Below are positions 1 through 64,000 of a stretch of 64,000 nt of DNA, one piece after another. Origin of the DNA: Scenedesmus sp. ARA3 (Eukaryota; Chlorophyta; Chlorophyceae; Sphaeropleales; Scenedesmaceae); NCBI GenBank assembly GCA_004335835.1, contig RWJK01001074.1:62001-126000 (forward strand), written 5' to 3'. The notes beneath the pieces were generated by a model. That model searched no databases and was not told the DNA's origin. It saw only the letters and a list, made by a program, of their open reading frames with translations. Every line of letters starts with the position of its first letter. The first letter of the stretch is position 1. Made by a program: the position numbers and the translations under genes.

Positions 1-1483
1 ATGTCCTGCTGCAGCAGACGACAGCAGCACATCAGAAGGGCCAGCTGCGAAGTCCCTGTGGCACCTTAACCTCTCTCGATACAAACACGATATTATAAAG
101 AATATGTTCATCATGCAGGCACCTGTTCATCGCGCTTTCTTCGCCTTTGTGGCTTGCTTCCGAGTTGCCCTGAAGCCCTCAGCAGCTGGAAGCCCTTCCG
201 AGCCTGTTAAACGTGCTCATACTAGCCTTCTGCAATCACGACCATAGTGAACCAGGCCCAAAGGCAGATGCTTTCAACTTTTCGTGAGTGAAGCTTCAGC
301 AGCGTGCTCGCAAATGCCTGTTTGCAGTAACACAAGACTCGTAGGAGCTTTTGTCAGGTGTGATCGACTGAAGATGCGTCAAACGCCCTCTCATCCTCTA
401 GCTGGTGTTGTGTCAGCAGCGCGCTCAAGCGGGTTCAAGCTCTGCGATCTTCCAACAGTCCAGTGTGTCTGCTGCTGCAACTAGCTTGTTTTGAGACGCT
501 GTGACGGGCCTGGCAGCCTGGCTGCACTCTGTCACGGCAGCCTGCGCGACCAATGTTTCCACTTGTCATGAACAGCATCAAACACTCTCCCGCTGCCCTG
601 AAGCCACCGACAGGCGTGTACAGCTACCTTGACACTACTTTCAGCAACCACACAGTCATTATAACAGCTGTGTACTGCCATGCCTTCCAAAGGCACCAAG
701 TAATCGCGTCTTGACAGTGCCTTGCAGTGCTACTGTAGTGTGTGACACACTGTGCGGGCCATGCCAGCATCAGCTAATGCAATGGCAGCATTCCATGTGC
801 AGCTGGATTCAACCAAAACAAAACAAAACAGAACAGATCACGTTTGATGAGGCATTGTGTGAAAGCTGTGGTTCATGCCTTCAGGTGACCTGCACTTGCT
901 AGCGTTCTGTACAAACTGGCAGCAGCACTGGTGAAGCTAAAGTGGCTACTGGTGCATCCAAAAGCATACCAGGAGTGCAGTAGTGATTCCTGATGGTAAC
1001 TCAGCACCCAGGGACTGCTCTGAACAGCACACCAAAGTTTCTGAATGCAGCACTGCAAAGTTGCAGACTGCTGTCAGGCTCCTCAGCCGAAGCCGCTGCT
1101 GCATAAATTAACAGCCTATAATTACCACAGCCATTGTCATTAACGCTCGTTCGTGGCGTCTGTGTCTCCAGCAAGGGCAGGCTACAGCAGCAGCTCTGCT
1201 CAGCAGCAAGCATGCAACCACCGCATCAAGGCAGAAAACAGCGTTCACGCAGCTAAGTAAGACACGTTTGTAGTGTTGCTTGCAGGGAAGGTGTCGAGGG
1301 CCGACACACACGGAGAAGAACTTGAAGCAAAACCAGCGCCCTCAAAACCGCGTGCTGCTGGTGGGCCTTTAGGATCGAGCAGGTGACTTGAGCTTTCTCT
1401 TTTGCAGGTTGTTTTAGGCCTGTGTTCAAGCCGCAGCCTCCTGCTCGGCCGCTTTCGTTTGAGAGGAGGAGCACATAGAAGCC
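1..1483. other. Left-edge region upstream of RPL34, no gene seen
   Basis: No open frame here resembles a known family or splices convincingly. The short open frames are Cys/Ala/Gln-rich products of CAG/CTG-rich sequence. The last few hundred bases should hold the promoter and 5' UTR of the ribosomal protein gene that starts at 1484. An in-frame unannotated exon from a gene left of the window cannot be excluded. Confidence 0.5.
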
Positions 1484-3760
1484 ATGGTGCAGCGTCTGAC
1501 CTACCGCAGGCGCCATGCCTATGCCACAAAGAGCAACAGGATTCGCGTGCTGAGGACCCCTGGTGCGCGCCACTGACTGCACTTGTCTGTCGCACTCATG
1601 GTGGCTGCTGGGTGTGCTCAGCCCTGTTCTGCGCAGCACAAATGGTTTGCATGCTGTTTGAGGATGCTTCGAGCTTTTTGTTCAAGTTGCTGTGCCGCAG
1701 TGCGCTGCAACACGAGACATCCAGCACAGCAGCAGCACCTCCCTGACTGCTGCAGCTTGGTGTGCTGCTTCTTTGCTGCCTGTCCCCTCCTGCTTTGATC
1801 TGCTGCAGGCGGCAAGCTGGTGGTGCAGACGCAGAAGAAGCCCACAAAGGCACCCCGCTGCGGAGCCACTGGCGTGACTCTGCAGGGCGTGAGTAGCATT
1901 GCTTGCAGGCAGGGCAAAGCAGAGCAGCAGCTGCGGCAGTGCTGGGCTCAGCAGACGTCGGGGCATCATCAGCAGTGACAGTGCAACTCAGTATTGGGCA
2001 GGATATGGTGCTGCTTTGTGCTGTCGGCAACACAGCAGCGCAGTTGGTTCAGCCTGGAGCATGTTGGCGGCGGTTCCAACTGCTTCAGCTGGAAGCTGCG
2101 GCGTGCAGGAGCAGCAACTGCCTTCAAATACACTACCAGCAGCAGCGATTGCGGCAGCACTTGCAGCTGGGGGAGCAGCAGCAGCAGCAGCAGCACACTG
2201 ATGGAGTGCAGCAGCAGGGGACTGCTCGGGTGCAATGTATAGATGTGCGGGTTCTGGCAGCGACTGGGGCAGCAGCTGTGGTGTACTTGACACATCTCCT
2301 CCAGACTGCTTGTCGCGCAGAACGTTACAGCTGTTGGGTCAGCGACAGCGCTAGTAACCTGTCATGTTGTTACAGCCTGCAGGTGGTGTAGCCTGCAGCG
2401 CACTGGTCAGCCGCGTCGGCATGTTTTCGCTCTGGAGCTGCAAAACCCATCAGAAGACAAGCAGCTGCAGCAGTGGCAGCAGCTGCAGTAACCGCAGCAC
2501 ACTGTGGCTTCCTGCTCTGGCAGCGCCAGCAGCAACAGCAATGGAAGCGATGCTAGCAACATGGTTCGGCAGGTTGCGGCAACAACCGCCACCAGCAGGC
2601 ACCCAGCGTCAATGCTCAGTCGCTCACGGCACACTGTCGTTCTTGTCCTGCCGCACCTGCCGCACCTGCCACACCTGCCTGCCTCCCTCCTGCCTCCCCG
2701 CAGCTGCCTGCGCGCCGCCCCGCGGACTGCAGCGCCAAGCGCCTGGCCAAGCGCCACAAGAGCGTGAACCGCGCCTATGGCGGCCACCTGGCGCACGGCG
2801 TGGTGCGTGAGCGCATCATCAGGGCCTTCCTGATCGAGGAGCAGAAGATCGTGAAGAAGGTGCGGCTGGGGACAGCCTGCGCAGCATGCAGAGCATTAGT
2901 GGTGCCGTTGCAGCAGCAGTGTGAGGTTGCAGCAGACGGTCGCAGCACAGTTGGCGCATGTGTGGCCCGCTGTGTTGGGCAACGGCAGTAGTCAACGTGT
3001 TGTGCAGAAGACCGTGAAGAAGGTGCAGCCCGCCCAGCTGCAGGACGGCAACCAATCACTAGTATGGCAGCTGTGACTGCAGCTGTGCATATGGTGTAGC
3101 GGCTGTGCGATGCGTCACAGTGCTTGCTTGTGCGCCATGGCAGGCCCACAGCACAGTGCATGTGGTAGCAGCGCAGTTGGGCGCACGCAGCACGCTGTGC
3201 TGGGCAGTTGCAGCGATGATGCTTGGTGCAGTTGTGTCGTCAGGCCTCCTGGTCGCCAGCAGATCACAGGCAAAGGTTGTTGTGTGCTATGCTGCATCAG
3301 TTGTGATTGAGGTGGCTCTGCTGTGCTTTTAGGCCATGTATACTCCAGGTTCCCTGCGCGAGCAGCAGCAGCAGCAGCAGCAGCCTGTATGTTGTGGTCA
3401 GGTTTGCTGCACTGCACGCCCAGCCCTGCACCGATAAAAGCAGTGCCGGCCTTCGCCACTGGCTGTTTGCTGAAGAGACGGTGCTAGAGCAGCTGCTGGC
3501 CTGCCCTCCTTTTGTGCTGCACGCGTGTTGTGTGGTGCGCACGGGCATAGCTTGCGCACATGCTTTGCTGCAATTGAGTCGCAGGTGTTGAGACCCGTGG
3601 TGTGCAGGGTTCATGTGGAACAGCTGCGGCTGTGTGTTGTCTTCTGGTTGCTTTCATTTCGCATCCTGCTTGCTCACACGAGTATGTTTGCTCTTTCCGT
3701 TGCCGCTGCTGCCACCAGGTGCTGAAGCTGCAGAAGGCCAAGGAGAGGAGCAGCAAGTAA
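1484..3760 (+). CDS. RPL34: 60S ribosomal protein L34 (eL34)
   Basis: Structural protein of the cytosolic large ribosomal subunit. Four exons join in phase: 1484-1562, 1809-1888, 2704-2859 and 3719-3760, giving 118 residues, the normal eL34 length. The N-terminus [19 protein letters not shown] is diagnostic. It is followed by RVLRTPGGKLV, the plant-like [10 protein letters not shown] segment, the basic block ending [10 protein letters not shown], and [18 protein letters not shown] with the short tail [13 protein letters not shown]. All introns are GT-AG. The 859-nt last intron contains a stray copy of the end of exon 3 (about 3003-3030). A TGTAA poly(A) signal lies about 260 nt past the stop. 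Recognition is by direct similarity to the family and is essentially certain; exon borders are hand-inferred. Confidence 0.97.
3003..3030 (+). repeat. Copy of RPL34 exon 3 end in intron 3
   Basis: A stretch including GCAGAAGACCGTGAAGAAGG repeats the last bases of exon 3 and its donor (2840-2865), with one substitution over the best-matching 20 bases. It lies downstream of the true donor and carries a second candidate GT donor. Confidence 0.7.
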
Positions 3761-5194
3761 ATCAGCTGCAGCTGCGTAGCCGGTTTGTGCTGCAGCTACC
3801 CACACATCAGCAGCAGCAACAGCGCCACGGCCAGCAGCAGGCAAGCAGCCACAACACGGGCATTGATGCAGCAGCTGCGGCATCTCCGCTGTTGAGTGCA
3901 GGCTGGTGTTTTGCATGTTGACTGTGCTGGGCTGTTTGCTGAGCAGCAGCAGCAGCAGCAGCAGCTGCTGCTAAGGGCCTGGTAGCAGCGGGCAGTGCTC
4001 TGCGTACCAGCCTTGTGTGGTGTAACTCGACTTACAGATTCCCTGTTGACTTACATGTCGGCAAGCCTAGGTCAGCTGTTGAAGCTTTGTAATCAATAGG
4101 TTTGCAATCTGCGACGGCTGCTATGTGTGGCACATTGCACGGCTGATACAATCAATGCGTAAAGAGTTGTCAAGCAGGCAGTACGCAACCGTGGCATGCA
4201 GTGCATAAGACCTGGCAGGCAGCACAGCCATCGAGGCCCTTCAACAAAAGGGTACAGGCACATGTGGACTGAACTCGAGAATAACGGTGAAAGGCGTTAC
4301 AACTGCTGAACAACAATGGTACCTCAGCCAACATTCTTCCAATGATGCAGAACACACTGCGCACAACTTGTGCGTTGGCAATGTATCAAAACAGTGTTCT
4401 TCAGATATCACACGATGCAATGCGGCATGCAGGGATGCCGACTCAAAATCACCCACTGCGCCTGCATGCACTTTGAAATTGACTGGCAAAGACTGTGTCC
4501 AGATGAACGATGACCTCCCAGCGATGTACTGCTGATGCTGGAGTCACTGCTGCGCTGGGGACAAGCTTTGGAACTCCCCCTGGCACACCAGCTGTTCAGC
4601 TGCATGCGTGTCTGCGGACCACCCGCCAGTCACAACTGGCGTCATAACTTATGCAGGCTGCAGAAAATGCTCTGCATGCCAAGCCGCCGCTCCACACTAT
4701 GTATGGCAAACGGAGTTCAAACGTACTGCGGCCGCCGCTAACTTGAAGCACCTGGATGAAGTCACATGCAAAATGCAGAAAAGCGAGTGCTTTCTTCCGC
4801 AGAAACCTCATGACAAACTAGCACACAGAAGCCCGCCGTGAGGGCCGCAAATTGGAGCCCCTTGATAGGCTGCAGCATCCTGTAGCCATCTAATGTGCAA
4901 CAGCATGCTGTAGCCATCCAATGTGCAACAGCATGCGCATGCAAACATGCAACTGACAGCAGCCATGACTGCCAGTATGCACGTAGAAAACCCATAACTG
5001 CAGTCGCAGCCGCCGCATGTCCGGTGCTTGCTTTTGGCAAGGCTGCAATGCCTCGTGGCCGCCTCGCATCATCATCACACTTGAATGCATTCTGCTGGAA
5101 AGCCGATATTGCTGATGCACTGGTGAAGCTGCAGCCTTGCTTGTGCGTGCACAAGCTGCTGATGCATGCTCAGCTCGGTGTCTGCCGAAATATA
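3761..5194. other. Convergent intergenic region, no gene seen
   Basis: This is the space between the RPL34 stop (plus) and the GDT1-like stop (minus). It holds the RPL34 3' UTR and a short direct repeat around 4875-4935, where the phrase GTAGCCATCNAATGTGCAACAGCATGC-like text occurs twice. I find no convincing coding segment on either strand. Confidence 0.45.
4021..4025 (+). promoter_or_regulatory. TGTAA poly(A) signal of RPL34
   Basis: TGTAA is the usual chlorophyte polyadenylation signal. This one lies 261 nt after the RPL34 stop codon. Confidence 0.5.
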
Positions 5195-5597
5195 GCCTAC
5201 ATTGCCTGCTTGGCTTCAGACGCACCAGCGACTAGCATTCCATACCCAGCAGCTGCACCCTAACTCACAGCTGCCAGGCATGCACTTCCAAGGCCACCAC
5301 GCGCGACACACTGCTGACACGCAAGGATGCAGCCTCTCTATCAACATCACAGCATGGTGTAGACTGTGGCAGCCGCAAACAGCAGGAACATGATGCCAGT
5401 GACCAGGTTGACCGCCTTCTCACTGATGTACTTGCCAGCCATGTTCATCTCAGTGTCAGTCAAACCATAGCCTACATTGCCTGCTCGACCCAGCCACACA
5501 CGCAAATGGCGCTCCTTTCAATTACAGCTGCACCCTACAAAACTCGCGCCACGCCCCTGCACAGCCAAACCAGCATTCAAGCCCACCACGCAAGGCA
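5195..5597 (-). repeat. Decayed downstream copy of the GDT1-like terminal exon and 3' UTR
   Basis: Bases 5347-5444 repeat 5598-5694, the last exon of the transporter read on the minus strand, including its stop codon, with scattered substitutions. Similarity continues into the flanks: AGCCTACATTGCCTGCT occurs near 5199 and 5470, and a CAGCTGCACCCTA phrase occurs near 5250 and 5527. The tandem unit is about 270 bp. The intact exon is the upstream one in gene orientation, and this copy lies past the stop. Confidence 0.8.
5522..5526 (-). promoter_or_regulatory. TGTAA poly(A) signal of the GDT1-like gene
   Basis: TTACA on the plus strand reads TGTAA on the minus strand, 72 nt beyond the stop codon of the transporter gene. 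Confidence 0.5.
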
Positions 5598-7884
5598 TCA
5601 CAGCATGGTGTAGACTGTGGCGGCCGCAAACAGCAGGAACAGGATGCCGCTGACCAGGTTGACCGTCTTCTCACTGATGTACTTGCCAGCCAGCGCCCCG
5701 CCTGCAACAGCCAGCGCCGTGGCCAGCGCGTGCCCCGCAGTGGCACCCACTGCGACGCCCACAGGGTTCTGCGAGCAGCAGCAACAGTAGCAGCAACACG
5801 ATGTCAGCATATGTTCAAGGCTAGGCTGCTGCTGGTGTTGCAGCACGACCGTCAAGCCTATAACACCAGGCTTGGTTCCTTTTCTTTGCGTTGGACATGG
5901 TGTACAACAACATTGACTGCCAGAAGCGCAGCCGGGCAGCTGACAGACTCAACCCGATCTGCACCTGCGACAAAGCAGCGTCCAGCACACCAAAGTCAGA
6001 TAAACCACGCCGCGTCCAGCTTGGTGTAAAGCAAAGACACTGCACACACAGCATGCCACAGATATGGCATCAGCAGCGCGCACTCGCATAACAAGTCCAG
6101 CTCTACACCCAAAGCAACAACAGACGCTGCGCTGCACCCACCTGCGCCGCGCCCAGCGCGATGGTGGCCAGCATGCTCCTGTCGCTCCACGCGTCCCCAC
6201 ACGCTTCACAGTTTCCGCCACGCCCTGGGTGGACCTCGAAACTTGAAGTATAGCACAACACTGCGCACACAGCAGCTGGCATGCACCCGCCCAACAGTCG
6301 AATTGCAAATCACAAGATCAAAGACCCAAGCAAGACGCCGCGCTGCACCCACCTGTGCCGCGCCGAGCGCGATGGTTGCCAGCATGCTCCTGTCGCCCCA
6401 CTCTGCCAGGAAGATGAGCCCAGCCACCTCCAGCAGGCTGGCAAAGGGCTTCTTCTTGCCGCTGCTGCTGCTCTCAAACTCCGCCACAGCCTCCTCAGCG
6501 TCAGCCAGCTCCTCCTCACTGGTGGAGGCACCAGTTGCTTCGGCGTCACGCGCAGCCTGTTCAACATGGCAGGAAAACACACACGTGACAAGAAAGTCAG
6601 GAGTGGGCCAGAAACTGGCAAGCGAAGAAGGCAGGCCTAAGACGCCACACACAGGCAGGCAGCCAGGCAGCCAGGCAGCCAGGCAGGCAGCCAGGCAGGC
6701 AGGCAGGCAAGCACGGCAAAATGAGTGCTCCTTGAGTTGCAGTCAGCGTCAGCCAGCTCCTCCGCGCTGGTGCAGGCGCGCGTAGCCGCGGCGTTGTGCA
6801 CAGCCTGTGTACAATGCACACAACAGGGGTGAAGATCAGCCAGAAGCAGGCGGGCAGGCATGCAGTGGGCTGTTGCCCGTCCAGTGCGATGAGCGGCTGC
6901 CAGCTCCTGTTTGCTGGTGGAGGCGCCCGGGCCGCCGCCGGCGTTGTGTGCGCAGCGTGCACGACAATGCCACACACGGGGTAGGCAACATGAAACTCCA
7001 GCAGCTGCATGCTGCGTCGTTTCTTATCAACCAGTCAAAACCCCACCCACCTTCAACGCATTGATGCTAAAGAACACCAGCATCCACACTGCCACCTCAG
7101 CTGTGTAACACCACCGCCACCTCCGTTGCCATCTCATTTACATACCACATGCAACACCAACAAACATACCACCACCCACCTTGATGCCAAAGGACACCAG
7201 CAGCGCACCAGCCACCCCAACTGCCCTACACAGCGTTACCTTCCAGCGCTGCACAGCAAAGGCAACACAAAGCCCACCCTCTGCTCCCCACCTTGAGCGC
7301 CTTGATGCCGATGAACACCAGCAGCCACGCTGCAACCTCAAATGTGTTACACAGCGTCACCTTCCGCTGCTACATCACAAGCGTGTTACGCTGCTACATC
7401 ACAAGCGTGTTACATCACACAAGAAACACACCAAAAGTAACACACATAAACCACTTGCTCCCCACCTTCAGCGCTTTGATGCCGAAGAACACCAGCAGCG
7501 CCACGCCCGCAATCTCGCCCACAGGCAGGCTGCTCTTCAACGCATCCGGCACCCTGCTGAACGCAGCACCAATCCCCACACTGATCAGCGTCATCACAGC
7601 CAGGGCAGCCACACTGCCCACAAAGCTGATCCAGCGGCCCAGCTTCATCGCAAGCAATGCGGCAATGAAGAAGGTCTTGTCGCCGAGCTCAGAGAGGAAG
7701 ATGAGGCAGAAGGCCGCAAGTAAGCCGCTGCGCCCTGCAGGGCCGTTGACCAGGTAGGCCTGCAGGCTGCTGGCGTGGCCGGAGACGTATAGGGCGATGC
7801 AGGCGGCGATGGCGGCTGCGGCTGCGAGCAGGCCTAGGATGAGAGTACGGCCGGGCTTTTGGGACCTGCACGCAGGCAGGCAAG

Positions 7885-7932
<48 letters not shown>

Positions 7933-8861
7933 CGGGCAGGCAGGAGCAGGGTTTGGGGTTGGATCAGGGTTCGAGGTTATCATGGCGAGCAGGCCTGTAT
8001 GAGGGTGCGCGTAGAACTGGCCCGTTGCAAATGCTGGGCTGCGCATTGCAAATGCGTAGTGGTGCTGTGTTGTGCTGTGGTGTGCTGCGCTGTGCTGTGC
8101 TGTGCACACCGTCCGGCCTGTGCAAGCTGCTGCAGGGCTGCTAATGGTGTGGCTGAGTTGGCGCTGCAGCTGCCGTGTTGCACTGGCGCTTGAAGGCAGC
8201 AGCTGCTGTTGATGGCCAATGGTGCAGCTGCAGCAGCATGCATATGCACTCCCTTCACAACACACAGCTACAAGGCAGAACTGCGACGGCAGCGGTGATG
8301 GGAGGCGCTGTTGCAGCTGGTGGCATGCTCACTTCTTGATGCGGTGTGGCTCCTCTGGTAGTGGCCCGGCACCTGCTGCTCCTGCTGACGCTTGCACCCG
8401 CAGGGGCACCCGCGCTCTGCTGCTGCCCCTGCTGCTGTTGCTGCTGCTGCCGCTGCTGCTGCTGCTGAAGGCTGGCTGGCAAGGCTGCAACTGCACAGGC
8501 CCTGCAGTACAGCAGCAGTTGGTGGCCAAGGGTGCATGCACCCAGCAGTCACAGGTTATGCCGTGCATGCATGCAACTGCAACAGCAGTAGCAGTGCAGG
8601 TTAGCCACTAGCAGCTGCAGTGGTGCTGCACAATGGCTCACTGCTAGCGCACATAGGTGCACCTAATCCATCGGTAAGCAGCAGGGAGAGTTTCTGGTAG
8701 CGGGCCCAGAGATATGCTGGCTGTTCAGGCCCACCTGTCCTGCTTATGCTCCGTGTGCATATATGCCGCGGCAGCTGCAGTCTGCTGAATGCGCATTTGG
8801 GCTGGCTTTGTAGTTGATCTCTGCTGATGCCGAGAGGCAGCTGCCTTGCTGCGAGCGCCAT
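5598..8861 (-). CDS. GDT1/UPF0016 (TMEM165-like) transporter, plastid-targeted
   Basis: Family members move Mn2+ and/or Ca2+; plant plastid members (PAM71 and its envelope paralogue) supply Mn2+ to photosystem II. Exons on the minus strand: 8861-8735, 8501-8333, 7865-7466, 6556-6353 and 5768-5598, all in phase, 356 residues. Residues 1 to about 80 are Ser/Arg/Gln-rich without acidic residues (MALAARQLPLGISRDQLQ...), with RVPLRVQASAG resembling a stromal cleavage site. Two family signatures, E-x-G-D-[KR]-[ST], are present: SELGDKT at about 157-163 and AEWGDRS at about 283-289. Hydrophobic helices surround both, and an acidic linker (STSEEELADAEEAVAEFES) separates them. Introns are crowded with copies of the exon 3 and exon 4 edges. 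Family assignment is firm; the thylakoid or envelope subtype and ion are inferred. Confidence 0.93.
6130..6200 (-). repeat. Copy of GDT1 exon 4 3' end in intron 4
   Basis: Bases 6139-6190 repeat 6353-6403 and again encode GDRSMLATIALGAAQ followed by a GT donor. The rest of exon 4 is missing. The copy lies downstream of the true donor in gene orientation. Confidence 0.8.
6720..6970 (-). repeat. Two copies of GDT1 exon 4 5' end in intron 3
   Basis: Segments near 6725-6800 and 6895-6970 repeat the acceptor and first codons of exon 4 (6522-6570); they still read like A-C-T-S-A-E-E-L-A-D and A-S-T-S-K-Q-E-L-A. Both lie upstream of the true acceptor in gene orientation. A GGCAGCCA/GGCAGG short tandem repeat occupies 6652-6712 between the exon and the copies. 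Confidence 0.75.
7049..7345 (-). repeat. Three copies of GDT1 exon 3 3' end in intron 3
   Basis: Segments near 7049-7095, 7168-7215 and 7288-7340 repeat 7460-7515, the exon end encoding LLVFFGIKALK plus the GTGGG donor. The copies recur about every 120-170 bp. All lie downstream of the real donor at 7465/7466 in gene orientation. Confidence 0.8.
7869..7945. repeat. (CAGG)n microsatellite next to GDT1 exon 3 acceptor
   Basis: About 17 CAGG units. On the minus strand this is (CCTG)n ending directly at the exon 3 acceptor (CCTGCGTGCAG), so the microsatellite takes the place of the pyrimidine tract. Confidence 0.85.
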
Positions 8862-9291
8862 CCTGCAATGCTAGCAGGCTGAGCCAGACGTCTACGGCAG
8901 ATCAGCGGGGTAAACAGATTCAAGCGGCAACGTACACAGCGACGGAATGTGCGGCATCACCTTTGGACAATCTTCAGATGCCCTGCACAGTTCGTGCTGG
9001 TGCATGTGAACAACATGACACCTGCTGACTGTTCCAGGCTCACGTCAGGTGGTCTGTTGCGCATTCGCTGAATACTGTAAGGAATGGGAGGTTAGATGCA
9101 GGCTGTGTTTCGCATCACGATCTGCGGGATCCTTTGTTTGAACTTACGTCTCACGTCACCAGCGTTTGCACAGTTTCAGCGCAGTTTGCTGCCCAATCCT
9201 TATTGAAACAGCCTTGAACTCTTCTTCAAGCATCTTTCGGCAACAATTTATCTTATTGCTGAGCGATTGAAAGCTGAGGGGGCTGAGCCTG
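8862..9291. promoter_or_regulatory. Divergent promoter region between the GDT1-like and carrier genes
   Basis: These 430 bp separate two divergently transcribed start codons and must contain both promoters and 5' UTRs. I recognise no specific factor site or TATA box with confidence. The sequence is less CAG-rich than the surrounding genes. Confidence 0.55.
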
Positions 9292-12200
9292 GTGATGGTC
9301 AGCCAGACAGCAGCTGCTGTTGGAGGCGACGTCATCACAGCTATGCATAGTCAGCAACACCCCACCAGCAGCTCTAGAAGCACCAGAAGCACAAATTTAT
9401 GGGGATCTAGCATCCTGCAAGCACTTGTCCCACATGCTGGCACAATGTCAGCAGCAGGGGCAGTGCCAGCTTCAGCAACAGCAGCAGTAGTCCCTTGGTC
9501 GGCAGGCAGCCAAGTGCTGCAGCTGCCTGCATACACATCCTACGGCAGCACTCCTTTCTTCCCAGTGATCTACTCCGTCCGGGAGCCAGCAGCAGCACAG
9601 TCAGCAGCAGGGCCTAGCCAGCATGCTACAACTACCAGCACAGTCAGCCCACAGCCTGCAGCCAGCACTAGTAACAGCAGCAGCAGCAGCAGTAGCAGTG
9701 AAAATGAGCATGGGCAGCATATCAGCAGTAGCAGCAGCAGCAGCGGCAGCAAGCAGCGCCCCTGGTCGGAGATGTGGCGCAGTGCTGGGGCGCATGCCCT
9801 GGGGGGAGGCATCCCTGGCAGTGCAGCAATGGTGGTGCAGGTGAGGCCTGCAGGCTGCACTTGTCTCATTTAATCTTGAACCTGTCATACGGCATTGACT
9901 GCCAGCTGCACGCATTTACCGGCACGCATGGTGAAGCCAGCAGCGGCGGCATGATGCAGTAGCATGCAATGCAGCTGGCACCCTTTTCGGTGTGCGAATA
10001 GCAGCTGCCCACCACTGCAGTGCTTTGCTGGTGACCTAGCAGCTTGGCGTGCTGCACGTCTGCCCTGCAAGAGAGGGCAGCGCTGGCTTTGCGGCTGTAT
10101 GTTTCAAGAGCACCAGCTCATGTCAGACAGCGCAGTTGCCATGACTGCTCTATGTATGTGTGGCAGTTCATCCTGGCTCACTGCTTCTGCCCTGCTGCTG
10201 TTGCTGCTGCTGCTGTAGGTGCTGTCGCTCATGTGGCTGCGCACCACGGTCAACTACCAGTACCGCTTCGGCACTAGCACCAGCGTGGCACTGCGCACAC
10301 TGTACAGGTGAGCGCCTGAGCGCCTGACAGGTGACGCGCGCTGCATTGCCTGCAGCAGCATGCAACCTCCACACTATCAGCAGCAGCAGCAGCAGCACAT
10401 TGACACAAATTGGTGTGAGCAGCAAGTCTGGCAGACTGGCAGTGCTGGTATCAGTAGCATGCACACGTGTCGCCTGCAACAAGCCTGGGCGCAGCCCGAC
10501 GCTGCCTGCTACTGTGCTGCGAAGCTCTCTGACAATGCTATAACTGTGTCATCACTATGCCGCAGGGACGGCGGTATTGTGCGCTTCTACCAAGGGGTGG
10601 GGCCAGCGCTGCTGCAGGTGCGTAGCTAGCAGACAGCTGCTGCAGAGAGTGGTGTGGGCCAGCAGCTGTGAACAGCACGAGCGGCTGCCATGCAGGTGGC
10701 TGACACACACAACACACTGGCTACTTACGGCATCCTTGGGCTGGACACATGCTGGTTGCAACGTGCCCCTCGGCAGAGGGCTTCCAGCTGCTTCCCACCG
10801 CTTGCATTGCCATGTTGCTGCTCCGGCTCTGGACTCCTCTACTGCCGCTACTGTTTCCAGTGATACCACTGTCTTCGCTGCTTGCACTGATGCATTCCTG
10901 CTCATACATCCTGCACATGCAGGTCCCGCTGTGCCGTTTCGGCAACACCTCTGCCCACAACTTCATGGATGTCACGGATATGTTGGGTTCGACCACTGCT
11001 CCTGCCTGAATCTGAACCCTCTATTTGCAGGGCCCGCTGTGCCGCTTCGGCGACACTGCTGCTAATGCGGGTGTGCTCAGCCTGCTCAACGAGCTGGACG
11101 CCACGCGCAACCTGCCCGTGGGGCTGAAGACTGCCTGTGCCTCTGCCACAGCCGGCGCGTGGCGCATGCTGCTGCTGCCGCTGGACGCGACCAAGACCAT
11201 GATGCAGGTGCGGTGGCAGCAGCGGCAGCAGCAGCAGCAGCAGCAGCTGGACGTTGGCTTGCTGAGCATATTGCTGTGCCTGCAGCTGTCAGCACCTGAT
11301 GCATTGTATCGATATCAGGTCCAGTGTATATATGCAGGTTTGGTCTGCTGGTTGTCCCCGCTTGCCTTGCAGCAGTAAGATGCAGCGCCGAGCATTTTTT
11401 GGACATGCTCGGCAGTTATTACTGTTCACGCGCAGCAAGCTGGTACTTATTGTGAAGAGCATAAGTATGTCTGTCTCAATCTGCTGTGCAACTGCTGCCG
11501 CTGCAGGTGGAGGGGCGCGCTGGGCTGCGGCACCTGTACAGCAAAGTGCGCCATGACGGGCCTGGCGTGCTGTACCACGGCGCTGCTGCGTCTGTGGCGG
11601 CAACCTTTGTCGGGCACTTCCCCTGGTTCACCACGGTGGGTGGGCGCATGCTGCTAAAAGCCGTCGAATTGCAGAGCGGCAGCAGCAGGAGCAGCAACAG
11701 CAGCAGCAGCAGCAGCAGCACATGTGCTGCCGTTGGTACTGTATGTTGACGCATGTCTGCCTTTACGATGCTGTTCACAGCAACAGATGTGCGCACTGCC
11801 TGTACCCGGCTCTCTTTGCACTGCTGGGCAGCTACCTCTACCGGCTGCTGCCGCACCCCGATGAGCTGAAGCTGTTGACCGCAGCCACACATGTGCTGCT
11901 CTGTAACACATGCGCCTGTGCACTGCTGCTCCCTCCTACCCCCTGCAGTACAACTACCTCAACCAGGTGCTGCTGGACCTTGATGAGCTCAGGCTGCGGC
12001 TGCTGCTGCTCACTCGATCTCCAGGCTGTTCAAACCAACGCATGTACTGTTTGTCAACACATGCACCTGCGCACTGCTGCCCAACCACCCCTTGCAGTAC
12101 AACTACCTCAACCAGGTGCTGCCGCACCCCGATGAGCTCAAGCTGATGCCAGCAACCACATGCACTGCCTTGCAACACATGCACCTGTGCACTGCTTCCT

Positions 12201-13118
12201 TCCCACCCCCTGCAGTACAACTACCTCAACCAGCTGCTGCTCATTCATTCTGCAGGCTGTTCACATCACCCCATGTACTGTTTGTCAACACATGCACCTG
12301 TGCACTGTCCCTGCCCTGCAGTACAACTATCTCAACCAGGTGCTGCCGCACCCCGATGAGCTGAAGCTGCGGCTGCTGCGCTCCGCCTTCATCGGCTTCT
12401 GCGCTGGCGTGGCCAGCGACGTGACCAGCAACAGCGTGCGCGTGGTCAAGACCACACGCCAGACCGCGCGGCGAGCCATGAGCTACAGGGAAGTCATACA
12501 GGTGCGCTACTTCAGTGTGGCGCTTGCTGCAGTGTCGCTGCCGACGTTTGTGGTTTGGGCAGGCTTTGTGGCAGACTTGATTGCGCGGCGAGCTATGAGC
12601 TACAGGGAGGTCATTACATTACATTACATTACATGCTCCACTCAACGAGGAGTGGGAACCCCAGTCAGGAGCCAACGAGAGGCTCATAGGGGGCNNNNNN
12701 NNNNNNNNNNNNNNNNNNNNNNNNNNNNNNNNNNNNGCCAACGAGAGGCTCATAGGGGGCCAACGAGAGGCTCATAGGGGGCCAACGAGAGGCTCATAGG
12801 GGTCATACAGGTGTGCTTCTTCAGTTCCATGTTTGGTTTTCTGTTTCTCACGAGTTCTGCTGCAACCGTTGCCGTGTATTTTCTGCCATGCAGTCCATCG
12901 TCACCAAGGATGGCGTGTCGGGCCTGTTCACGCGCGGCCTCACCACGCGCATCGCCGCCAACGCGCTGCAGAACATCTGCTTCACCGTGCTGTGGCAGCT
13001 GGGCCAGGACAGGCTGCGGCAGACGGCCTTCATGAAGAACATGGAGGGCGGCAGCAGCGGCAGCAGCAGCAGCAGCAGCGGGGACGGCAAGCAGCTTGCA
13101 GCACGGCACTCGGGGTAG
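9292..13118 (+). CDS. Mitochondrial carrier family protein (SLC25-like)
   Basis: Six-helix transporter of the mitochondrial carrier family; the substrate is unknown. Exons: 9292-9840, 10219-10307, 10566-10617, 11031-11207, 11507-11635, 12322-12501 and 12894-13118, all in phase, 466 residues. The first 170 residues are a Ser/Ala-rich extension; the start could instead be the Met codon at 9334. Repeat 1 is degenerate but ends [19 protein letters not shown]. Repeat 2 has the carrier signature PLDATKT (about 280-286) and [12 protein letters not shown]. Repeat 3 has an altered signature ([12 protein letters not shown]) and ends [15 protein letters not shown]. The exon 6 acceptor is preceded by four partial copies of itself. 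A 42-base assembly gap lies in intron 6. Family membership is confident; the organelle is not settled. Confidence 0.9.
10917..10980 (+). repeat. Copy of carrier exon 4 5' end in intron 3
   Basis: CAGGTCCCGCTGTGCCG and the following bases repeat the exon 4 acceptor and first codons (11029-11080). The copy diverges after about 40 nt and lies about 110 bp upstream of the real acceptor. Confidence 0.75.
11825..12321 (+). repeat. Four tandem copies of carrier exon 6 5' edge
   Basis: Partial copies near 11830, 11945, 12097 and 12214 precede the real exon at 12322. Most read CAG/TACAACTACCTCAACCAGG followed by variants of the bases coding [10 protein letters not shown]. Each is followed by similar intron sequence (ACACATGCACCTGTGCACTG). 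Unit spacing is about 115, 150, 117 and 108 bp. Only the last copy continues into the rest of the exon. Confidence 0.9.
12580..12815 (+). repeat. Copies of carrier exon 6 3' end, a 22-bp minisatellite and an N gap
   Basis: Bases 12583-12612 repeat the exon 6 end (GAGCCATGAGCTACAGGGA-type text), and 12800-12815 repeat GTCATACAGGTG. Between them are an (ATTAC)n run (12612-12633) and a 22-bp unit beginning GCCAACGAGAGGCTCATAGG. That unit is seen once before the gap and three times after it. Confidence 0.8.
12695..12736. other. Assembly gap (42 N)
   Basis: Run of N inside the 22-bp tandem repeat of carrier intron 6. The true copy number of the repeat is unknown. Confidence 0.99.
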
Positions 13119-14024
13119 CTTGTTTCTGGTGCTGGTTGTCTGCATCACTGACTCCGAGACGTGCGTAGAGAAATGGCCAGCAGCTGGGCAGCGGAGTTGT
13201 GTGCAGCACGTAGCTGCAGCCGGCGCATGACGTGGCCATGTATGCGGGCACGATGTGGAGCCAGTTTACGCCATTTGTCGTTCAGTTGTTGCGTTGGTTG
13301 TTGCGTGTCCACTGCAGTGTTGTCTGGTGCGGTGGCAAGATGCCACCTGCTGTTGTGCAGGTTGACAGGTTGGCGTGCAGTGCTTGCAGGCAGGCGACGG
13401 TGTTGCTGCTTCGGGGTTGCTGTTGTACATTGCTGTGCAGTCAGTGTGCAATGTGAGGCTTTTTTGAAAGGGCCTTTCATCAATCCACAGCTAATACTCG
13501 GCCTGGATTGTTGCCTGTTTGTGCGTCGTTGTTGAAGTGATCATTGTGATCATAGCATGTGACTGCGTGGTGGTGGTCTTTCTCTGGTTTGCTGAGCTGC
13601 TCTCTTGGACTAATGGGTCTGTCTTTGGCTCCTCCATAAAAAGAATGCACATGTGTAACCTCTGATGTGTGGATCTCCTCATACTGCTGTGTTTGCTTCT
13701 TTCTACATGGTTGAGCTAGCTAGGTATATACCTGGTACCATGTCTGTTCAATCGAACTGCAGACCGGGTGTTCCACCATTTGCTAGCTGCTACTGTACCG
13801 TGTACATCCATCCTGGCCAGGGCGCCCTGTGAGCCCATGATCGGCTCACTGAGCCGCAGCACTGTGCCTCACAAAACAGCCACCAGCAGGCATGCCAACC
13901 CACACTGAACGCCATATCAAACAGGTTGGGCATCGGCCCACGCTTCAAGAGCAGCAACGTGAGGTGCTGCATCATCATGTCAAAGCCCCAAGGCAGCCAT
14001 AGCTGCATACGCTTTCACAGCCCT
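13119..14024. other. Convergent 3' UTR region
   Basis: Space between the carrier stop (plus) and the DUF3684-like stop (minus). It probably contains both 3' UTRs. No coding segment is recognisable. Confidence 0.5.
13654..13658 (+). promoter_or_regulatory. TGTAA poly(A) signal of the carrier gene
   Basis: TGTAA lies about 540 nt after the carrier stop codon. It is the first clear match downstream. Confidence 0.4.
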
Positions 14025-16569
<2,545 letters not shown>

Positions 16570-17291
16570 CTGTACAGCACAGCAGAACAGCCAACAACAG
16601 CGTTCATCAAGGGGACGAATCGTGCGAGTGTGCTGCCTGGCCAACAGCGCGTATGTGCTGCTCTAGCGGGGCCGCTGTTCCCCCGTAGAAATAAAGCACT
16701 GTGTTGACATGTTGCACTTAGTGCCGTGCAGTGTCTTAATTATGCTGCAACATTGCACGCTGCCTCATGCTGCAGCTGAACCTGCCTGGCAACCAAAGCG
16801 GCTGTCAAACAACCATCAAGTGACCTGGCAGTGGTACCGCTATACCCAGCACCACTGTCAACCAAGAAGACCAACAGGGTAAACACAAGGCCGGATGCTG
16901 GTGTGCCTCACCTTGACCGAATGAAATTATTCTCATGGGCCCCGCAGACGCGTGTGTCGGGGCTGCAGATTGCAGGGGTTCTGTACGGTAGTGGCAGCGC
17001 CGCCAGCCTTGCTGGGCTCTCCTTGTTCCTGAGCCAGGCGCCAACGGCAAAGCTAGCTGTAGGTTGTTTGCAGAGAGATGTTGTGACAAAAAAGCGCCAG
17101 GAAGCTCGCCATAGCAGTGACAGTAGAGGTGCTTGCTTTTGTCTTTCCACTGTGTTCCTACATTGATGGTATGGTGGTACATGGCCAGAGACTCATCAGC
17201 AGCAGAGTGGACTTGAATGCAGGCAATGTGGCGCCATGGCAACTCGTTTACTGAATAGTATGTGGATTTCTTGAGCAGCAGCGGCTGCAGC

Positions 17292-17345
<54 letters not shown>

Positions 17346-18033
17346 GCAGAGCTGCGTGCGTGATGCTGGCGTTGATCATGACATGAGGGACGACGGCCTT
17401 GCACGTGGCACGTGCCATGCTTGTAAAGGGAGAGTTTTCTTTATACACATGTAAGCAGGCCCTGCTCAGTGACTGAAGCTCAGCTTCAGGCTGGTTTGTG
17501 CGCATGGTGTGTGTCATGATGCTGGCAGGTCGTTGCAGCACTGCGTCACATATGTGCACATGCTTGAGTTTTTGGATGAATGTGCAGCTTGATGATGTGA
17601 TGGCGCCAGACACAGCCAAAGAAGCTCAGCTGCATGCTACAGTAGTACTACGCATGTGCTGCCTACACCTCAAATGGCGTGCAGTCTTGCCTCCAGCAGC
17701 CAGCCGCTTAAGTCGCCATCCCGCCATGGCTTCATCGTCTTGGCGACCTGCAACTCGTGCAGGGTGCCTTTGCATGCCACGGTGAACTGTTCTGCAAGAC
17801 TGCGGCACTGGGACCTGTTGACCTGGCACTGCCACTTGCGCTATTTTGCACGCATCGACACTCGAATATAATGATATTTGCATGACTAACCGATTGTGTT
17901 TTTAATGTGCTGTTTCTTAGCCGATCTCAACCACATCACCGCGTTATTGTTACTTGTCACAAGCTTGTTTGACTTTAGTGCAACGAGCACTGCCGTTCAG
18001 CATTGATTCCATGTAATCACCACCAGGTCCCAC
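16570..18033. other. Unresolved region upstream of the DUF3684-like gene
   Basis: This may be the first intron of the minus-strand gene or may contain exons I could not chain. Minus-strand stretches at about 16900-17230 look partly protein-like (for example ARLAALPLPYRTPAICSPD, followed by a TCAAG/GTGAGG donor), but frames and phases stay ambiguous. A (CAG)17 microsatellite occupies 17293-17344. Confidence 0.35.
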
Positions 18034-18150
18034 CCTGCTATCTATGATCTTTTCTCTGATAGTATATTGTGCCACGTCCACAAAGGCCCTTACGCTGACG
18101 ACGACAACTCCCACTTCTTTGGTTGTCATCCGCTCAAGACAGCGAGCCAA
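18034..18150 (-). CDS. Candidate first exon of a minus-strand gene
   Basis: Starting at 18150 this reads MARCLERMTTKEVGVVVVSV and continues RAFVDVAQYTIREKIIDSR, ending at an AGG/GTGGGA donor in phase 0. Composition is protein-like and free of the CAG-driven bias seen elsewhere. The phase would fit the exon at 16569-16510, which begins ASELRITIWKDGAKL, so it may be the 5' exon of the DUF3684-like gene after a 1.46 kb intron. No homology is recognised. Alternatively it is chance open sequence in the divergent promoter. Confidence 0.3.
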
Positions 18151-18441
18151 GACGCCGCTTGTTTGAATAATTCGCTACGGCAATCGCGTTTCGTTACCTG
18201 CTTTCCTTTCTTTCGACTGTTTCTCAACTCGGCAGCAGCAGGTGAGGGCTTTAGTGTCTGTGCAAAACAGGTCGAATCGCTGCTAATAGGCAGGGCTGGT
18301 GCAAGAAATGCTGCTGTGATGCTTCCTTGTCCTGAACGGCACACGAGCACTGACAGCTAATCTTCTGATCTTGCAGGCACGACTGGCGTGCTGTGAGGTG
18401 GAGCTTTCAGTAATCGTAGCTGGGCAACATCAGCAGCAGCC
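18151..18441 (+). promoter_or_regulatory. Promoter and 5' UTR of the ARM-like gene
   Basis: The 290 bp before the start codon include a possible 5' UTR intron, donor CAGCAG/GTGAGGG near 18240 and acceptor TTGCAG near 18377. The start ATG at 18442 follows AGCAGCC. Confidence 0.4.
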
Positions 18442-19527
18442 ATGCAGAGGCAGCAGCTACACATCATAGCCACACAGCGGTTGCAGCGCCTGCAGCTCAG
18501 CATGGAGCAGCAAGATGTTGCAGGTCAAGAGCAGGCCCTGCAGGAACTTGTGATCTGGATGGAGCGTACAGGTGTTGAAGTTAAGCAGCTTGTTTTGCAG
18601 CAGCCTGACTTCCTTGCCATGCTGGCGCGGCTGTTTCGCAGCAGCAGGAGTAGCACCAGCAGAGCTTCCAGCCTGGCAGCTATGCTGCTTGCAGGGCTGG
18701 CACTTGCAGGTAGCTGGGCTGCAGAGCATATCACAACGCAGCCTGGCTTAGTGGGAGCGCTTGCACAGCTGCTGGCACGCAACAGCAGCAATAACTTCGG
18801 CAGCAACATCAGCATCAGCCACGTCAGCATTCGCAGCAGCTACAGCATCAGTTTCGGCAGCAATACCAGCAGCAGCGGGGCTGAGGCTACCTGGAGGTTT
18901 GCTGCGTTGCAAGCAACAACCTGCTTTTCCAGAATCTGCTACAACGAGGGTGCAGCGCGCCGTGTGGCAGCAGAGCCTGCAGCGGTGTCAGGCCTACTGT
19001 CCCTGCTCAGCGTCGCAGATACAATCATTGACCACAGTGGCAGGCAGCACAGCTTGGCAGGCCAGGCTCAATTAGCACTCAAGTGTCTTGCAGCATGTGG
19101 TGGCGGGGCCGCTCTGCACACTATGCTGCAGCAGCCTGGCGTTGTGGCAGCACTCACAGACGCGCTGCAGCCCCAGCACACTTCAGAGGCACAGAGCACT
19201 GCCTTGGCTGTGCTAAATGATGCTGTGAGCGGTCTTCTGAAGGTTGACGACGCACACGCAACAGCACAGCAGGTGGTGCAGCAGATAGCAAGGCAGCCTG
19301 GCGTGCTAGACAATGTAGTGCGGCTGCTGAGCAGCGGTCTGCCTGGAAGCCGCGCAGGGGCCATGCTGCACTACATGGTGTTCTTTGACGGCACTGCAGG
19401 CAAGCAGCTGCTGGAGCGGCCTGCTGCTATGGCCGCGCTAGCAAGCGTGCTGGACAGCAAGGAGAGCAATGAGCGGCAGGCGGCCGTGCAAACCTTCCTA
19501 CAAATGTCAACAGGTGGGTTCACTTGA
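18442..19527 (+). CDS. ARM/HEAT-like helical repeat protein
   Basis: Probably a protein-interaction scaffold; the partner is unknown. One long exon, 361 residues as read. It is Ala/Leu-rich with repeated helical units: QPDFLAMLARLFRSS, QPGLVGALAQLLAR, EPAAVSGLLSLLS, QPGVVAALTDALQ, QPGVLDNVVRLLSSG and RPAAMAALASVLDS. Each has the form (Q/E/R)P-x-x-(V/L/M)-x-x-L-x-x-L-L at about 40-60 residue spacing, as in armadillo repeats. Residues about 110-150 are a Ser/Asn-rich linker from CAG repeats. The frame could instead splice at CAACAG/GTGGGT (19512) to 19658, in phase, which would add a Cys-rich tail; I prefer the unspliced stop at 19525-19527. No catalytic motif is seen. Confidence 0.6.
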   Translation: MQRQQLHIIATQRLQRLQLSMEQQDVAGQEQALQELVIWMERTGVEVKQLVLQQPDFLAMLARLFRSSRSSTSRASSLAAMLLAGLALAGSWAAEHITTQPGLVGALAQLLARNSSNNFGSNISISHVSIRSSYSISFGSNTSSSGAEATWRFAALQATTCFSRICYNEGAARRVAAEPAAVSGLLSLLSVADTIIDHSGRQHSLAGQAQLALKCLAACGGGAALHTMLQQPGVVAALTDALQPQHTSEAQSTALAVLNDAVSGLLKVDDAHATAQQVVQQIARQPGVLDNVVRLLSSGLPGSRAGAMLHYMVFFDGTAGKQLLERPAAMAALASVLDSKESNERQAAVQTFLQMSTGGFT

Positions 19528-21944
19528 GAGGGCAGGCAGATGTGCGTGCATGTCCATGTGCTCGAGTCGCCACCAGCATGCTGCACAAGCCCCTGCACCT
19601 TTGGCTGTGTGACTGGCAGCCTGCTGTGGGGCAGCCTGTTTGCATATTACCTTGCAGGAACTCCCTCTGAGCAGTGCTGCGATGTTTTGCGCTCTGCGGC
19701 CAGGTGCTGCACGGCGCTGTGCTGCACGCCTGCAAATGTTCGGTGCTACAACCAGCTGATAGTGTCACCGGCAGTGTTGTGGCTGTTGGCCTGCCAGCCT
19801 GGCCCCTTCAAAGGCTGCTTGCCACGAGCGCGGTGCGCTCACAACTCATTGGTGATGTGTTTCTCCAGCTTTTTGATGCCTGCAGCTCTGTCGGCTTGTT
19901 GTGAATATTGTAGCACATCACATGCGCCACCCCTCGAGTAATGCGGGGTTCTTTTTCTTACATGTTCTCTGCCACCCCTGGATCAATGGTGGACAAAGGT
20001 GGTGGTTTTCACAAGCTTTTTTGGCCCTTGGATGGCATACCCTAGGATGGTGTTCTGTCATTGGCTTTTCATATTTTGATAGCCACTCCAACTGTACTTG
20101 GGCAGTGCCTTGTGCTTGCGTGTGCGACTTGGGGGTTACGGTGTGCAATGTTACACTGTGTTTATGGCTAGATCAGCTGTAGTGCAGCATTTGCTATTGC
20201 ATGCGTGTTCAGGCTGGTTCCCTGAGTTCTGCAAGTATATGACTGCTTGCCTCATCGTATATCAGCGCGCCCTGGCTTCCTGTCTGTTTCCTCAGGTACT
20301 GCATCTCTTCTGGCGGCTTGCGTGCATTTTGTTTGCTGCATCATGCACAGTGTTCACATGCATTTTTGCGGAGGGGAATCATAGTGTGTGTCACATGTGA
20401 CGCTTAATGTTCAGCCTGTGTCCTGCAACTGCTGTATGTGCAGAGGTAGAGCATCCACCATCCTTTCTCACAGAGGCATCAGTCTCAATGTGGCTTGGAC
20501 TGAAGGCATTCAATCTGACAGTGTTGCTAGCTCTTTGAGTGCGCGATGGGACTTAAGAGTCAGCTTCCTGCCTCTGACATCTGCTTACAAGTCACCGTGG
20601 TGTGCCTCTGTGCTTGAATTTTGCTGTGTAGTCTGTGGTGTGCATGACTCTGCCATTTGTGTGTCCTGCTCTCTGGTCACAGAACCCTGAGTGGCGCATG
20701 CGCTGTTCTATGCTAGCCTTCAGCCAGCATGATGCTCGCAAACTCTGTCGGGTGTTTGTCTGCATTCCTTTTGTTTGAGTGGTGCTTCGTGACTGGGATG
20801 TGTGAGTATAAATTTTTACCATAGCTGTGCTACATCTGCATGTCCCTGTTTAATGCGTGTTTTTCTTGCTTTTGTCATGTGGCATGCATTGCTAGCATTG
20901 CCTGGCGGCTCTTGGTGACAGTGTTGGCTTGTGATGGCTTTGCTTGTGCCTCAAGCTTCTTCTGTTTCGGGAAGGGGTGAAGGGCTAAGCTACACACATC
21001 GCCGACTGATAGGCTTCACTGTGAGCTTCATTGTGCGGACTACTACGGTCGCAGCATGCCGTATGCCTGTAAGTTGTGAGTTCAAATGGCATGAATTCAG
21101 GCTTGCGTGTATCAAATATCAGCCTGAGGCACTATGGTACTGGATACAGTTGTTATCACAGTTTTATGCCGAGTCAGCATGACGGTTACAGCTGCAGGTA
21201 ACAGATGCCATGAGTGGGTGGTAAAGTCGTATGTCGAGGAAGAGTAAGAGGTTATCTTGCAACGCTGTCTCCAAGCGTGTGCAGACCGTCTGCAATACCT
21301 GAGGTGTTGTCGTCTAATGCCACAAGGTAACAAATCCAGTGCTATAGCTGTGCGAGGTGAGTTCAACGCATTGACTGTGTGTCTTTACTCACATTTCATC
21401 AAATCTCATACTACAAGCTGACCATGAGATTGAGGAACATTGCTTGTCCCCAGCGGTCATCAACCGCGTGCCAGCATGTGATGCCCACATTAGCAACAGA
21501 TGATCCTGGTCAGCACATTGCATGTGCAAGCGCAGCATGCCACTGCTGAAAGCAGGGTTCTGCTGCACAGTGCGCACCACACAGCCTTCATGATACAAAA
21601 AGTCTGGCACAGGCATGGCTACAGCAGATGCCAGACCGTCTGCTCGGACCACCCTGGCATGCAATGGTTGCGCAAACAAGGTCGAGGATGGCCACCACGA
21701 TCACACGCAAGAAGTCAACCAGGCCACCACCAACAGTGCGCAATGCGCCAGCCCTGCATAACAATAGCCAGCCTCGCATGGTGTGTCGGCTAGCTGATCA
21801 AGCGAACACCTCATGCCACGAGACGGGCATTTGACAGCGCTGCCAACGCGCTGCATACACATTTGCCCATCAAGTGCAGCCCATGTTCAACTCAATGAAA
21901 TGAGTGGCGACAAACACATCCACACAAAAACAGCAGGGCCTAGA
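19528..21944. other. Intergenic region of 2.4 kb, no supported gene
   Basis: Less repetitive and more AT-rich than the genes around it. I find no known domain. A minus-strand open stretch at 21389-21679 (MFAQPLHARVVRADGLASAV...) has fairly natural composition but no recognisable family, no clear splice partners and a rival frame at 21588-21779. I do not call it. Confidence 0.4.
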
Positions 21945-22216
21945 CTAGTCATCCTCCTGGGAGCTGAACCACTCTTCTATGATGCCACCTGCCGGCCAAC
22001 CGTAATCAACGCCCCAGCCCTCCTGCCAGGGTTCTGCAGTGGATGCTGCTGCTCCCTCTGCTGCTGCTGCTGCTGCTGCGTGTGATGGTGGCACAACTGC
22101 GCCGGCTGCATCTGCTGCTGCTGCTGTCGCTGCAGGTTCCATATACTGCTCGGCGTGTTGTTGCTGTGCAGCTGCTGCTTGCAGCAAGTCACTGAAGTAC
22201 ATCTTGCCTGGCACAC

Positions 22217-22247
<31 letters not shown>

Positions 22248-22513
22248 GCCAGCACGTGCCCAAGGCTTGCCAGGCACAGCTGCTGCTGCTACTGTCGCTG
22301 GCTGCCTGACTGTGGCAACAGCCGCATCACCAGCATCGCCAAGGTGCCCAGGCACGCCTGCTGCTGCCACATCCCGCACACCAGCGGCAGGCACCCTTCC
22401 AGCCAGGGAGGACTGCCAAGCTGCATCAGCACACAGCTGCTCTGCCACTGCCTCCACGCCGGTGAAGGCCCGCCCAACAAGAGGCTGCTGCCACCCACGC
22501 TGCTGCTGCTGGA

Positions 22514-22551
<38 letters not shown>

Positions 22552-25361
22552 AGCCCTGTGCTGGTGCTTGGCCCAAAGCCTTGGCCAGAGCCGACGGCGC
22601 CCATGCTGCTGTTTGCAGCATCGCCAGCGACTGCCAGGTGGCGCAGGTCCCACACATCAACTGCCGCCGCTGCTGCTGCCGGTGCCCCATATGCTGTTTG
22701 TGCAAATGAGCCTGCATACGCATCTGCATAGGATAGCTGCTGCTGTTGCTGCTGCTTTGGTTGCTGTTGCTGGCCTGTGTAACAAGGTTCCATGATCTCC
22801 GCCCATGCTTCTGCCGCAGTAGCAGCTGGCTTGCTGCTGCTACTGCTGGTAGCAGCGTTATTAGCCCGCTCTGTGTGATGCCGCCGCTGCTGCTGCTGTG
22901 GTTGGGTCTGGCTGCATGCCGGCACATCAATGAAGCGACGCACCCTGCTGCTTGGCACATCACCATCACGCCTGCCGCCCATGCTGGGAGACCTATGCCT
23001 CCTGCTGCTGCTGCTCCTGCCTGTGTGTTTCCTTCTGCTGCGGCTTCTGCTCCTATGCCTGATGCGCGGGCTGTGCTGGTCTCTGTTGCCACCAGCTGCT
23101 GACCTGTGTGTGTCATCACAGGCGCCTGCAGCCTCCGGCAGCAGCTGCTGCCTGCCTCTGGGGGGATCTGCTGCGCCACACTCCCAAGGTACATGCTTGC
23201 TGTTGCTGCTGCTGGGGCCACCGCTGCGCCTGTTGTGCGCTGCTGCCTTGAAGCTGCCAGGAGGTAGTGGGTACCTGCCAGCACTGCTGCTCCTGTGTCG
23301 CTCCTGCTGCTGCTGCTGCTGCTCCTGTAAGCACTCCATGGGAGGGTACCTGCCAGCACTGCTGGGCCTTGGCCGCTGCTGCTGCTGCCCTTCCTGCAAG
23401 CGCTTGCCGGGTGAAGGGCACCTGCCAGCACTGCTGCCTCCAGGCCGCCTTTGCTGCTGCTGCTGCTGCTGCTGCTCCAAATGCTCAGGTGGCGGAGGGT
23501 ACCTGCCAGCACTGGTGCTGCGGGGGCGCCGCCTGTCCTGCCAGCTGCGCCGTGCGGCAGCTGCATCCGGCAAGTCTCGCAACTCGCTACCTCCTGTAAG
23601 CCCATCGCCGTCCCTGCCATGCCTGCTGTGCCTGTCGCCTGTCATGGCTTTGTCAGGGCTGTGCTCATGCGCTGCGCTGCGCTCAAGCAGCTGCCCGGTC
23701 CCATGCTGCATGCCTTCATCCGTTGGCATCAGCAGCCGCTGCTGCCGCTCCTGCTGCTGCTGCTGCTGCTGATGTTGATGGTGATGCATGCTCCTCCCTG
23801 GACCTGCCAGCGCAGAGCCCGGAACTCCCATCCTCATGCTGCTGCTGGCTGCTGCTGCTCGCTGCAGCTGCCGATCAGCTGTGTAGCCGTGTGGGGGCAG
23901 GCAGGGCACTGAGTCAATGTCCACACCATGCCTGATGCCCACAAAGCGTGCTGGGCCGCGCTGCAGCAGCTGCAGCGCCGGGTGGTGGGCCAGGAAGCTG
24001 AGCACGCCACCCCAGGCGGCGGCAGCCTCATCAGGCACTGAAGCAGCAGGAGGAGCAGCAGCGGCAGCAGCAGCAGCAGCAGCAGCAGCAGATGACGTCA
24101 CTACAGGCGGTGATCAGATAGTAGCACGGAAAGCTGCTGCTATTGCAGGGCCAGCCATACATAGTCAGCAGCTACCTATGCACTTGTTGCAGTATAGCAT
24201 GGAGCTGTCCATGAAGTGTCTCCTAACAAAGCAAACAGCAGCAGCAGCAGCAGCGCACCTGGCAGTGTGTGGCTGAGAAATCCCAGCTTGAACAGCCCAC
24301 TGTCCAGGCAGCGCCCCTGCCGGCGCATGTACAGCAGCCGCTGCAGCCACAGTCGAATGGCAGACTCGCCCGCTGCTTCTGGAGATGCTGCTGACGGGGT
24401 GGCAGTTGCAGGGCCTCTGCTTGCTGCCTGCTCTGCTTGCACTGCTAGAGGTGACACTTGTGTATCCAGTGTGCACGGCTGTGCTGCTGCTGCTGCTTTT
24501 GGTGGGTGCTGTTGCTGGCTGTCTGGTGCTAGCAGATGAGCTGGTGATGCGGGCACTGTGGGAGGCGGTGTGGTGTAGTCCTCTGTTGGTAGTGGCGTCT
24601 CCTCTTCGCTTGTGGCTGCCAAATTTAAAAACGCGCCTGCAGCTGCTGCAGCTGTCACTGCAGCAGCAGCTGCTGCTGAGCAAGCCTGGCCAGCAGGACC
24701 TGGTGCAGCAGCAGCAGCAGGAGCTGTTGCTGCCACTGCTGTGGGTGAATCAGGATGCGCTGCTGCTGCTGCGGTTGCTGCTGCTGCTTCTTTGACAGCA
24801 GAAGGAATAGGCGCTGCTGCCTTGCACCTCTTGTACACGCAGGGCTGCTCATCCACAAACACCTGTGCTGGCAGCTCATCTTGGCACCTGCCCTGGGCAC
24901 TGCTCCTGCTGCTGTGAGCCTCTGCCACCGCACCACCCTCACCCTGCTGCTGCTGCTGCTGCAGCTGCAGCTGCTGCTGTTGCTTATCATCCTCACCCTG
25001 CGGCTGCTGCTGCTGCTTCATCTTGTTGCCACTAGCTGTGCTGCTGTTCCTTTCTGCTGTGTGCTGCTCCTGGGTGGGATCCATTTCATATAAACGCCTC
25101 ATGCTGTTGCTGTGTCTGTGGTGCCTGCTCTGGTCAACCCGGCTACTGCCGCTCCTGTGCCTGCTGCTTTCACGCGCTGCGTCAATGCTTCTGCTGCTCC
25201 TGCGATGCCCTGCAGGAGCAGCAGCAGCTGCTGCTGTTGGTGCAGCGCCTCTGCTGCTGGGTGGTGAGCTGTGCACCCCACCACGGGCTGCAGCACGGCG
25301 CTGCAGCAAAGGCGATGACTCTGTGCCTTCGCACACTGCTGGTACTGCACGCAGCAGAGAG

Positions 25362-25396
<35 letters not shown>

Positions 25397-26624
25397 ATGG
25401 CGCTGCTGCCCAGCATGATGCAGGGGTGAGGCGCCACTACAGCCGCCACGATGGCCTGGAGAGAAGTCTGGCGGGAAGTCTGATGGGAAGTTCGATGGGA
25501 GGTGTGGTGGGAGGTCCGGTGGGAAGTCTGGTGGGAAGTTGGGGTAGAAGCTGGGGAGCGGGCGCTCGGCTCGAGATCCAGGTGGGAAGTGAGGGCTGCA
25601 TTCATAGTCAATGTCAGGGTGGTGCCGGTGGTGGTAGCTGTGGTGGTAGGGAGGTGATGCTGGCCAGCCTGGCCTTGCAGCCGGCATGAATGGCCTGTGG
25701 GGGCTGCCGCTGCGGGGTGGGGAGAAGTGCCTGCCATCTGCAGCTGGGTAGAACATGGGATGGGGCATGTGGCCTGGTGAAGGGTGCTGCATGCGGGGCG
25801 GTGGGCTGCTGCTGCGGCGTGGGCAGAAGCCCAGATCAACTGAAGCAGGGTGAAACGGGTGATGGTCTGCTGAGGGGTGCTGCCTGCTGCGTGGTGGGCT
25901 GATGCTGCGGTAGCGGTGCGGCCCGTGCGGCCTGCTGAATCCTCCAGCAGCAGCAGGGGGAGGAGCATCAGCACTGTCCCAGCTGCTGCGCCTGCCAAAG
26001 CTGCTCATGAAGTGCTGCTGCTTGTGATGATCGTAGTGGTGCTGGCTGTCATCAGTCCAGCCCCTTGCTGCGCCTGCAGCAGACACAGCACAAACCGATA
26101 GCAGCAGCGGCAGCAGCAGCAGGCCAGGATCGGTTACTGGCATGGTACGCACAGACCATCAGCAGCACCTGGGCACTGCATGGAAAGAAGGAGTACAGGC
26201 AGCATGTGCAGTTGGCTATGAGGGGAGTCTCGAACGTCAGGCAGTGTATGCAACGAAGCAAGCCAGGCCTTACTGCATGCTGGACTAAGAACTGTCCTTG
26301 CACTGATGCTGCAGCTGTTGCACCATAGCAGTACTGGAAGGTGCACCATCCGGCTGTCTGCACTGCACTTTAAGCCAGAGCCACGGCTGTGCATGCACGC
26401 ATTCACTGCGCTAAGTGCGCTGCAGACACCATGCATGATGAGCTTCCAGTCAAACATAAGACAGGCAGCCTACCGTGCTGCAAGTGTCCATGATCAGCTT
26501 GCCATGGTAACCAGCCCCGTTCGCGATCAGGCCCAAAATCGCCATGCTGATTATGCTGCTGGCTGAACTCTGCTCCGTTTGCATAGAACGCCTCCATGTG
26601 CTGCTGCAGGTTCCACCAAATGTC
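21945..26624 (-). CDS. Large low-complexity RS/His/Gln-rich protein
   Basis: Function unknown; its composition suggests a nuclear RNA-processing or condensate-type protein. Exons on the minus strand: 26624-26474, 26073-24259 and 24100-21945, in phase, about 1,373 residues. The N-terminus is unresolved because 26624 follows an acceptor. In order: a His/Gln/Trp segment (DIWWNLQQHMEAFYANGAEF), SR/Pro/His-rich sequence with a PPDFPPDLPP array, and Ala/Gln tracts. Next is a possibly globular segment (ESAIRLWLQRLLYMRRQGR ... FLAHHPALQLLQRGPARFVG) split by the second intron, like a small winged helix. Then come four SSAGRYP repeats, an RS stretch (RHRSRSRSRRKH), polyglutamine and the tail IIEEWFSSQEDD. 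No homologue is recognised. Exon phases support the model; polyQ/polyA lengths may vary between strains. Confidence 0.6.
23255..23530 (-). repeat. Four intragenic SSAGRYP-type repeats
   Basis: The plus-strand text GTACCTGCCAGCACTGCTG or close variants recurs near 23270, 23346, 23418 and 23499. It encodes R-(P/S)-x-S-(S/T)-S-A-G-R-(Y/C)-P-x-P about every 25-27 residues, separated by polyglutamine linkers. Confidence 0.85.
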
Positions 26625-27105
26625 CTAAAACATAAACTATATGCAGATGATATGCTTTAAAGCAACTTCAAATAAACCAGGCTCCTGCTGTTGCTCCTGC
26701 TGCTGCTGGGGTTTGCATGACAGTACAGCTGACTAGCTCGAGAGTGATCCGATATCCGGGCTTGGCCGAGCATGCGAACTAAGTCAACAAGCGAAATTTC
26801 AAGCGTCCTCATAGAGGGCATGCGGATTCGAGGCATTTGCTTTGGGAGAGGTTTGAATTTCTCTGGACAACTGACAGAGGGTACGATGCGCTCTACTGCA
26901 TATATGAAGACGTGCAATTCACTTTTCGCAATCCGCAGCTTTGTTACCGCTGCAGCATCCTGCAAGCTGTACATGGCATGCTGCAGAAGACACTTGCTCC
27001 AGCTTGCTCACAACCAGTTGCAAACTGCGAACGCCTGTCTCTCCGTCCTTTGCAAACAAGCTTAGAAACCTGAACATATCAGCCATTTCTTATGCTGAAA
27101 GCAGC
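26625..27105. promoter_or_regulatory. Divergent region between the RS/His-rich gene and POLD3
   Basis: It contains the POLD3 promoter and probably the first exon of the minus-strand gene. A minus-strand open stretch from 26974 (MYSLQDAAAVTKLRIAKSEL ... SLVDLVRMLGQARISDHSRAS) looks natural and could be that exon, but no strong phase-0 donor is visible before its stop. Confidence 0.4.
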
Positions 27106-29372
27106 ATGCATTGCACCGCGGATGGTTTGCTGGAGGAGCTGCACAGCTTGGTGCAAGAAGAGCTCAAGGTAGGGCTTGCTGCTGTGCACACCAGGTAGCA
27201 CGTCAGCAGCACACAAGGATGCAGGAAAATGATGCATTTGTAAATAAACGTTACAAAATGTCATGACAGCATCAACTGCATCAGCAGCAGCAGCAGCAAC
27301 AACAGCACGCCTGGCATACCTTGCACGCAGCATTGTTGTGAACGCTGCAGCACTTCCCTGCATGGCATCGCGTTCGTTTTGCTGAGCCACTGATTTCCTC
27401 CTGCAGGTGGTTTCCTACAAGTGGCTAGCGCGGCAGTACCAGATTCCAAGCAACCACGCAAAGCAGTGAGTGCCTTCTTTTCCACTGCAAAGCATGGCTG
27501 CAGCAGGCCAGCCAGGCAGCAGCCAACTCTGGTGTGGCTTGCAGTGGTGCAAAATTCCAGCAGCTCTCGTGTATTTGACAACAGCAACAAGTCAATGCTA
27601 CAATACCTGCTGATTTGGCACGCTGGACTGTGCTACGCTGTGCTGCACGGTGCTGTGCTGTGCTGTGCTGTGATGCGTCTTACAAACAGCAGCAGCAGCA
27701 GCAGCAGAACGGCAGCAGCAGCGGCAGAAGTAAGGATCACCGGTCATGATGTGTTTCCTCACTGCTGCCTGTGCAGGGTGCTGCGCCAGTACCTGCAGCA
27801 GCATGGCAGCCAGGCCAAGGCCATCTTCCTGGTGGCGGGGCAGCTGCAGGTGAAGGGGCCACGAGCTGCTCAAATACTGCTGTCTCACTGGCTGCTGTGT
27901 CATGTTGCCTATTAAGGCTGGAATGTGTAGCAGCACATTGCTGTGGACTGTAAGATGTCGGCATGGGTGGCCCCTTTGTGTGATGTTGCAGGCAAGCGCC
28001 TGAACCTGGTCAGCCAGCATACGCAGGCAGGCGCTGAGCTGTCAGCACCCAAAACTGTCAGCAGAGCGGGGGGTGTACGCAACGTGCCTGCTCTGCCTGC
28101 AGCGGCAGTTCTGAGCAGCAGGTTGAGGCAGATGCCTGTTAAAGCTGCCAGCCGTCGCACAGCTCACAGCGTGCCTGCCACTTTGCTGTGGTACTGGCTT
28201 CTGCTGTTGCTGCAGGCGGACCCCAACTGCCTCGTGACACGCCTGGTAGACTCTGCGCACCTCACAGGTGTGAACACAGCACGCCAGCAAACAAATGATT
28301 GCACCAGCAGCAGCAGCAGCTCTTTGCAATCATTAGTGATGCTGTGCTAATGTATTGCACGTGTGGTGTGCTCCGGAAAGCAAACACCTGCGTAGTATGC
28401 TTGCAGCATGGTGGTGTGCCACTAGTTGGGGTGTCAGCTGCTGTTCATTTGGCCTTTGCACATCTGTTCAGAGCACACAGGACAGCAGTCAACCCCTGCT
28501 CTGCATGTGTAACTCTCTGCTTGCGCTATGCAGCATGCCTGGAGGACTTTGCTGGCCAGCCAAGCGTGCACGTACACAGGTGGGCACGGCTGCAGTGCAG
28601 TGCGATGCTTGCAATGCTTTGGGGGTGCAGGCAGGGTGCCGGCGGTGTGTCCCCCTCACCCTCTCACACAACCTTCGCCATCAGGCTGCTTGACCTCTCA
28701 GCAATCTGACCGACCTTGAAATGCATGCCACAGCAAAGGGCAGCGTGGTGCACAGGTTGCCCTAGATGTACAATGAGCCACTGCTTCAGCTGTTATGTGC
28801 TATGGCTGGTTGGTGATGCCTGCGTGCTCATGCCTCACCTGCTGGCTGCCTGCAGTGTGATGCCGGCAGAGCCGCGCCCCGTGACAGACCCTGGCAGGCT
28901 ATGGGCTGAGGATGTGCTGCAGGCACGCCACTTCTATCAGAGCGTGCTGCAGCAGCAGGCAGATGGCAGCAGCGCCTACGTCTTTGCGCGCAACGCATGC
29001 AGCAGCGTGAAGTTTGAAGTCAGCATCGCAACGCTGCAAGGCAAGCAGCAGCAGCAACAGCAGCAGCAGCAGTGCAGCCCACCACCTGCAGCAGGAGGTC
29101 ACGCTGTGGCTGGCAGCCCTGCTGAAAGTGATGCTGAGGAGCCAGCAGCAGCGGCGGCTGGTGATGACGCTGGTGGGCCGCCAGCTAAGCGCCAGAAGGT
29201 GGCAGCAGCAGCAGCAGGCGGCAGCTTCAGAATTGATCCTGAGACGGGGGAGGAGGTGTGGGAAGAGGACCAGCCACGCCAGCCTGCAGCAGCTGCTGCA
29301 GATGGTGCTGCTGTTGCTGCTGTTGCTGCTGCTCAACGCGCAAACGAGGCACAGCTGAACAGAGCAGCTCCC

Positions 29373-29403
<31 letters not shown>

Positions 29404-29564
29404 GAGGTGCTGGCGCAAAGGGCAGCGCGACAATCGGCGCTGGCAAGGCTGCCGCCGCTGGCAGTAAGGCTGGCGGCAGCAAGCCTGGCGGCAAGGGCTC
29501 CAGGGGCGGCAAGGGCGGTGGTGCAGGACAGCGGAACATAACGAGCTTCTTTGGCAAGCATTAG
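27106..29564 (+). CDS. POLD3: DNA polymerase delta subunit 3 (p66/Cdc27)
   Basis: Accessory subunit that links polymerase delta to PCNA in nuclear DNA replication. Exons: 27106-27168, 27407-27465, 27777-27849, 28216-28267, 28534-28579 and 28856-29564, in phase, 333 residues. The N-terminal winged-helix region matches the family: ELKVVSYKWLARQYQIPSNH, AKQVLRQYLQQHGS, AIFLVAGQLQ, CLVTRLVDSAHL and QPSVHVHR. The middle is Ala/Gln/Glu-rich and disordered with basic KRQK patches, shorter than in animals. The C-terminus QRNITSFFGKH is a PIP box (Q-x-x-I-T-x-F-F). Its introns show no clear exon-edge copies, unlike most neighbours. I considered and dropped an extra exon near 27990, because joining 27849 to 28216 restores the family pattern. 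Confidence 0.91.
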
Positions 29565-30341
29565 GCACTTTTCCTGCAACCCTCCACGTGCACGTCTTTG
29601 CCATGTGCATCGCTGACCAGCTGAAGTTGTGGTCGCCAACAAGCCCCTGCTGCAGCTGGTCTGTTGCAAGACTGCCAGGCTGGCTGAGGCCTATGTTCAC
29701 AGCTCATGTATTGCGTAGTGTGGACGGCGCAATGGGTGCTCAAGTTTGATCGGTGTATAAACAGTGGCAAGCAAGGGCTGTCCTGCAGCGTCACACAGTC
29801 ATTCTCCTCTGATGCTTTGCGATTGGTTATCAGCAGTGCCTGTGACAGTGCCAGCTTGGGTAGCAGAAGCACAGCGCTTTGCATGCATCGCTGTTGCCTT
29901 GTAAACGCTGCTGTGATGCATCCTGTGCTCCCAGGTAGCATTTTGCTTCAACTTGTTTTGCTCACTGCGCCTGAGTCAGCTGCACTGATACTTCCACCGT
30001 GTGATCTTTCCGAGATCCGCGATGGCCGTTGCACGGTGGTTGTACGCCTGCTTGTCACACATACTCTGCAAATGAGGCACAGCGAGGGCAGCAACGGCCC
30101 CGCGGACAAGCAGGAGCTTGAGAGCAGGGCTCAGGCTCGAGGCCCAGCTTTCAATCAGTAGGCTTGTCGAAACGCGCACATGCAGTCAATTTCACAGCAC
30201 AGCTCTAGCATAGCTACTACCTTTTTTATTCATCGCTGCATCTCCACTACTGCGCACCACAGTAGCCGGGACTCCCGCAGCAACCTTTTGTCTGTCTTGC
30301 CAGCCGCATGATTGACTGCACCTTGGGTGTCAAGTGATGTG
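29565..30341 (+). promoter_or_regulatory. POLD3 3' UTR and BTB-SPRY promoter
   Basis: A tandem-gene spacer of 777 bp. The first half should be the POLD3 3' UTR and the second half the promoter and 5' UTR of the BTB-SPRY gene. No coding signal is seen. Confidence 0.5.
29900..29904 (+). promoter_or_regulatory. TGTAA poly(A) signal of POLD3
   Basis: TGTAA 336 nt after the POLD3 stop codon. Confidence 0.45.
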
Positions 30342-33300
30342 ATGGATACCCCGGAAAATCATGGCGTAATGGAAGCTGTGCGAAAGCTTCTCTTGGATGC
30401 GAAGTTCCACGACATCTCCTTCGTCTGTTCTGATGGCAAACGAATCGGCAGCAATCGTTCATTCATGGCTGCATCATGCGAGTACTTTGAAAAGATGCTG
30501 ATTGACTTCAATCCGGTTCAAGGCGGTGCCCTCGGCGAGCAATCAGCAGTGGCTGACATCAAGCTGCAGGCTCCTTCTGCTGCTGTCAACCATGTGCTGC
30601 ACTTCCTGCACACTGGGACCTTCAGCTCGCTGTCACCACCCACTAGTGACCTTGAGAATCAGCAGCAGTACTGGTCGACCCTGCTGGAGACCTGCTCACT
30701 GGCGCAGCTGTACATGCTGCCAGCATTGCAGCAGCACATCGCAGACCAGCTGGTGCAGGAGCTGCCAGCACACAGCCTGGGACTTGCCCTGAGCTTTGCA
30801 CTGAAGGTGCGGACAGCAGCTTTGCCTGAGGCTTTCGACACAGCATTGGGGTTCATGACCATCATGAAACCAGCAGCTGGTTCTGGTTCTGCTGTATGTA
30901 CATGCTGTGAATAGCATCGCTGTTTCACATGCCAGCTGGCTTAGCACAGCTGCTGTGTCGACTTCAGGATGCCTTGTGTTCTTGCAGTCTGTGTCAGTGT
31001 GCTGGATGCTGCTTTGCTCTCTCAGTTTCATTAACTTTTACTTCTACTTTATCAGCTCAGCAGCACTGGATTACTTTGTCCTGCAGGAGTTTGAGGTTTG
31101 GTCAAAGCAGTTTGCGTGTGGCTCTATGCTACTGATGTGCGCCTCCAGGACGACCTCCCTGCACTGCAACTTCTGCCGTTGCAACGCAATTGCTTGCAGG
31201 CGCACCTGCAGCTGATTGTCAAGGACATTTGGGTGGCGCTGCCCCGCCTGCTGCAGCAGCAGCCGCTGCACTTTGACGCCTGCTTCTCAGCAGAGGCCAT
31301 CTGCCTGTGCCTGCAGCATACCTGCTGGCTGTCAGCGCCAGCAGCACCAGGCACGCCCCGCAGTGTCAGCGCAGCAGCTGCAGCATCCCCAAACAGAGCT
31401 GCTGCGCTCAATGCTGCTGTGCAAGCTGCTGCGCCGGCCGGGCGTGGTGCTCTGGGCAGCGCTATGACAGCAGCTGCGGCCCCCGCAGCTGCCGCCTGCA
31501 GCAGCTCCAGCTGCAGCAGCGGCAGCGCTGCTGCTCGTGAGGCAGAGGCGTTTGATGCAGTGCTGGAGTGGGTGCTGCGAGAGGCCAGCAACTGCCCTAA
31601 CTGCCAGCAGCTGCGACAGGCGCCTGTTGAAGACAGCGCTGCTTGCACGCTCAGCGGTGACGACGGTGACCACCAGGCTCACCACGAGCAGCAGCAGCAG
31701 CAGCGACTAGCAGCAGCCACGCTGCTGCATGTCCCAGCTGCGACGCCAGTGCTAGGCTGCAGGACCAGCAGCAATGGCAGCAGCGGTGGCAGCAGTGCGG
31801 TGCATCCTGCAGGATGGACGGCCTCTGGCGGCATCAGCCTGGCCCTGGCCAGCAGCAGCCTTGCAGCCCCCAGCTCACCAGCTACAGCTTGCGTAATAAG
31901 TCGCGCTGGTGCGCACGACTCTGCCTCGGGCACTGCTGCAGCAGGCAGGTGGGCTAGCAGCAGCGTCAGCTCAGATGACACCGGCCTGTCTGCAGAGGCA
32001 GCAGCAGAAGCAGAGGAGGTTGCAGGAGAGGAACAGCTTGCAGGAAACAGCAGCAGCAGTAGTATGAGGCCGTCCTCTGCCCCAGCCACCCTGGCAACTC
32101 CACAACAAGCGTCAGGCAGCAGCAGCAGCAGCATAGAGGCTGCAGTGTGCCCCGCAACATGCAGTGACGGCGCAGCCGCAGCTTCAGCAACGTCTGCCAA
32201 GTGCGAAGGCGCTGATGGCGCAGCGCCGCAGCTGCTGGCTGCGGGGCACTGCTGCAGCCGTCACGAGGCGGTGCTGCTGCAGCTGCTGGCGCGCCTGAGC
32301 TGGCAGCTGCTGCCGCCTGCTGCACTGGAGCGGCTGGAGGCGCTGGCGCTGCTCAGCCCTGGTGCCCTGCTGGACATCTACAGGTGGGGAGGTGATGTGT
32401 ATGTTCTAGTGCTGTGATGCTGTGTGGCTTGGTGGCTAGCGTTCTTGTAGGGTGGCCAGTCGTGCTGTAGCAGTGGCGCTGCTCAGCCCTGCAGCGCGGC
32501 TGGACATTCAGAGGCGGGCGTAGGGTCGTGTACTGTCAGGGGGCAGCAGCAGCATGGTGTACCTTGGCGGGTGGCGCTGCTCAGCCCATGCGCAATGCTG
32601 GACATCTACAGGTGGCAACGCATGTGTATTGTGTTCTGTGGTGGCTGGAAGCAGTGCTGTTGCTATGGCGCTGGCGGGTGCAGCACTTTGACTACAGCAG
32701 GCCTGGATAGCTGTGGTTGAGCATCGTTGTCCCTGGGCGTCACTGCTTGCTTGGACCCCACTGCGCTTGCACATGCGTGAGACCAAGGCGCACGTGACGC
32801 AAGCACAACACCCTACACGAGTCTGCTCAGCACTGGTATCATTGTGCAACTGCTGCCTGCAGGGTGCACCAGCGCTGCAGCCACCTGGCGCTGTGGGGCA
32901 GCTTCCCTGCCACCACAACAGTGCTGCGGCCGGGCGGCAGCGAGGCTGGGCGGCTGCGCTGCTACACAGCGGGCGGCGAGCAGGTGTGTGCAATGCTGTG
33001 CTGCTCCCCACACTGCAGCTGTAGCATTCATAACTGACACAGTGTCAGGCCTTCCTTGCAGGACAGTAGGCATAGCACACCGGGAGGAGTTGCAGGACAA
33101 CATGATTGCATCACAGCACACCTTGGGGTCTTACAGGACAGTCTGCTTGCATCACAGCACACCTTGAGGTTTTGCAGGACTGTCGGTTTGCATCACAGCA
33201 CACCTTGAGGTCGCAGGACAATCTGCTTGCATCACAGCACACCTTGGGGTTTTGCAGGACAGTCTGCTTGCATCGCATCACACCTTTGGGTCTTGCAGGA

Positions 33301-34217
33301 CATCATGCTGGCGCCACCGGCAGTGTGGGGCACCAGCTGTTGCAGGATGTTGCGGTGCGGCCCATTGCAACTCAAAGCAGCTCCTAGGTATTGGGCTGAC
33401 ATTGTGCGCTGCGGTGCTGCTGCCCTGCAGGTGCTGGACTGTGACAGTCCGGCGCACATCACTGCCTCAGCCAACATGTGGCTCAGCAGCGGCAGGCACT
33501 GCTGGCAGGTAGTGCTGCTGGCGCCCTGTGACCTGGTGTGGCTGGGCGTGGGTGATGGCAGCCTGGCGCCAGACGTGTGGGGTGAGTGCTGCTGGTGTGG
33601 GCTGTGGCTGCTGCTGTTGCAATGTAGGATTGCAGTGCGCTGGCTGGCACATGCTGTGACCTTGACAAAGTAGTGGTTCACCTATGATATAAGGCGTGCA
33701 GTGTACATGCGCCGAGCTGGGTACATTGCTGTGGTGCTATGCTGGCTATCATGCAGCCACACCCAGGCTGCCCTTGCTGCTACTGTCAGTAATGCATGTC
33801 GCACCTCTGCTTGCCAACCCCTCCGATCGTGCTGCAGGTGGCAAGCAGGCGGGCGGCTGGTTCTATGGCAGCAACGACGCCCTCTGCCACGACCGGCACA
33901 GCGACAAGCACGCGTACGACAAGCATGCCGGTCACGGGCCTTGGGGTGCGCCAGGCACCGTGGTTGATGTCTGCCTGGACATGGATGCGCGTGAGCTGTG
34001 GTTTGGCGTGAACGGGGCGCAGCTGAAGCTAGGCTTTACGGGGCTGCCTGCTAGGGTTCAGCCTGCAGTGAGCATGAGAGCGCCAGGGCAGCTGCTGGTG
34101 CGGTTCAGGGCTGCCAGCTTGCTAACTGCTGAGCTGGTGAGCAGCAGCAGCGCAACGAGCAGCAGCACCGCTGCTGCTGAAAGTGTGCCAGCTTGGCGGC
34201 GGGAGACAGTGGGGTAG
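30342..34217 (+). CDS. BTB/POZ-SPRY domain protein
   Basis: Likely a substrate adaptor for a CUL3 E3 ligase, by analogy with BTB proteins. Exons: 30342-30806, 31149-32383, 32863-32983, 33431-33581 and 33838-34217, in phase, 783 residues. Residues 1 to about 100 form a BTB domain (DAKFHDISFVCSDGKRIGSN, FMAASCEYFEKML, VLHFLHTGTF). A BACK-like helical part follows (LAQLYMLPALQQHIADQLVQ ... HLQLIVKDIWVALPRLL). About 350 residues of Ser/Ala/Gln low complexity lead to a SPRY domain (SSGRHCWQVVLLAP, LVWLGVGDGS, GGWFYGSNDALCH, VVDVCLDMDARELWFGVNG). A 24-nt microexon at 33299-33322 (DIMLAPPA) could be inserted without changing phase. The start ATG at 30342 is the first in frame before the BTB core. 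Confidence 0.86.
32465..32640 (+). repeat. Two copies of BTB-SPRY exon 2 3' end in intron 2
   Basis: Segments near 32470-32522 and 32566-32630 repeat 32341-32400 (GCGCTGCTCAGCCC, then the bases for LDIYR and the donor). The first copy has lost the donor and the second keeps CTACAGGTGG. Confidence 0.85.
33047..33298 (+). repeat. 41-bp minisatellite with acceptor-like units, intron 3 of BTB-SPRY
   Basis: About six units of 39-43 bp. Each begins TTGCAGGAC or similar and continues CTTGCATCACAGCACACCTT. Every unit carries a candidate AG acceptor, and the array ends exactly at the optional microexon at 33299. Confidence 0.9.
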
Positions 34218-35754
34218 GGTAGGTGGATGCGAGCGGCGGGGCATGGGGCTTAGCTGCGATTGGCCAGGCTGCGCTGATAGCCAATGTGGGATGCTGTGTG
34301 CTGATGCAATCCTGCACTTGCAGGACTGTGTTGTTATGCTGTCCTTTGGTGTCCAGCACGCACTGACTGTCGAATTTGTTCTCCGCTGTGTTTCGTCGCC
34401 ATGAAGCATGCGAATTTCTTTAGACAGGTGGAAGTGCTTCTACTGGCAGGTGTGAAGCACGGTGGGCAAGCTGCAGCACAGCTATGGTCAACACCATGTA
34501 AGGTGTGTTGTACGCACATTTGTGCTGCACTCTGAGAACAACAGAGACTGCAGCAGCTGTCAGCTTCTCTCTGTCAGGACGTCACGGAGATTTTGAAGGC
34601 GGCTGGGACAGTGATGTCATACAGCCACTCTGTGACTGATGCGCGTGCTGCATCCTTTTGCACTTGGCCAGTTTGATGTGTGATGTATGAGAATGCCGCT
34701 TTGTACATTAGCAGCATGCTCGCGCATGATTTTGTGTCAATGTATATGTGCTTTGACTAGACGTGACTTGCTTGCAGACATGTGTGGATGCTATGTCGGT
34801 GGCCAGGAATGATGAGGTGACAGATGCCTTTATGGATGAAGCATTGAGTGCTCTTTGGTTTATTCCTGATTCGCGTGAGGCTTTTTGGATGCTGTGATAC
34901 TGTTTCATAGTAAGGATGGACGCAGCACTGCATGCATACCAAGGAGGTCTACAGCCGTCTCAGGCTGCGCCGCTGCCCACATATGCTAATGAGAGAGGAT
35001 AGTTACATGTGGGTCCTGGCACCGTCTTTGATGGTATGAGCCGCAACAGGTTGAACACATGGTCTGGAGACCAGAAGACCAGCCTGGTCTCCTGAGGAGA
35101 GTGAGCACCGCAGAACACAAGGTCGTGCCCCATTAGGGTGTCGACCGATTGTATCTGGTGTGCATCTCATTGTTGTGGCTATCACTGCAGTCCTGGCACA
35201 TGCCCCATCTGCACGTGGTTCAGGGTCTGATATGACGTGTACTGCCGAGCTGGACTGTCGATCCAGTGATCAGGCAGCGCCATCTTCAGCCAAGATCACG
35301 CCGGATGGCATCTGCAGATCCTGAAAGTTGGGGTCACAGTTATGTGTAAGATGTGCTTGTTCAAAAGTGCCCATTGCGTTGTCATAGACTGCTGGGCTGC
35401 TCTGCACTGTCGCCACGTGACCAGTGCAACATGCACCGCCAGGCATGCTGTGTAGATTTGTACAGCCTGCAGCCTTGACACTGCTGCGCAAACATCTTAA
35501 GCCAAAGCAAAACGCAACGCAGCATAAAATGATGTTGAGGCTGCCCCACGAACCCAACTGCAGGAGTGCTGCCCATTCAGTGGTACTGGAACACTGTTCT
35601 GCGATCCTGAACCTGTTCTGCCTGGCACTGGCAAAGTCACAATTCGTTTGTTTTGCTTGAACCTACACCTATTACAACTGTGCGCCACACTCAACACTTG
35701 CAGCAAGGAGATTCAAGATGAACCGCATCCCCCGAGCCAACCTACTCTGCTGTG
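34218..35754. other. Convergent intergenic region
   Basis: Between the BTB-SPRY stop (plus) and the duplicated tail of the TraB gene (minus). It contains a small inverted repeat, GGAGACCAG at 35066-35074 with CTGGTCTCC at 35084-35092. A minus-strand open stretch at 35270-35557 is not recognisable and is not called. Confidence 0.45.
34497..34501 (+). promoter_or_regulatory. TGTAA poly(A) signal of BTB-SPRY
   Basis: TGTAA 280 nt after the stop codon. Confidence 0.45.
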
Positions 35755-36000
35755 CTGGCAGCACCCCTCAGGTCAAAGTTCAGTGTGCGCAGCTGCATCA
35801 CGAATTGTGTATTACACGACGGGAACACAGCCCGTCCATCACCATGTCCATGTCCCACCCAGGGCCTCCACTCATCGGCCGAGTCGACCGCAGCGGCTGA
35901 AGCAGCTGCTGCAGTGTGGTTGAACATTTAAGCGCTGCACGCCCGCTGCAGCAGCGGCTCCAGCGGTGCAGCCAGCTGCTTGCTTGACACCGCTGCGCAA
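35755..36000 (-). repeat. Decayed downstream copy of the TraB-gene terminal exon
   Basis: This segment repeats 36200-36380, the last exon, with insertions and substitutions. CAAAGTTCAGTGTGCGCAGC is shared, as is the stretch complementary to the codons for G-P-G-W-D-M-D. It lies past the stop codon in gene orientation. The offset is about 430 bp. Confidence 0.85.
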
Positions 36001-36179
36001 CACGACGAGTGCACTGCAAGACCAATGGAAAGGCTGCCTGATGGTCACGCAGGGCTTGCGCAAGCAAAGCAGCTTGCAGGACTGCTTTCTGCTCTGCTGC
36101 AGCATTCCAACAGCTGTACACAGCCGCACACGCCACCCTGCAACACTTTGCCATCGGTCATAAGAGCTTTTCCAGTCTC

Positions 36180-37387
36180 CTACTGCGCTGTGTTAGCAGT
36201 CCCGCTCAAGTCAAAGTTCAGTGTGCGCAGCTGCATCACCACATCCATGTCCCACCCAGGCCCTCCATTCACAGGCCGCATCGCCCGCAGCGGCTGCAGC
36301 AGCTGCTGCAGGGTGGTGCCCTTTACAGCGCCACACACCTCCTGCAGCAGCGGCTCTGGCAGTGCAGCCAGCTGCATGCGGAAGGTTGAGTAGATATCGT
36401 AGGTAATTTGTCGTGCTTCTGCCTGCTCATCAGGCACTGGCGGCAGCACGTCCTGCACGTCTTGCAGCACCTGCAATTGCAGAATTTGCAAAGCAGAAGA
36501 AACACGGAAGCAGCAGGTCAGCCAGCTGCCAGGCACTAGCGGCAGCACCTCCTGCACGGCTTGCAGCACCTGCAGTGACTTAAACAGCATCAGCCCACCA
36601 GCCTCACCCCTGGGGCGGCACGCTGAGCTGCAGCAATACCTCCAGCAAGCCCCTGATGTATGCACCGTGCAGCAAACACCTTCAACATGTACTTCACAAT
36701 GCATGCTGCTTCCCAGACCTGGTCTCTGTGCACATACATAGCTGACATGCCCTTGAAACCCACTAATGGCCAACAAGAATGCTGAGTGTTACAACTTGGA
36801 TCATAACTATAACTATAACACAACCACCACACCCACCTCTGGTGGCACGCTCAGCTGCAGCACTGCCTCCAGCAGGCCCCGTTTGGCCCCAGCCCCCGGC
36901 TGCTGCATGGCTTCGTGGTCCACGCGTGGCGCCTGCATCACCGGGCTGCTGCTGCTGCTGAGGCCGTCTGGGCCCACCACGCCCTGCCAGCTGGCATTGT
37001 TCCACAGCTCCTCCAGGCCTGCAGGCAGGCAGGCAATACATGCAGCATAGCATTGTGTAACGCAGCATGTTACAACGCAGCATGCCGTAAGCCTTGCTTC
37101 ACAGCTGTCACAGCCCCTCCAGGCCTGCAGGCAGGCAGGCAATAGAGTGCAGTTGACACAGGCAGGCAGTCTATACTGTCGCATGTTGCAACGCGATGTA
37201 CGATGTCATGCTGTGCGCTTCAAAGCTCCTCCAGGCGTGCATGTATCCGCAGATGTTTGCGATGCAGCAGGGCGTCATACAAGCATACCGTGCTAACACC
37301 AGCTGACCCGGCAGAGCGCAGAGATGGCAGACTCTGCCAGACTCAACATAGAGTGCCACACACTGCTGCCCTGCAGCTTCCAATTGA

Positions 37388-37429
<42 letters not shown>

Positions 37430-39601
37430 TCCTGCTGCTGCTTTGACACGGCCTCACCTGGCAGGTGTGCAGAGCCCACCACCAGCGCCACGGTGGGCTG
37501 CGGGGCCCCAGGCGGCACTTCCAGGCCCTTGCTGCAGACCTGGTCGATCACGCCCAGCATCACGGCCTCACGCTCCTGCAGCAGCAGCAGCAGCAGCAGC
37601 AGAAGTCAGCAAGGTGCGTAAATAATGGCTATTCACTTTTATGCAGCCTGCTGATGTCAAAGGAGTCTTGACAGTGAGAGTTTGAGGTTGCAGCCCTGCT
37701 GCGTGATATACTAACGCGCTGTGCACGACCGACCATGCCATAGATGCATGTGCAAAAACACTTTAACATAGACATCTGCTCACATCCACCCATGAATAGG
37801 CCTACATAGTGCTGTGCCCGCTGCTGCTGCTGCTTCAGCACAGACACAGAGCAGTTAGCACCTGGCAGCCCACTCTCACCCGCATCATGATGTTCCACAC
37901 GCACGTCTGGCTCAGCTGCTGCTGGTGCTGCTGCCACTGCTGCTGCCACACCGCCGCCTGCTGCTCATCTGGCTGCGTCAGCTGCAGCAGGTTCGCGCTG
38001 TGCACTGCTGCCACTTCGGCAGCAAAGGCAGCATCTAGCTCTGCCAGGCTAGGGCAGTCAAACAGGCGCCTGCAGCAGCAAGCACAGCAGCACAGCAGAG
38101 TAGATGTTTGACGGACGCTGAGCCACTGCAGTGCCACAAATGGACCACAACTTGCTGGCGCCTGCAGGCGAGTGCTGACAGTTGACGCATTGCAGCGTTC
38201 AGTGGTGCTGAGCATGCTGTGCGAAGCAGATCATCCTTAGCAACGACAGGGCAACATTGTCTATGGCTGCCAGGGTTAGCACACGTGTTCACTGGCCTCC
38301 CACATGATGCTGCTGCTGTTGCTATTTGGCTGGCCTGCGGTCTCTGTTCATCACCCCCACTACTCACAGCACACCTAACTGCTGCTGTTGTTACGACTGT
38401 TATCTGACAAGCTATGGGCAGATCAACTTCCTGCAAACTTCCTGCAAGCTGCCACTCACTTGTAGGTTATGTCCTTGGGCCTATCCCCAAACAGCAGCTG
38501 AGAGCCGCTCGCCAGTGCAGCAATGTAGGCTAGTTGCTCGCCATTGAACTGGCCTGAGGCCTGGCTCCAGATGGCCCCTGGTGCCAGCGCTGCTGCGCCC
38601 TGCTCCTGCAGCGCTGCGGCAATCTGGCAGAACACGCGCAGGAACATGCCAGCGGCACCTGCAAGTGTGCCGATAGCAGCAGCAGCAGTTGCCGGTCAGC
38701 AGCTGCGTTGTAAAGAGGCTGGAGGGCAGCTCAGCAGAATCTGTCGTGCTGCCAACCTTGCAAGCAAAGTAAGTGGCGCGCCGCAACGCGCAGAACCTGC
38801 TGCTTCCCTGCCTGCGTGCTTCGCCTGCTGTCCGCAAAGCCCTTTCACCCCACCCTTATCAATCTGTTGTCGTCCTTTTCCAGTTGCTGACTCACCTGGC
38901 ACCTGGTCCCTGCATGTGACAGCCCTGCCTGGCTGCGAGCCATGCTCTGGCGTGCAGGCAGTCTCCACTACCACAGCTGCTGGCCGGTTGGCCAGGATCC
39001 ACTCCCCTGCAGGCAAGGCATTTGAATTGCATGTGCAGCAGCAGTGGATGGTACAGCAGCAAGCACACCATGCAGATGCACAACAAAAACACATTGTGGG
39101 CCGCTTGCTGCAAGCCAACTGCGCTGCGTTAGCTTCTGCCAGAGTGGATTAGGGTGATGTCAGGTGTGTGCTGCATAGACTCATCTTCATTCATCAAGGG
39201 GACCTTAACGCAATTGGCAAGTCAGTCTCACCTATGTGTGGCTGATTCTCCAGATGCTCCACTCCGAACACGCACACTTGCACGCCAGCAGGGTGCTCAA
39301 ACTGCAGGTCAGGCTGCGCACTGCAGCTGCTGGCGACTGCAGTCTGAAGCTCCCGCAGGGATGACCCAAATCTCGTGTGCTGCTGTCTAATGCTGCCGCT
39401 GGGTTGAAGCCTGGGAGTAATCTGCACAGCTGTTCGCTGCTGCTGTTGAGGGGTGTCACTGCTGCTGCATCTGGCAGTGGGTGCACCTAGCCGTGCAAGA
39501 CGATGCGATGTGACAGAAGCTGCTGTAAATGTTGTCATATGACGTCTAAAGTGCTGCGAATGCGCCACTCCTTTCGCAGTGGGGAAGTGTCGAGCCTGCA
39601 T
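36180..39601 (-). CDS. TraB family protein
   Basis: TraB-domain proteins are found in plant organelle membranes and animal TRABD; the biochemical role is poorly known. Exons on the minus strand: 39601-39232, 39006-38896, 38658-38460, 38069-37880, 37575-37458, 37018-36837 and 36470-36180, all in phase, 486 residues. The N-terminus (MQARHFPTAKGVAHSQHFRR...) is Ser/Thr/Arg-rich and acid-free, suggesting an organelle transit peptide. Domain landmarks: VQVCVFGVEHLENQPH (opening strand), RPAAVVVETA, LLFGDRPKDITYKRLFD (the GDRP signature), WNIMMREREAVML, and PTVALVVGSAHLPGLEELW (the G-x-x-H-L-P-G signature). A C-terminal tail of about 150 residues follows. A TGTAA lies on the minus strand at 35812-35816. 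Introns contain exon-edge copies. Confidence 0.88.
36525..36585 (-). repeat. Copy of TraB last-exon 5' edge in intron 6
   Basis: On the minus strand CACTGCAGGTGCTGCAAGCC and following bases repeat the last-exon acceptor region ending at 36470 (encoding V-L-Q-D-V-Q-D-V-L-P-P-V-P). It lies about 75 bp upstream of the real acceptor in gene orientation. Confidence 0.85.
37085..37250 (-). repeat. Two copies of TraB exon 6 5' edge in intron 5
   Basis: Plus-strand CTCCAGGCCTGCAGGCAGGC-type text at the real border (37012-37030) recurs near 37112-37140 and, more degraded, at 37226-37245. Each retains the complement of the acceptor. Confidence 0.75.
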
Positions 39602-40064
39602 GGCGGGCGTGATGACTGAGCTGCTCCCTGGTACTTGTAACGAAAATTGGTCTTATTGGCACTTTCGATTGCCAAAGTTCCAGGCAGTTGATGTCACTTC
39701 TGCAGCAGTGCAGCGCGCAGAAAATTGAACGGCATGACAGTCGTCACCAGCAAACTGCTTCTGACGAGATGAGCAAGCGCGCTACGTAGCCCAAAACATC
39801 TACAGATAGCAGCATCGTGCTTGATGCTGTTCTTGCACGTAGATATAGCACACAGCCAGACGTCTGGCACATCAGGACCTAGAGCTCACTCTGCTTGTTT
39901 CACAGCAATCCTTGCTGCTTGGCAAGCTGATCTTGCCATGACTGAATCCTGCTGAAGTTCATTTTTGAAACGATCAAGCAACGCACTGAGCAACGTGCAT
40001 TGGCAGCAACAGCAGTAGCAGCAGCAGCGGCACCCTGCTGAGCACTACACATTGAACAGGCACC
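39602..40064. promoter_or_regulatory. Divergent promoter, TraB gene and RS-KH-J gene
   Basis: These 463 bp lie between two divergent start codons. The right end holds a (CAG)n run in the 5' UTR of the plus-strand gene. I see no recognisable TATA or factor site. Confidence 0.55.
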
Positions 40065-42984
40065 ATGCCACGCAGCAGGAGCCGAAGCAGGAGCAGAGAG
40101 CGAGGAAGAAGCTCGTACAGAGACAAAGAAAGGCGCAGGAGGAGCCGCAGCCGCAGCAGAGACAGGGATAGGGATAAGCGCAGCAGCAGGGACTATGACA
40201 GAGACAGGAGGGGTGATAGGAGGGACAGGGACAGCCGGCGCAGCAGGAGCAGGAGCAGGGAGCGGCGCAGGAGCAGCAGCAGGGACAGGCGGCGCGAGCG
40301 CAGCAGGAGCAGGGAGCGTGAGCGCAGGAGCAGCAGAGATGAGCGCAGCAGGAAGCGCAGCAGGTGAGCAGGCAGGCAGTGCAAGCCTCAGCGGCAGCAA
40401 TGCCGGTGGCGAGATGCACTGCTGATCAAGGTTGCTGTGCTGCTAGGAGAGCACTGCGGCAGCTTCCCATGTATTGAAAGTGAGACGTGTTAGCAGTGAA
40501 ACTAGGGTCCAAGTTGCAGACAGTAGGCTACCGTAAGGGAGACAGAAAGACGAGCACGGCAGCAGAAGCACCTGAAAAGGCAGACGCACTGCAGCAGCTT
40601 GGGGTATGCTGCAGCAAATCAAGGAATGGTTTGCACAAGCAGTTGTTTCGTATGCAGCAGATGGTTGTGGCAGAGGCAGCCATTAGCATTCAATGCTGCA
40701 GCGTTCAGGTGCATGTGCATGCATGGTTTCTGACGGCGCATACCTGAACCTTTGCTTGCATGTTTGAAATACTGAACTGCTGTGCTGTATTGCTGCAACC
40801 GTCCGTGTTGCAGGAGCAGCAGCAAAGAGCGCAAGCAGCCGGAGCAGCAGGCGCAGCAGCCGCCAGCAGCTGCTGCAGCCCCACCACCCGCAGCAGCAGC
40901 AGCAGCAGCCGCCCCCGCAGAGGATGCTGAAGCAGAGGCCAAGCGGCGCAGGCTGGAGGCCTGGAAAGCAAAGCAGCAGCAGCTCAAGCAGCAGCAGCAG
41001 GCGCAGGCACCTGCGCAGCCGCCAGCACAGCAGCAGCAGCAGCAGCAGCCTGCTGCCGAGCCTACTGCTGCCAAGGTGTGGATGCCTTGGGAAGATCCAG
41101 CAGCAGCAGCAGCACCACCACCACCACCAGCAGCAGCAGCAGCAGCACCGTCCAAAGCAGAGGATGAAGATGGTCAAATCGCCTGGATGCCCTGGGATGA
41201 TAAGGAAGCCACTGCAGCAGCAGCACCAGCAACCAATGGAGCTGGCAATGCTTCTGCTGCTGCCACTGCTGGTGGCACCGGCAAGTCTGCTGCCGCTGTC
41301 TTCTGGAGTCCCTACAGTGACGATGAAGATGATGAGGCAGCAGCCAAGCAGCAGCAGCAGCAGCAGCAGGCTGGTGGTGTGCCGGCCATGCCTGCCAAAG
41401 TTGCTGCGCTGAAGGCCAAAGATGCTGCAGAGGATCTGGCAGCGATGCAGAAAGGGGATGACGACGAAGAGGATCCCCTGGATGCCTTCATGTCTGCTGA
41501 GGTAGGCTAGGGTGGGGCGTGCCTGCTGTGGAATGCGTTCTCACATGCGGCAGAGTGGTGCCGGCTATAAGGCGCTCATGCGGCATGCTGCATGGTTCAA
41601 CACTTTGGCTGTGGCCGGCTGCTCACTGTACACATGCCTGCAGGCGGTGCGCGAGTCCCAGGCGCGCATGCGGCATAGTACCTGGCTCAGTTCTTTTGCT
41701 CGGTGCCTGCTGCTGACTGACTGTACATACGCCTGCAGGTGATGCCCGACGTCATGACGCCCCAGGGGCAGGCGGCAAACGCCTGCCAGGCTGTTGCTTC
41801 TGAACCAATCGTTGATGCCAGCTGCTGTTGTCACACCCGCAGCTGCAGGTGATGCCGGAGGTCACGTCACGCCAGGCAGAGGAGGCTAGAGCCTGCGCAG
41901 CTGCACGTGCCGCTGCGGCATGAAACCCAATGGCGCTTGCTGTCTGCTTGGTGCTGATACGCCTGCAGGTGATGCGGGAGGTCAAAGCACGACAGGCTGA
42001 GGAGGCTAAGGCTGCGCAAACTGGCGCTGCTGCTACCGCTGCGGCTGTGTCCAGTGACTGTTCTTGCATACCTGCTCTTTCATACCTGCTCTTTCAAACA
42101 TGCGCACAGGTGATGCCGGAGGTCAAAGCACGCCAGGCTGAGGAGGCTAAGGCGCGTGAGGCTGCGCGTGTTGCTGCTGCTGCCGCACTAGCAGCCGGCA
42201 AGAAGCTGCCCAGCCAGCTGGCACTGGAGGAGAGCAGTGACGAGGAGCCGGAGCCCGACCTGGAGATCAAGGTGCATTATTTGTGTTATATGACTGTTAT
42301 ATGACAGTTGTATCACATGATCGGCAGAACGGTGTCAGTGCCTGCTATCTGGCTGCTGTGCAATCTGGTGTCAGCATGCATGCTGTTCTACCCTTGAAGT
42401 TGCTTGTGTGCCGAGTGCCATGCTAGTCTGCTAGCACAGCAGTGTTTGGTGCTCAAGCTGCTGCCACTGCCCCTGCTGCTGCTGCCGCTGCTGCCAGATC
42501 CCCACCAACCGCGTGAAGCTGCTGGTGGGCCCAGGCGGCGAAACGATCAAAAACATCCAGCGCAAGAGCAAGTGAGCGGCGCAGTGTGCATAGCCATGCA
42601 GCACAGAACAGGACCGCACAGCACAACACAGCACAGCACAGCGCAGCACAGAATAATGTGTGCGGTAGCGCATGGAATAGCACTGCTTGCTGTGCTCGGC
42701 GTTCTTTCCTTTGTTCGCACTCTTGCATGTACCCTGCTGCTGCCTGAGATGCAGCTGCCGTGGCATCAGAATGATGGCGAGCTTCCAGACTGTTTGAGGC
42801 CAGCAGGCCAGTACAGGGCCCCCGCCTTCACAGGCATACTGCCAGTGCACAAACACTGCTTTTCATGCGCACGCTGTCGTTGCTGCCGCACACATATGCT
42901 TCCGCCGGTGCAGTGCGCCGGCAAGCTCACCCTTGCTCTATTGCTCATGGTAACCCCTGCCCGGCTGCTGCCATTGCTGCTGCT

Positions 42985-43043
<59 letters not shown>

Positions 43044-44634
43044 AGGGCCCGCATCCAGATCAAGAAGGAGGAGGAGGAGCTCAACAGGGCTTTTGGCTCG
43101 GGACCCATCGAGCGGCCCAAACCGCAACAGTACAAGGGCCCGCGTGCACCCAAGGGCACAGCACAACTGACAGGCCCTGCGGCAGCAGCAGCACCAAAGC
43201 CAGCAGCGGCAGAGGGTGCAGGGGAAGGGGAGGATGGCGATGGCGAGGACGGGCAGCAGCAGCAGCAGCGGTTCACAACGGTGGAGGTCTTTGGCGATGC
43301 CAAGCAGGTTGAGAAGGCAGTTGCAATGATTGAGGAGGCGGTTGCGAACAAGGAACAGAAGCAGAAGCAGCGGCAGGCACAGTATGACAAGAAGAGGGAG
43401 CAGAAGCACCGCGACAGGTGTGGCTGCGTGCAGGCTTGTTTGATTGCACATGTGCGTTCCGTTCCTGTGAGGGCAATGGCGATTGTTGTGTTGCGAGTAT
43501 GTTGCAGCCATATAGCAGCACGTGCCTGAAAAGTGCCAACGTTGTAACTTGCACACCCTTGCTGTGCTGTGTCATCTCTGACAAAATTTATTTATAACAG
43601 CTGTTTATAACAATCTCTTACCAGTGCAGGCAGCTGTACCACCTGGGCGCGGCGCACCTTTGCAGGAGCTGGGCCTGCCCATGACACCCACACAACTGTT
43701 GTCAATGAATGATATATAACATGTGTTATGGCATGTTTGTGACTGTGCAGGCAGCTGTACCACCTGCGCCATGCGCGCGACTACGAGGAGCTGGGCCTGC
43801 CCGTGACTCCACATCAACACATGGTGTGATATTCATAACATTTAACATGTGGTTATGTAACATGTTTGAACTGTGCAGGCAGCTGTACCACCTGCGCCAC
43901 GCGCGCGACTATGAGGAGCTGGGCCTGCCCATGGGAGCTAGCAAGATGGACATCAAGAAGGCATACAAGTGAGAGCTGCTGGTCTTTCTGTTGCAGGTTG
44001 TTGCTGTCGTATTTATCTGCTTGCATTGTCCATGAGCTGTCATCAGCGTCACAGGCGTGTCTGCCGCTAGAGGCAAGCAAGATGGCACCAAGAAGGCATA
44101 CAGATGTCTGTGGGTCAAAGAGCACAACAGGCGAAAGACCTGCAATGCTTGCTGTGCGTTGTTCGCAGCAGCTTTGCAGCGGACAGCTGCGCTTGAAAGG
44201 GCGGAGGTCTTGTCCGGGTGGTCTGTTTCTTGCGGCTTTGTTCACTGCTTTACCTCTGGATCATGCGGCTGGAGATTGTTGCACCTACCACATGCTCACT
44301 GCTGTTCCCAACCCTTGACAATGCTCTTCCACACCCCATGTAACCCGCACTGTGGCTGCCTTTTGTGCTTGCAGGAAGCTGGTGCAGAGGCACCCCAACA
44401 AGCACATTGACAGCTACCTCATGCTCAATGCTGTTCGACCCTGTAAAACCCTCAACAATCTGCCTTGTTGATCTCTGTGCTTGCAGGAAGCTGGCGGTGC
44501 AGTGGCACCCCGACAAGCACCCCAACAACCAGGAGGAGGCCAGCAAGCGCTTCCAGGAGATTGCTGCTGCCTACAACAGGCTCATGAGCAGCAACGAGGA
44601 CGACCACGTGGCACAGCTCACCAGCAAGACCTGA
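40065..44634 (+). CDS. RS-rich, KH and C-terminal J-domain protein
   Basis: Probably nuclear, recruiting Hsp70 to RNA or spliceosomal particles (inferred). Exons: 40065-40363, 40814-41501, 42110-42271, 42498-42571, 43046-43417, 43879-43968 and 44487-44634, in phase, 610 residues. Residues 1-100 are almost pure Arg/Ser/Asp/Glu (RSRSRSRERGRSSYRDKERR). Next is an Ala/Gln-rich part with WMPWEDP and WMPWDD motifs and EEDPLDAFM, a phrase typical of Prp5/DDX46 N-termini. A KH-like unit follows (IPTNRVKLLVGPGGETIKNI, GPGG loop at about 394-397), then a Lys/Gln-rich coiled coil. The J domain is DYEELGLPMGASKMDIKKAY ... VQWHPDKHPNN, with HPD at 569-571. Three of its acceptors are preceded by arrays of decayed copies. 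Confidence 0.88.
41632..42109 (+). repeat. Three to four copies of RS-KH-J exon 3 5' edge
   Basis: Copies near 41740, 41849 and 41969, and a weaker one near 41643, precede the real exon at 42110. The shared text is CAG/GTGATGCCGGAGGTCA and bases for K-A-R-Q-A-E-E-A-K. Spacing is about 108, 120 and 141 bp. The third copy is almost intact for 45 nt. Confidence 0.9.
42989..43045 (+). repeat. (CTG)18 tract forming a 3' splice site
   Basis: An uninterrupted CTG run ends at CTGCAG, the acceptor of RS-KH-J exon 5 at 43046. It stands where a pyrimidine tract is expected. Confidence 0.9.
43620..43878 (+). repeat. Two copies of RS-KH-J exon 6 5' edge
   Basis: CAGGCAGCTGTACCACCTG occurs at about 43626, 43749 and 43877 (real exon at 43879). 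The second copy extends through the bases for R-D-Y-E-E-L-G-L-P. Each is followed by an AT-rich ACATGTGTTATG-like intron stretch. Unit length is about 125 bp. Confidence 0.92.
44041..44486 (+). repeat. Copies of RS-KH-J exon 6 3' end and exon 7 5' edge
   Basis: Bases 44065-44103 repeat the exon 6 end (AGCAAGATGGACATCAAGAA with changes). Bases 44372-44402 repeat the exon 7 acceptor and first codons (GCAGGAAGCTGGTGCAG...CACCCCAACAAGCAC). Here the HPD-coding Asp codon is changed to Asn, so this exon copy would not give an active J domain. Confidence 0.85.
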
Positions 44635-45239
44635 GGCAGTGTGACTGCAGCACAACGTTGCATTTTAACATGCGTATTGCCAACAAGAGGCGTGTTGGTG
44701 TCTTGGTGGCTTCCAGGCAAGCAGATAGCATTAGACGGCAGCATGCTGGAAGATGGTCACAATGGTCTCTGGCTGTTGCTCAGCAAGATGTGCTTGGTGC
44801 AGCTTTGGAGCACCCAGCAATACGTTTGGAGGGCCGTTTGGATCGCTTTTGTTCCCACCGAATGTTGTAAAGCTGTCCCTGAGTGCGCCTAAGTATCTCC
44901 ATTGCTGGCAGGTCATTGAGTGGGACTGGGACCGGATTCCTGGCAGCGTCACAGTGCAGGGTTTGGCTGTGGTCCCCAGCTCGGCGAGCAGCACTCATCG
45001 TAACATCAGGTTGTGTGATGCTAGTCTATCAGCGGTCGCGGACAATTCTCGAAGCCCTATAGCGCAGGCAGGCTCCATGGAACGGTTAGTGAAGCAGCAG
45101 CGTGATTACCTATCCAGGAGATTCCTGTGGAGCTGCGGTGGACACTCCATAAGCATATAGTTGTTGCTCATAGTCGATTGGGAGTGGTCATACTTGAGCT
45201 AGTGTTTGCTGGGCGATCTGGTGACTCTGCAGCTCACCA
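44635..45239 (+). promoter_or_regulatory. RS-KH-J 3' UTR and LRR-gene promoter
   Basis: A 605-bp tandem-gene spacer. No coding segment or recognisable promoter element. Confidence 0.5.
44866..44870 (+). promoter_or_regulatory. TGTAA poly(A) signal of the RS-KH-J gene
   Basis: TGTAA 232 nt after the stop codon. Confidence 0.45.
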
Positions 45240-48106
45240 ATGTCCAACCCGAAACTAGAGGCAAAGGAGTGCCAGGTAAGCCGAAATAAGATGGCAAAAC
45301 AGGGTGTGAGAATGATCATTGTAGATCGCCTTGCTTTCGAGCCGGTTCCTGAGCTTCCGAGTCGTCGGACATTGAAGCAGCTGGGCAGTAACAGCAGCAG
45401 TGGTGGGATTCAGTGCTCCGTCATGGCTTGCCAGCAGCAGCTCAGCCCATCCGCACGTGACTGCCTGCTTGATGTTTCTTGCAGGTCACCTCGCTGCAAG
45501 CCCTGTGCGCTGCCTTGCAGCATCCAGCAGTCAGCGCAGACCCGCGTGCAGTCTGCAGCCTGCTGCTGACTTGCAGGAGCTGGAGAACAGCAGTGCAGCA
45601 GTGTGCGGCCGGCGCAACACACATCGCCCTCAACAGCAAAGCAGACTTGCCAACGATCCTCAACTTTGCAGCATGGCTCCTCACCCATGCTGGCACTGTA
45701 GCATCCATTCGGCTGGAGCTTGCAGGACCTACTGCTTACCACCAGCAGTTCCACACAGCATGGATCCGGCAGTGCAGGGCAGCTGAGGAGGCACTGATGC
45801 TTGGACTACGGGCAGCAGCAGTAGCTGCAGAATCAGCTGCAGGATACCGCAGCCATGTGCCAACAGCAGTGCCAGTGCAGTTGCTTGCAGGAATTGCAGG
45901 AACGGGAGCCACAGCACGGGAGCCGCCAGTGCTGCGCCTGCGCAGCTTCAGCTGCAACTGCCTCAGCAGCCCAGCTATCCTGCAAGCATTGCCAGCGGCA
46001 TCACTGACACGCCTGGAGGTCAGCCTGCAGACGCTTCCGCTGCTGTTTCAGCAGCCAGCTCAAGGCGACATGTGCAGGCCACGCAGCTGTGATGGTGCTG
46101 CGTTTGCTCGCGCACTGATGTCACTAACTGGCCTGCAGCACCTGTCAGTAACAGAATGCAACGACAGCACATGCAGCAGCACCTGCAGTGATGCGCTCAT
46201 AGCAGCAGCAGGGCAGCTGCACCGCCTCACACGGCTGGTGGTGAGAGATGTGACAGCCAGCAACAGCCTACTGCTGCTGCCGCCGCAGCTGCAATCACTG
46301 GAGCTGTTTGTCACCCTTAGCAGCAGCAGCAGCACTCTGCAGCTTGGGCAAATCAGCGCCCTGCAGCAGCTGCAGCTGCACCTGTCAGGACGCCACTCCC
46401 CAGCTGCCGGCTCTTCCCTGCCACCGCAGCTGGCTGCACTCACCATTGCTGCTGCATTTGACAGCGAGGCAAGCGATGTGAGCAGCCTAGGCGTCCCTGG
46501 CTTGCAGCAGCTGACCCGCCTATCAGCAGCAAACTGCAGCTTGTGCAATGCGCAGCAGCTGCAGCGGCTGTCGGGGCACCCGCAGCTACAGCAGCTGCTG
46601 CTGACGTATGATGACTCCTGTCAGGCTCATGCTGCAGCAGCAGCGTGGCAGCAGCTGCCGCAGCTGTGCAGCCTGAGCATATCACGTGAGAGGCCATCCA
46701 AGGTGCTGACAACCCAGGAGAGTGCGCGGGTGAGTGTGCAGCACCTACGCACAGATGCTGCTGCCGCTCGGCAAATGTATGATATCATGGTATCCGCAGG
46801 GGCATGTGGCAGCATATGAGCTGGTGGTGTAGGTATGACGTTGTGACCGTGACAGCACAGCGCCCTAGAACAGCACTGCTGCCGGAAAGCTGGGCCAGCA
46901 ACTGCTGCTTTACACCATGCTGTCACCGCGCTTCCTGCAGGTGCTTCAGTGCATGGCAGCAGCCACCACCCTGACCATCTCCTTCACATCATCAAGCATG
47001 TGATCACAACACAGCCTGCCTTTCCCTGCTACCGCCGCTGCTGCTGCTGCTGCTGCAGGTGCTCGAGTGCATCGCAGCGGCCACCAGCCTCACCAGCCTG
47101 TCCATGCAACCAATGCATAAGTTTGATTTCCCTGTGGTTATGCCTTTCCCTGTGGTTATGCTGCTGCCGCAGGTGCTCGAGTGCATCGCAGCCGCCACCA
47201 GCTTGACCAGCCTGTCCATCACGGAGCATGCACTCATGCCTTGCGCGCCCATCTGCAGCCACCTAACCAGACTGCCGCGGCTGCAGGCCCTGGAGCTGCG
47301 CTGGATGTCACCACCTAGCCGCAGCGATGCACTGGCCCTGACTGTGCTGACTGGCCTGACTCGGCTGGTGCTGGAAGGGGCCAAGGCAGTGGATGATACA
47401 GTGGCTGCGGCGCTGGTGAGCAACTGCAGCTGGTGCAGTGCCACCTGCAGCGCAGGTCCTGGTGTATGTTTCGTCTGGAGCTGTGAATGCTGCTTGAGCG
47501 TGCGTGCTGACTGTGCTGACTGGGCTGACTTGGCTAAAGCTGGAAGGTGCCAAGGCAGTGGATTACTGCGGCTGCAGCGCTGGTGAGCAGCTGCAGCTGC
47601 AGCGCTGGTCCTGGTGAATGTGTCCTGAGGTGTGGGTGTTGCTTGAGCATGCCTGCTGACGTTGTTTTCTGCCTGCTGGCATAAAACTCAAATGCTTACG
47701 CATTTGGTGCTGCGCCTCCTACAGCATGCCGCCTGACAGCGCTGGAAGCCCTGGTGCTGTGTGGCTGCTGGCTGACCAGCTGTGACAAATCTTTTGCTGC
47801 TGCTGCTGTTGATGCTGCTGCTGCTGTTTCATGCAGGCGTGCCACCTCACTGCGCTGAGGCACCTGGTGCTGCGCAACTGCTGGCTGACCAGCCCTGCCT
47901 CCCTGCCAGTGATCGCCACGCTGCGGCAGCTGCAAGTGTTGGACCTCTCAGGCAACCCCTGGCAGGAGCCGGAGCTCAGCAGTGAGGACATCCTGCTGCT
48001 GTCTCCGCTGAGTCAGCTGCAGCAGCTGGAGCTGGGCAGTGAGTATGTGCTGCATGTGCGGGAGTTCTGGGAGGCTCTTGGTGTAGCAGGCAGGCTGTCA
48101 AAGTGA
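45240..48106 (+). CDS. Leucine-rich repeat protein, possibly F-box type
   Basis: Likely a protein-interaction module. Exons: 45240-45275, 45485-46729, 47173-47415 and 47837-48106, in phase, 597 residues. It starts MSNPKLEAKECQ, then LQALCAALQHPAVSADPRAV and CSLLLTCRSWRTAV, a degenerate F-box-like helix pair common in algal LRR proteins. The rest is irregular leucine-rich repeats: LTGLQHLSVTECN, LHRLTRLVVRDV, PPQLQSLELFV, LTALRHLVLRNCWL, LRQLQVLDLSGNPW and LSQLQQLELGSEYV. No membrane segment or signal peptide is evident. Acceptors of exons 3 and 4 and the terminal exon all have decayed copies nearby. F-box status is uncertain; the LRR assignment is firm. Confidence 0.77.
46939..47172 (+). repeat. 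Two copies of LRR-gene exon 3 5' edge
   Basis: GCAGGTGCTCGAGTGCATCG-type text occurs at about 46939 (diverged), 47057 and 47171 (real exon at 47173). The middle copy matches for about 45 nt and encodes VLECIAAATSLTSLS. Unit length is about 115 bp. Confidence 0.92.
47500..47836 (+). repeat. Copies of LRR-gene exon 3 3' end and exon 4 5' edge
   Basis: Bases 47505-47600 repeat the exon 3 end (CTGACTGTGCTGACTGG...GGTGCCAAGGCAGTGGAT) and donor in decayed form. Bases 47720-47780 repeat the exon 4 start (CATGCCGCCTGACAGCGCTG...CTGGCTGACCAGC). Both sit in the intron between the two exons. Confidence 0.85.
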
Positions 48107-48289
48107 CAGGCAGGCGGTCGCTATTTCAGGCAAGCTCTGTAAGCGGCAGCTGCACGGCGTGGGGAGTGTGAGTGGCGGTGTTGTTGTGACACAAGCTGTA
48201 TGTGGTGGTGCCACTGGCGATCGCGGCAGCATGAAGCCCTTCTGCGACATTGTCTGGGTTGAGTAACGTCGGCTGTAGTTGCTGCTACA

Positions 48290-48540
48290 ACTAGCACTGG
48301 GCTGCATGCGCGGGAGTTCTGGGAGGCTGCTGGTGTGACAGGCAGGCTGTCAGTGCGACAGGCAGCAGCAAAGCATGGCGAGGTGTATGTGGTCATGGTG
48401 TAAGGACACAAGCTGTGTGTGGTGGTCTGATTGACAATTGCGGCAGCATAGAGAGCGTGGCGATTCTTTGATGTTGTGTGGATTACTCACCTGGACTGTA
48501 ATCGCTGGTGGAACCAGCACTGTTGCTGCATTCAGCAGGT
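48290..48540 (+). repeat. Downstream copy of the LRR-gene terminal exon end and 3' UTR
   Basis: CGGGAGTTCTGGGAGGCT and the following stop region (48058-48110) recur at 48311-48365. Similarity continues into the 3' UTR (ACACAAGCTGT...GTGGTGGT...GCGGCAGCAT). The tandem offset is about 250 bp. Confidence 0.88.
48399..48403 (+). promoter_or_regulatory. TGTAA poly(A) signal candidate of the LRR gene
   Basis: TGTAA 293 nt after the stop codon, inside the duplicated 3' UTR copy. Confidence 0.4.
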
Positions 48541-50736
48541 CTGCAAAAGTGTGAACAGGCAGCTTTGCAGCTGGTGGGCGCTTATATGATGTGTGGGTGG
48601 CATGTCTCGCCTGATGGGGATGCATGCAATGTTCATTGCACTGCTGCTAGTGTTGTTCTCAGGTGTTGGTCTCAGGTGTTGCTTGATCTTCACCAATTGG
48701 CTCACTGCCATGATGCCAGAGTAAACACCTACAGCTTTGCAAGTGCCTCTAAGCAGTCATGTGAGTTGCACTGTTTATATCTTTGCTTCTTGTTCGCCAA
48801 GCATGCAAGGAGCAGTGCTCATGGTTTTACATGCTGTAATCTCTTTAACTTGAAGCTGATCTGCTTGCCAATTAACGTTACAGCTCAGGTTGTGCTGTAA
48901 CATTCCATGTGATGTCTGCAGTATTTGGCCTTTGCATCAAACGCCTGTGTGCATAAATGCGCACTGCATGTCACTTACTTGAACCTTACTTACAGCTTGC
49001 ATCACTGTGGCAGCTGCTTGTTGGCAGCTTCGGCATCAAAGAGCAGCACTGTTGCATGCACTGTAGGTTCCTGGTACAATTCCATAGCAGTTGTGCACCT
49101 GGCATGCTGGTGTTTGGCTGGTTTGTCATTCCTGCTAACATAGCCAGTGGTTCACAGCACAAGCAGCTGTAGAAACGTCTATGTTGGGGCAGCGTCTGCA
49201 AGTTGCGCATCATGCCTGATAAGTATGGAACTTTATGGCATATGAACATCAGGATCTGTTCTGCGCATGCCAGCACTCTGGCAGTCAACACACGGTTGTG
49301 CATGTGTGTGCTCTGGGAGTTGTGCGTGAGCCGGACGAATTGTTGTCCAAGCGATGTTGCGAGCGTGCTTTGAATTGCAGTGGGTGCTGCAGCTGGACCC
49401 TGCTGACGGCAATTTGACAGCACGCTACTGTGCTGCAGACAGCAATGGCTGGTGAGCCGTCACGTTTAGTAAAAGAGGTTTTAAGCATTATGGTTCGGCC
49501 AGGTTGGTGATTGGATGGTATTTGAACCAGCTTCAGCTGTCTACCGGTGCCTGTTGCCTTTCAAGTGGCTGCGGCCGCAGTCAAGTGTGCGCTGGGTTTG
49601 CGACATCATGTCGGCATGATGCCGGTCGCTGCAGAAAAGCAGCATGTGCACACCTGTCAGCATACAGCTGATTATGATGCTGCTTGCTGCTGGCACCAGC
49701 TGCTGCTATGCGCAGCAGCCGATGCAGGCAGCGCTGCATGTGTTGCACCTGAATGCCCAGCGGCTGTGCACTAGCCTGGTAGGGTTTGCAAAGTGTGCCT
49801 GCATGTGCAGTGGTGCTGAGCGCCTGCACCTTCCATGGTGAACCAGTTTTACTTTATTCCTCCATCTTCTGCGGTACTGGAAGAGCACGGGCAAGTGCGT
49901 ACTCATCATACGTATGGCATGCATGTTCACAGCAAGACATGATGTCTCAGTGACTAGCACCATCTTCAAGTCACGATCACCGCTGTGTTCCAGCATGCAT
50001 GGGTTCTGCATAAGCAACAGTTTACTTTCGAGCGAGGTGCGTTACGCTTGATGCAGAAGCCGGCAAGCGTGGCTTGTCGGTAGGTTACAGTTGTGTTACT
50101 AGGGTTGTGCAGGAGAGCAAGGAAGGGTAAGCCAACGTCTGAGAATTATCCCGTTACATACGTGTTGCATTACTGTGGTGTCCGATGCAACCCAGCGCAC
50201 CAGTCAGCAGATAGCCCCTGGAACGTTGTCAACAGCACGGAAAGTTCTCTGGATACATACCAAACGTGCGCGTTCGATCAATTTAACGGTGAAATTGCTC
50301 CTCATCGCTGTGCGGTGACCAGCGAGCGTGAGAGAAATTCTTAGGAGTGCAGTGGAGGGAGATCCTAGCACGACAATTCAAGGCATGCACAGTGTCTCAA
50401 GCGCGTCAATGCAAACGTTTTCATAACATCTTACGTATCGTGTGGTCCAAACGTTCGGTCACCAGCACTTGGGGAACCACCAGGTGAGCAGCAAGCTTGG
50501 TGTGAAAAGAGCATTCTGCTGCCTCTGCAATGCGCTTTTGGCCTCCAATCTGCTCTAAAGAAGTAGGTATGTGGTTTCATGCTTTTGCATGGCTGTTCAT
50601 CATCGCATCTAGCTAAGAAACGCCTCCTGGCCATGACTTCAGCCTGGCCCCACTCAACACACCGCCACTGGCTGCCTGGATCCTGCATGTTTGCAGGATA
50701 GATGTGGATTTGTTGTTGAAGCCCAAACAAAACACC
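48541..50736. other. Intergenic region of 2.2 kb, no gene seen
   Basis: More AT-rich and less repetitive than its surroundings. It has no recognisable domain and no chain of exons. The right part should contain the promoter and 5' UTR of the esterase-CBM53 gene. Confidence 0.45.
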
Positions 50737-50864
50737 ATGAACCTCCAGCAGCGTTCCATTCACCATCCCTGCAGTGGCAGGACAGCCAGCTTCCTGCACT
50801 CACGTGCACATGTGCAGCCTCTGGCTGGCCACCACAGCAGTGTTGCAAGGAAACTGCCCTTGCT

Positions 50865-50897
<33 letters not shown>

Positions 50898-52049
50898 GCA
50901 GCGATGCGGCCATCTTCCTAGGTCTGTACAGCAGCAGCAACATGACAGGGATGTGCAGTCTGCAGAAGCAGACCGCACTTCCAGCACTGGAGCCAAGCAG
51001 GTGAGGGTCCTGATAGGCACTCAGCAGCATGATGTCAAGATATATTTGCATGCAGCAAGAGCAGAAAAACCGGTGTGCATTGAGTCGGTCAGCTGCCTTG
51101 GAACGATGCTGACAATCAGAACGCTTGCTGCAACCAATGCTTGCAACTGTTGCATACATCCTTCACTCGCCACCTGCCCGTAGCTTGCCTCTGGTGTGCT
51201 ATGTTCCTGGCGTCAGCGCTGGCCAAGGGGTGTGAGTCGCACCCTGTTCCCTGCACATCAGCCTAGCATGCGGACTTCAACGTGCGCTGCTGTCGCCCTC
51301 TCTGCCTGCTGCTTCTTCCGCAGTCGACCAATGGCGCTGCAGCTGCAGCGTCTGCAGCTGCCGCCCCAGCCAGCGATGGCCGCTGGCGGCTGCTGAGCCG
51401 CAGCGAGCTTGCAGGAGGCACGCTGGAGGTGGTGGCCTGGGAGGGGGAGCGCTGCCTGCGCATATGGCTGCCGCCAGGTCAGTATTTCATGCTGCATGTG
51501 CTGTGCCAAGAGTGTTGAAGAGGCACCAGGCGTCTAGTTGCTTTGCTGGTTGCTATTACGTCCCAGTGGGTGCCTTGTGCAGTGATGGGAGCGCTGCCTG
51601 AGACGGTGGCTGCCGCCAGGTCAGTGTTGCATGCGCACTGCAACCTCTTAGTAGTAGCCGCAGCGAGCTTGCAGGAGGCACGCTGGAGGTGGTGGCCTGG
51701 GAGGGGAGCGCTGCCTGCGCATATGGCTGCCGCCAGGTCAGCATCGCAGCTGCGAAATTTTATATTTCAAGTTGATATATCCTGTGCTGGCGCTGCAGCT
51801 TCACAACAGTAGCGCCAGGCAGCACCCTCTTTGCCTGTTGCAGTTGCACTGCACTTGCACTGCAACAAACACCATGTCCGTCCCTGTTCTTTGCATCCCT
51901 TTTGCAGCCAAACGATGCTTCTCTCAGCTGGCTGTAGCAAGCAGTCTTTATGACCCGCCGCCATTTGAAGTGGTGATGGGCCGGCTGCTGCTGCTGTGCA
52001 GGCTACTGCAATGTGGACGCACGGCACTCCTTGTAACCAATGGCTTATG

Positions 52050-52108
<59 letters not shown>

Positions 52109-55100
52109 TGCAGGCTACAGCTACGTTGATGCGCAGCGCTCCCCATACCCAGTAGTCTACCTGAACGACGGCCAGAACCTTTTCGGCGATTGCCCCACGC
52201 TCTCAGGCACCTCTTGGAATGCAGCAGACACCGCAGCGCACCTCATCGGCACCGGCAAGCTGCCGCCGTTTGTGATTGTTGGCATCGACCATGCAGGGCC
52301 GCTGCGCAGCTACGAGTACACGCCCTGCACGCCTGGCAGCGGGCCGGGCGGCTTCAGGTGTGTGGTTGTTGGAGGGATCATCCGATGAGTAATCGGGTGT
52401 TGGCATGCAGATGGACGCATGCGCTTGTGCAGCAGCAGCACGGTCTGGGCTGAAGCTGCTGGTGTTGCTGCTGCCGTGGCTATGCAACCTACACAACTTT
52501 CTGGTGTTTCCCTGGCGGCTCCAACAACCACTGCTGCTGCTGCTGCTGCTGGTGGTGGTGTTGCTGTCGCCCTTTGCAGGTCTGATGCTGCTGACTGGCC
52601 TGGCGGTGGCATTCATGCTTACCTGGACAGGCTGAGGGACGAGGTGCTGCCATGGTGGGTATTTGTTAACACTGCAGCACGCATAGTATGGCTTGCTGTT
52701 GAACATGATGCATCAAAACTATGTCACCTTTTACGAAGCAACAAGTGCACTTGCACCATGCAGCAGCTGGAACTGTTGAATCTGAGATGCAGAGCAGGTG
52801 CCAGGCCCCACACCTCCACAAACCCGCAGGAGATGGCTACTGTAGGCGGCTTTCCATGGACGAGTGTTCACACAAAGCCGTCAATCCTGACCGGTGCTGT
52901 TGTCGCATCACTCCTGCTGCAGGGTTTCTGCAAACTACCCCGTCTCAACAGACCCCCAGGACAGGGCCTTTGGTGGCAGCAGCTTTGGCGGCATTGCTGC
53001 GCTGGTGGCTGGCATGAGGGGTGCTGAGGGCTGCGGCTTTGGGGCGCTGCTGGTGGAGAGCCCCAGCCTGTGGATTGGGGACCCTGAGCCTGAAACATTC
53101 CTCAAGGTGGGCTGGAGGGTCTTTAAATATTGAACTGGAGAGTGTGAGCAATCTGCTTGCAGATGCATGCATGCAGTGCGGGTGGACAGCCCCAGCACGT
53201 GGGTTGATGACCCAGAGCCTGAGACCTTTTTGAAGGTGAGCTTCACATGTTTTTATGATGGTGTGAAGACAGCGCAGGAATCTGCATGCAGATGCATGCA
53301 TGCAGTGCAAGTTGGGAGCCCCAGCCTGTGGACTGGTGACCAACAGTCAGAGATGCTCCTGCAGGTGGGCAGCGCTGGCTGCGCTTGCGCCTGCTCTCCC
53401 GCAGGAACTGTTGTCTTACAACAGCTCCTGGTGTTATGGAGTTACACTCAAATGGGTGCAACAGAGCACTCAGGCAAACACTCTCCATGTTTTGCCTGTT
53501 CAATGCGCTGCTATCACTCACCACTTGCTACATGCCTCGCACCGCTTGTTGCTCTTCATCACGCTGCAGGACATGCTGGCCTACAAGGGCTCCCGTCTGC
53601 AGCAACCCACCACTGCTTTTTGCCACTCACTGTGTGTGCCTTGTCTCTGCTCTCTGTTCTGCAGGAGGTGCTGGCCTGTAACGACTCACCTCCGTCACCT
53701 TGTCAACCACTGTGCGTGCCTTGTCTATACGTCAACCTCCCGACTTGCAGGACGTGCTGTCTTACAAGGGCTCTGTCCGCAGCGGCTGTGCCTTGTCATG
53801 GGCGGCATGGAGTACTCCGGCACAGTTTCTGGCCCTTGCCGCTTGCTTTTGCTCACAGACAGCACGTCATGTTTGCTGGAGGTGCAGCTTGTAGGGGCTC
53901 CAGGGCTGGGACGCTGAACACAATCTCGTCATAGCTGCCTTACTGTGTTGCTGCCACTCATCGCTGCTTACTTCTCCTCTCGCTGCAGGAGGTCTTGTCC
54001 TACAAGGGCTCCTGGCCGCAGCGGCTCTACCTAGGCATGGGTGGCAAGGAGTACTTCGGCACACGACGCTCCTACCTCCCCCATCCCCTTACAATCACTG
54101 ATTACACATCTTCTTGCAGCGTGCGATGGCTACAAAGGGCCCTGGCCGCAGCATGTGTACCTGGGCACAAGTGTCTCGGAGTGCTCATACGCTTTGCCCT
54201 CTGTTGCTTTGACGTGCAGGAGGCCGTATCCTACAAGGGCTCCTGGCCGCAGCGGCTCTACTTAGGCATGGGCGGCAAGGAGTACTCCGGCACATGCTTT
54301 CCGTAACCTTTCTGCCCACCGCTTGCGTGTCTCCTTGCAGGAGGTCTTGTCTTACAAGGGCTCCTGGCCGCAGCGGCTCTACTTGGGCATGGGCGGCAAA
54401 GAGTACTCCGGCACACGCGGTGGCCAGCGCGCAGAGCATGATGCAAACTTCCCTCGCTACCTCAAAGCCCTCTATGCCAGCCTCACTCAGGCAGGCCTAG
54501 GCCCCAGCCGGCTGGCTTGGGCATTTGAGCCTGAGTATGCACACACTGAGTCAGCGTGGGCTGGCCGGTTTGCGGCCGCGCTGCAGTTTGTGGGTGGCGG
54601 CTGGTGGCAGCGCTGGCTGCAGCGGTATACTAATGAGCTGTTCTTCACTGTTCCGAGGAAGCTGCAGGCCGGGGTGCCTGGCCAGCTGCTGTTCTTCAAC
54701 CGCCGCAACAGCCACACGCTGCAAGGGGTGCGGGGAGGCCTGAAGATGATTGTGGGCAGGAATGGATGGGAGCACACGCAGCACCTGCCTATGAAGTTTG
54801 CAGCAGAGGTGCAGGTGAGGCTGCAATTGTACACAAGCTGCATGTGTGAGTGTGCGGTTGGCGTCCTATGTGTGCATGTGACTTGCTGCTGGTGCTGTTG
54901 CAGCGCTGCGAGTGTGCAGTCAGGCGCTGGTATCTTATGCCTGCTTGTTCATATATGGCTGCAGCGGCTAGAGCTGATACAGCCACAGCAGCTGCACAGA
55001 CCCACCCTGCGGCGCTGAAACAATGCTGCGCGCTATGTTCCCATCTGCTCTAGTAATGGGCTGCAGGAAGCAAGTGTAGCCAGTGTACTGTACTTGTCAG

Positions 55101-57408
55101 CAGGTGTAGCCAAACCACTGCTGGTGTTGACTGCCTGCTTGTGCGTGTTTGGCTGCAGCGCATGGAGCTCAAGGAGCCACAGCAGCTGCGGGAGCAGGTG
55201 CTGGATGAGTGGAGGAGTGAGTACAAAGCTGTTCAAGAAGAGCAGCAGCGGCAGCAGGAGCAGGAGTTCCAGCGGAAGATGGCCACAGAGCGAGAGAGGC
55301 TTGCTGCTGCAAGAGCCGCAACAGCAGCATCCGCAGCGGCGGCTGCTGCGGCTGCGGCTGCTGCAGCAGCAGCAGCTGGCACTGGCACAGGGGCTGGTGT
55401 GGCGTCAGGGGCAGGGAGTGTGGCGCAGCAGGAGCAGCAGCTGCAGCAGTGGCAGGCGCACCTGGATGACCAGGAGAGGCAGTGGCGGCAGCGGCCGCCG
55501 CTGCCACCTGCAGTGTCGCCGCAGATCCAATCTGTGCTGTACCAGCAGCCGGTGAGTGTGGTGGTGCAGCCTGTTGCAGAAGATGCAATGTCGACTGATA
55601 CATGGCTGTCTGCGGTAGACTGCACTTCGGATGCGCCAGCTGGTGCCTGCACAGCGTTCCTAGATGCGCATTTCCGTGTATGAGCTGCAGAGCTGGGACC
55701 TTTTGCAGCATCATTTGCATGGGTGTGCTCTGGGGCTTTGCCCAGCTTGTTGCCACATGCAAGATGCCCTTTAAGCCTTTCCTGCAAGCTGTACATTGGC
55801 CAGTTGGTATATCAACATCTGACTGACAGCTGCATCTGGTGGGTAATGGCAGTGTCCCACTCATCAACCTGCTGAGCACAACATGCGGTCCTTCCTTTTC
55901 CCCTGCCTGCAGGCCAGCTGCAGCATCGATGACGGCAGCAGCGACTGGCTCATGGTGCAGCTGCCTCCCCTGACTGGTGACGTCTACGAGGTCAACTTTG
56001 TGTTCTGCGATGCAGCCGGCACAGCATATGACAACAATGACAGCAACGACTTCTGGCTGCCGGTGCGCCAGCCTGAGCAGCTGCTGCCACACACACCCGG
56101 CGGCGGCAACAGCAGCAGCAGCGGCGGCAGTAGAATTAGCCGGCCAAGCCGCAGCTCTGGCACAGTTGCAGCAGTAGCAGCAGCCTTTGCAGGCGATGCC
56201 TGCGGCTGGCTGACCCCTGGAAGGGGCCTGGAGGCATACGCAGAAGCACTAGATGCCGCTACTGCTGCTGCTGCCAGGCCTGCGGAGGAGGCCATTGCAG
56301 CAGCAGCAGCCAGCTGCCAGTACTTCTTCTTCAGCCTGCCGCCTGTGCCTGTGGCTGGGGCCAGCACTGCGCTGTATGTGAACAAGGCCCGGCTGTGCAG
56401 TGGGCTGCAGGAGGCGAGCAGCCTGCGGTTGAAAGTGGGGTTCAACCGGTGGCAGCTGCTGGACCAGGTGCGAGGCGTGAAATTGAAAGGGTAATTAGGG
56501 TGCCTGCATGTGTTTCTTTAAATCTATTATGATGTACTGGTTGCTGCTGTGTATGATTGCTGCAGCTGCACAACCAGTGGTCGCTTGTCTGCTGCAACCA
56601 GTGAACTCACGCGCTCCTTGATCAGGTGCTTCCTTGCGCTGCACGGTGCTGCTGCTGCCGCTGCTCTAAACAGGTGGAGTGCTTTGCCAAAGTCCACCGC
56701 TCAGGTGGCCCCAACTGGTGGCGCATCTATGCGTCTAACATGGACTTCCTTTTGGTTTGTCTCAGCCCCAAAACATGTTGCGCCGTGCTGCTGTTGCTGC
56801 TGCCACTGCCCCGCACGTAGGTGGAATGCCACCCCGCTGGTGCCAACCGTGGCGGCAGCCCAGATTGTTGGCGCACCACATGCAATCAAGTCCTGAATCC
56901 TGCTCCTCTTCCCTGAACGCCTGCATTTGCTGCAACGTGCTGCTGCTGTAGGTGGAGTGCCATCCTGCAGGTGCCAACCGTGGTGGCGGCCCCGACTGGT
57001 GGCGCACCACTGTGACGGTGCCTGTTGACGCCACACAAGCTCACTTTGTGTTCTCTGGCGATTGCTACGGCGAGGAGCGCTGGGACAACAACGGAGGTGG
57101 GTGGAATAGTTGGCTGGCATCTGGTGTGGTTGCATGGCTTTGTTTGGCTGTGCGTTTATGAGTAGCTGCATGTGGACACCAAGCAGGCTCACTTTGTGTT
57201 TCTGTGGGGACTGCTACGGCGAAGAGCGCTGAGACAACAACGGAGGTGGGCGCAGAAGCTAGGTGGCTGTGCTGTGGGTGCAGTTGAGGTCTTGGTGCGG
57301 GACTCTCTGCATCTGTTTGTGGAAAACGCTAGTTGAAGCAATTGCATGAAGCAAACCTGTAGGGCTTGTGCTGTCGCATGTGCTGCTTAAGTGACATGCT
57401 GTAACTGT

Positions 57409-57439
<31 letters not shown>

Positions 57440-57777
57440 TGCTGCGGAATTTCCATCTGCTTGCAGGAATCGACTTCCAGCTGCCTCTGCGGTCAGCGCT
57501 GGCCGCCGCAGTGGCTGCCAGCGCACAATCCTCGCTGCAGGCAGCAGACGCCACCCCAACTCACAACAGCAACGGCAGCAGCAACAGCAATGGCCAGCAG
57601 CAGCACAAGCAGCTGCTGCTGCAGCCAGGCAAGCCTATCACAACGAGTCCGCTGGACCGTGCCACCCCTGCAGGGTTTGCATTGAGGGAGGTTGAGTCAG
57701 TGCAGGCTTTGGAGCATGCAGGAGGCACGCTGGAGATCCTGGAGCTGAAGAAGCGGGTTGACCCTGCCAGCCTAAAC

Positions 57778-57812
<35 letters not shown>

Positions 57813-60800
57813 CAGTAGCGGCAGCAGCGGCAGCTACAGCCGCAGCAGCAGCAATGGCAGCAGCAGCAGTTCAGAGGCTACTGGCAAGGGCAGCAACGGG
57901 ACCGGAAAGAAGTCAGTAATTGACAGCATCTGGAGGAGCAGCATGTCCAGCAGCAGCAACAACAGTAGTGTAGGCAGCTGGCGGAAGAATGGCAAGCCTG
58001 CTGCTACCACCCACAGCAGCAACAGCAGCAGCAGCAGCAGCAGCAGCGGCGGCAGTAGCAGCAGCAGCAAGGCTGAGGTGGATGATCTGCCTGAGATCGA
58101 CGCTGCTGCTGCTGCGAGTAGTGAGAAGGCAAAGCGGCAGCGCTGGTGGGATGAGAAGCGGCTGAGGGTGTGGCTGCCCCCGGGGTTCAAGGCAGAGGAT
58201 GCACCGCCTGGCGGCTGGCCTGCGCTGCTGATGTGCGACGGGCAGGTGAGGTGTAACTGCTAGGCTCAAATGGTTTATCTGGTGCTGCTGCTGACTCGTT
58301 AGTTATTTCATATGCACGCCAGCACCGCAGCACGCTTTGTGCCACGCCAGCCGTTGCAGCTTTCTCATGGTACAGCTCATGCGGTCGCTGCTTGGTGGAG
58401 CATGTGGCTTTGCAGGTCCCAGGGTGCTGCATATGCACATAATATGGCAAATGTTGTGCGTAACGTTGACAACCTCACACCATGTGTGCTGTGTCCTTTC
58501 CTGCCTGCGTGCAGAACATGTTTGAGGACTGGCTGAGCCACCAGGTGCGTGCAGCAGTGCCGTACGTGAAAAGGCTCTCCCGGGCACAGTATTGCATCAA
58601 GGGCTTGTTTGCTGATGGCAGCATTCAAGAGACTTTGCAGTATCCTGACAGGCATTTGCGTGTTCAGCACAGCTGGAGCTTAGCAGCGCACAGCAGATGT
58701 GTAGAGCGTGCATTGCGCTTTTCAAGCCGTGTGCAGCACATTGCTCATGCAGGCGATGTGCACCCAACACCTTCTGGTGGTATGGCTGCTCACGCCGTTT
58801 CTGCTGGTTGTGCATGTTGAGGCCCGGCTGCAAGCCTAGCCCCCTGTACTGGCGCCACCTCTGACCTTCCTTGCTGCTGCTGCTTCTGCTGCAGGGTGTG
58901 TCGTGGAACTTGGGTGTCACAGCAGCCGAGCTCATCGCCTCAGGAGCCATCCCGCCATGCGTCTGCGTTGCCATTGACAGCGCAGGGCCATACAGGTGTG
59001 CATAAGGATTCAACGGCAGCAGCTGTTGTTTGCACATCAGCAGCTGGTGCCTTGTTTTGCTGTCTACTGTGCAGGGCTTACAGGTGTGCTGCCCACACAG
59101 CATGACAGCCTGTGCAGCACCGCAGCTGGTGCCTTCTACAGCCTCACGTTAAAGATTAGCCACAGCGGCAACTGCAACAGCCACTAGTGGTTGTGACAGT
59201 ACTGCCACCAGACTGGCTGGCCTGTATTCTTGTTTTCCCTGCAGGTCGTACAACTACCTGCCCTTCCGTCCCGGCACGGGCCAAGGCAACTTTTACAATA
59301 ACGCTCTAGCTCATAGAGTGACATTCAAGGTTCTGTACTCAAAACATAGCCACTGTCATGCGTTCCAGGTCGTATAACTACCTGCCCTTCCCTCCCGGCA
59401 CAGGCCAAGGCAAGTTTTCCAATAACGCTCTAGCTCATAGTCTGACATCTGAGGTTGATTGCTCACAACAAAACCAATGTAATGCATGCCGTGCAGGTCG
59501 TACAACTACCTGCCCTTTCCTCCCGGCACGGGCCAGGGCAACTTCCGTGAGGATGCAGCGCGCTGGCCGGGCGGCGGCGCGGATGAGTTCCTGGGCAGGG
59601 TGCAGCATGAGCTGCTGCCAATGCTGCAGGAGCGCTACAACCTCTCACAGGTGGGTTTGCATTGCTGGGTTTTCCCATGTGGGATTGCGGGGTTTTGGCT
59701 AGGCAAGGGCGCGGATGAGTTCCTGGGGCGGGTGCAGCATGAGCTGCTGCCCATGCTGCAGGAGCGCTACAACCTCTCACAGGTGGGTCCCCTCTTGGTG
59801 TTTGAACTGTGAAATCTAGGGTCAAGGCTTGGTGGCGGCGCGGATGAGTCCTGGGCAGGGTGCAGCATGAGCTGCTGCCCATGCTGCAAGTATCGCTACA
59901 ACCTCTCACAGGTGGGTCCCCATTGAGGGTTGATTTGAACCCGCTCTACACCTAGGGTCGGCTTGGTGGGGGCGCAGTAACTGGGAAGGGTGCAGCATGA
60001 GCTGCCGCTAATGCTACAGAATCGCTACAACCTCTCACAGGTGGGTTGGCGTTTCTGGTTTCTCCCTGTGTGGGAGTGCGGGGGTTTGCCTAGACAAGGG
60101 CGCGGATGAGATCCTGGGCAGGGTGCAGCATGAGCTGCTGCCAATGCTGCAGGAGCGCTACAACCTCTCACAGTTGGGTCCCCTTTTGAGGTTGATTTGA
60201 ACCCGTTGCCAATCTAGAATCGGCTTGGTGGGGGTGCAGTTTCTTGGGAGGAGTGCAGCACAAGCTGCTGCTGATGCTACAGGAGCGCTACAATCCCTGA
60301 CAGGTGCGGGGGGTGTGGTGGGTTTCAGGCTCTTGTGGGCGATCTAATGTTGACGGCCAGAGCACATTGGTGTTGCAAATGAAGGAAACAGCAGTTTTGG
60401 TGAACAGCTATGTGTAGTGGTGTGTAGTGGCTGCATGTTTTGACTCAACACGCTGTAGCTCAGCAACTGCCATGCGATACACAGGCTCTCGTCTTGCAGC
60501 AGTACCTTTGTGGGCGTGGATTCTCGCCTGTCACACCTAATCGCTGCTGTTCTTCCTGGCCATTGTCCCTGCCTTTCTGTTGTGCGCAGGACCCATCACG
60601 GCTGGCGTTTGGTGGCGGCTCTTTCGCTGGCGTGACGGCGCTGATGGCTGCGATGCGGCTGCCGCACGTGTTTGGCAACGTGTTGGTGGAGAGCCCTTCG
60701 CTATGGACAGGAGAGGGCCGCTTTTTGGAGGTGAGGCTGGTGTTACGTTTGTGCTTGCTCTCCATACATTGATGCTGTTAGCGTTTGGCGTCGTGCTGGT

Positions 60801-63800
60801 GGAGAGCCCTTCACTGGGGATAGGGGAGGGGCGGGGAGGGGCGGTTCCTGGAGGTGAGTTCGATTGGTCTGGGGCGAATCTTATCATATGTGGATGTAGT
60901 CCCCGCCATGTGCATGCAAGCTTTTTGGCGCGTGCTCGTGGAGAGCCTCGCTTGTGGACAGGGGAGAGCCGCTTCCCAGAGGTGAGGCTGGGTAGTTCAT
61001 TGCTACTGCTTATGACGTCTTGAGACTGCAGCGCGTGTTTCGTGCCGCCAAATTGGCGGCGTGCTGGTTTGGACCTTTTGCTGTGAACGAGGGAGAGCCG
61101 CCTCCTGGAGGTGAGGATGGTGGTACGTCTGCTGTGACTTGTAACGTGCTGGGGCTGTCAGTGTTTGGCAGCGTGCTGGTAGAGAGCCACAGCTTGTAGA
61201 CAGGGGAGGGGCGCTTGCTGGAGGTGAGCGGCGTTGATATGAATCCACTCTGGTGTCTTGTGTCAGCATTACAGTGGACGGGAGAGGCGCTGTTGCTGCA
61301 GGTGCAGGTCGGTGCTGATGTTTTGGATCTGACTGGCTGTGCCGGCCCTGCTATCCGTTGTTGCTCCCTAAAAAGAAGGGTGGCAGCTGTTGACCAGGGA
61401 TCATATGCTGCTGAAGCGTGTTAATGACATGCACCTCACTCAATGACACTGCTGCTGCTGTTGCTCCCGCAGGACCTTGCCGCGCACTCTGGGCGGCTGC
61501 CGGAGCGGCTGGCACTGGGCTGCGGCACCCGCGAGTACAGCGCCACACGCGAGCACGAGCGCTACGACGTGGACCAGATGCTGCTCAACGTGAGTGACTT
61601 TGCGGAATGTTTCAATTACCAATTCATAACATGCTTTGCCATGCTTGCGAGCACGAGCGCTACGATGTGGACGAGATGCTGCTGGACGTGAGTGACCATG
61701 CATAGTGTGTTTGCATTCGTATGCACATGTGTGACAACATGGGTGCACATGCGCGAGTGCATCTTGCGGTGCCCATGCGCTTGCGCATGTGATTGCGTGC
61801 GCACGCGATCGTGTGTGTGCATGTAATCGTGTGACCGTGTGCGTGTGCGCATGGGTGGGTCAATTTTGTGCTAGTGTGTGTGCACACATGCGTATGTCAA
61901 GAGTGTGCCTGCGCCTTTGCTTGCATGCATGCTACGCACACGCGCGCATCAACTTTATGTCATTGCAATGCATGCACACGTGTGTGCGCATGTTTTACAT
62001 TCGTGTGAACATGGCTGCATGCGTGCGTGTGCGTGTGTATGTGTATTCTTGCTCGTGCGCGCGCCTCATTTTCTGTCTGTTCCGTCATGTGTGTATGTGC
62101 GCATGCATGCGCACACGTCGAGTGTGTCAGCGCGCTCGTACGTGCTTGCGTGTGTGTGCGCGCGGGGTTGCGTGCGTGTATTTATTTGAGCATGGTTGCG
62201 TGCATGTGTGCGCGGGCGTTGTGTGTATGCACACATGAGCGCGTGCGTAGTGTCCGTACCTGAACACGCGTGGGTGGGTGCGTATGCACGAGCACTTGTT
62301 ACTGAATGTGAGCATGTTTGGGTGCATGCACGTGTGCGCGCGCATGCGATAGTGCGTACAAGTTTGCTCGCACGCGTGCGGGCACGCAAGTGTTGAGTTG
62401 GTGTCTGTGTGCGTACGCACGTGGCTGCTTGCATGCGCGCGCGTGCGTGCATGCGTACATGTGCACGCGATTGGCTGCACGAATGTGTGCGCGTGTATAT
62501 GTGTGTGTGCACACGTGTATGTGCATGTTTGTGCGAGTACGGGTGTGCGCGTGTGTACACACGCACACATGTGTGCCTACGTGCACGTGTGCGCGCAGAG
62601 GGCTTGGGTATGTGTGCGCGTGCGTGCGTGCGTGCGTACGTGCGCGCGTGGGTGCGCATGCAATTATGATTTATGTATTTGTGTGCGTATAGCAGCACTG
62701 GCAAAGATACTGCACTTCTCAGCGGTGACCAACATGCAGAAGATATGGAGGCAACGTAAGGCGATCATGACGGCAGCAAGGAAATGTACAGGCGCAAGAC
62801 CAGCACAGCCAGACCCGAACCCCGCAAAGAAACGAAAGCACGGCACCGGCGAGCCAGACCACCGCAAAAAGCCACGGTTTAAATGAGCGCACGACAGCGA
62901 TACACCCCGCTTGTGCCCTAGGGCGCAAGTGGACAGGTAGAGGGTGTGGAGCCCAGGGGCGCTGCCCCTGGCCACACACACCCTCTTAGCCTTAACTTAC
63001 CCAGGAGCTGCAGAGCGGCCTGGGTAGTCACTCACTCACTCACTCACTGTGCGTATGCATGTATGTGTGCACTTGCATGTGTGCCCGTGCTGGGGTTGGT
63101 CAACTTGAACCAGCACGCGCATGTGCGTGCTTACATGTGTGTGTGCATGCATGTGTATAAGAACGAAAATAGACACCCACTGAGTCCTGAGGACCACGTT
63201 GGATGCGTAACTGCACATGGTCAAGCAAGTCTGGCATGAAGACTTCTCATGTGTGTACGTGTTGCGTGTCAGCATGTCTGCGTGCGTGCTCGCGCTTGTG
63301 GGGGCTTCAAGCACATGCGTGTGCCCGCGCGAGTGCCTGCGTGCGCTCATGCTTCTGAGTTCGTGCGTGTGTGTATGCACGCATGCTTGCCTTCGTACGT
63401 GAGTGCGTGCAAGTCTGTAGATGGGAGCGTGTGTGCATGTGTGCTGGTCTGTACAGGCACGTGCGCGCGTGTGATTGCGTGTTTGCCTGCATGCGTTCAT
63501 GCGTTATCTCTTTCGTGTCTAGTGCGGGCGCGCATGTGCGCGTGTCTGCGCACGCATGTGCACATCTCTGCATGCTTATGTGCTCGTCTGTGCGCATGCA
63601 TGCCCACTGACACTCCTGCTGTGGCTTCGATTTGCCTCCCTGCAGCACTACCACGGGGCCTCCACGCTGCTGCAGGAGCGCTGATACATGTTGCACAGCA
63701 CTGAATGTTGCACTGACATCCTCAAATCGCCCTACTGCATTCCTGTCCCTTTGCAGCAATACCATGAGGCCTCCAAGCTGCTGCACGAGCGCGCACGCCA

Positions 63801-64000
63801 GTTGCACTGCGCTGCACTGCTCTGCACTGCACGTTGCACTGACACCCTCGAATGCCATACTGCCTTCCTGCCTGCCCCTGCAGCAATACCACGAGGCGTC
63901 CAAGCTGCTGCAGGAGCGCGGCCTGCGGGGCCCTGGCCGCTTCATGTTCTGGGTGGACGAGGGCGCGGGCCACCACGAGGGCGCCTGGCGCTGGCGGCTC
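50737..64000 (+). CDS. Esterase-CBM53-CBM53-esterase protein (3' end off window)
   Basis: Likely acts on or at starch granules: two esterase/PF00756-type alpha/beta-hydrolase domains flank two CBM53 starch-binding modules. Exons, all in phase: 50737-51000, 51324-51477, 52114-52357, 52580-52654, 52923-53106, 54341-54814, 55159-55551, 55913-56467, 56952-57096, 57467-58245, 58515-58544, 58895-58995, 59497-59650, 60590-60730, 61473-61589 and 63884 to the edge; at least 1,309 residues. The N-terminus (MNLQQRSIHHPCSGRTASFL) looks like a transit peptide. Esterase 1: VVYLNDGQNLFGD, FGGSSFGG (Ser about 266), AHTESAW (His about 375). CBM53: LLFFNRRNSHTLQG, VNFVFCDAAGTAYDNN, VGFNRW, AHFVFSGDCYGEERWDNN. 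Esterase 2: LLMCDGQNMFEDW, FGGGSFAG (Ser about 1195), GHHEGAW (His about 1300). The substrate is unknown. Confidence 0.88.
51585..51760 (+). repeat. Two copies of esterase-gene exon 2 3' end
   Basis: Bases 51656-51740 repeat 51397-51483 almost perfectly (CGCAGCGAGCTTGCAGGAGG onward) with one G lost in a G run, which shifts the frame. Bases 51588-51625 are a shorter copy (GAGCGCTGCCTG...GCTGCCGCCAGGTCAG). Both keep the donor. Confidence 0.93.
51985..52112 (+). repeat. Copy of esterase-gene exon 3 5' edge, then a (GCT)16 tract
   Basis: GCTGCTGTGCAGGCTAC at about 51993-52010 repeats the exon 3 acceptor (52105-52120) and continues with weakly similar codons. A pure GCT run (52051-52098) separates it from the true acceptor and serves as its upstream tract. 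Confidence 0.85.
53155..53370 (+). repeat. Two copies of esterase-gene exon 5 3' end
   Basis: Segments 53175-53240 and 53305-53370 repeat 53040-53112 (GAGAGCCCCAGCCTGTGGAT and the donor). Each begins with the same GCAGATGCATGCATGCAGTG lead. Confidence 0.9.
53399..54340 (+). repeat. Seven copies of esterase-gene exon 6 5' edge
   Basis: CAG acceptors followed by (GAGGTCTTGTCTTACAAGGG)-like text start near 53405, 53569, 53664, 53751, 53989, 54115 and 54220, before the real exon at 54341. The copies at 53989 and 54220 match for about 75 nt, through the bases for WPQRLYLGMGGKEY. Others are shortened or mutated. Spacing ranges from 87 to 238 bp. Confidence 0.93.
54940..55025 (+). repeat. Copy of esterase-gene exon 7 5' edge
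   Basis: TGGCTGCAGCGGCTAGAGCT and following CAGCAGCTGC text near 54956-55000 repeat the exon 7 acceptor and first codons at 55151-55200, about 200 bp upstream of it. Confidence 0.8.
56668..56951 (+). repeat. Two copies of esterase-gene exon 9 5' edge
   Basis: Copies near 56673 and 56821 precede the real exon at 56952, with the shared reading V-E-C-(F/H). The second matches GGTGCCAACCGTGGCGGC and the bases around the W-W-R-T codons, but one Trp codon region is damaged (GATTGTTGGCGC). Spacing is about 148 and 131 bp. Confidence 0.9.
57160..57255 (+). repeat. Copy of esterase-gene exon 9 3' end with in-frame stop
   Basis: Bases 57172-57250 repeat 57022-57100 (CTCACTTTGTGTT, TGCTACGGCGA, GACAACAACGGAGGTGGG). 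The conserved Trp codon before D-N-N reads TGA in the copy. Confidence 0.92.
59071..59496 (+). repeat. Copies of esterase-gene exon 12 3' end and exon 13 5' edge
   Basis: GCAGGGCTTACAGGTGTGC at 59071-59089 repeats the exon 12 end. Two copies of the exon 13 start (CAGGTCGTACAACTACCTGC) begin near 59243 and 59367, before the real exon at 59497. Both share a different downstream tail (AATAACGCTCTAGCTCATAG), so they duplicated as a unit of about 124 bp. Confidence 0.93.
59695..60310 (+). repeat. Five copies of esterase-gene exon 13 3' end
   Basis: GGTGCAGCATGAGCTGCTGC and CGCTACAACCTCTCACAG/GTGGGT recur near 59730, 59857, 59990, 60121 and, more decayed, 60250. Period is about 125-135 bp. The last has CCCTGACAGG, creating a stop; others carry small deletions. 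Confidence 0.93.
60780..61315 (+). repeat. Five copies of esterase-gene exon 14 3' end
   Basis: Copies of GGTGGAGAGCCCTTCGCTAT plus the GGAG/GTGAGG donor recur near 60795, 60935, 61060, 61165 and 61270. The fourth has TTGTAGACAGG (in-frame stop). The fifth is reduced to the donor side. Confidence 0.9.
61640..61695 (+). repeat. Copy of esterase-gene exon 15 3' end
   Basis: GAGCACGAGCGCTACGATGT and GATGCTGCTGGACGTGAGTG repeat 61551-61595 with D for Q and N changes. The copy keeps a GT donor. Confidence 0.88.
61730..63635. repeat. Alternating purine-pyrimidine intron, Z-DNA-like
   Basis: Intron 15 of the esterase gene is dominated by TG/CG/CA dinucleotide alternation (GTGCGCATGC-like) over about 950 bp (61730-62685) and about 580 bp (63050-63635). 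The only long non-alternating part is 62690-63050, interpreted as an insertion. Alternating GC/GT sequence favours left-handed DNA under supercoiling. It has no coding value; the Cys-rich open frames here are spurious. Confidence 0.85.
62690..63050 (+). mobile_element. Probable 3' end of a 5'-truncated non-LTR retroelement
   Basis: A 360-bp island inside the alternating tract. It has a short open tail rich in Lys/Arg (PNPAKKRKHGTGEPDHRKKP, stop near 62884). A strong hairpin follows (AGGGTGTGG...CCAGGGGC / GCCCCTGG...CACACCCT, 62941-62984), then a second stem (ACCCAGG / CCTGGGT, 62999-63025). It ends in (TCAC)5 at 63027-63048. A hairpin 3' UTR plus a short tandem-repeat tail is typical of some LINE ends. 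No reverse transcriptase is present here. Confidence 0.4.
63640..63883 (+). repeat. Two copies of esterase-gene exon 16 5' edge
   Basis: CTGCAGCACTACCACGGGGC near 63641 and TTGCAGCAATACCATGAGGC near 63751 precede the real exon at 63884. The first ends GAGCGCTGA (stop). Both are followed by the same TTGCACTGACA(T/C)CCTC intron text. Period is about 112-126 bp. Confidence 0.93.

Follow-up and report, generated by a model that had tools for sequence, protein, structure and literature searches.

Serial copies of exon edges in the introns of a Scenedesmus locus and their probable origin in small tandem duplications

How introns come to hold repeated partial copies of the exon edges that border them is the question raised by a 64,000-nt stretch of the genome of Scenedesmus sp. 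ARA3 (87.3 Mb, 1,567 contigs), the whole of which is referred to here as the window. Intron growth is usually attributed to transposons. For the introns of the window, the best explanation is probably that frequent tandem duplications of about 125 bp, filtered by selection, lengthen introns serially.

Gene models were produced with a custom, small hidden-Markov gene finder and then corrected by eye and by homology, with six exon ends moved by 1-2 nt before the edges were searched. The curated set comprises RPL34, GDT1, a carrier gene, TraB, BTB-SPRY, RS-KH-J and two esterases, with 36 introns, and is a non-random sample in that the eight genes were picked because they could be named. The RPL34 model matched solved eL34 chains (residues 1-116 of 118), and the exons of TraB and esterase 2 agree with the homologous proteins P0028 and P0001, respectively. 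The TraB-like protein, compared exon by exon with P0028 of Tetradesmus obliquus, gave 93% over the query, and esterase 2 is 90% identical to a protein of Scenedesmus sp. NREL 46B-D3, with 93% of the query covered; these matches place the alga in the Scenedesmaceae, near T. obliquus. Pfam matches among the window genes are to Ribosomal_L34e, GDT1, Mito_carr, SPRY, DnaJ, KH and Esterase; the predicted TraB protein, the gene located at 14-16 kb and the BTB portion of BTB-SPRY gave none. The putative name TraB derives from PF01963 in distant relatives together with the preliminary description of this DNA, which is also the only source of the label BTB. The gene finder labeled several intronic edge copies as exons, and the pattern is thus a hazard for gene finders in general, since such copies are liable to be annotated as exons.

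When 60-mers from exon edges were searched in the adjoining intron, with a cut-off score of at least 40, copies were found for 12 of the 36 donor and 11 of the 36 acceptor edges (23/72 over the 36 introns of the eight curated genes); judged against 100 shuffles at p ≤ 0.01, the numbers are 14 donor and 14 acceptor edges (28/72). Searches of the wrong polarity yielded 0/40 matches at score 40 and 1/40 at p ≤ 0.01, and 60-mers from exon interiors yielded 0/57 and 2/57, respectively, the three control matches at p ≤ 0.01 having scores of 29-32. The difference between edges and pooled controls (23/72 vs 0/97) corresponds to a Fisher P of 3e-10. The preliminary description had reported that the exon interior is not repeated, which agrees with these data (edges 23/72 vs interiors 0/57). 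Its strict polarity is borne out by the wrong-polarity searches at score 40, but has to be qualified because exon-free duplications exist too (e.g., positions 5966-6151 of the paralogous locus L018, described below).

An iterative search located 49 copies in seven genes, 47 of them at splice junctions and two at gene 3′ ends, and most copies extend to the junction itself (Table 1). The estimate of about 60 places made earlier is plausible, because the LRR gene lies outside the curated set in which these 49 were located. In RPL34, one of the genes listed there, a single copy is present, and that one is weak (score 33). Some copies are recent: those at 51656-51753 and 5345-5441 retain 95% identity along some 100 nt. 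Per million cells, direct-repeat HSPs of 36 bits or more number 2.2-5.6 at offsets between 50 and 400 bp (5.6 at offsets of 100-200 bp), as compared with 0.01-0.08 beyond 3.2 kb. From about 13.1 to 26 kb the repeat families number just three, and none of them is evidently located at an edge, so that not every gene is affected.

Table 1. Exon-edge and 3′-end copies located in the window, by gene (window coordinates)
Feature	Location	Strand	Evidence and remarks
RPL34 exon 3 donor edge (2841-2859), short downstream copy (3004-3029)	2841..3029	+	Score 33, 0/100 shuffles as high; below iterative-search cut-off
GDT1 3′ coding end, stop codon included (5598-5692), downstream copy (5345-5441); no splice site	5345..5692	-	95% over 97 nt, offset 251; flanking spacers homologous
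GDT1 exon 6353-6556 donor edge, downstream copy (6122-6190)	6122..6401	-	HSPs, iterative search
GDT1 exon 6353-6556 acceptor edge, two upstream copies	6495..6948	-	HSPs, iterative search
GDT1 exon 7466-7821 donor edge, three serial downstream copies	7046..7516	-	HSPs, iterative search
Carrier exon 11031 acceptor edge, one upstream copy	10918..11062	+	HSPs, iterative search
Carrier exon 12322 acceptor edge, series of four copies upstream with co-duplicated spacers	11817..12383	+	HSPs, iterative search, spacer alignment
Carrier exon 12322-12501 donor edge with downstream copy, then assembly gap and 22-bp minisatellite	12466..12618	+	HSPs, iterative search
BTB-SPRY exon donor edge (32383), two downstream copies	32354..32629	+	HSPs, iterative search
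TraB 3′ coding end (stop 36180), downstream copy (35741-35983)	35741..36379	-	HSPs, iterative search; P0028 fits upstream version
TraB last-exon acceptor edge (36470) and the two edges of exon 36837-37018, one copy each	36431..37152	-	HSPs, iterative search; edges from P0028; 37018 copy below cut-off
RS-KH-J exon 42110 acceptor edge, serial upstream copies	41570..42180	+	Two above cut-off, others by eye
RS-KH-J exon 43879, two acceptor-edge copies; 43968, one donor-edge copy; exon 44487, one acceptor-edge copy	43624..44520	+	HSPs, iterative search
LRR gene, serial acceptor-edge copies (46935, 47053, 47169) and donor-edge copy (47507-47660)	46935..47660	+	HSPs, by eye; exon models predicted
Esterase 1 donor edge (51477), two downstream copies	51396..51753	+	HSPs, iterative search
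Esterase 1, 1,234-bp intron, donor edge of exon 52923-53106 (two copies) and acceptor edge of exon 54341 (five copies), counted above cut-off	53048..54418	+	HSPs, iterative search; paralog intron 606 bp
Esterase 2 exon 56952-57096, upstream acceptor-edge copies (second, weak, at 56704) and downstream donor-edge copy	56817..57282	+	HSPs, iterative search
Esterase 2 exon 59497-59650, two upstream acceptor-edge copies and five downstream donor-edge copies	59237..60306	+	HSPs, iterative search; paralog downstream intron 152 bp vs 939 bp here
Esterase 2 exon 60590-60730 donor edge, three downstream copies	60668..61228	+	HSPs, iterative search
Esterase 2 exon 61473-61589 donor edge, one downstream copy	61549..61696	+	HSPs, iterative search
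Esterase 2 exon 63884 acceptor edge, two upstream copies	63633..63919	+	HSPs, iterative search

In 40 of 49 cases, the distance from one copy of an edge to the next is 98-150 bp; the median distance is 129 bp and the shortest 98 bp. BLAST shows few offsets below 80 bp, but this shortage is partly an artefact near the main diagonal, where the 22- and 41-bp arrays were missed at their own period, so reliance was placed on a BLAST-independent, ungapped offset scan of the window and of 16 stretches (144,333 bases) from 16 other contigs. At offsets of 12-399 bp, the scan, whose entropy filter conceals offsets below about 36 bp, found 46 clusters in the window and 185 in the other loci; 20/46 and 58/185 of these fall at 110-149 bp and only 3 and 8, respectively, at 40-89 bp, with echoes of the main step near 250 and 350-380 bp. 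A far-offset control, from which locus L004 was omitted, gave 0 clusters in the window and 6 elsewhere. The step is found in pairs that join exon and intron (n = 82; 69 at 90-159 bp, 0 at 40-89 bp) as well as in pairs without a predicted exon (n = 33; 24 and 5, respectively), and the size preference therefore looks like a trait of the duplication process rather than of splicing.

The reading frame separates these classes of duplication. The offset is a multiple of three in 20/26 exon-internal pairs (13/19 with one array collapsed), in 24/82 of the mixed pairs and in 9/33 of the exon-free pairs, which argues that exon-internal duplications must keep the frame and that edge-spanning ones need not. 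Freedom of unit length from the frame (24/82) is what is expected of small tandem duplications that span a junction. A predicted exon in another of the sampled loci (L017) has a period of 84 bp, and also of 42 bp, both in-frame lengths, and probably encodes a repeat protein.

These properties suggest a simple sequence of events. The nuclear genome would undergo frequent small tandem duplications with a unit usually of about 100-150 bp. Those internal to exons would mostly be purged, or retained only in frame, and a duplication straddling an exon edge would be harmless if splicing kept to the exon-proximal site, which, judging from protein homology, is probably the one in use. The distal edge copy would then become intron together with its splice site and decay, the exon-proximal copy alone being held constant. 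Repeated events at the same edge, along with duplication of segments that already contain several copies, could build the serial arrays, adding about 125 bp to the intron at each step, and the classes surviving selection would be edge-spanning, in-frame and non-coding duplications.

Decay of this kind can be followed along the copies. On the exon side, identity to the true exon is about 0.83 over the first 30 nt, 0.79 over the next 15 and lower beyond; on the intron side, it is 0.71 over 15 nt and then about 0.6, as compared with about 0.46-0.55 for unrelated DNA aligned in the same way. Of 49 pairs of adjacent spacers, 15 show homology at p ≤ 0.01 (0.5 expected), which implies co-duplication and hence tandem duplication in those cases; the other 34 pairs show no homology at p ≤ 0.01, and tandem duplication across their edges is read from the layout. 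It had also been considered that “filler” DNA might separate copies that are not in tandem, an idea dropped for the pairs in which gapped alignments revealed homologous spacers. Overall, the data support the earlier proposal that junctions were tandemly duplicated time and again and that the exon-proximal copy alone remained intact.

The copies are themselves non-coding, as 27 of 28 indels in them break the frame. Differences between copy and exon number 54, 53 and 127 at the three codon positions, a greater share at the third position than a uniform copy would give, and 121 are synonymous and 113 not, against a random expectation of 27% synonymous; in these counts related copies are scored separately and the TraB frame is uncertain (49/49/120 by subtraction, without the three TraB copies). 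Part of the third-position excess is expected, because the true exon tolerates mainly synonymous changes.

Splice signals have nonetheless been multiplied, as the preliminary description proposed: AG or GT is retained at the predicted sites of 41/47 copies (register shifts of up to 2 nt allowed), and 27/47 equal or exceed the score of the real site in a custom splice-site matrix, although the use of the best of five registers favors the copies. Decoys have thus not been visibly selected away. The copies might conceivably function as alternative exon ends or serve as regulated decoys for splicing, a view that these retained signals would favor. Such a role is very unlikely, since the indels break the frame where alternative or mutually exclusive exons would keep it, the offsets disregard the reading frame, and copy number differs strongly between paralogs. 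Among related algae, the Tetradesmus obliquus TraB protein displays single exon edges only. Two ORFs of relatives run from exon into intron: P0024 contains an acceptor-edge-like segment (score 89) in which copy and true exon are not distinguishable, and P0020 scores 50, not above its shuffles (maximum 56).

The esterases permit intron lengths to be compared with the presence of copies. A locus on another contig (L018; C683:46501-56500) contains a paralogous esterase 1 - esterase 2 tandem pair, with about 68-88% nucleotide identity in exons. Nine comparable introns lie at the same exon borders and differ in length alone, with a total of 7,449 bp in the window vs 3,008 bp in the paralog. Two copy-free introns are near-equal (269/273 and 350/348 bp, window/paralog), and the seven that bear copies are longer in the window by 109-2,026 bp each, including the esterase 2 intron with five donor-edge copies (939 vs 152 bp). 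The largest difference, 2,294 vs 268 bp, is mostly TG-rich DNA by eye, not copies. Within the curated genes, the 18 of 36 introns that bear copies have a median of 551 bp vs 284 bp for the 18 without (P = 1.6e-4). Intron growth, as put forward in the preliminary description, is therefore upheld, since the length differences from the paralog track the copies; the copies explain the direction of the length difference in array-rich introns, though a single pair would also allow loss in the paralog. In the paralogous models, the true donor of esterase 2 exon 1 lies three bases further on (intron about 372, not 375 bp), and the start assigned to esterase 1 exon 4 is likewise misplaced, with no effect on the compared introns.

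The paralogous locus has copies as well: a donor-edge copy at esterase 1 exon 4 (offset 131 bp) that is apparently common to the window (129 bp), an acceptor-edge copy at esterase 1 exon 5, and a 66-bp intronic duplication that is 97% identical. Its own array and the apparently common one weigh against an assembly artefact produced by collapsed or misjoined repeats, as do the recurrence of the step at other loci and the identity of the repeat pairs, which is 66-96%, not 100%. With the 42-N assembly gap near 12.7 kb, which adjoins one array, as the point in its favor, an artefact is highly improbable. Introner-like mobile introns or another dispersed element could also place serial similar blocks inside introns; yet in a whole-genome search that ignored simple repeats and very common words, the two array regions examined (59000-60760 and 53107-54340) matched only themselves and the paralogous esterase locus. 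Introners are characterized by near-identical copies spread over many unrelated genes; none were found for these two regions, and an origin of this type is scarcely credible.

Small tandem duplication, then, remains the probable source of the copies, and its reach extends beyond the window. Local repeat pairs occur in 15 of the 16 other loci with the same preferred step of 110-149 bp, and near-repeat content, across a set that includes the paralogous locus, ranges from 0 to 48% of bases (none in L005, 48% in L011). With machine gene models, and with low-complexity 60-mers, exons below 60 nt, introns above 2.5 kb and genes of fewer than 240 coding bases dropped, 20/243 edges in these loci have copies vs 7/394 controls (wrong polarity 3/139, interior 4/255; P = 1.5e-4). 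The phenomenon is present in kind in most of the 16 sampled loci. A search with the Mito_carr family was also tried as a genome-wide test and proved unusable, the family being itself three-fold repeated.

Whether the duplications favor junctions is a separate matter. Copies arise where there is no splice site, since two of the four gene 3′ ends searched (GDT1 and TraB) are copied downstream together with their stop codons. In the spans of the curated genes, 25 families are located at exon edges, another stops 4 nt before a donor, and three (two minisatellites and a TG-rich stretch) are intron-only; a second count gives 26 edge and 3 intron-only families. Random tandem duplication with a unit of about 125 bp was simulated on the curated genes, starting from ancestral introns of 150-350 bp, with coding-altering duplications purged, copies decaying neutrally and rates hand-set toward the observed number of edges. 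Given that coding changes are purged, polarity and the lack of interior copies follow, and because both are thus built into the rule, the simulation is a test of numbers only. Fifteen runs yielded 17-34 junctions with copies and 27-57 copies (observed, 23 and 47) and a real-to-copy exon identity of 0.785-0.867 (observed, 0.834), for a proposed one duplication per 33-91 substitutions or so (lambda 0.011-0.03 per bp per substitution per site), a model-dependent figure. The suggestion that the mechanism is special to junctions is not sustained, given the copied 3′ ends, the exon-free duplications and the fit of random duplication to these numbers.

Some features of the data fall outside the simulated ranges. 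Intron-only families are too few (3 vs 5-20 in the 15 runs and 4-74 in 12 earlier ones), and real-to-copy spacers are more diverged than simulated (0.612 vs 0.646-0.78). The random-duplication model leaves over a moderate edge excess, and, taken with the third-position bias and the variation between loci, the intron-only shortage and spacer divergence indicate that random duplication with neutral decay is not the whole story. The residue could be explained by an edge bias, by conversion that slows the loss of exon parts, or by a wrong ancestral intron length or indel rate.

In the first of these, a process favoring borders, such as transcription-linked nicks, R-loops or a nucleosome placed on the exon, would make the duplications, and their placement would be non-random. 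The shortage of intron-only families at a similar number of edge families is consistent with this, and in the other loci 58/101 duplicate pairs touch a predicted exon edge (circular-shift expectation, 45.5) and 18 stay clear of exons (expectation, 31.8), although the gene models there are unverified, may call copies as exons and are partly drawn to them. But the same step is seen in exon-free pairs, the 3′ ends of GDT1 and TraB are copied with no splice site, and the moderate excess could reflect the longer detectability of edge copies, whose exon part decays on one side only; a true border preference is accordingly doubtful. Less likely than not, but possible, is gene conversion that acts between an exon edge in use and the copies of it in the intron; it would keep exon parts alike while spacers drift and so make arrays look younger there. 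Consistent with it, copy-to-copy identity is 0.77 for exon-derived parts vs 0.62 for spacers (41 pairs), and the GDT1 3′-end copy is 95% identical over 97 nt beside a co-duplicated spacer that matches in 124/160 columns with 13 gaps. Yet simulations without conversion give 0.69-0.88 for exon parts and 0.59-0.74 for spacers, ranges that include the observed values (0.766 and 0.618), simulated exon parts being more alike because copies are selected for exon similarity. A combination of the two, in which a size-set duplication of about 125 bp biased to exon-intron borders acts as an intron-growth ratchet, each step adding a spare splice site whose loss is slowed by conversion, is unlikely; the step might then perhaps be set by nucleosome, nick or transcription geometry.

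The favored reading, duplication filtered by selection, has relatives among established processes. Introns are known to be gained when a tandem duplication recruits splice signals (PMC4974935; PMC2891723), with a potato RdRp case that duplicates an intron-exon structure (PMC4974935) and cases in Drosophila (PMC2891723). As in those, small tandem duplications that carry splice signals are rendered harmless by splicing; the difference is that potato and Drosophila gained a new intron in one event (PMC4974935; PMC2891723), whereas in Scenedesmus old introns keep their position and grow serially, at about one-third of the tested junctions. With respect to the type of intron gain described by Rogers, splice sites supplied by duplication are present (predicted, 41/47), and no new intron within a continuous exon was found among the nine introns compared with the paralog. 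Rogers and Bendich described direct repeats of 4-30 bp at splice sites, common to both ends of an intron (PMC11782384); these share the location at exon-intron borders and differ from the present copies, in which a single edge recurs inside the intron that it borders, with a unit of about 125 bp. The arrays resemble minisatellites and VNTRs in being tandem, and one intronic 41-bp and one 22-bp array are also present, but the edge copies are few, diverged, long units anchored at exon edges.

Fill-in at breaks with overhangs generates small tandem duplications in mouse and human cells (PMC8355091). These insertions of under 100 bp (PMC8355091) belong to the same mutational class of local, direct, short tandem duplication; the Scenedesmus units are distinguished from them by a narrow preferred size near 125 bp and by their density in introns. 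The Scenedesmus duplications may likewise stem from break repair that involves fill-in synthesis, or else from slippage during replication. Further sources of small tandem duplications by break repair are reportedly patch-mediated repair, in rice, and paired-nick duplications, in Arabidopsis.

In the open-access literature, which leaves most subscription papers and preprints outside its scope, no serial junction copies or 125-bp step were found described in green algae, and the available sections of the study by Tulin and Cross of hidden exons in Chlamydomonas (PMC4938644) make no mention of serial edge copies. Junction-spanning tandem duplication is known; the serial scale and the fixed step appear to be new. 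The system makes intron growth readable step by step, the exon edge serving as an anchor that marks each event and paralogs of differing intron length being at hand for comparison. It also amounts to a natural experiment in how the spliceosome ignores many decoy sites, and it provides a mutational signature of defined size from which the repair pathway can be sought.

Several other sequence features accompany these genes. In the carrier intron, positions 12620-12830, after the donor-edge copy, contain a short ATTAC repeat, the 22-bp minisatellite and the 42-N gap, and by eye the segment resembles the tail of an inserted element. The last compared esterase 2 intron (61700-63880, 2.3 kb) is mainly TG/CA-rich low-complexity DNA, with an embedded stretch near 62670-63080 that by eye resembles the end of a mobile element. 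Long CAG/CTG runs occur at 14466-14570 and elsewhere, both in predicted exons, as polyserine, polyglutamine and polyalanine, and in introns. Finally, a possible 9-nt microexon, noted by eye, lies at 33346-33354 in BTB-SPRY, and is preceded by the 41-bp intronic minisatellite, whose units are, again by eye, faintly like its acceptor region.
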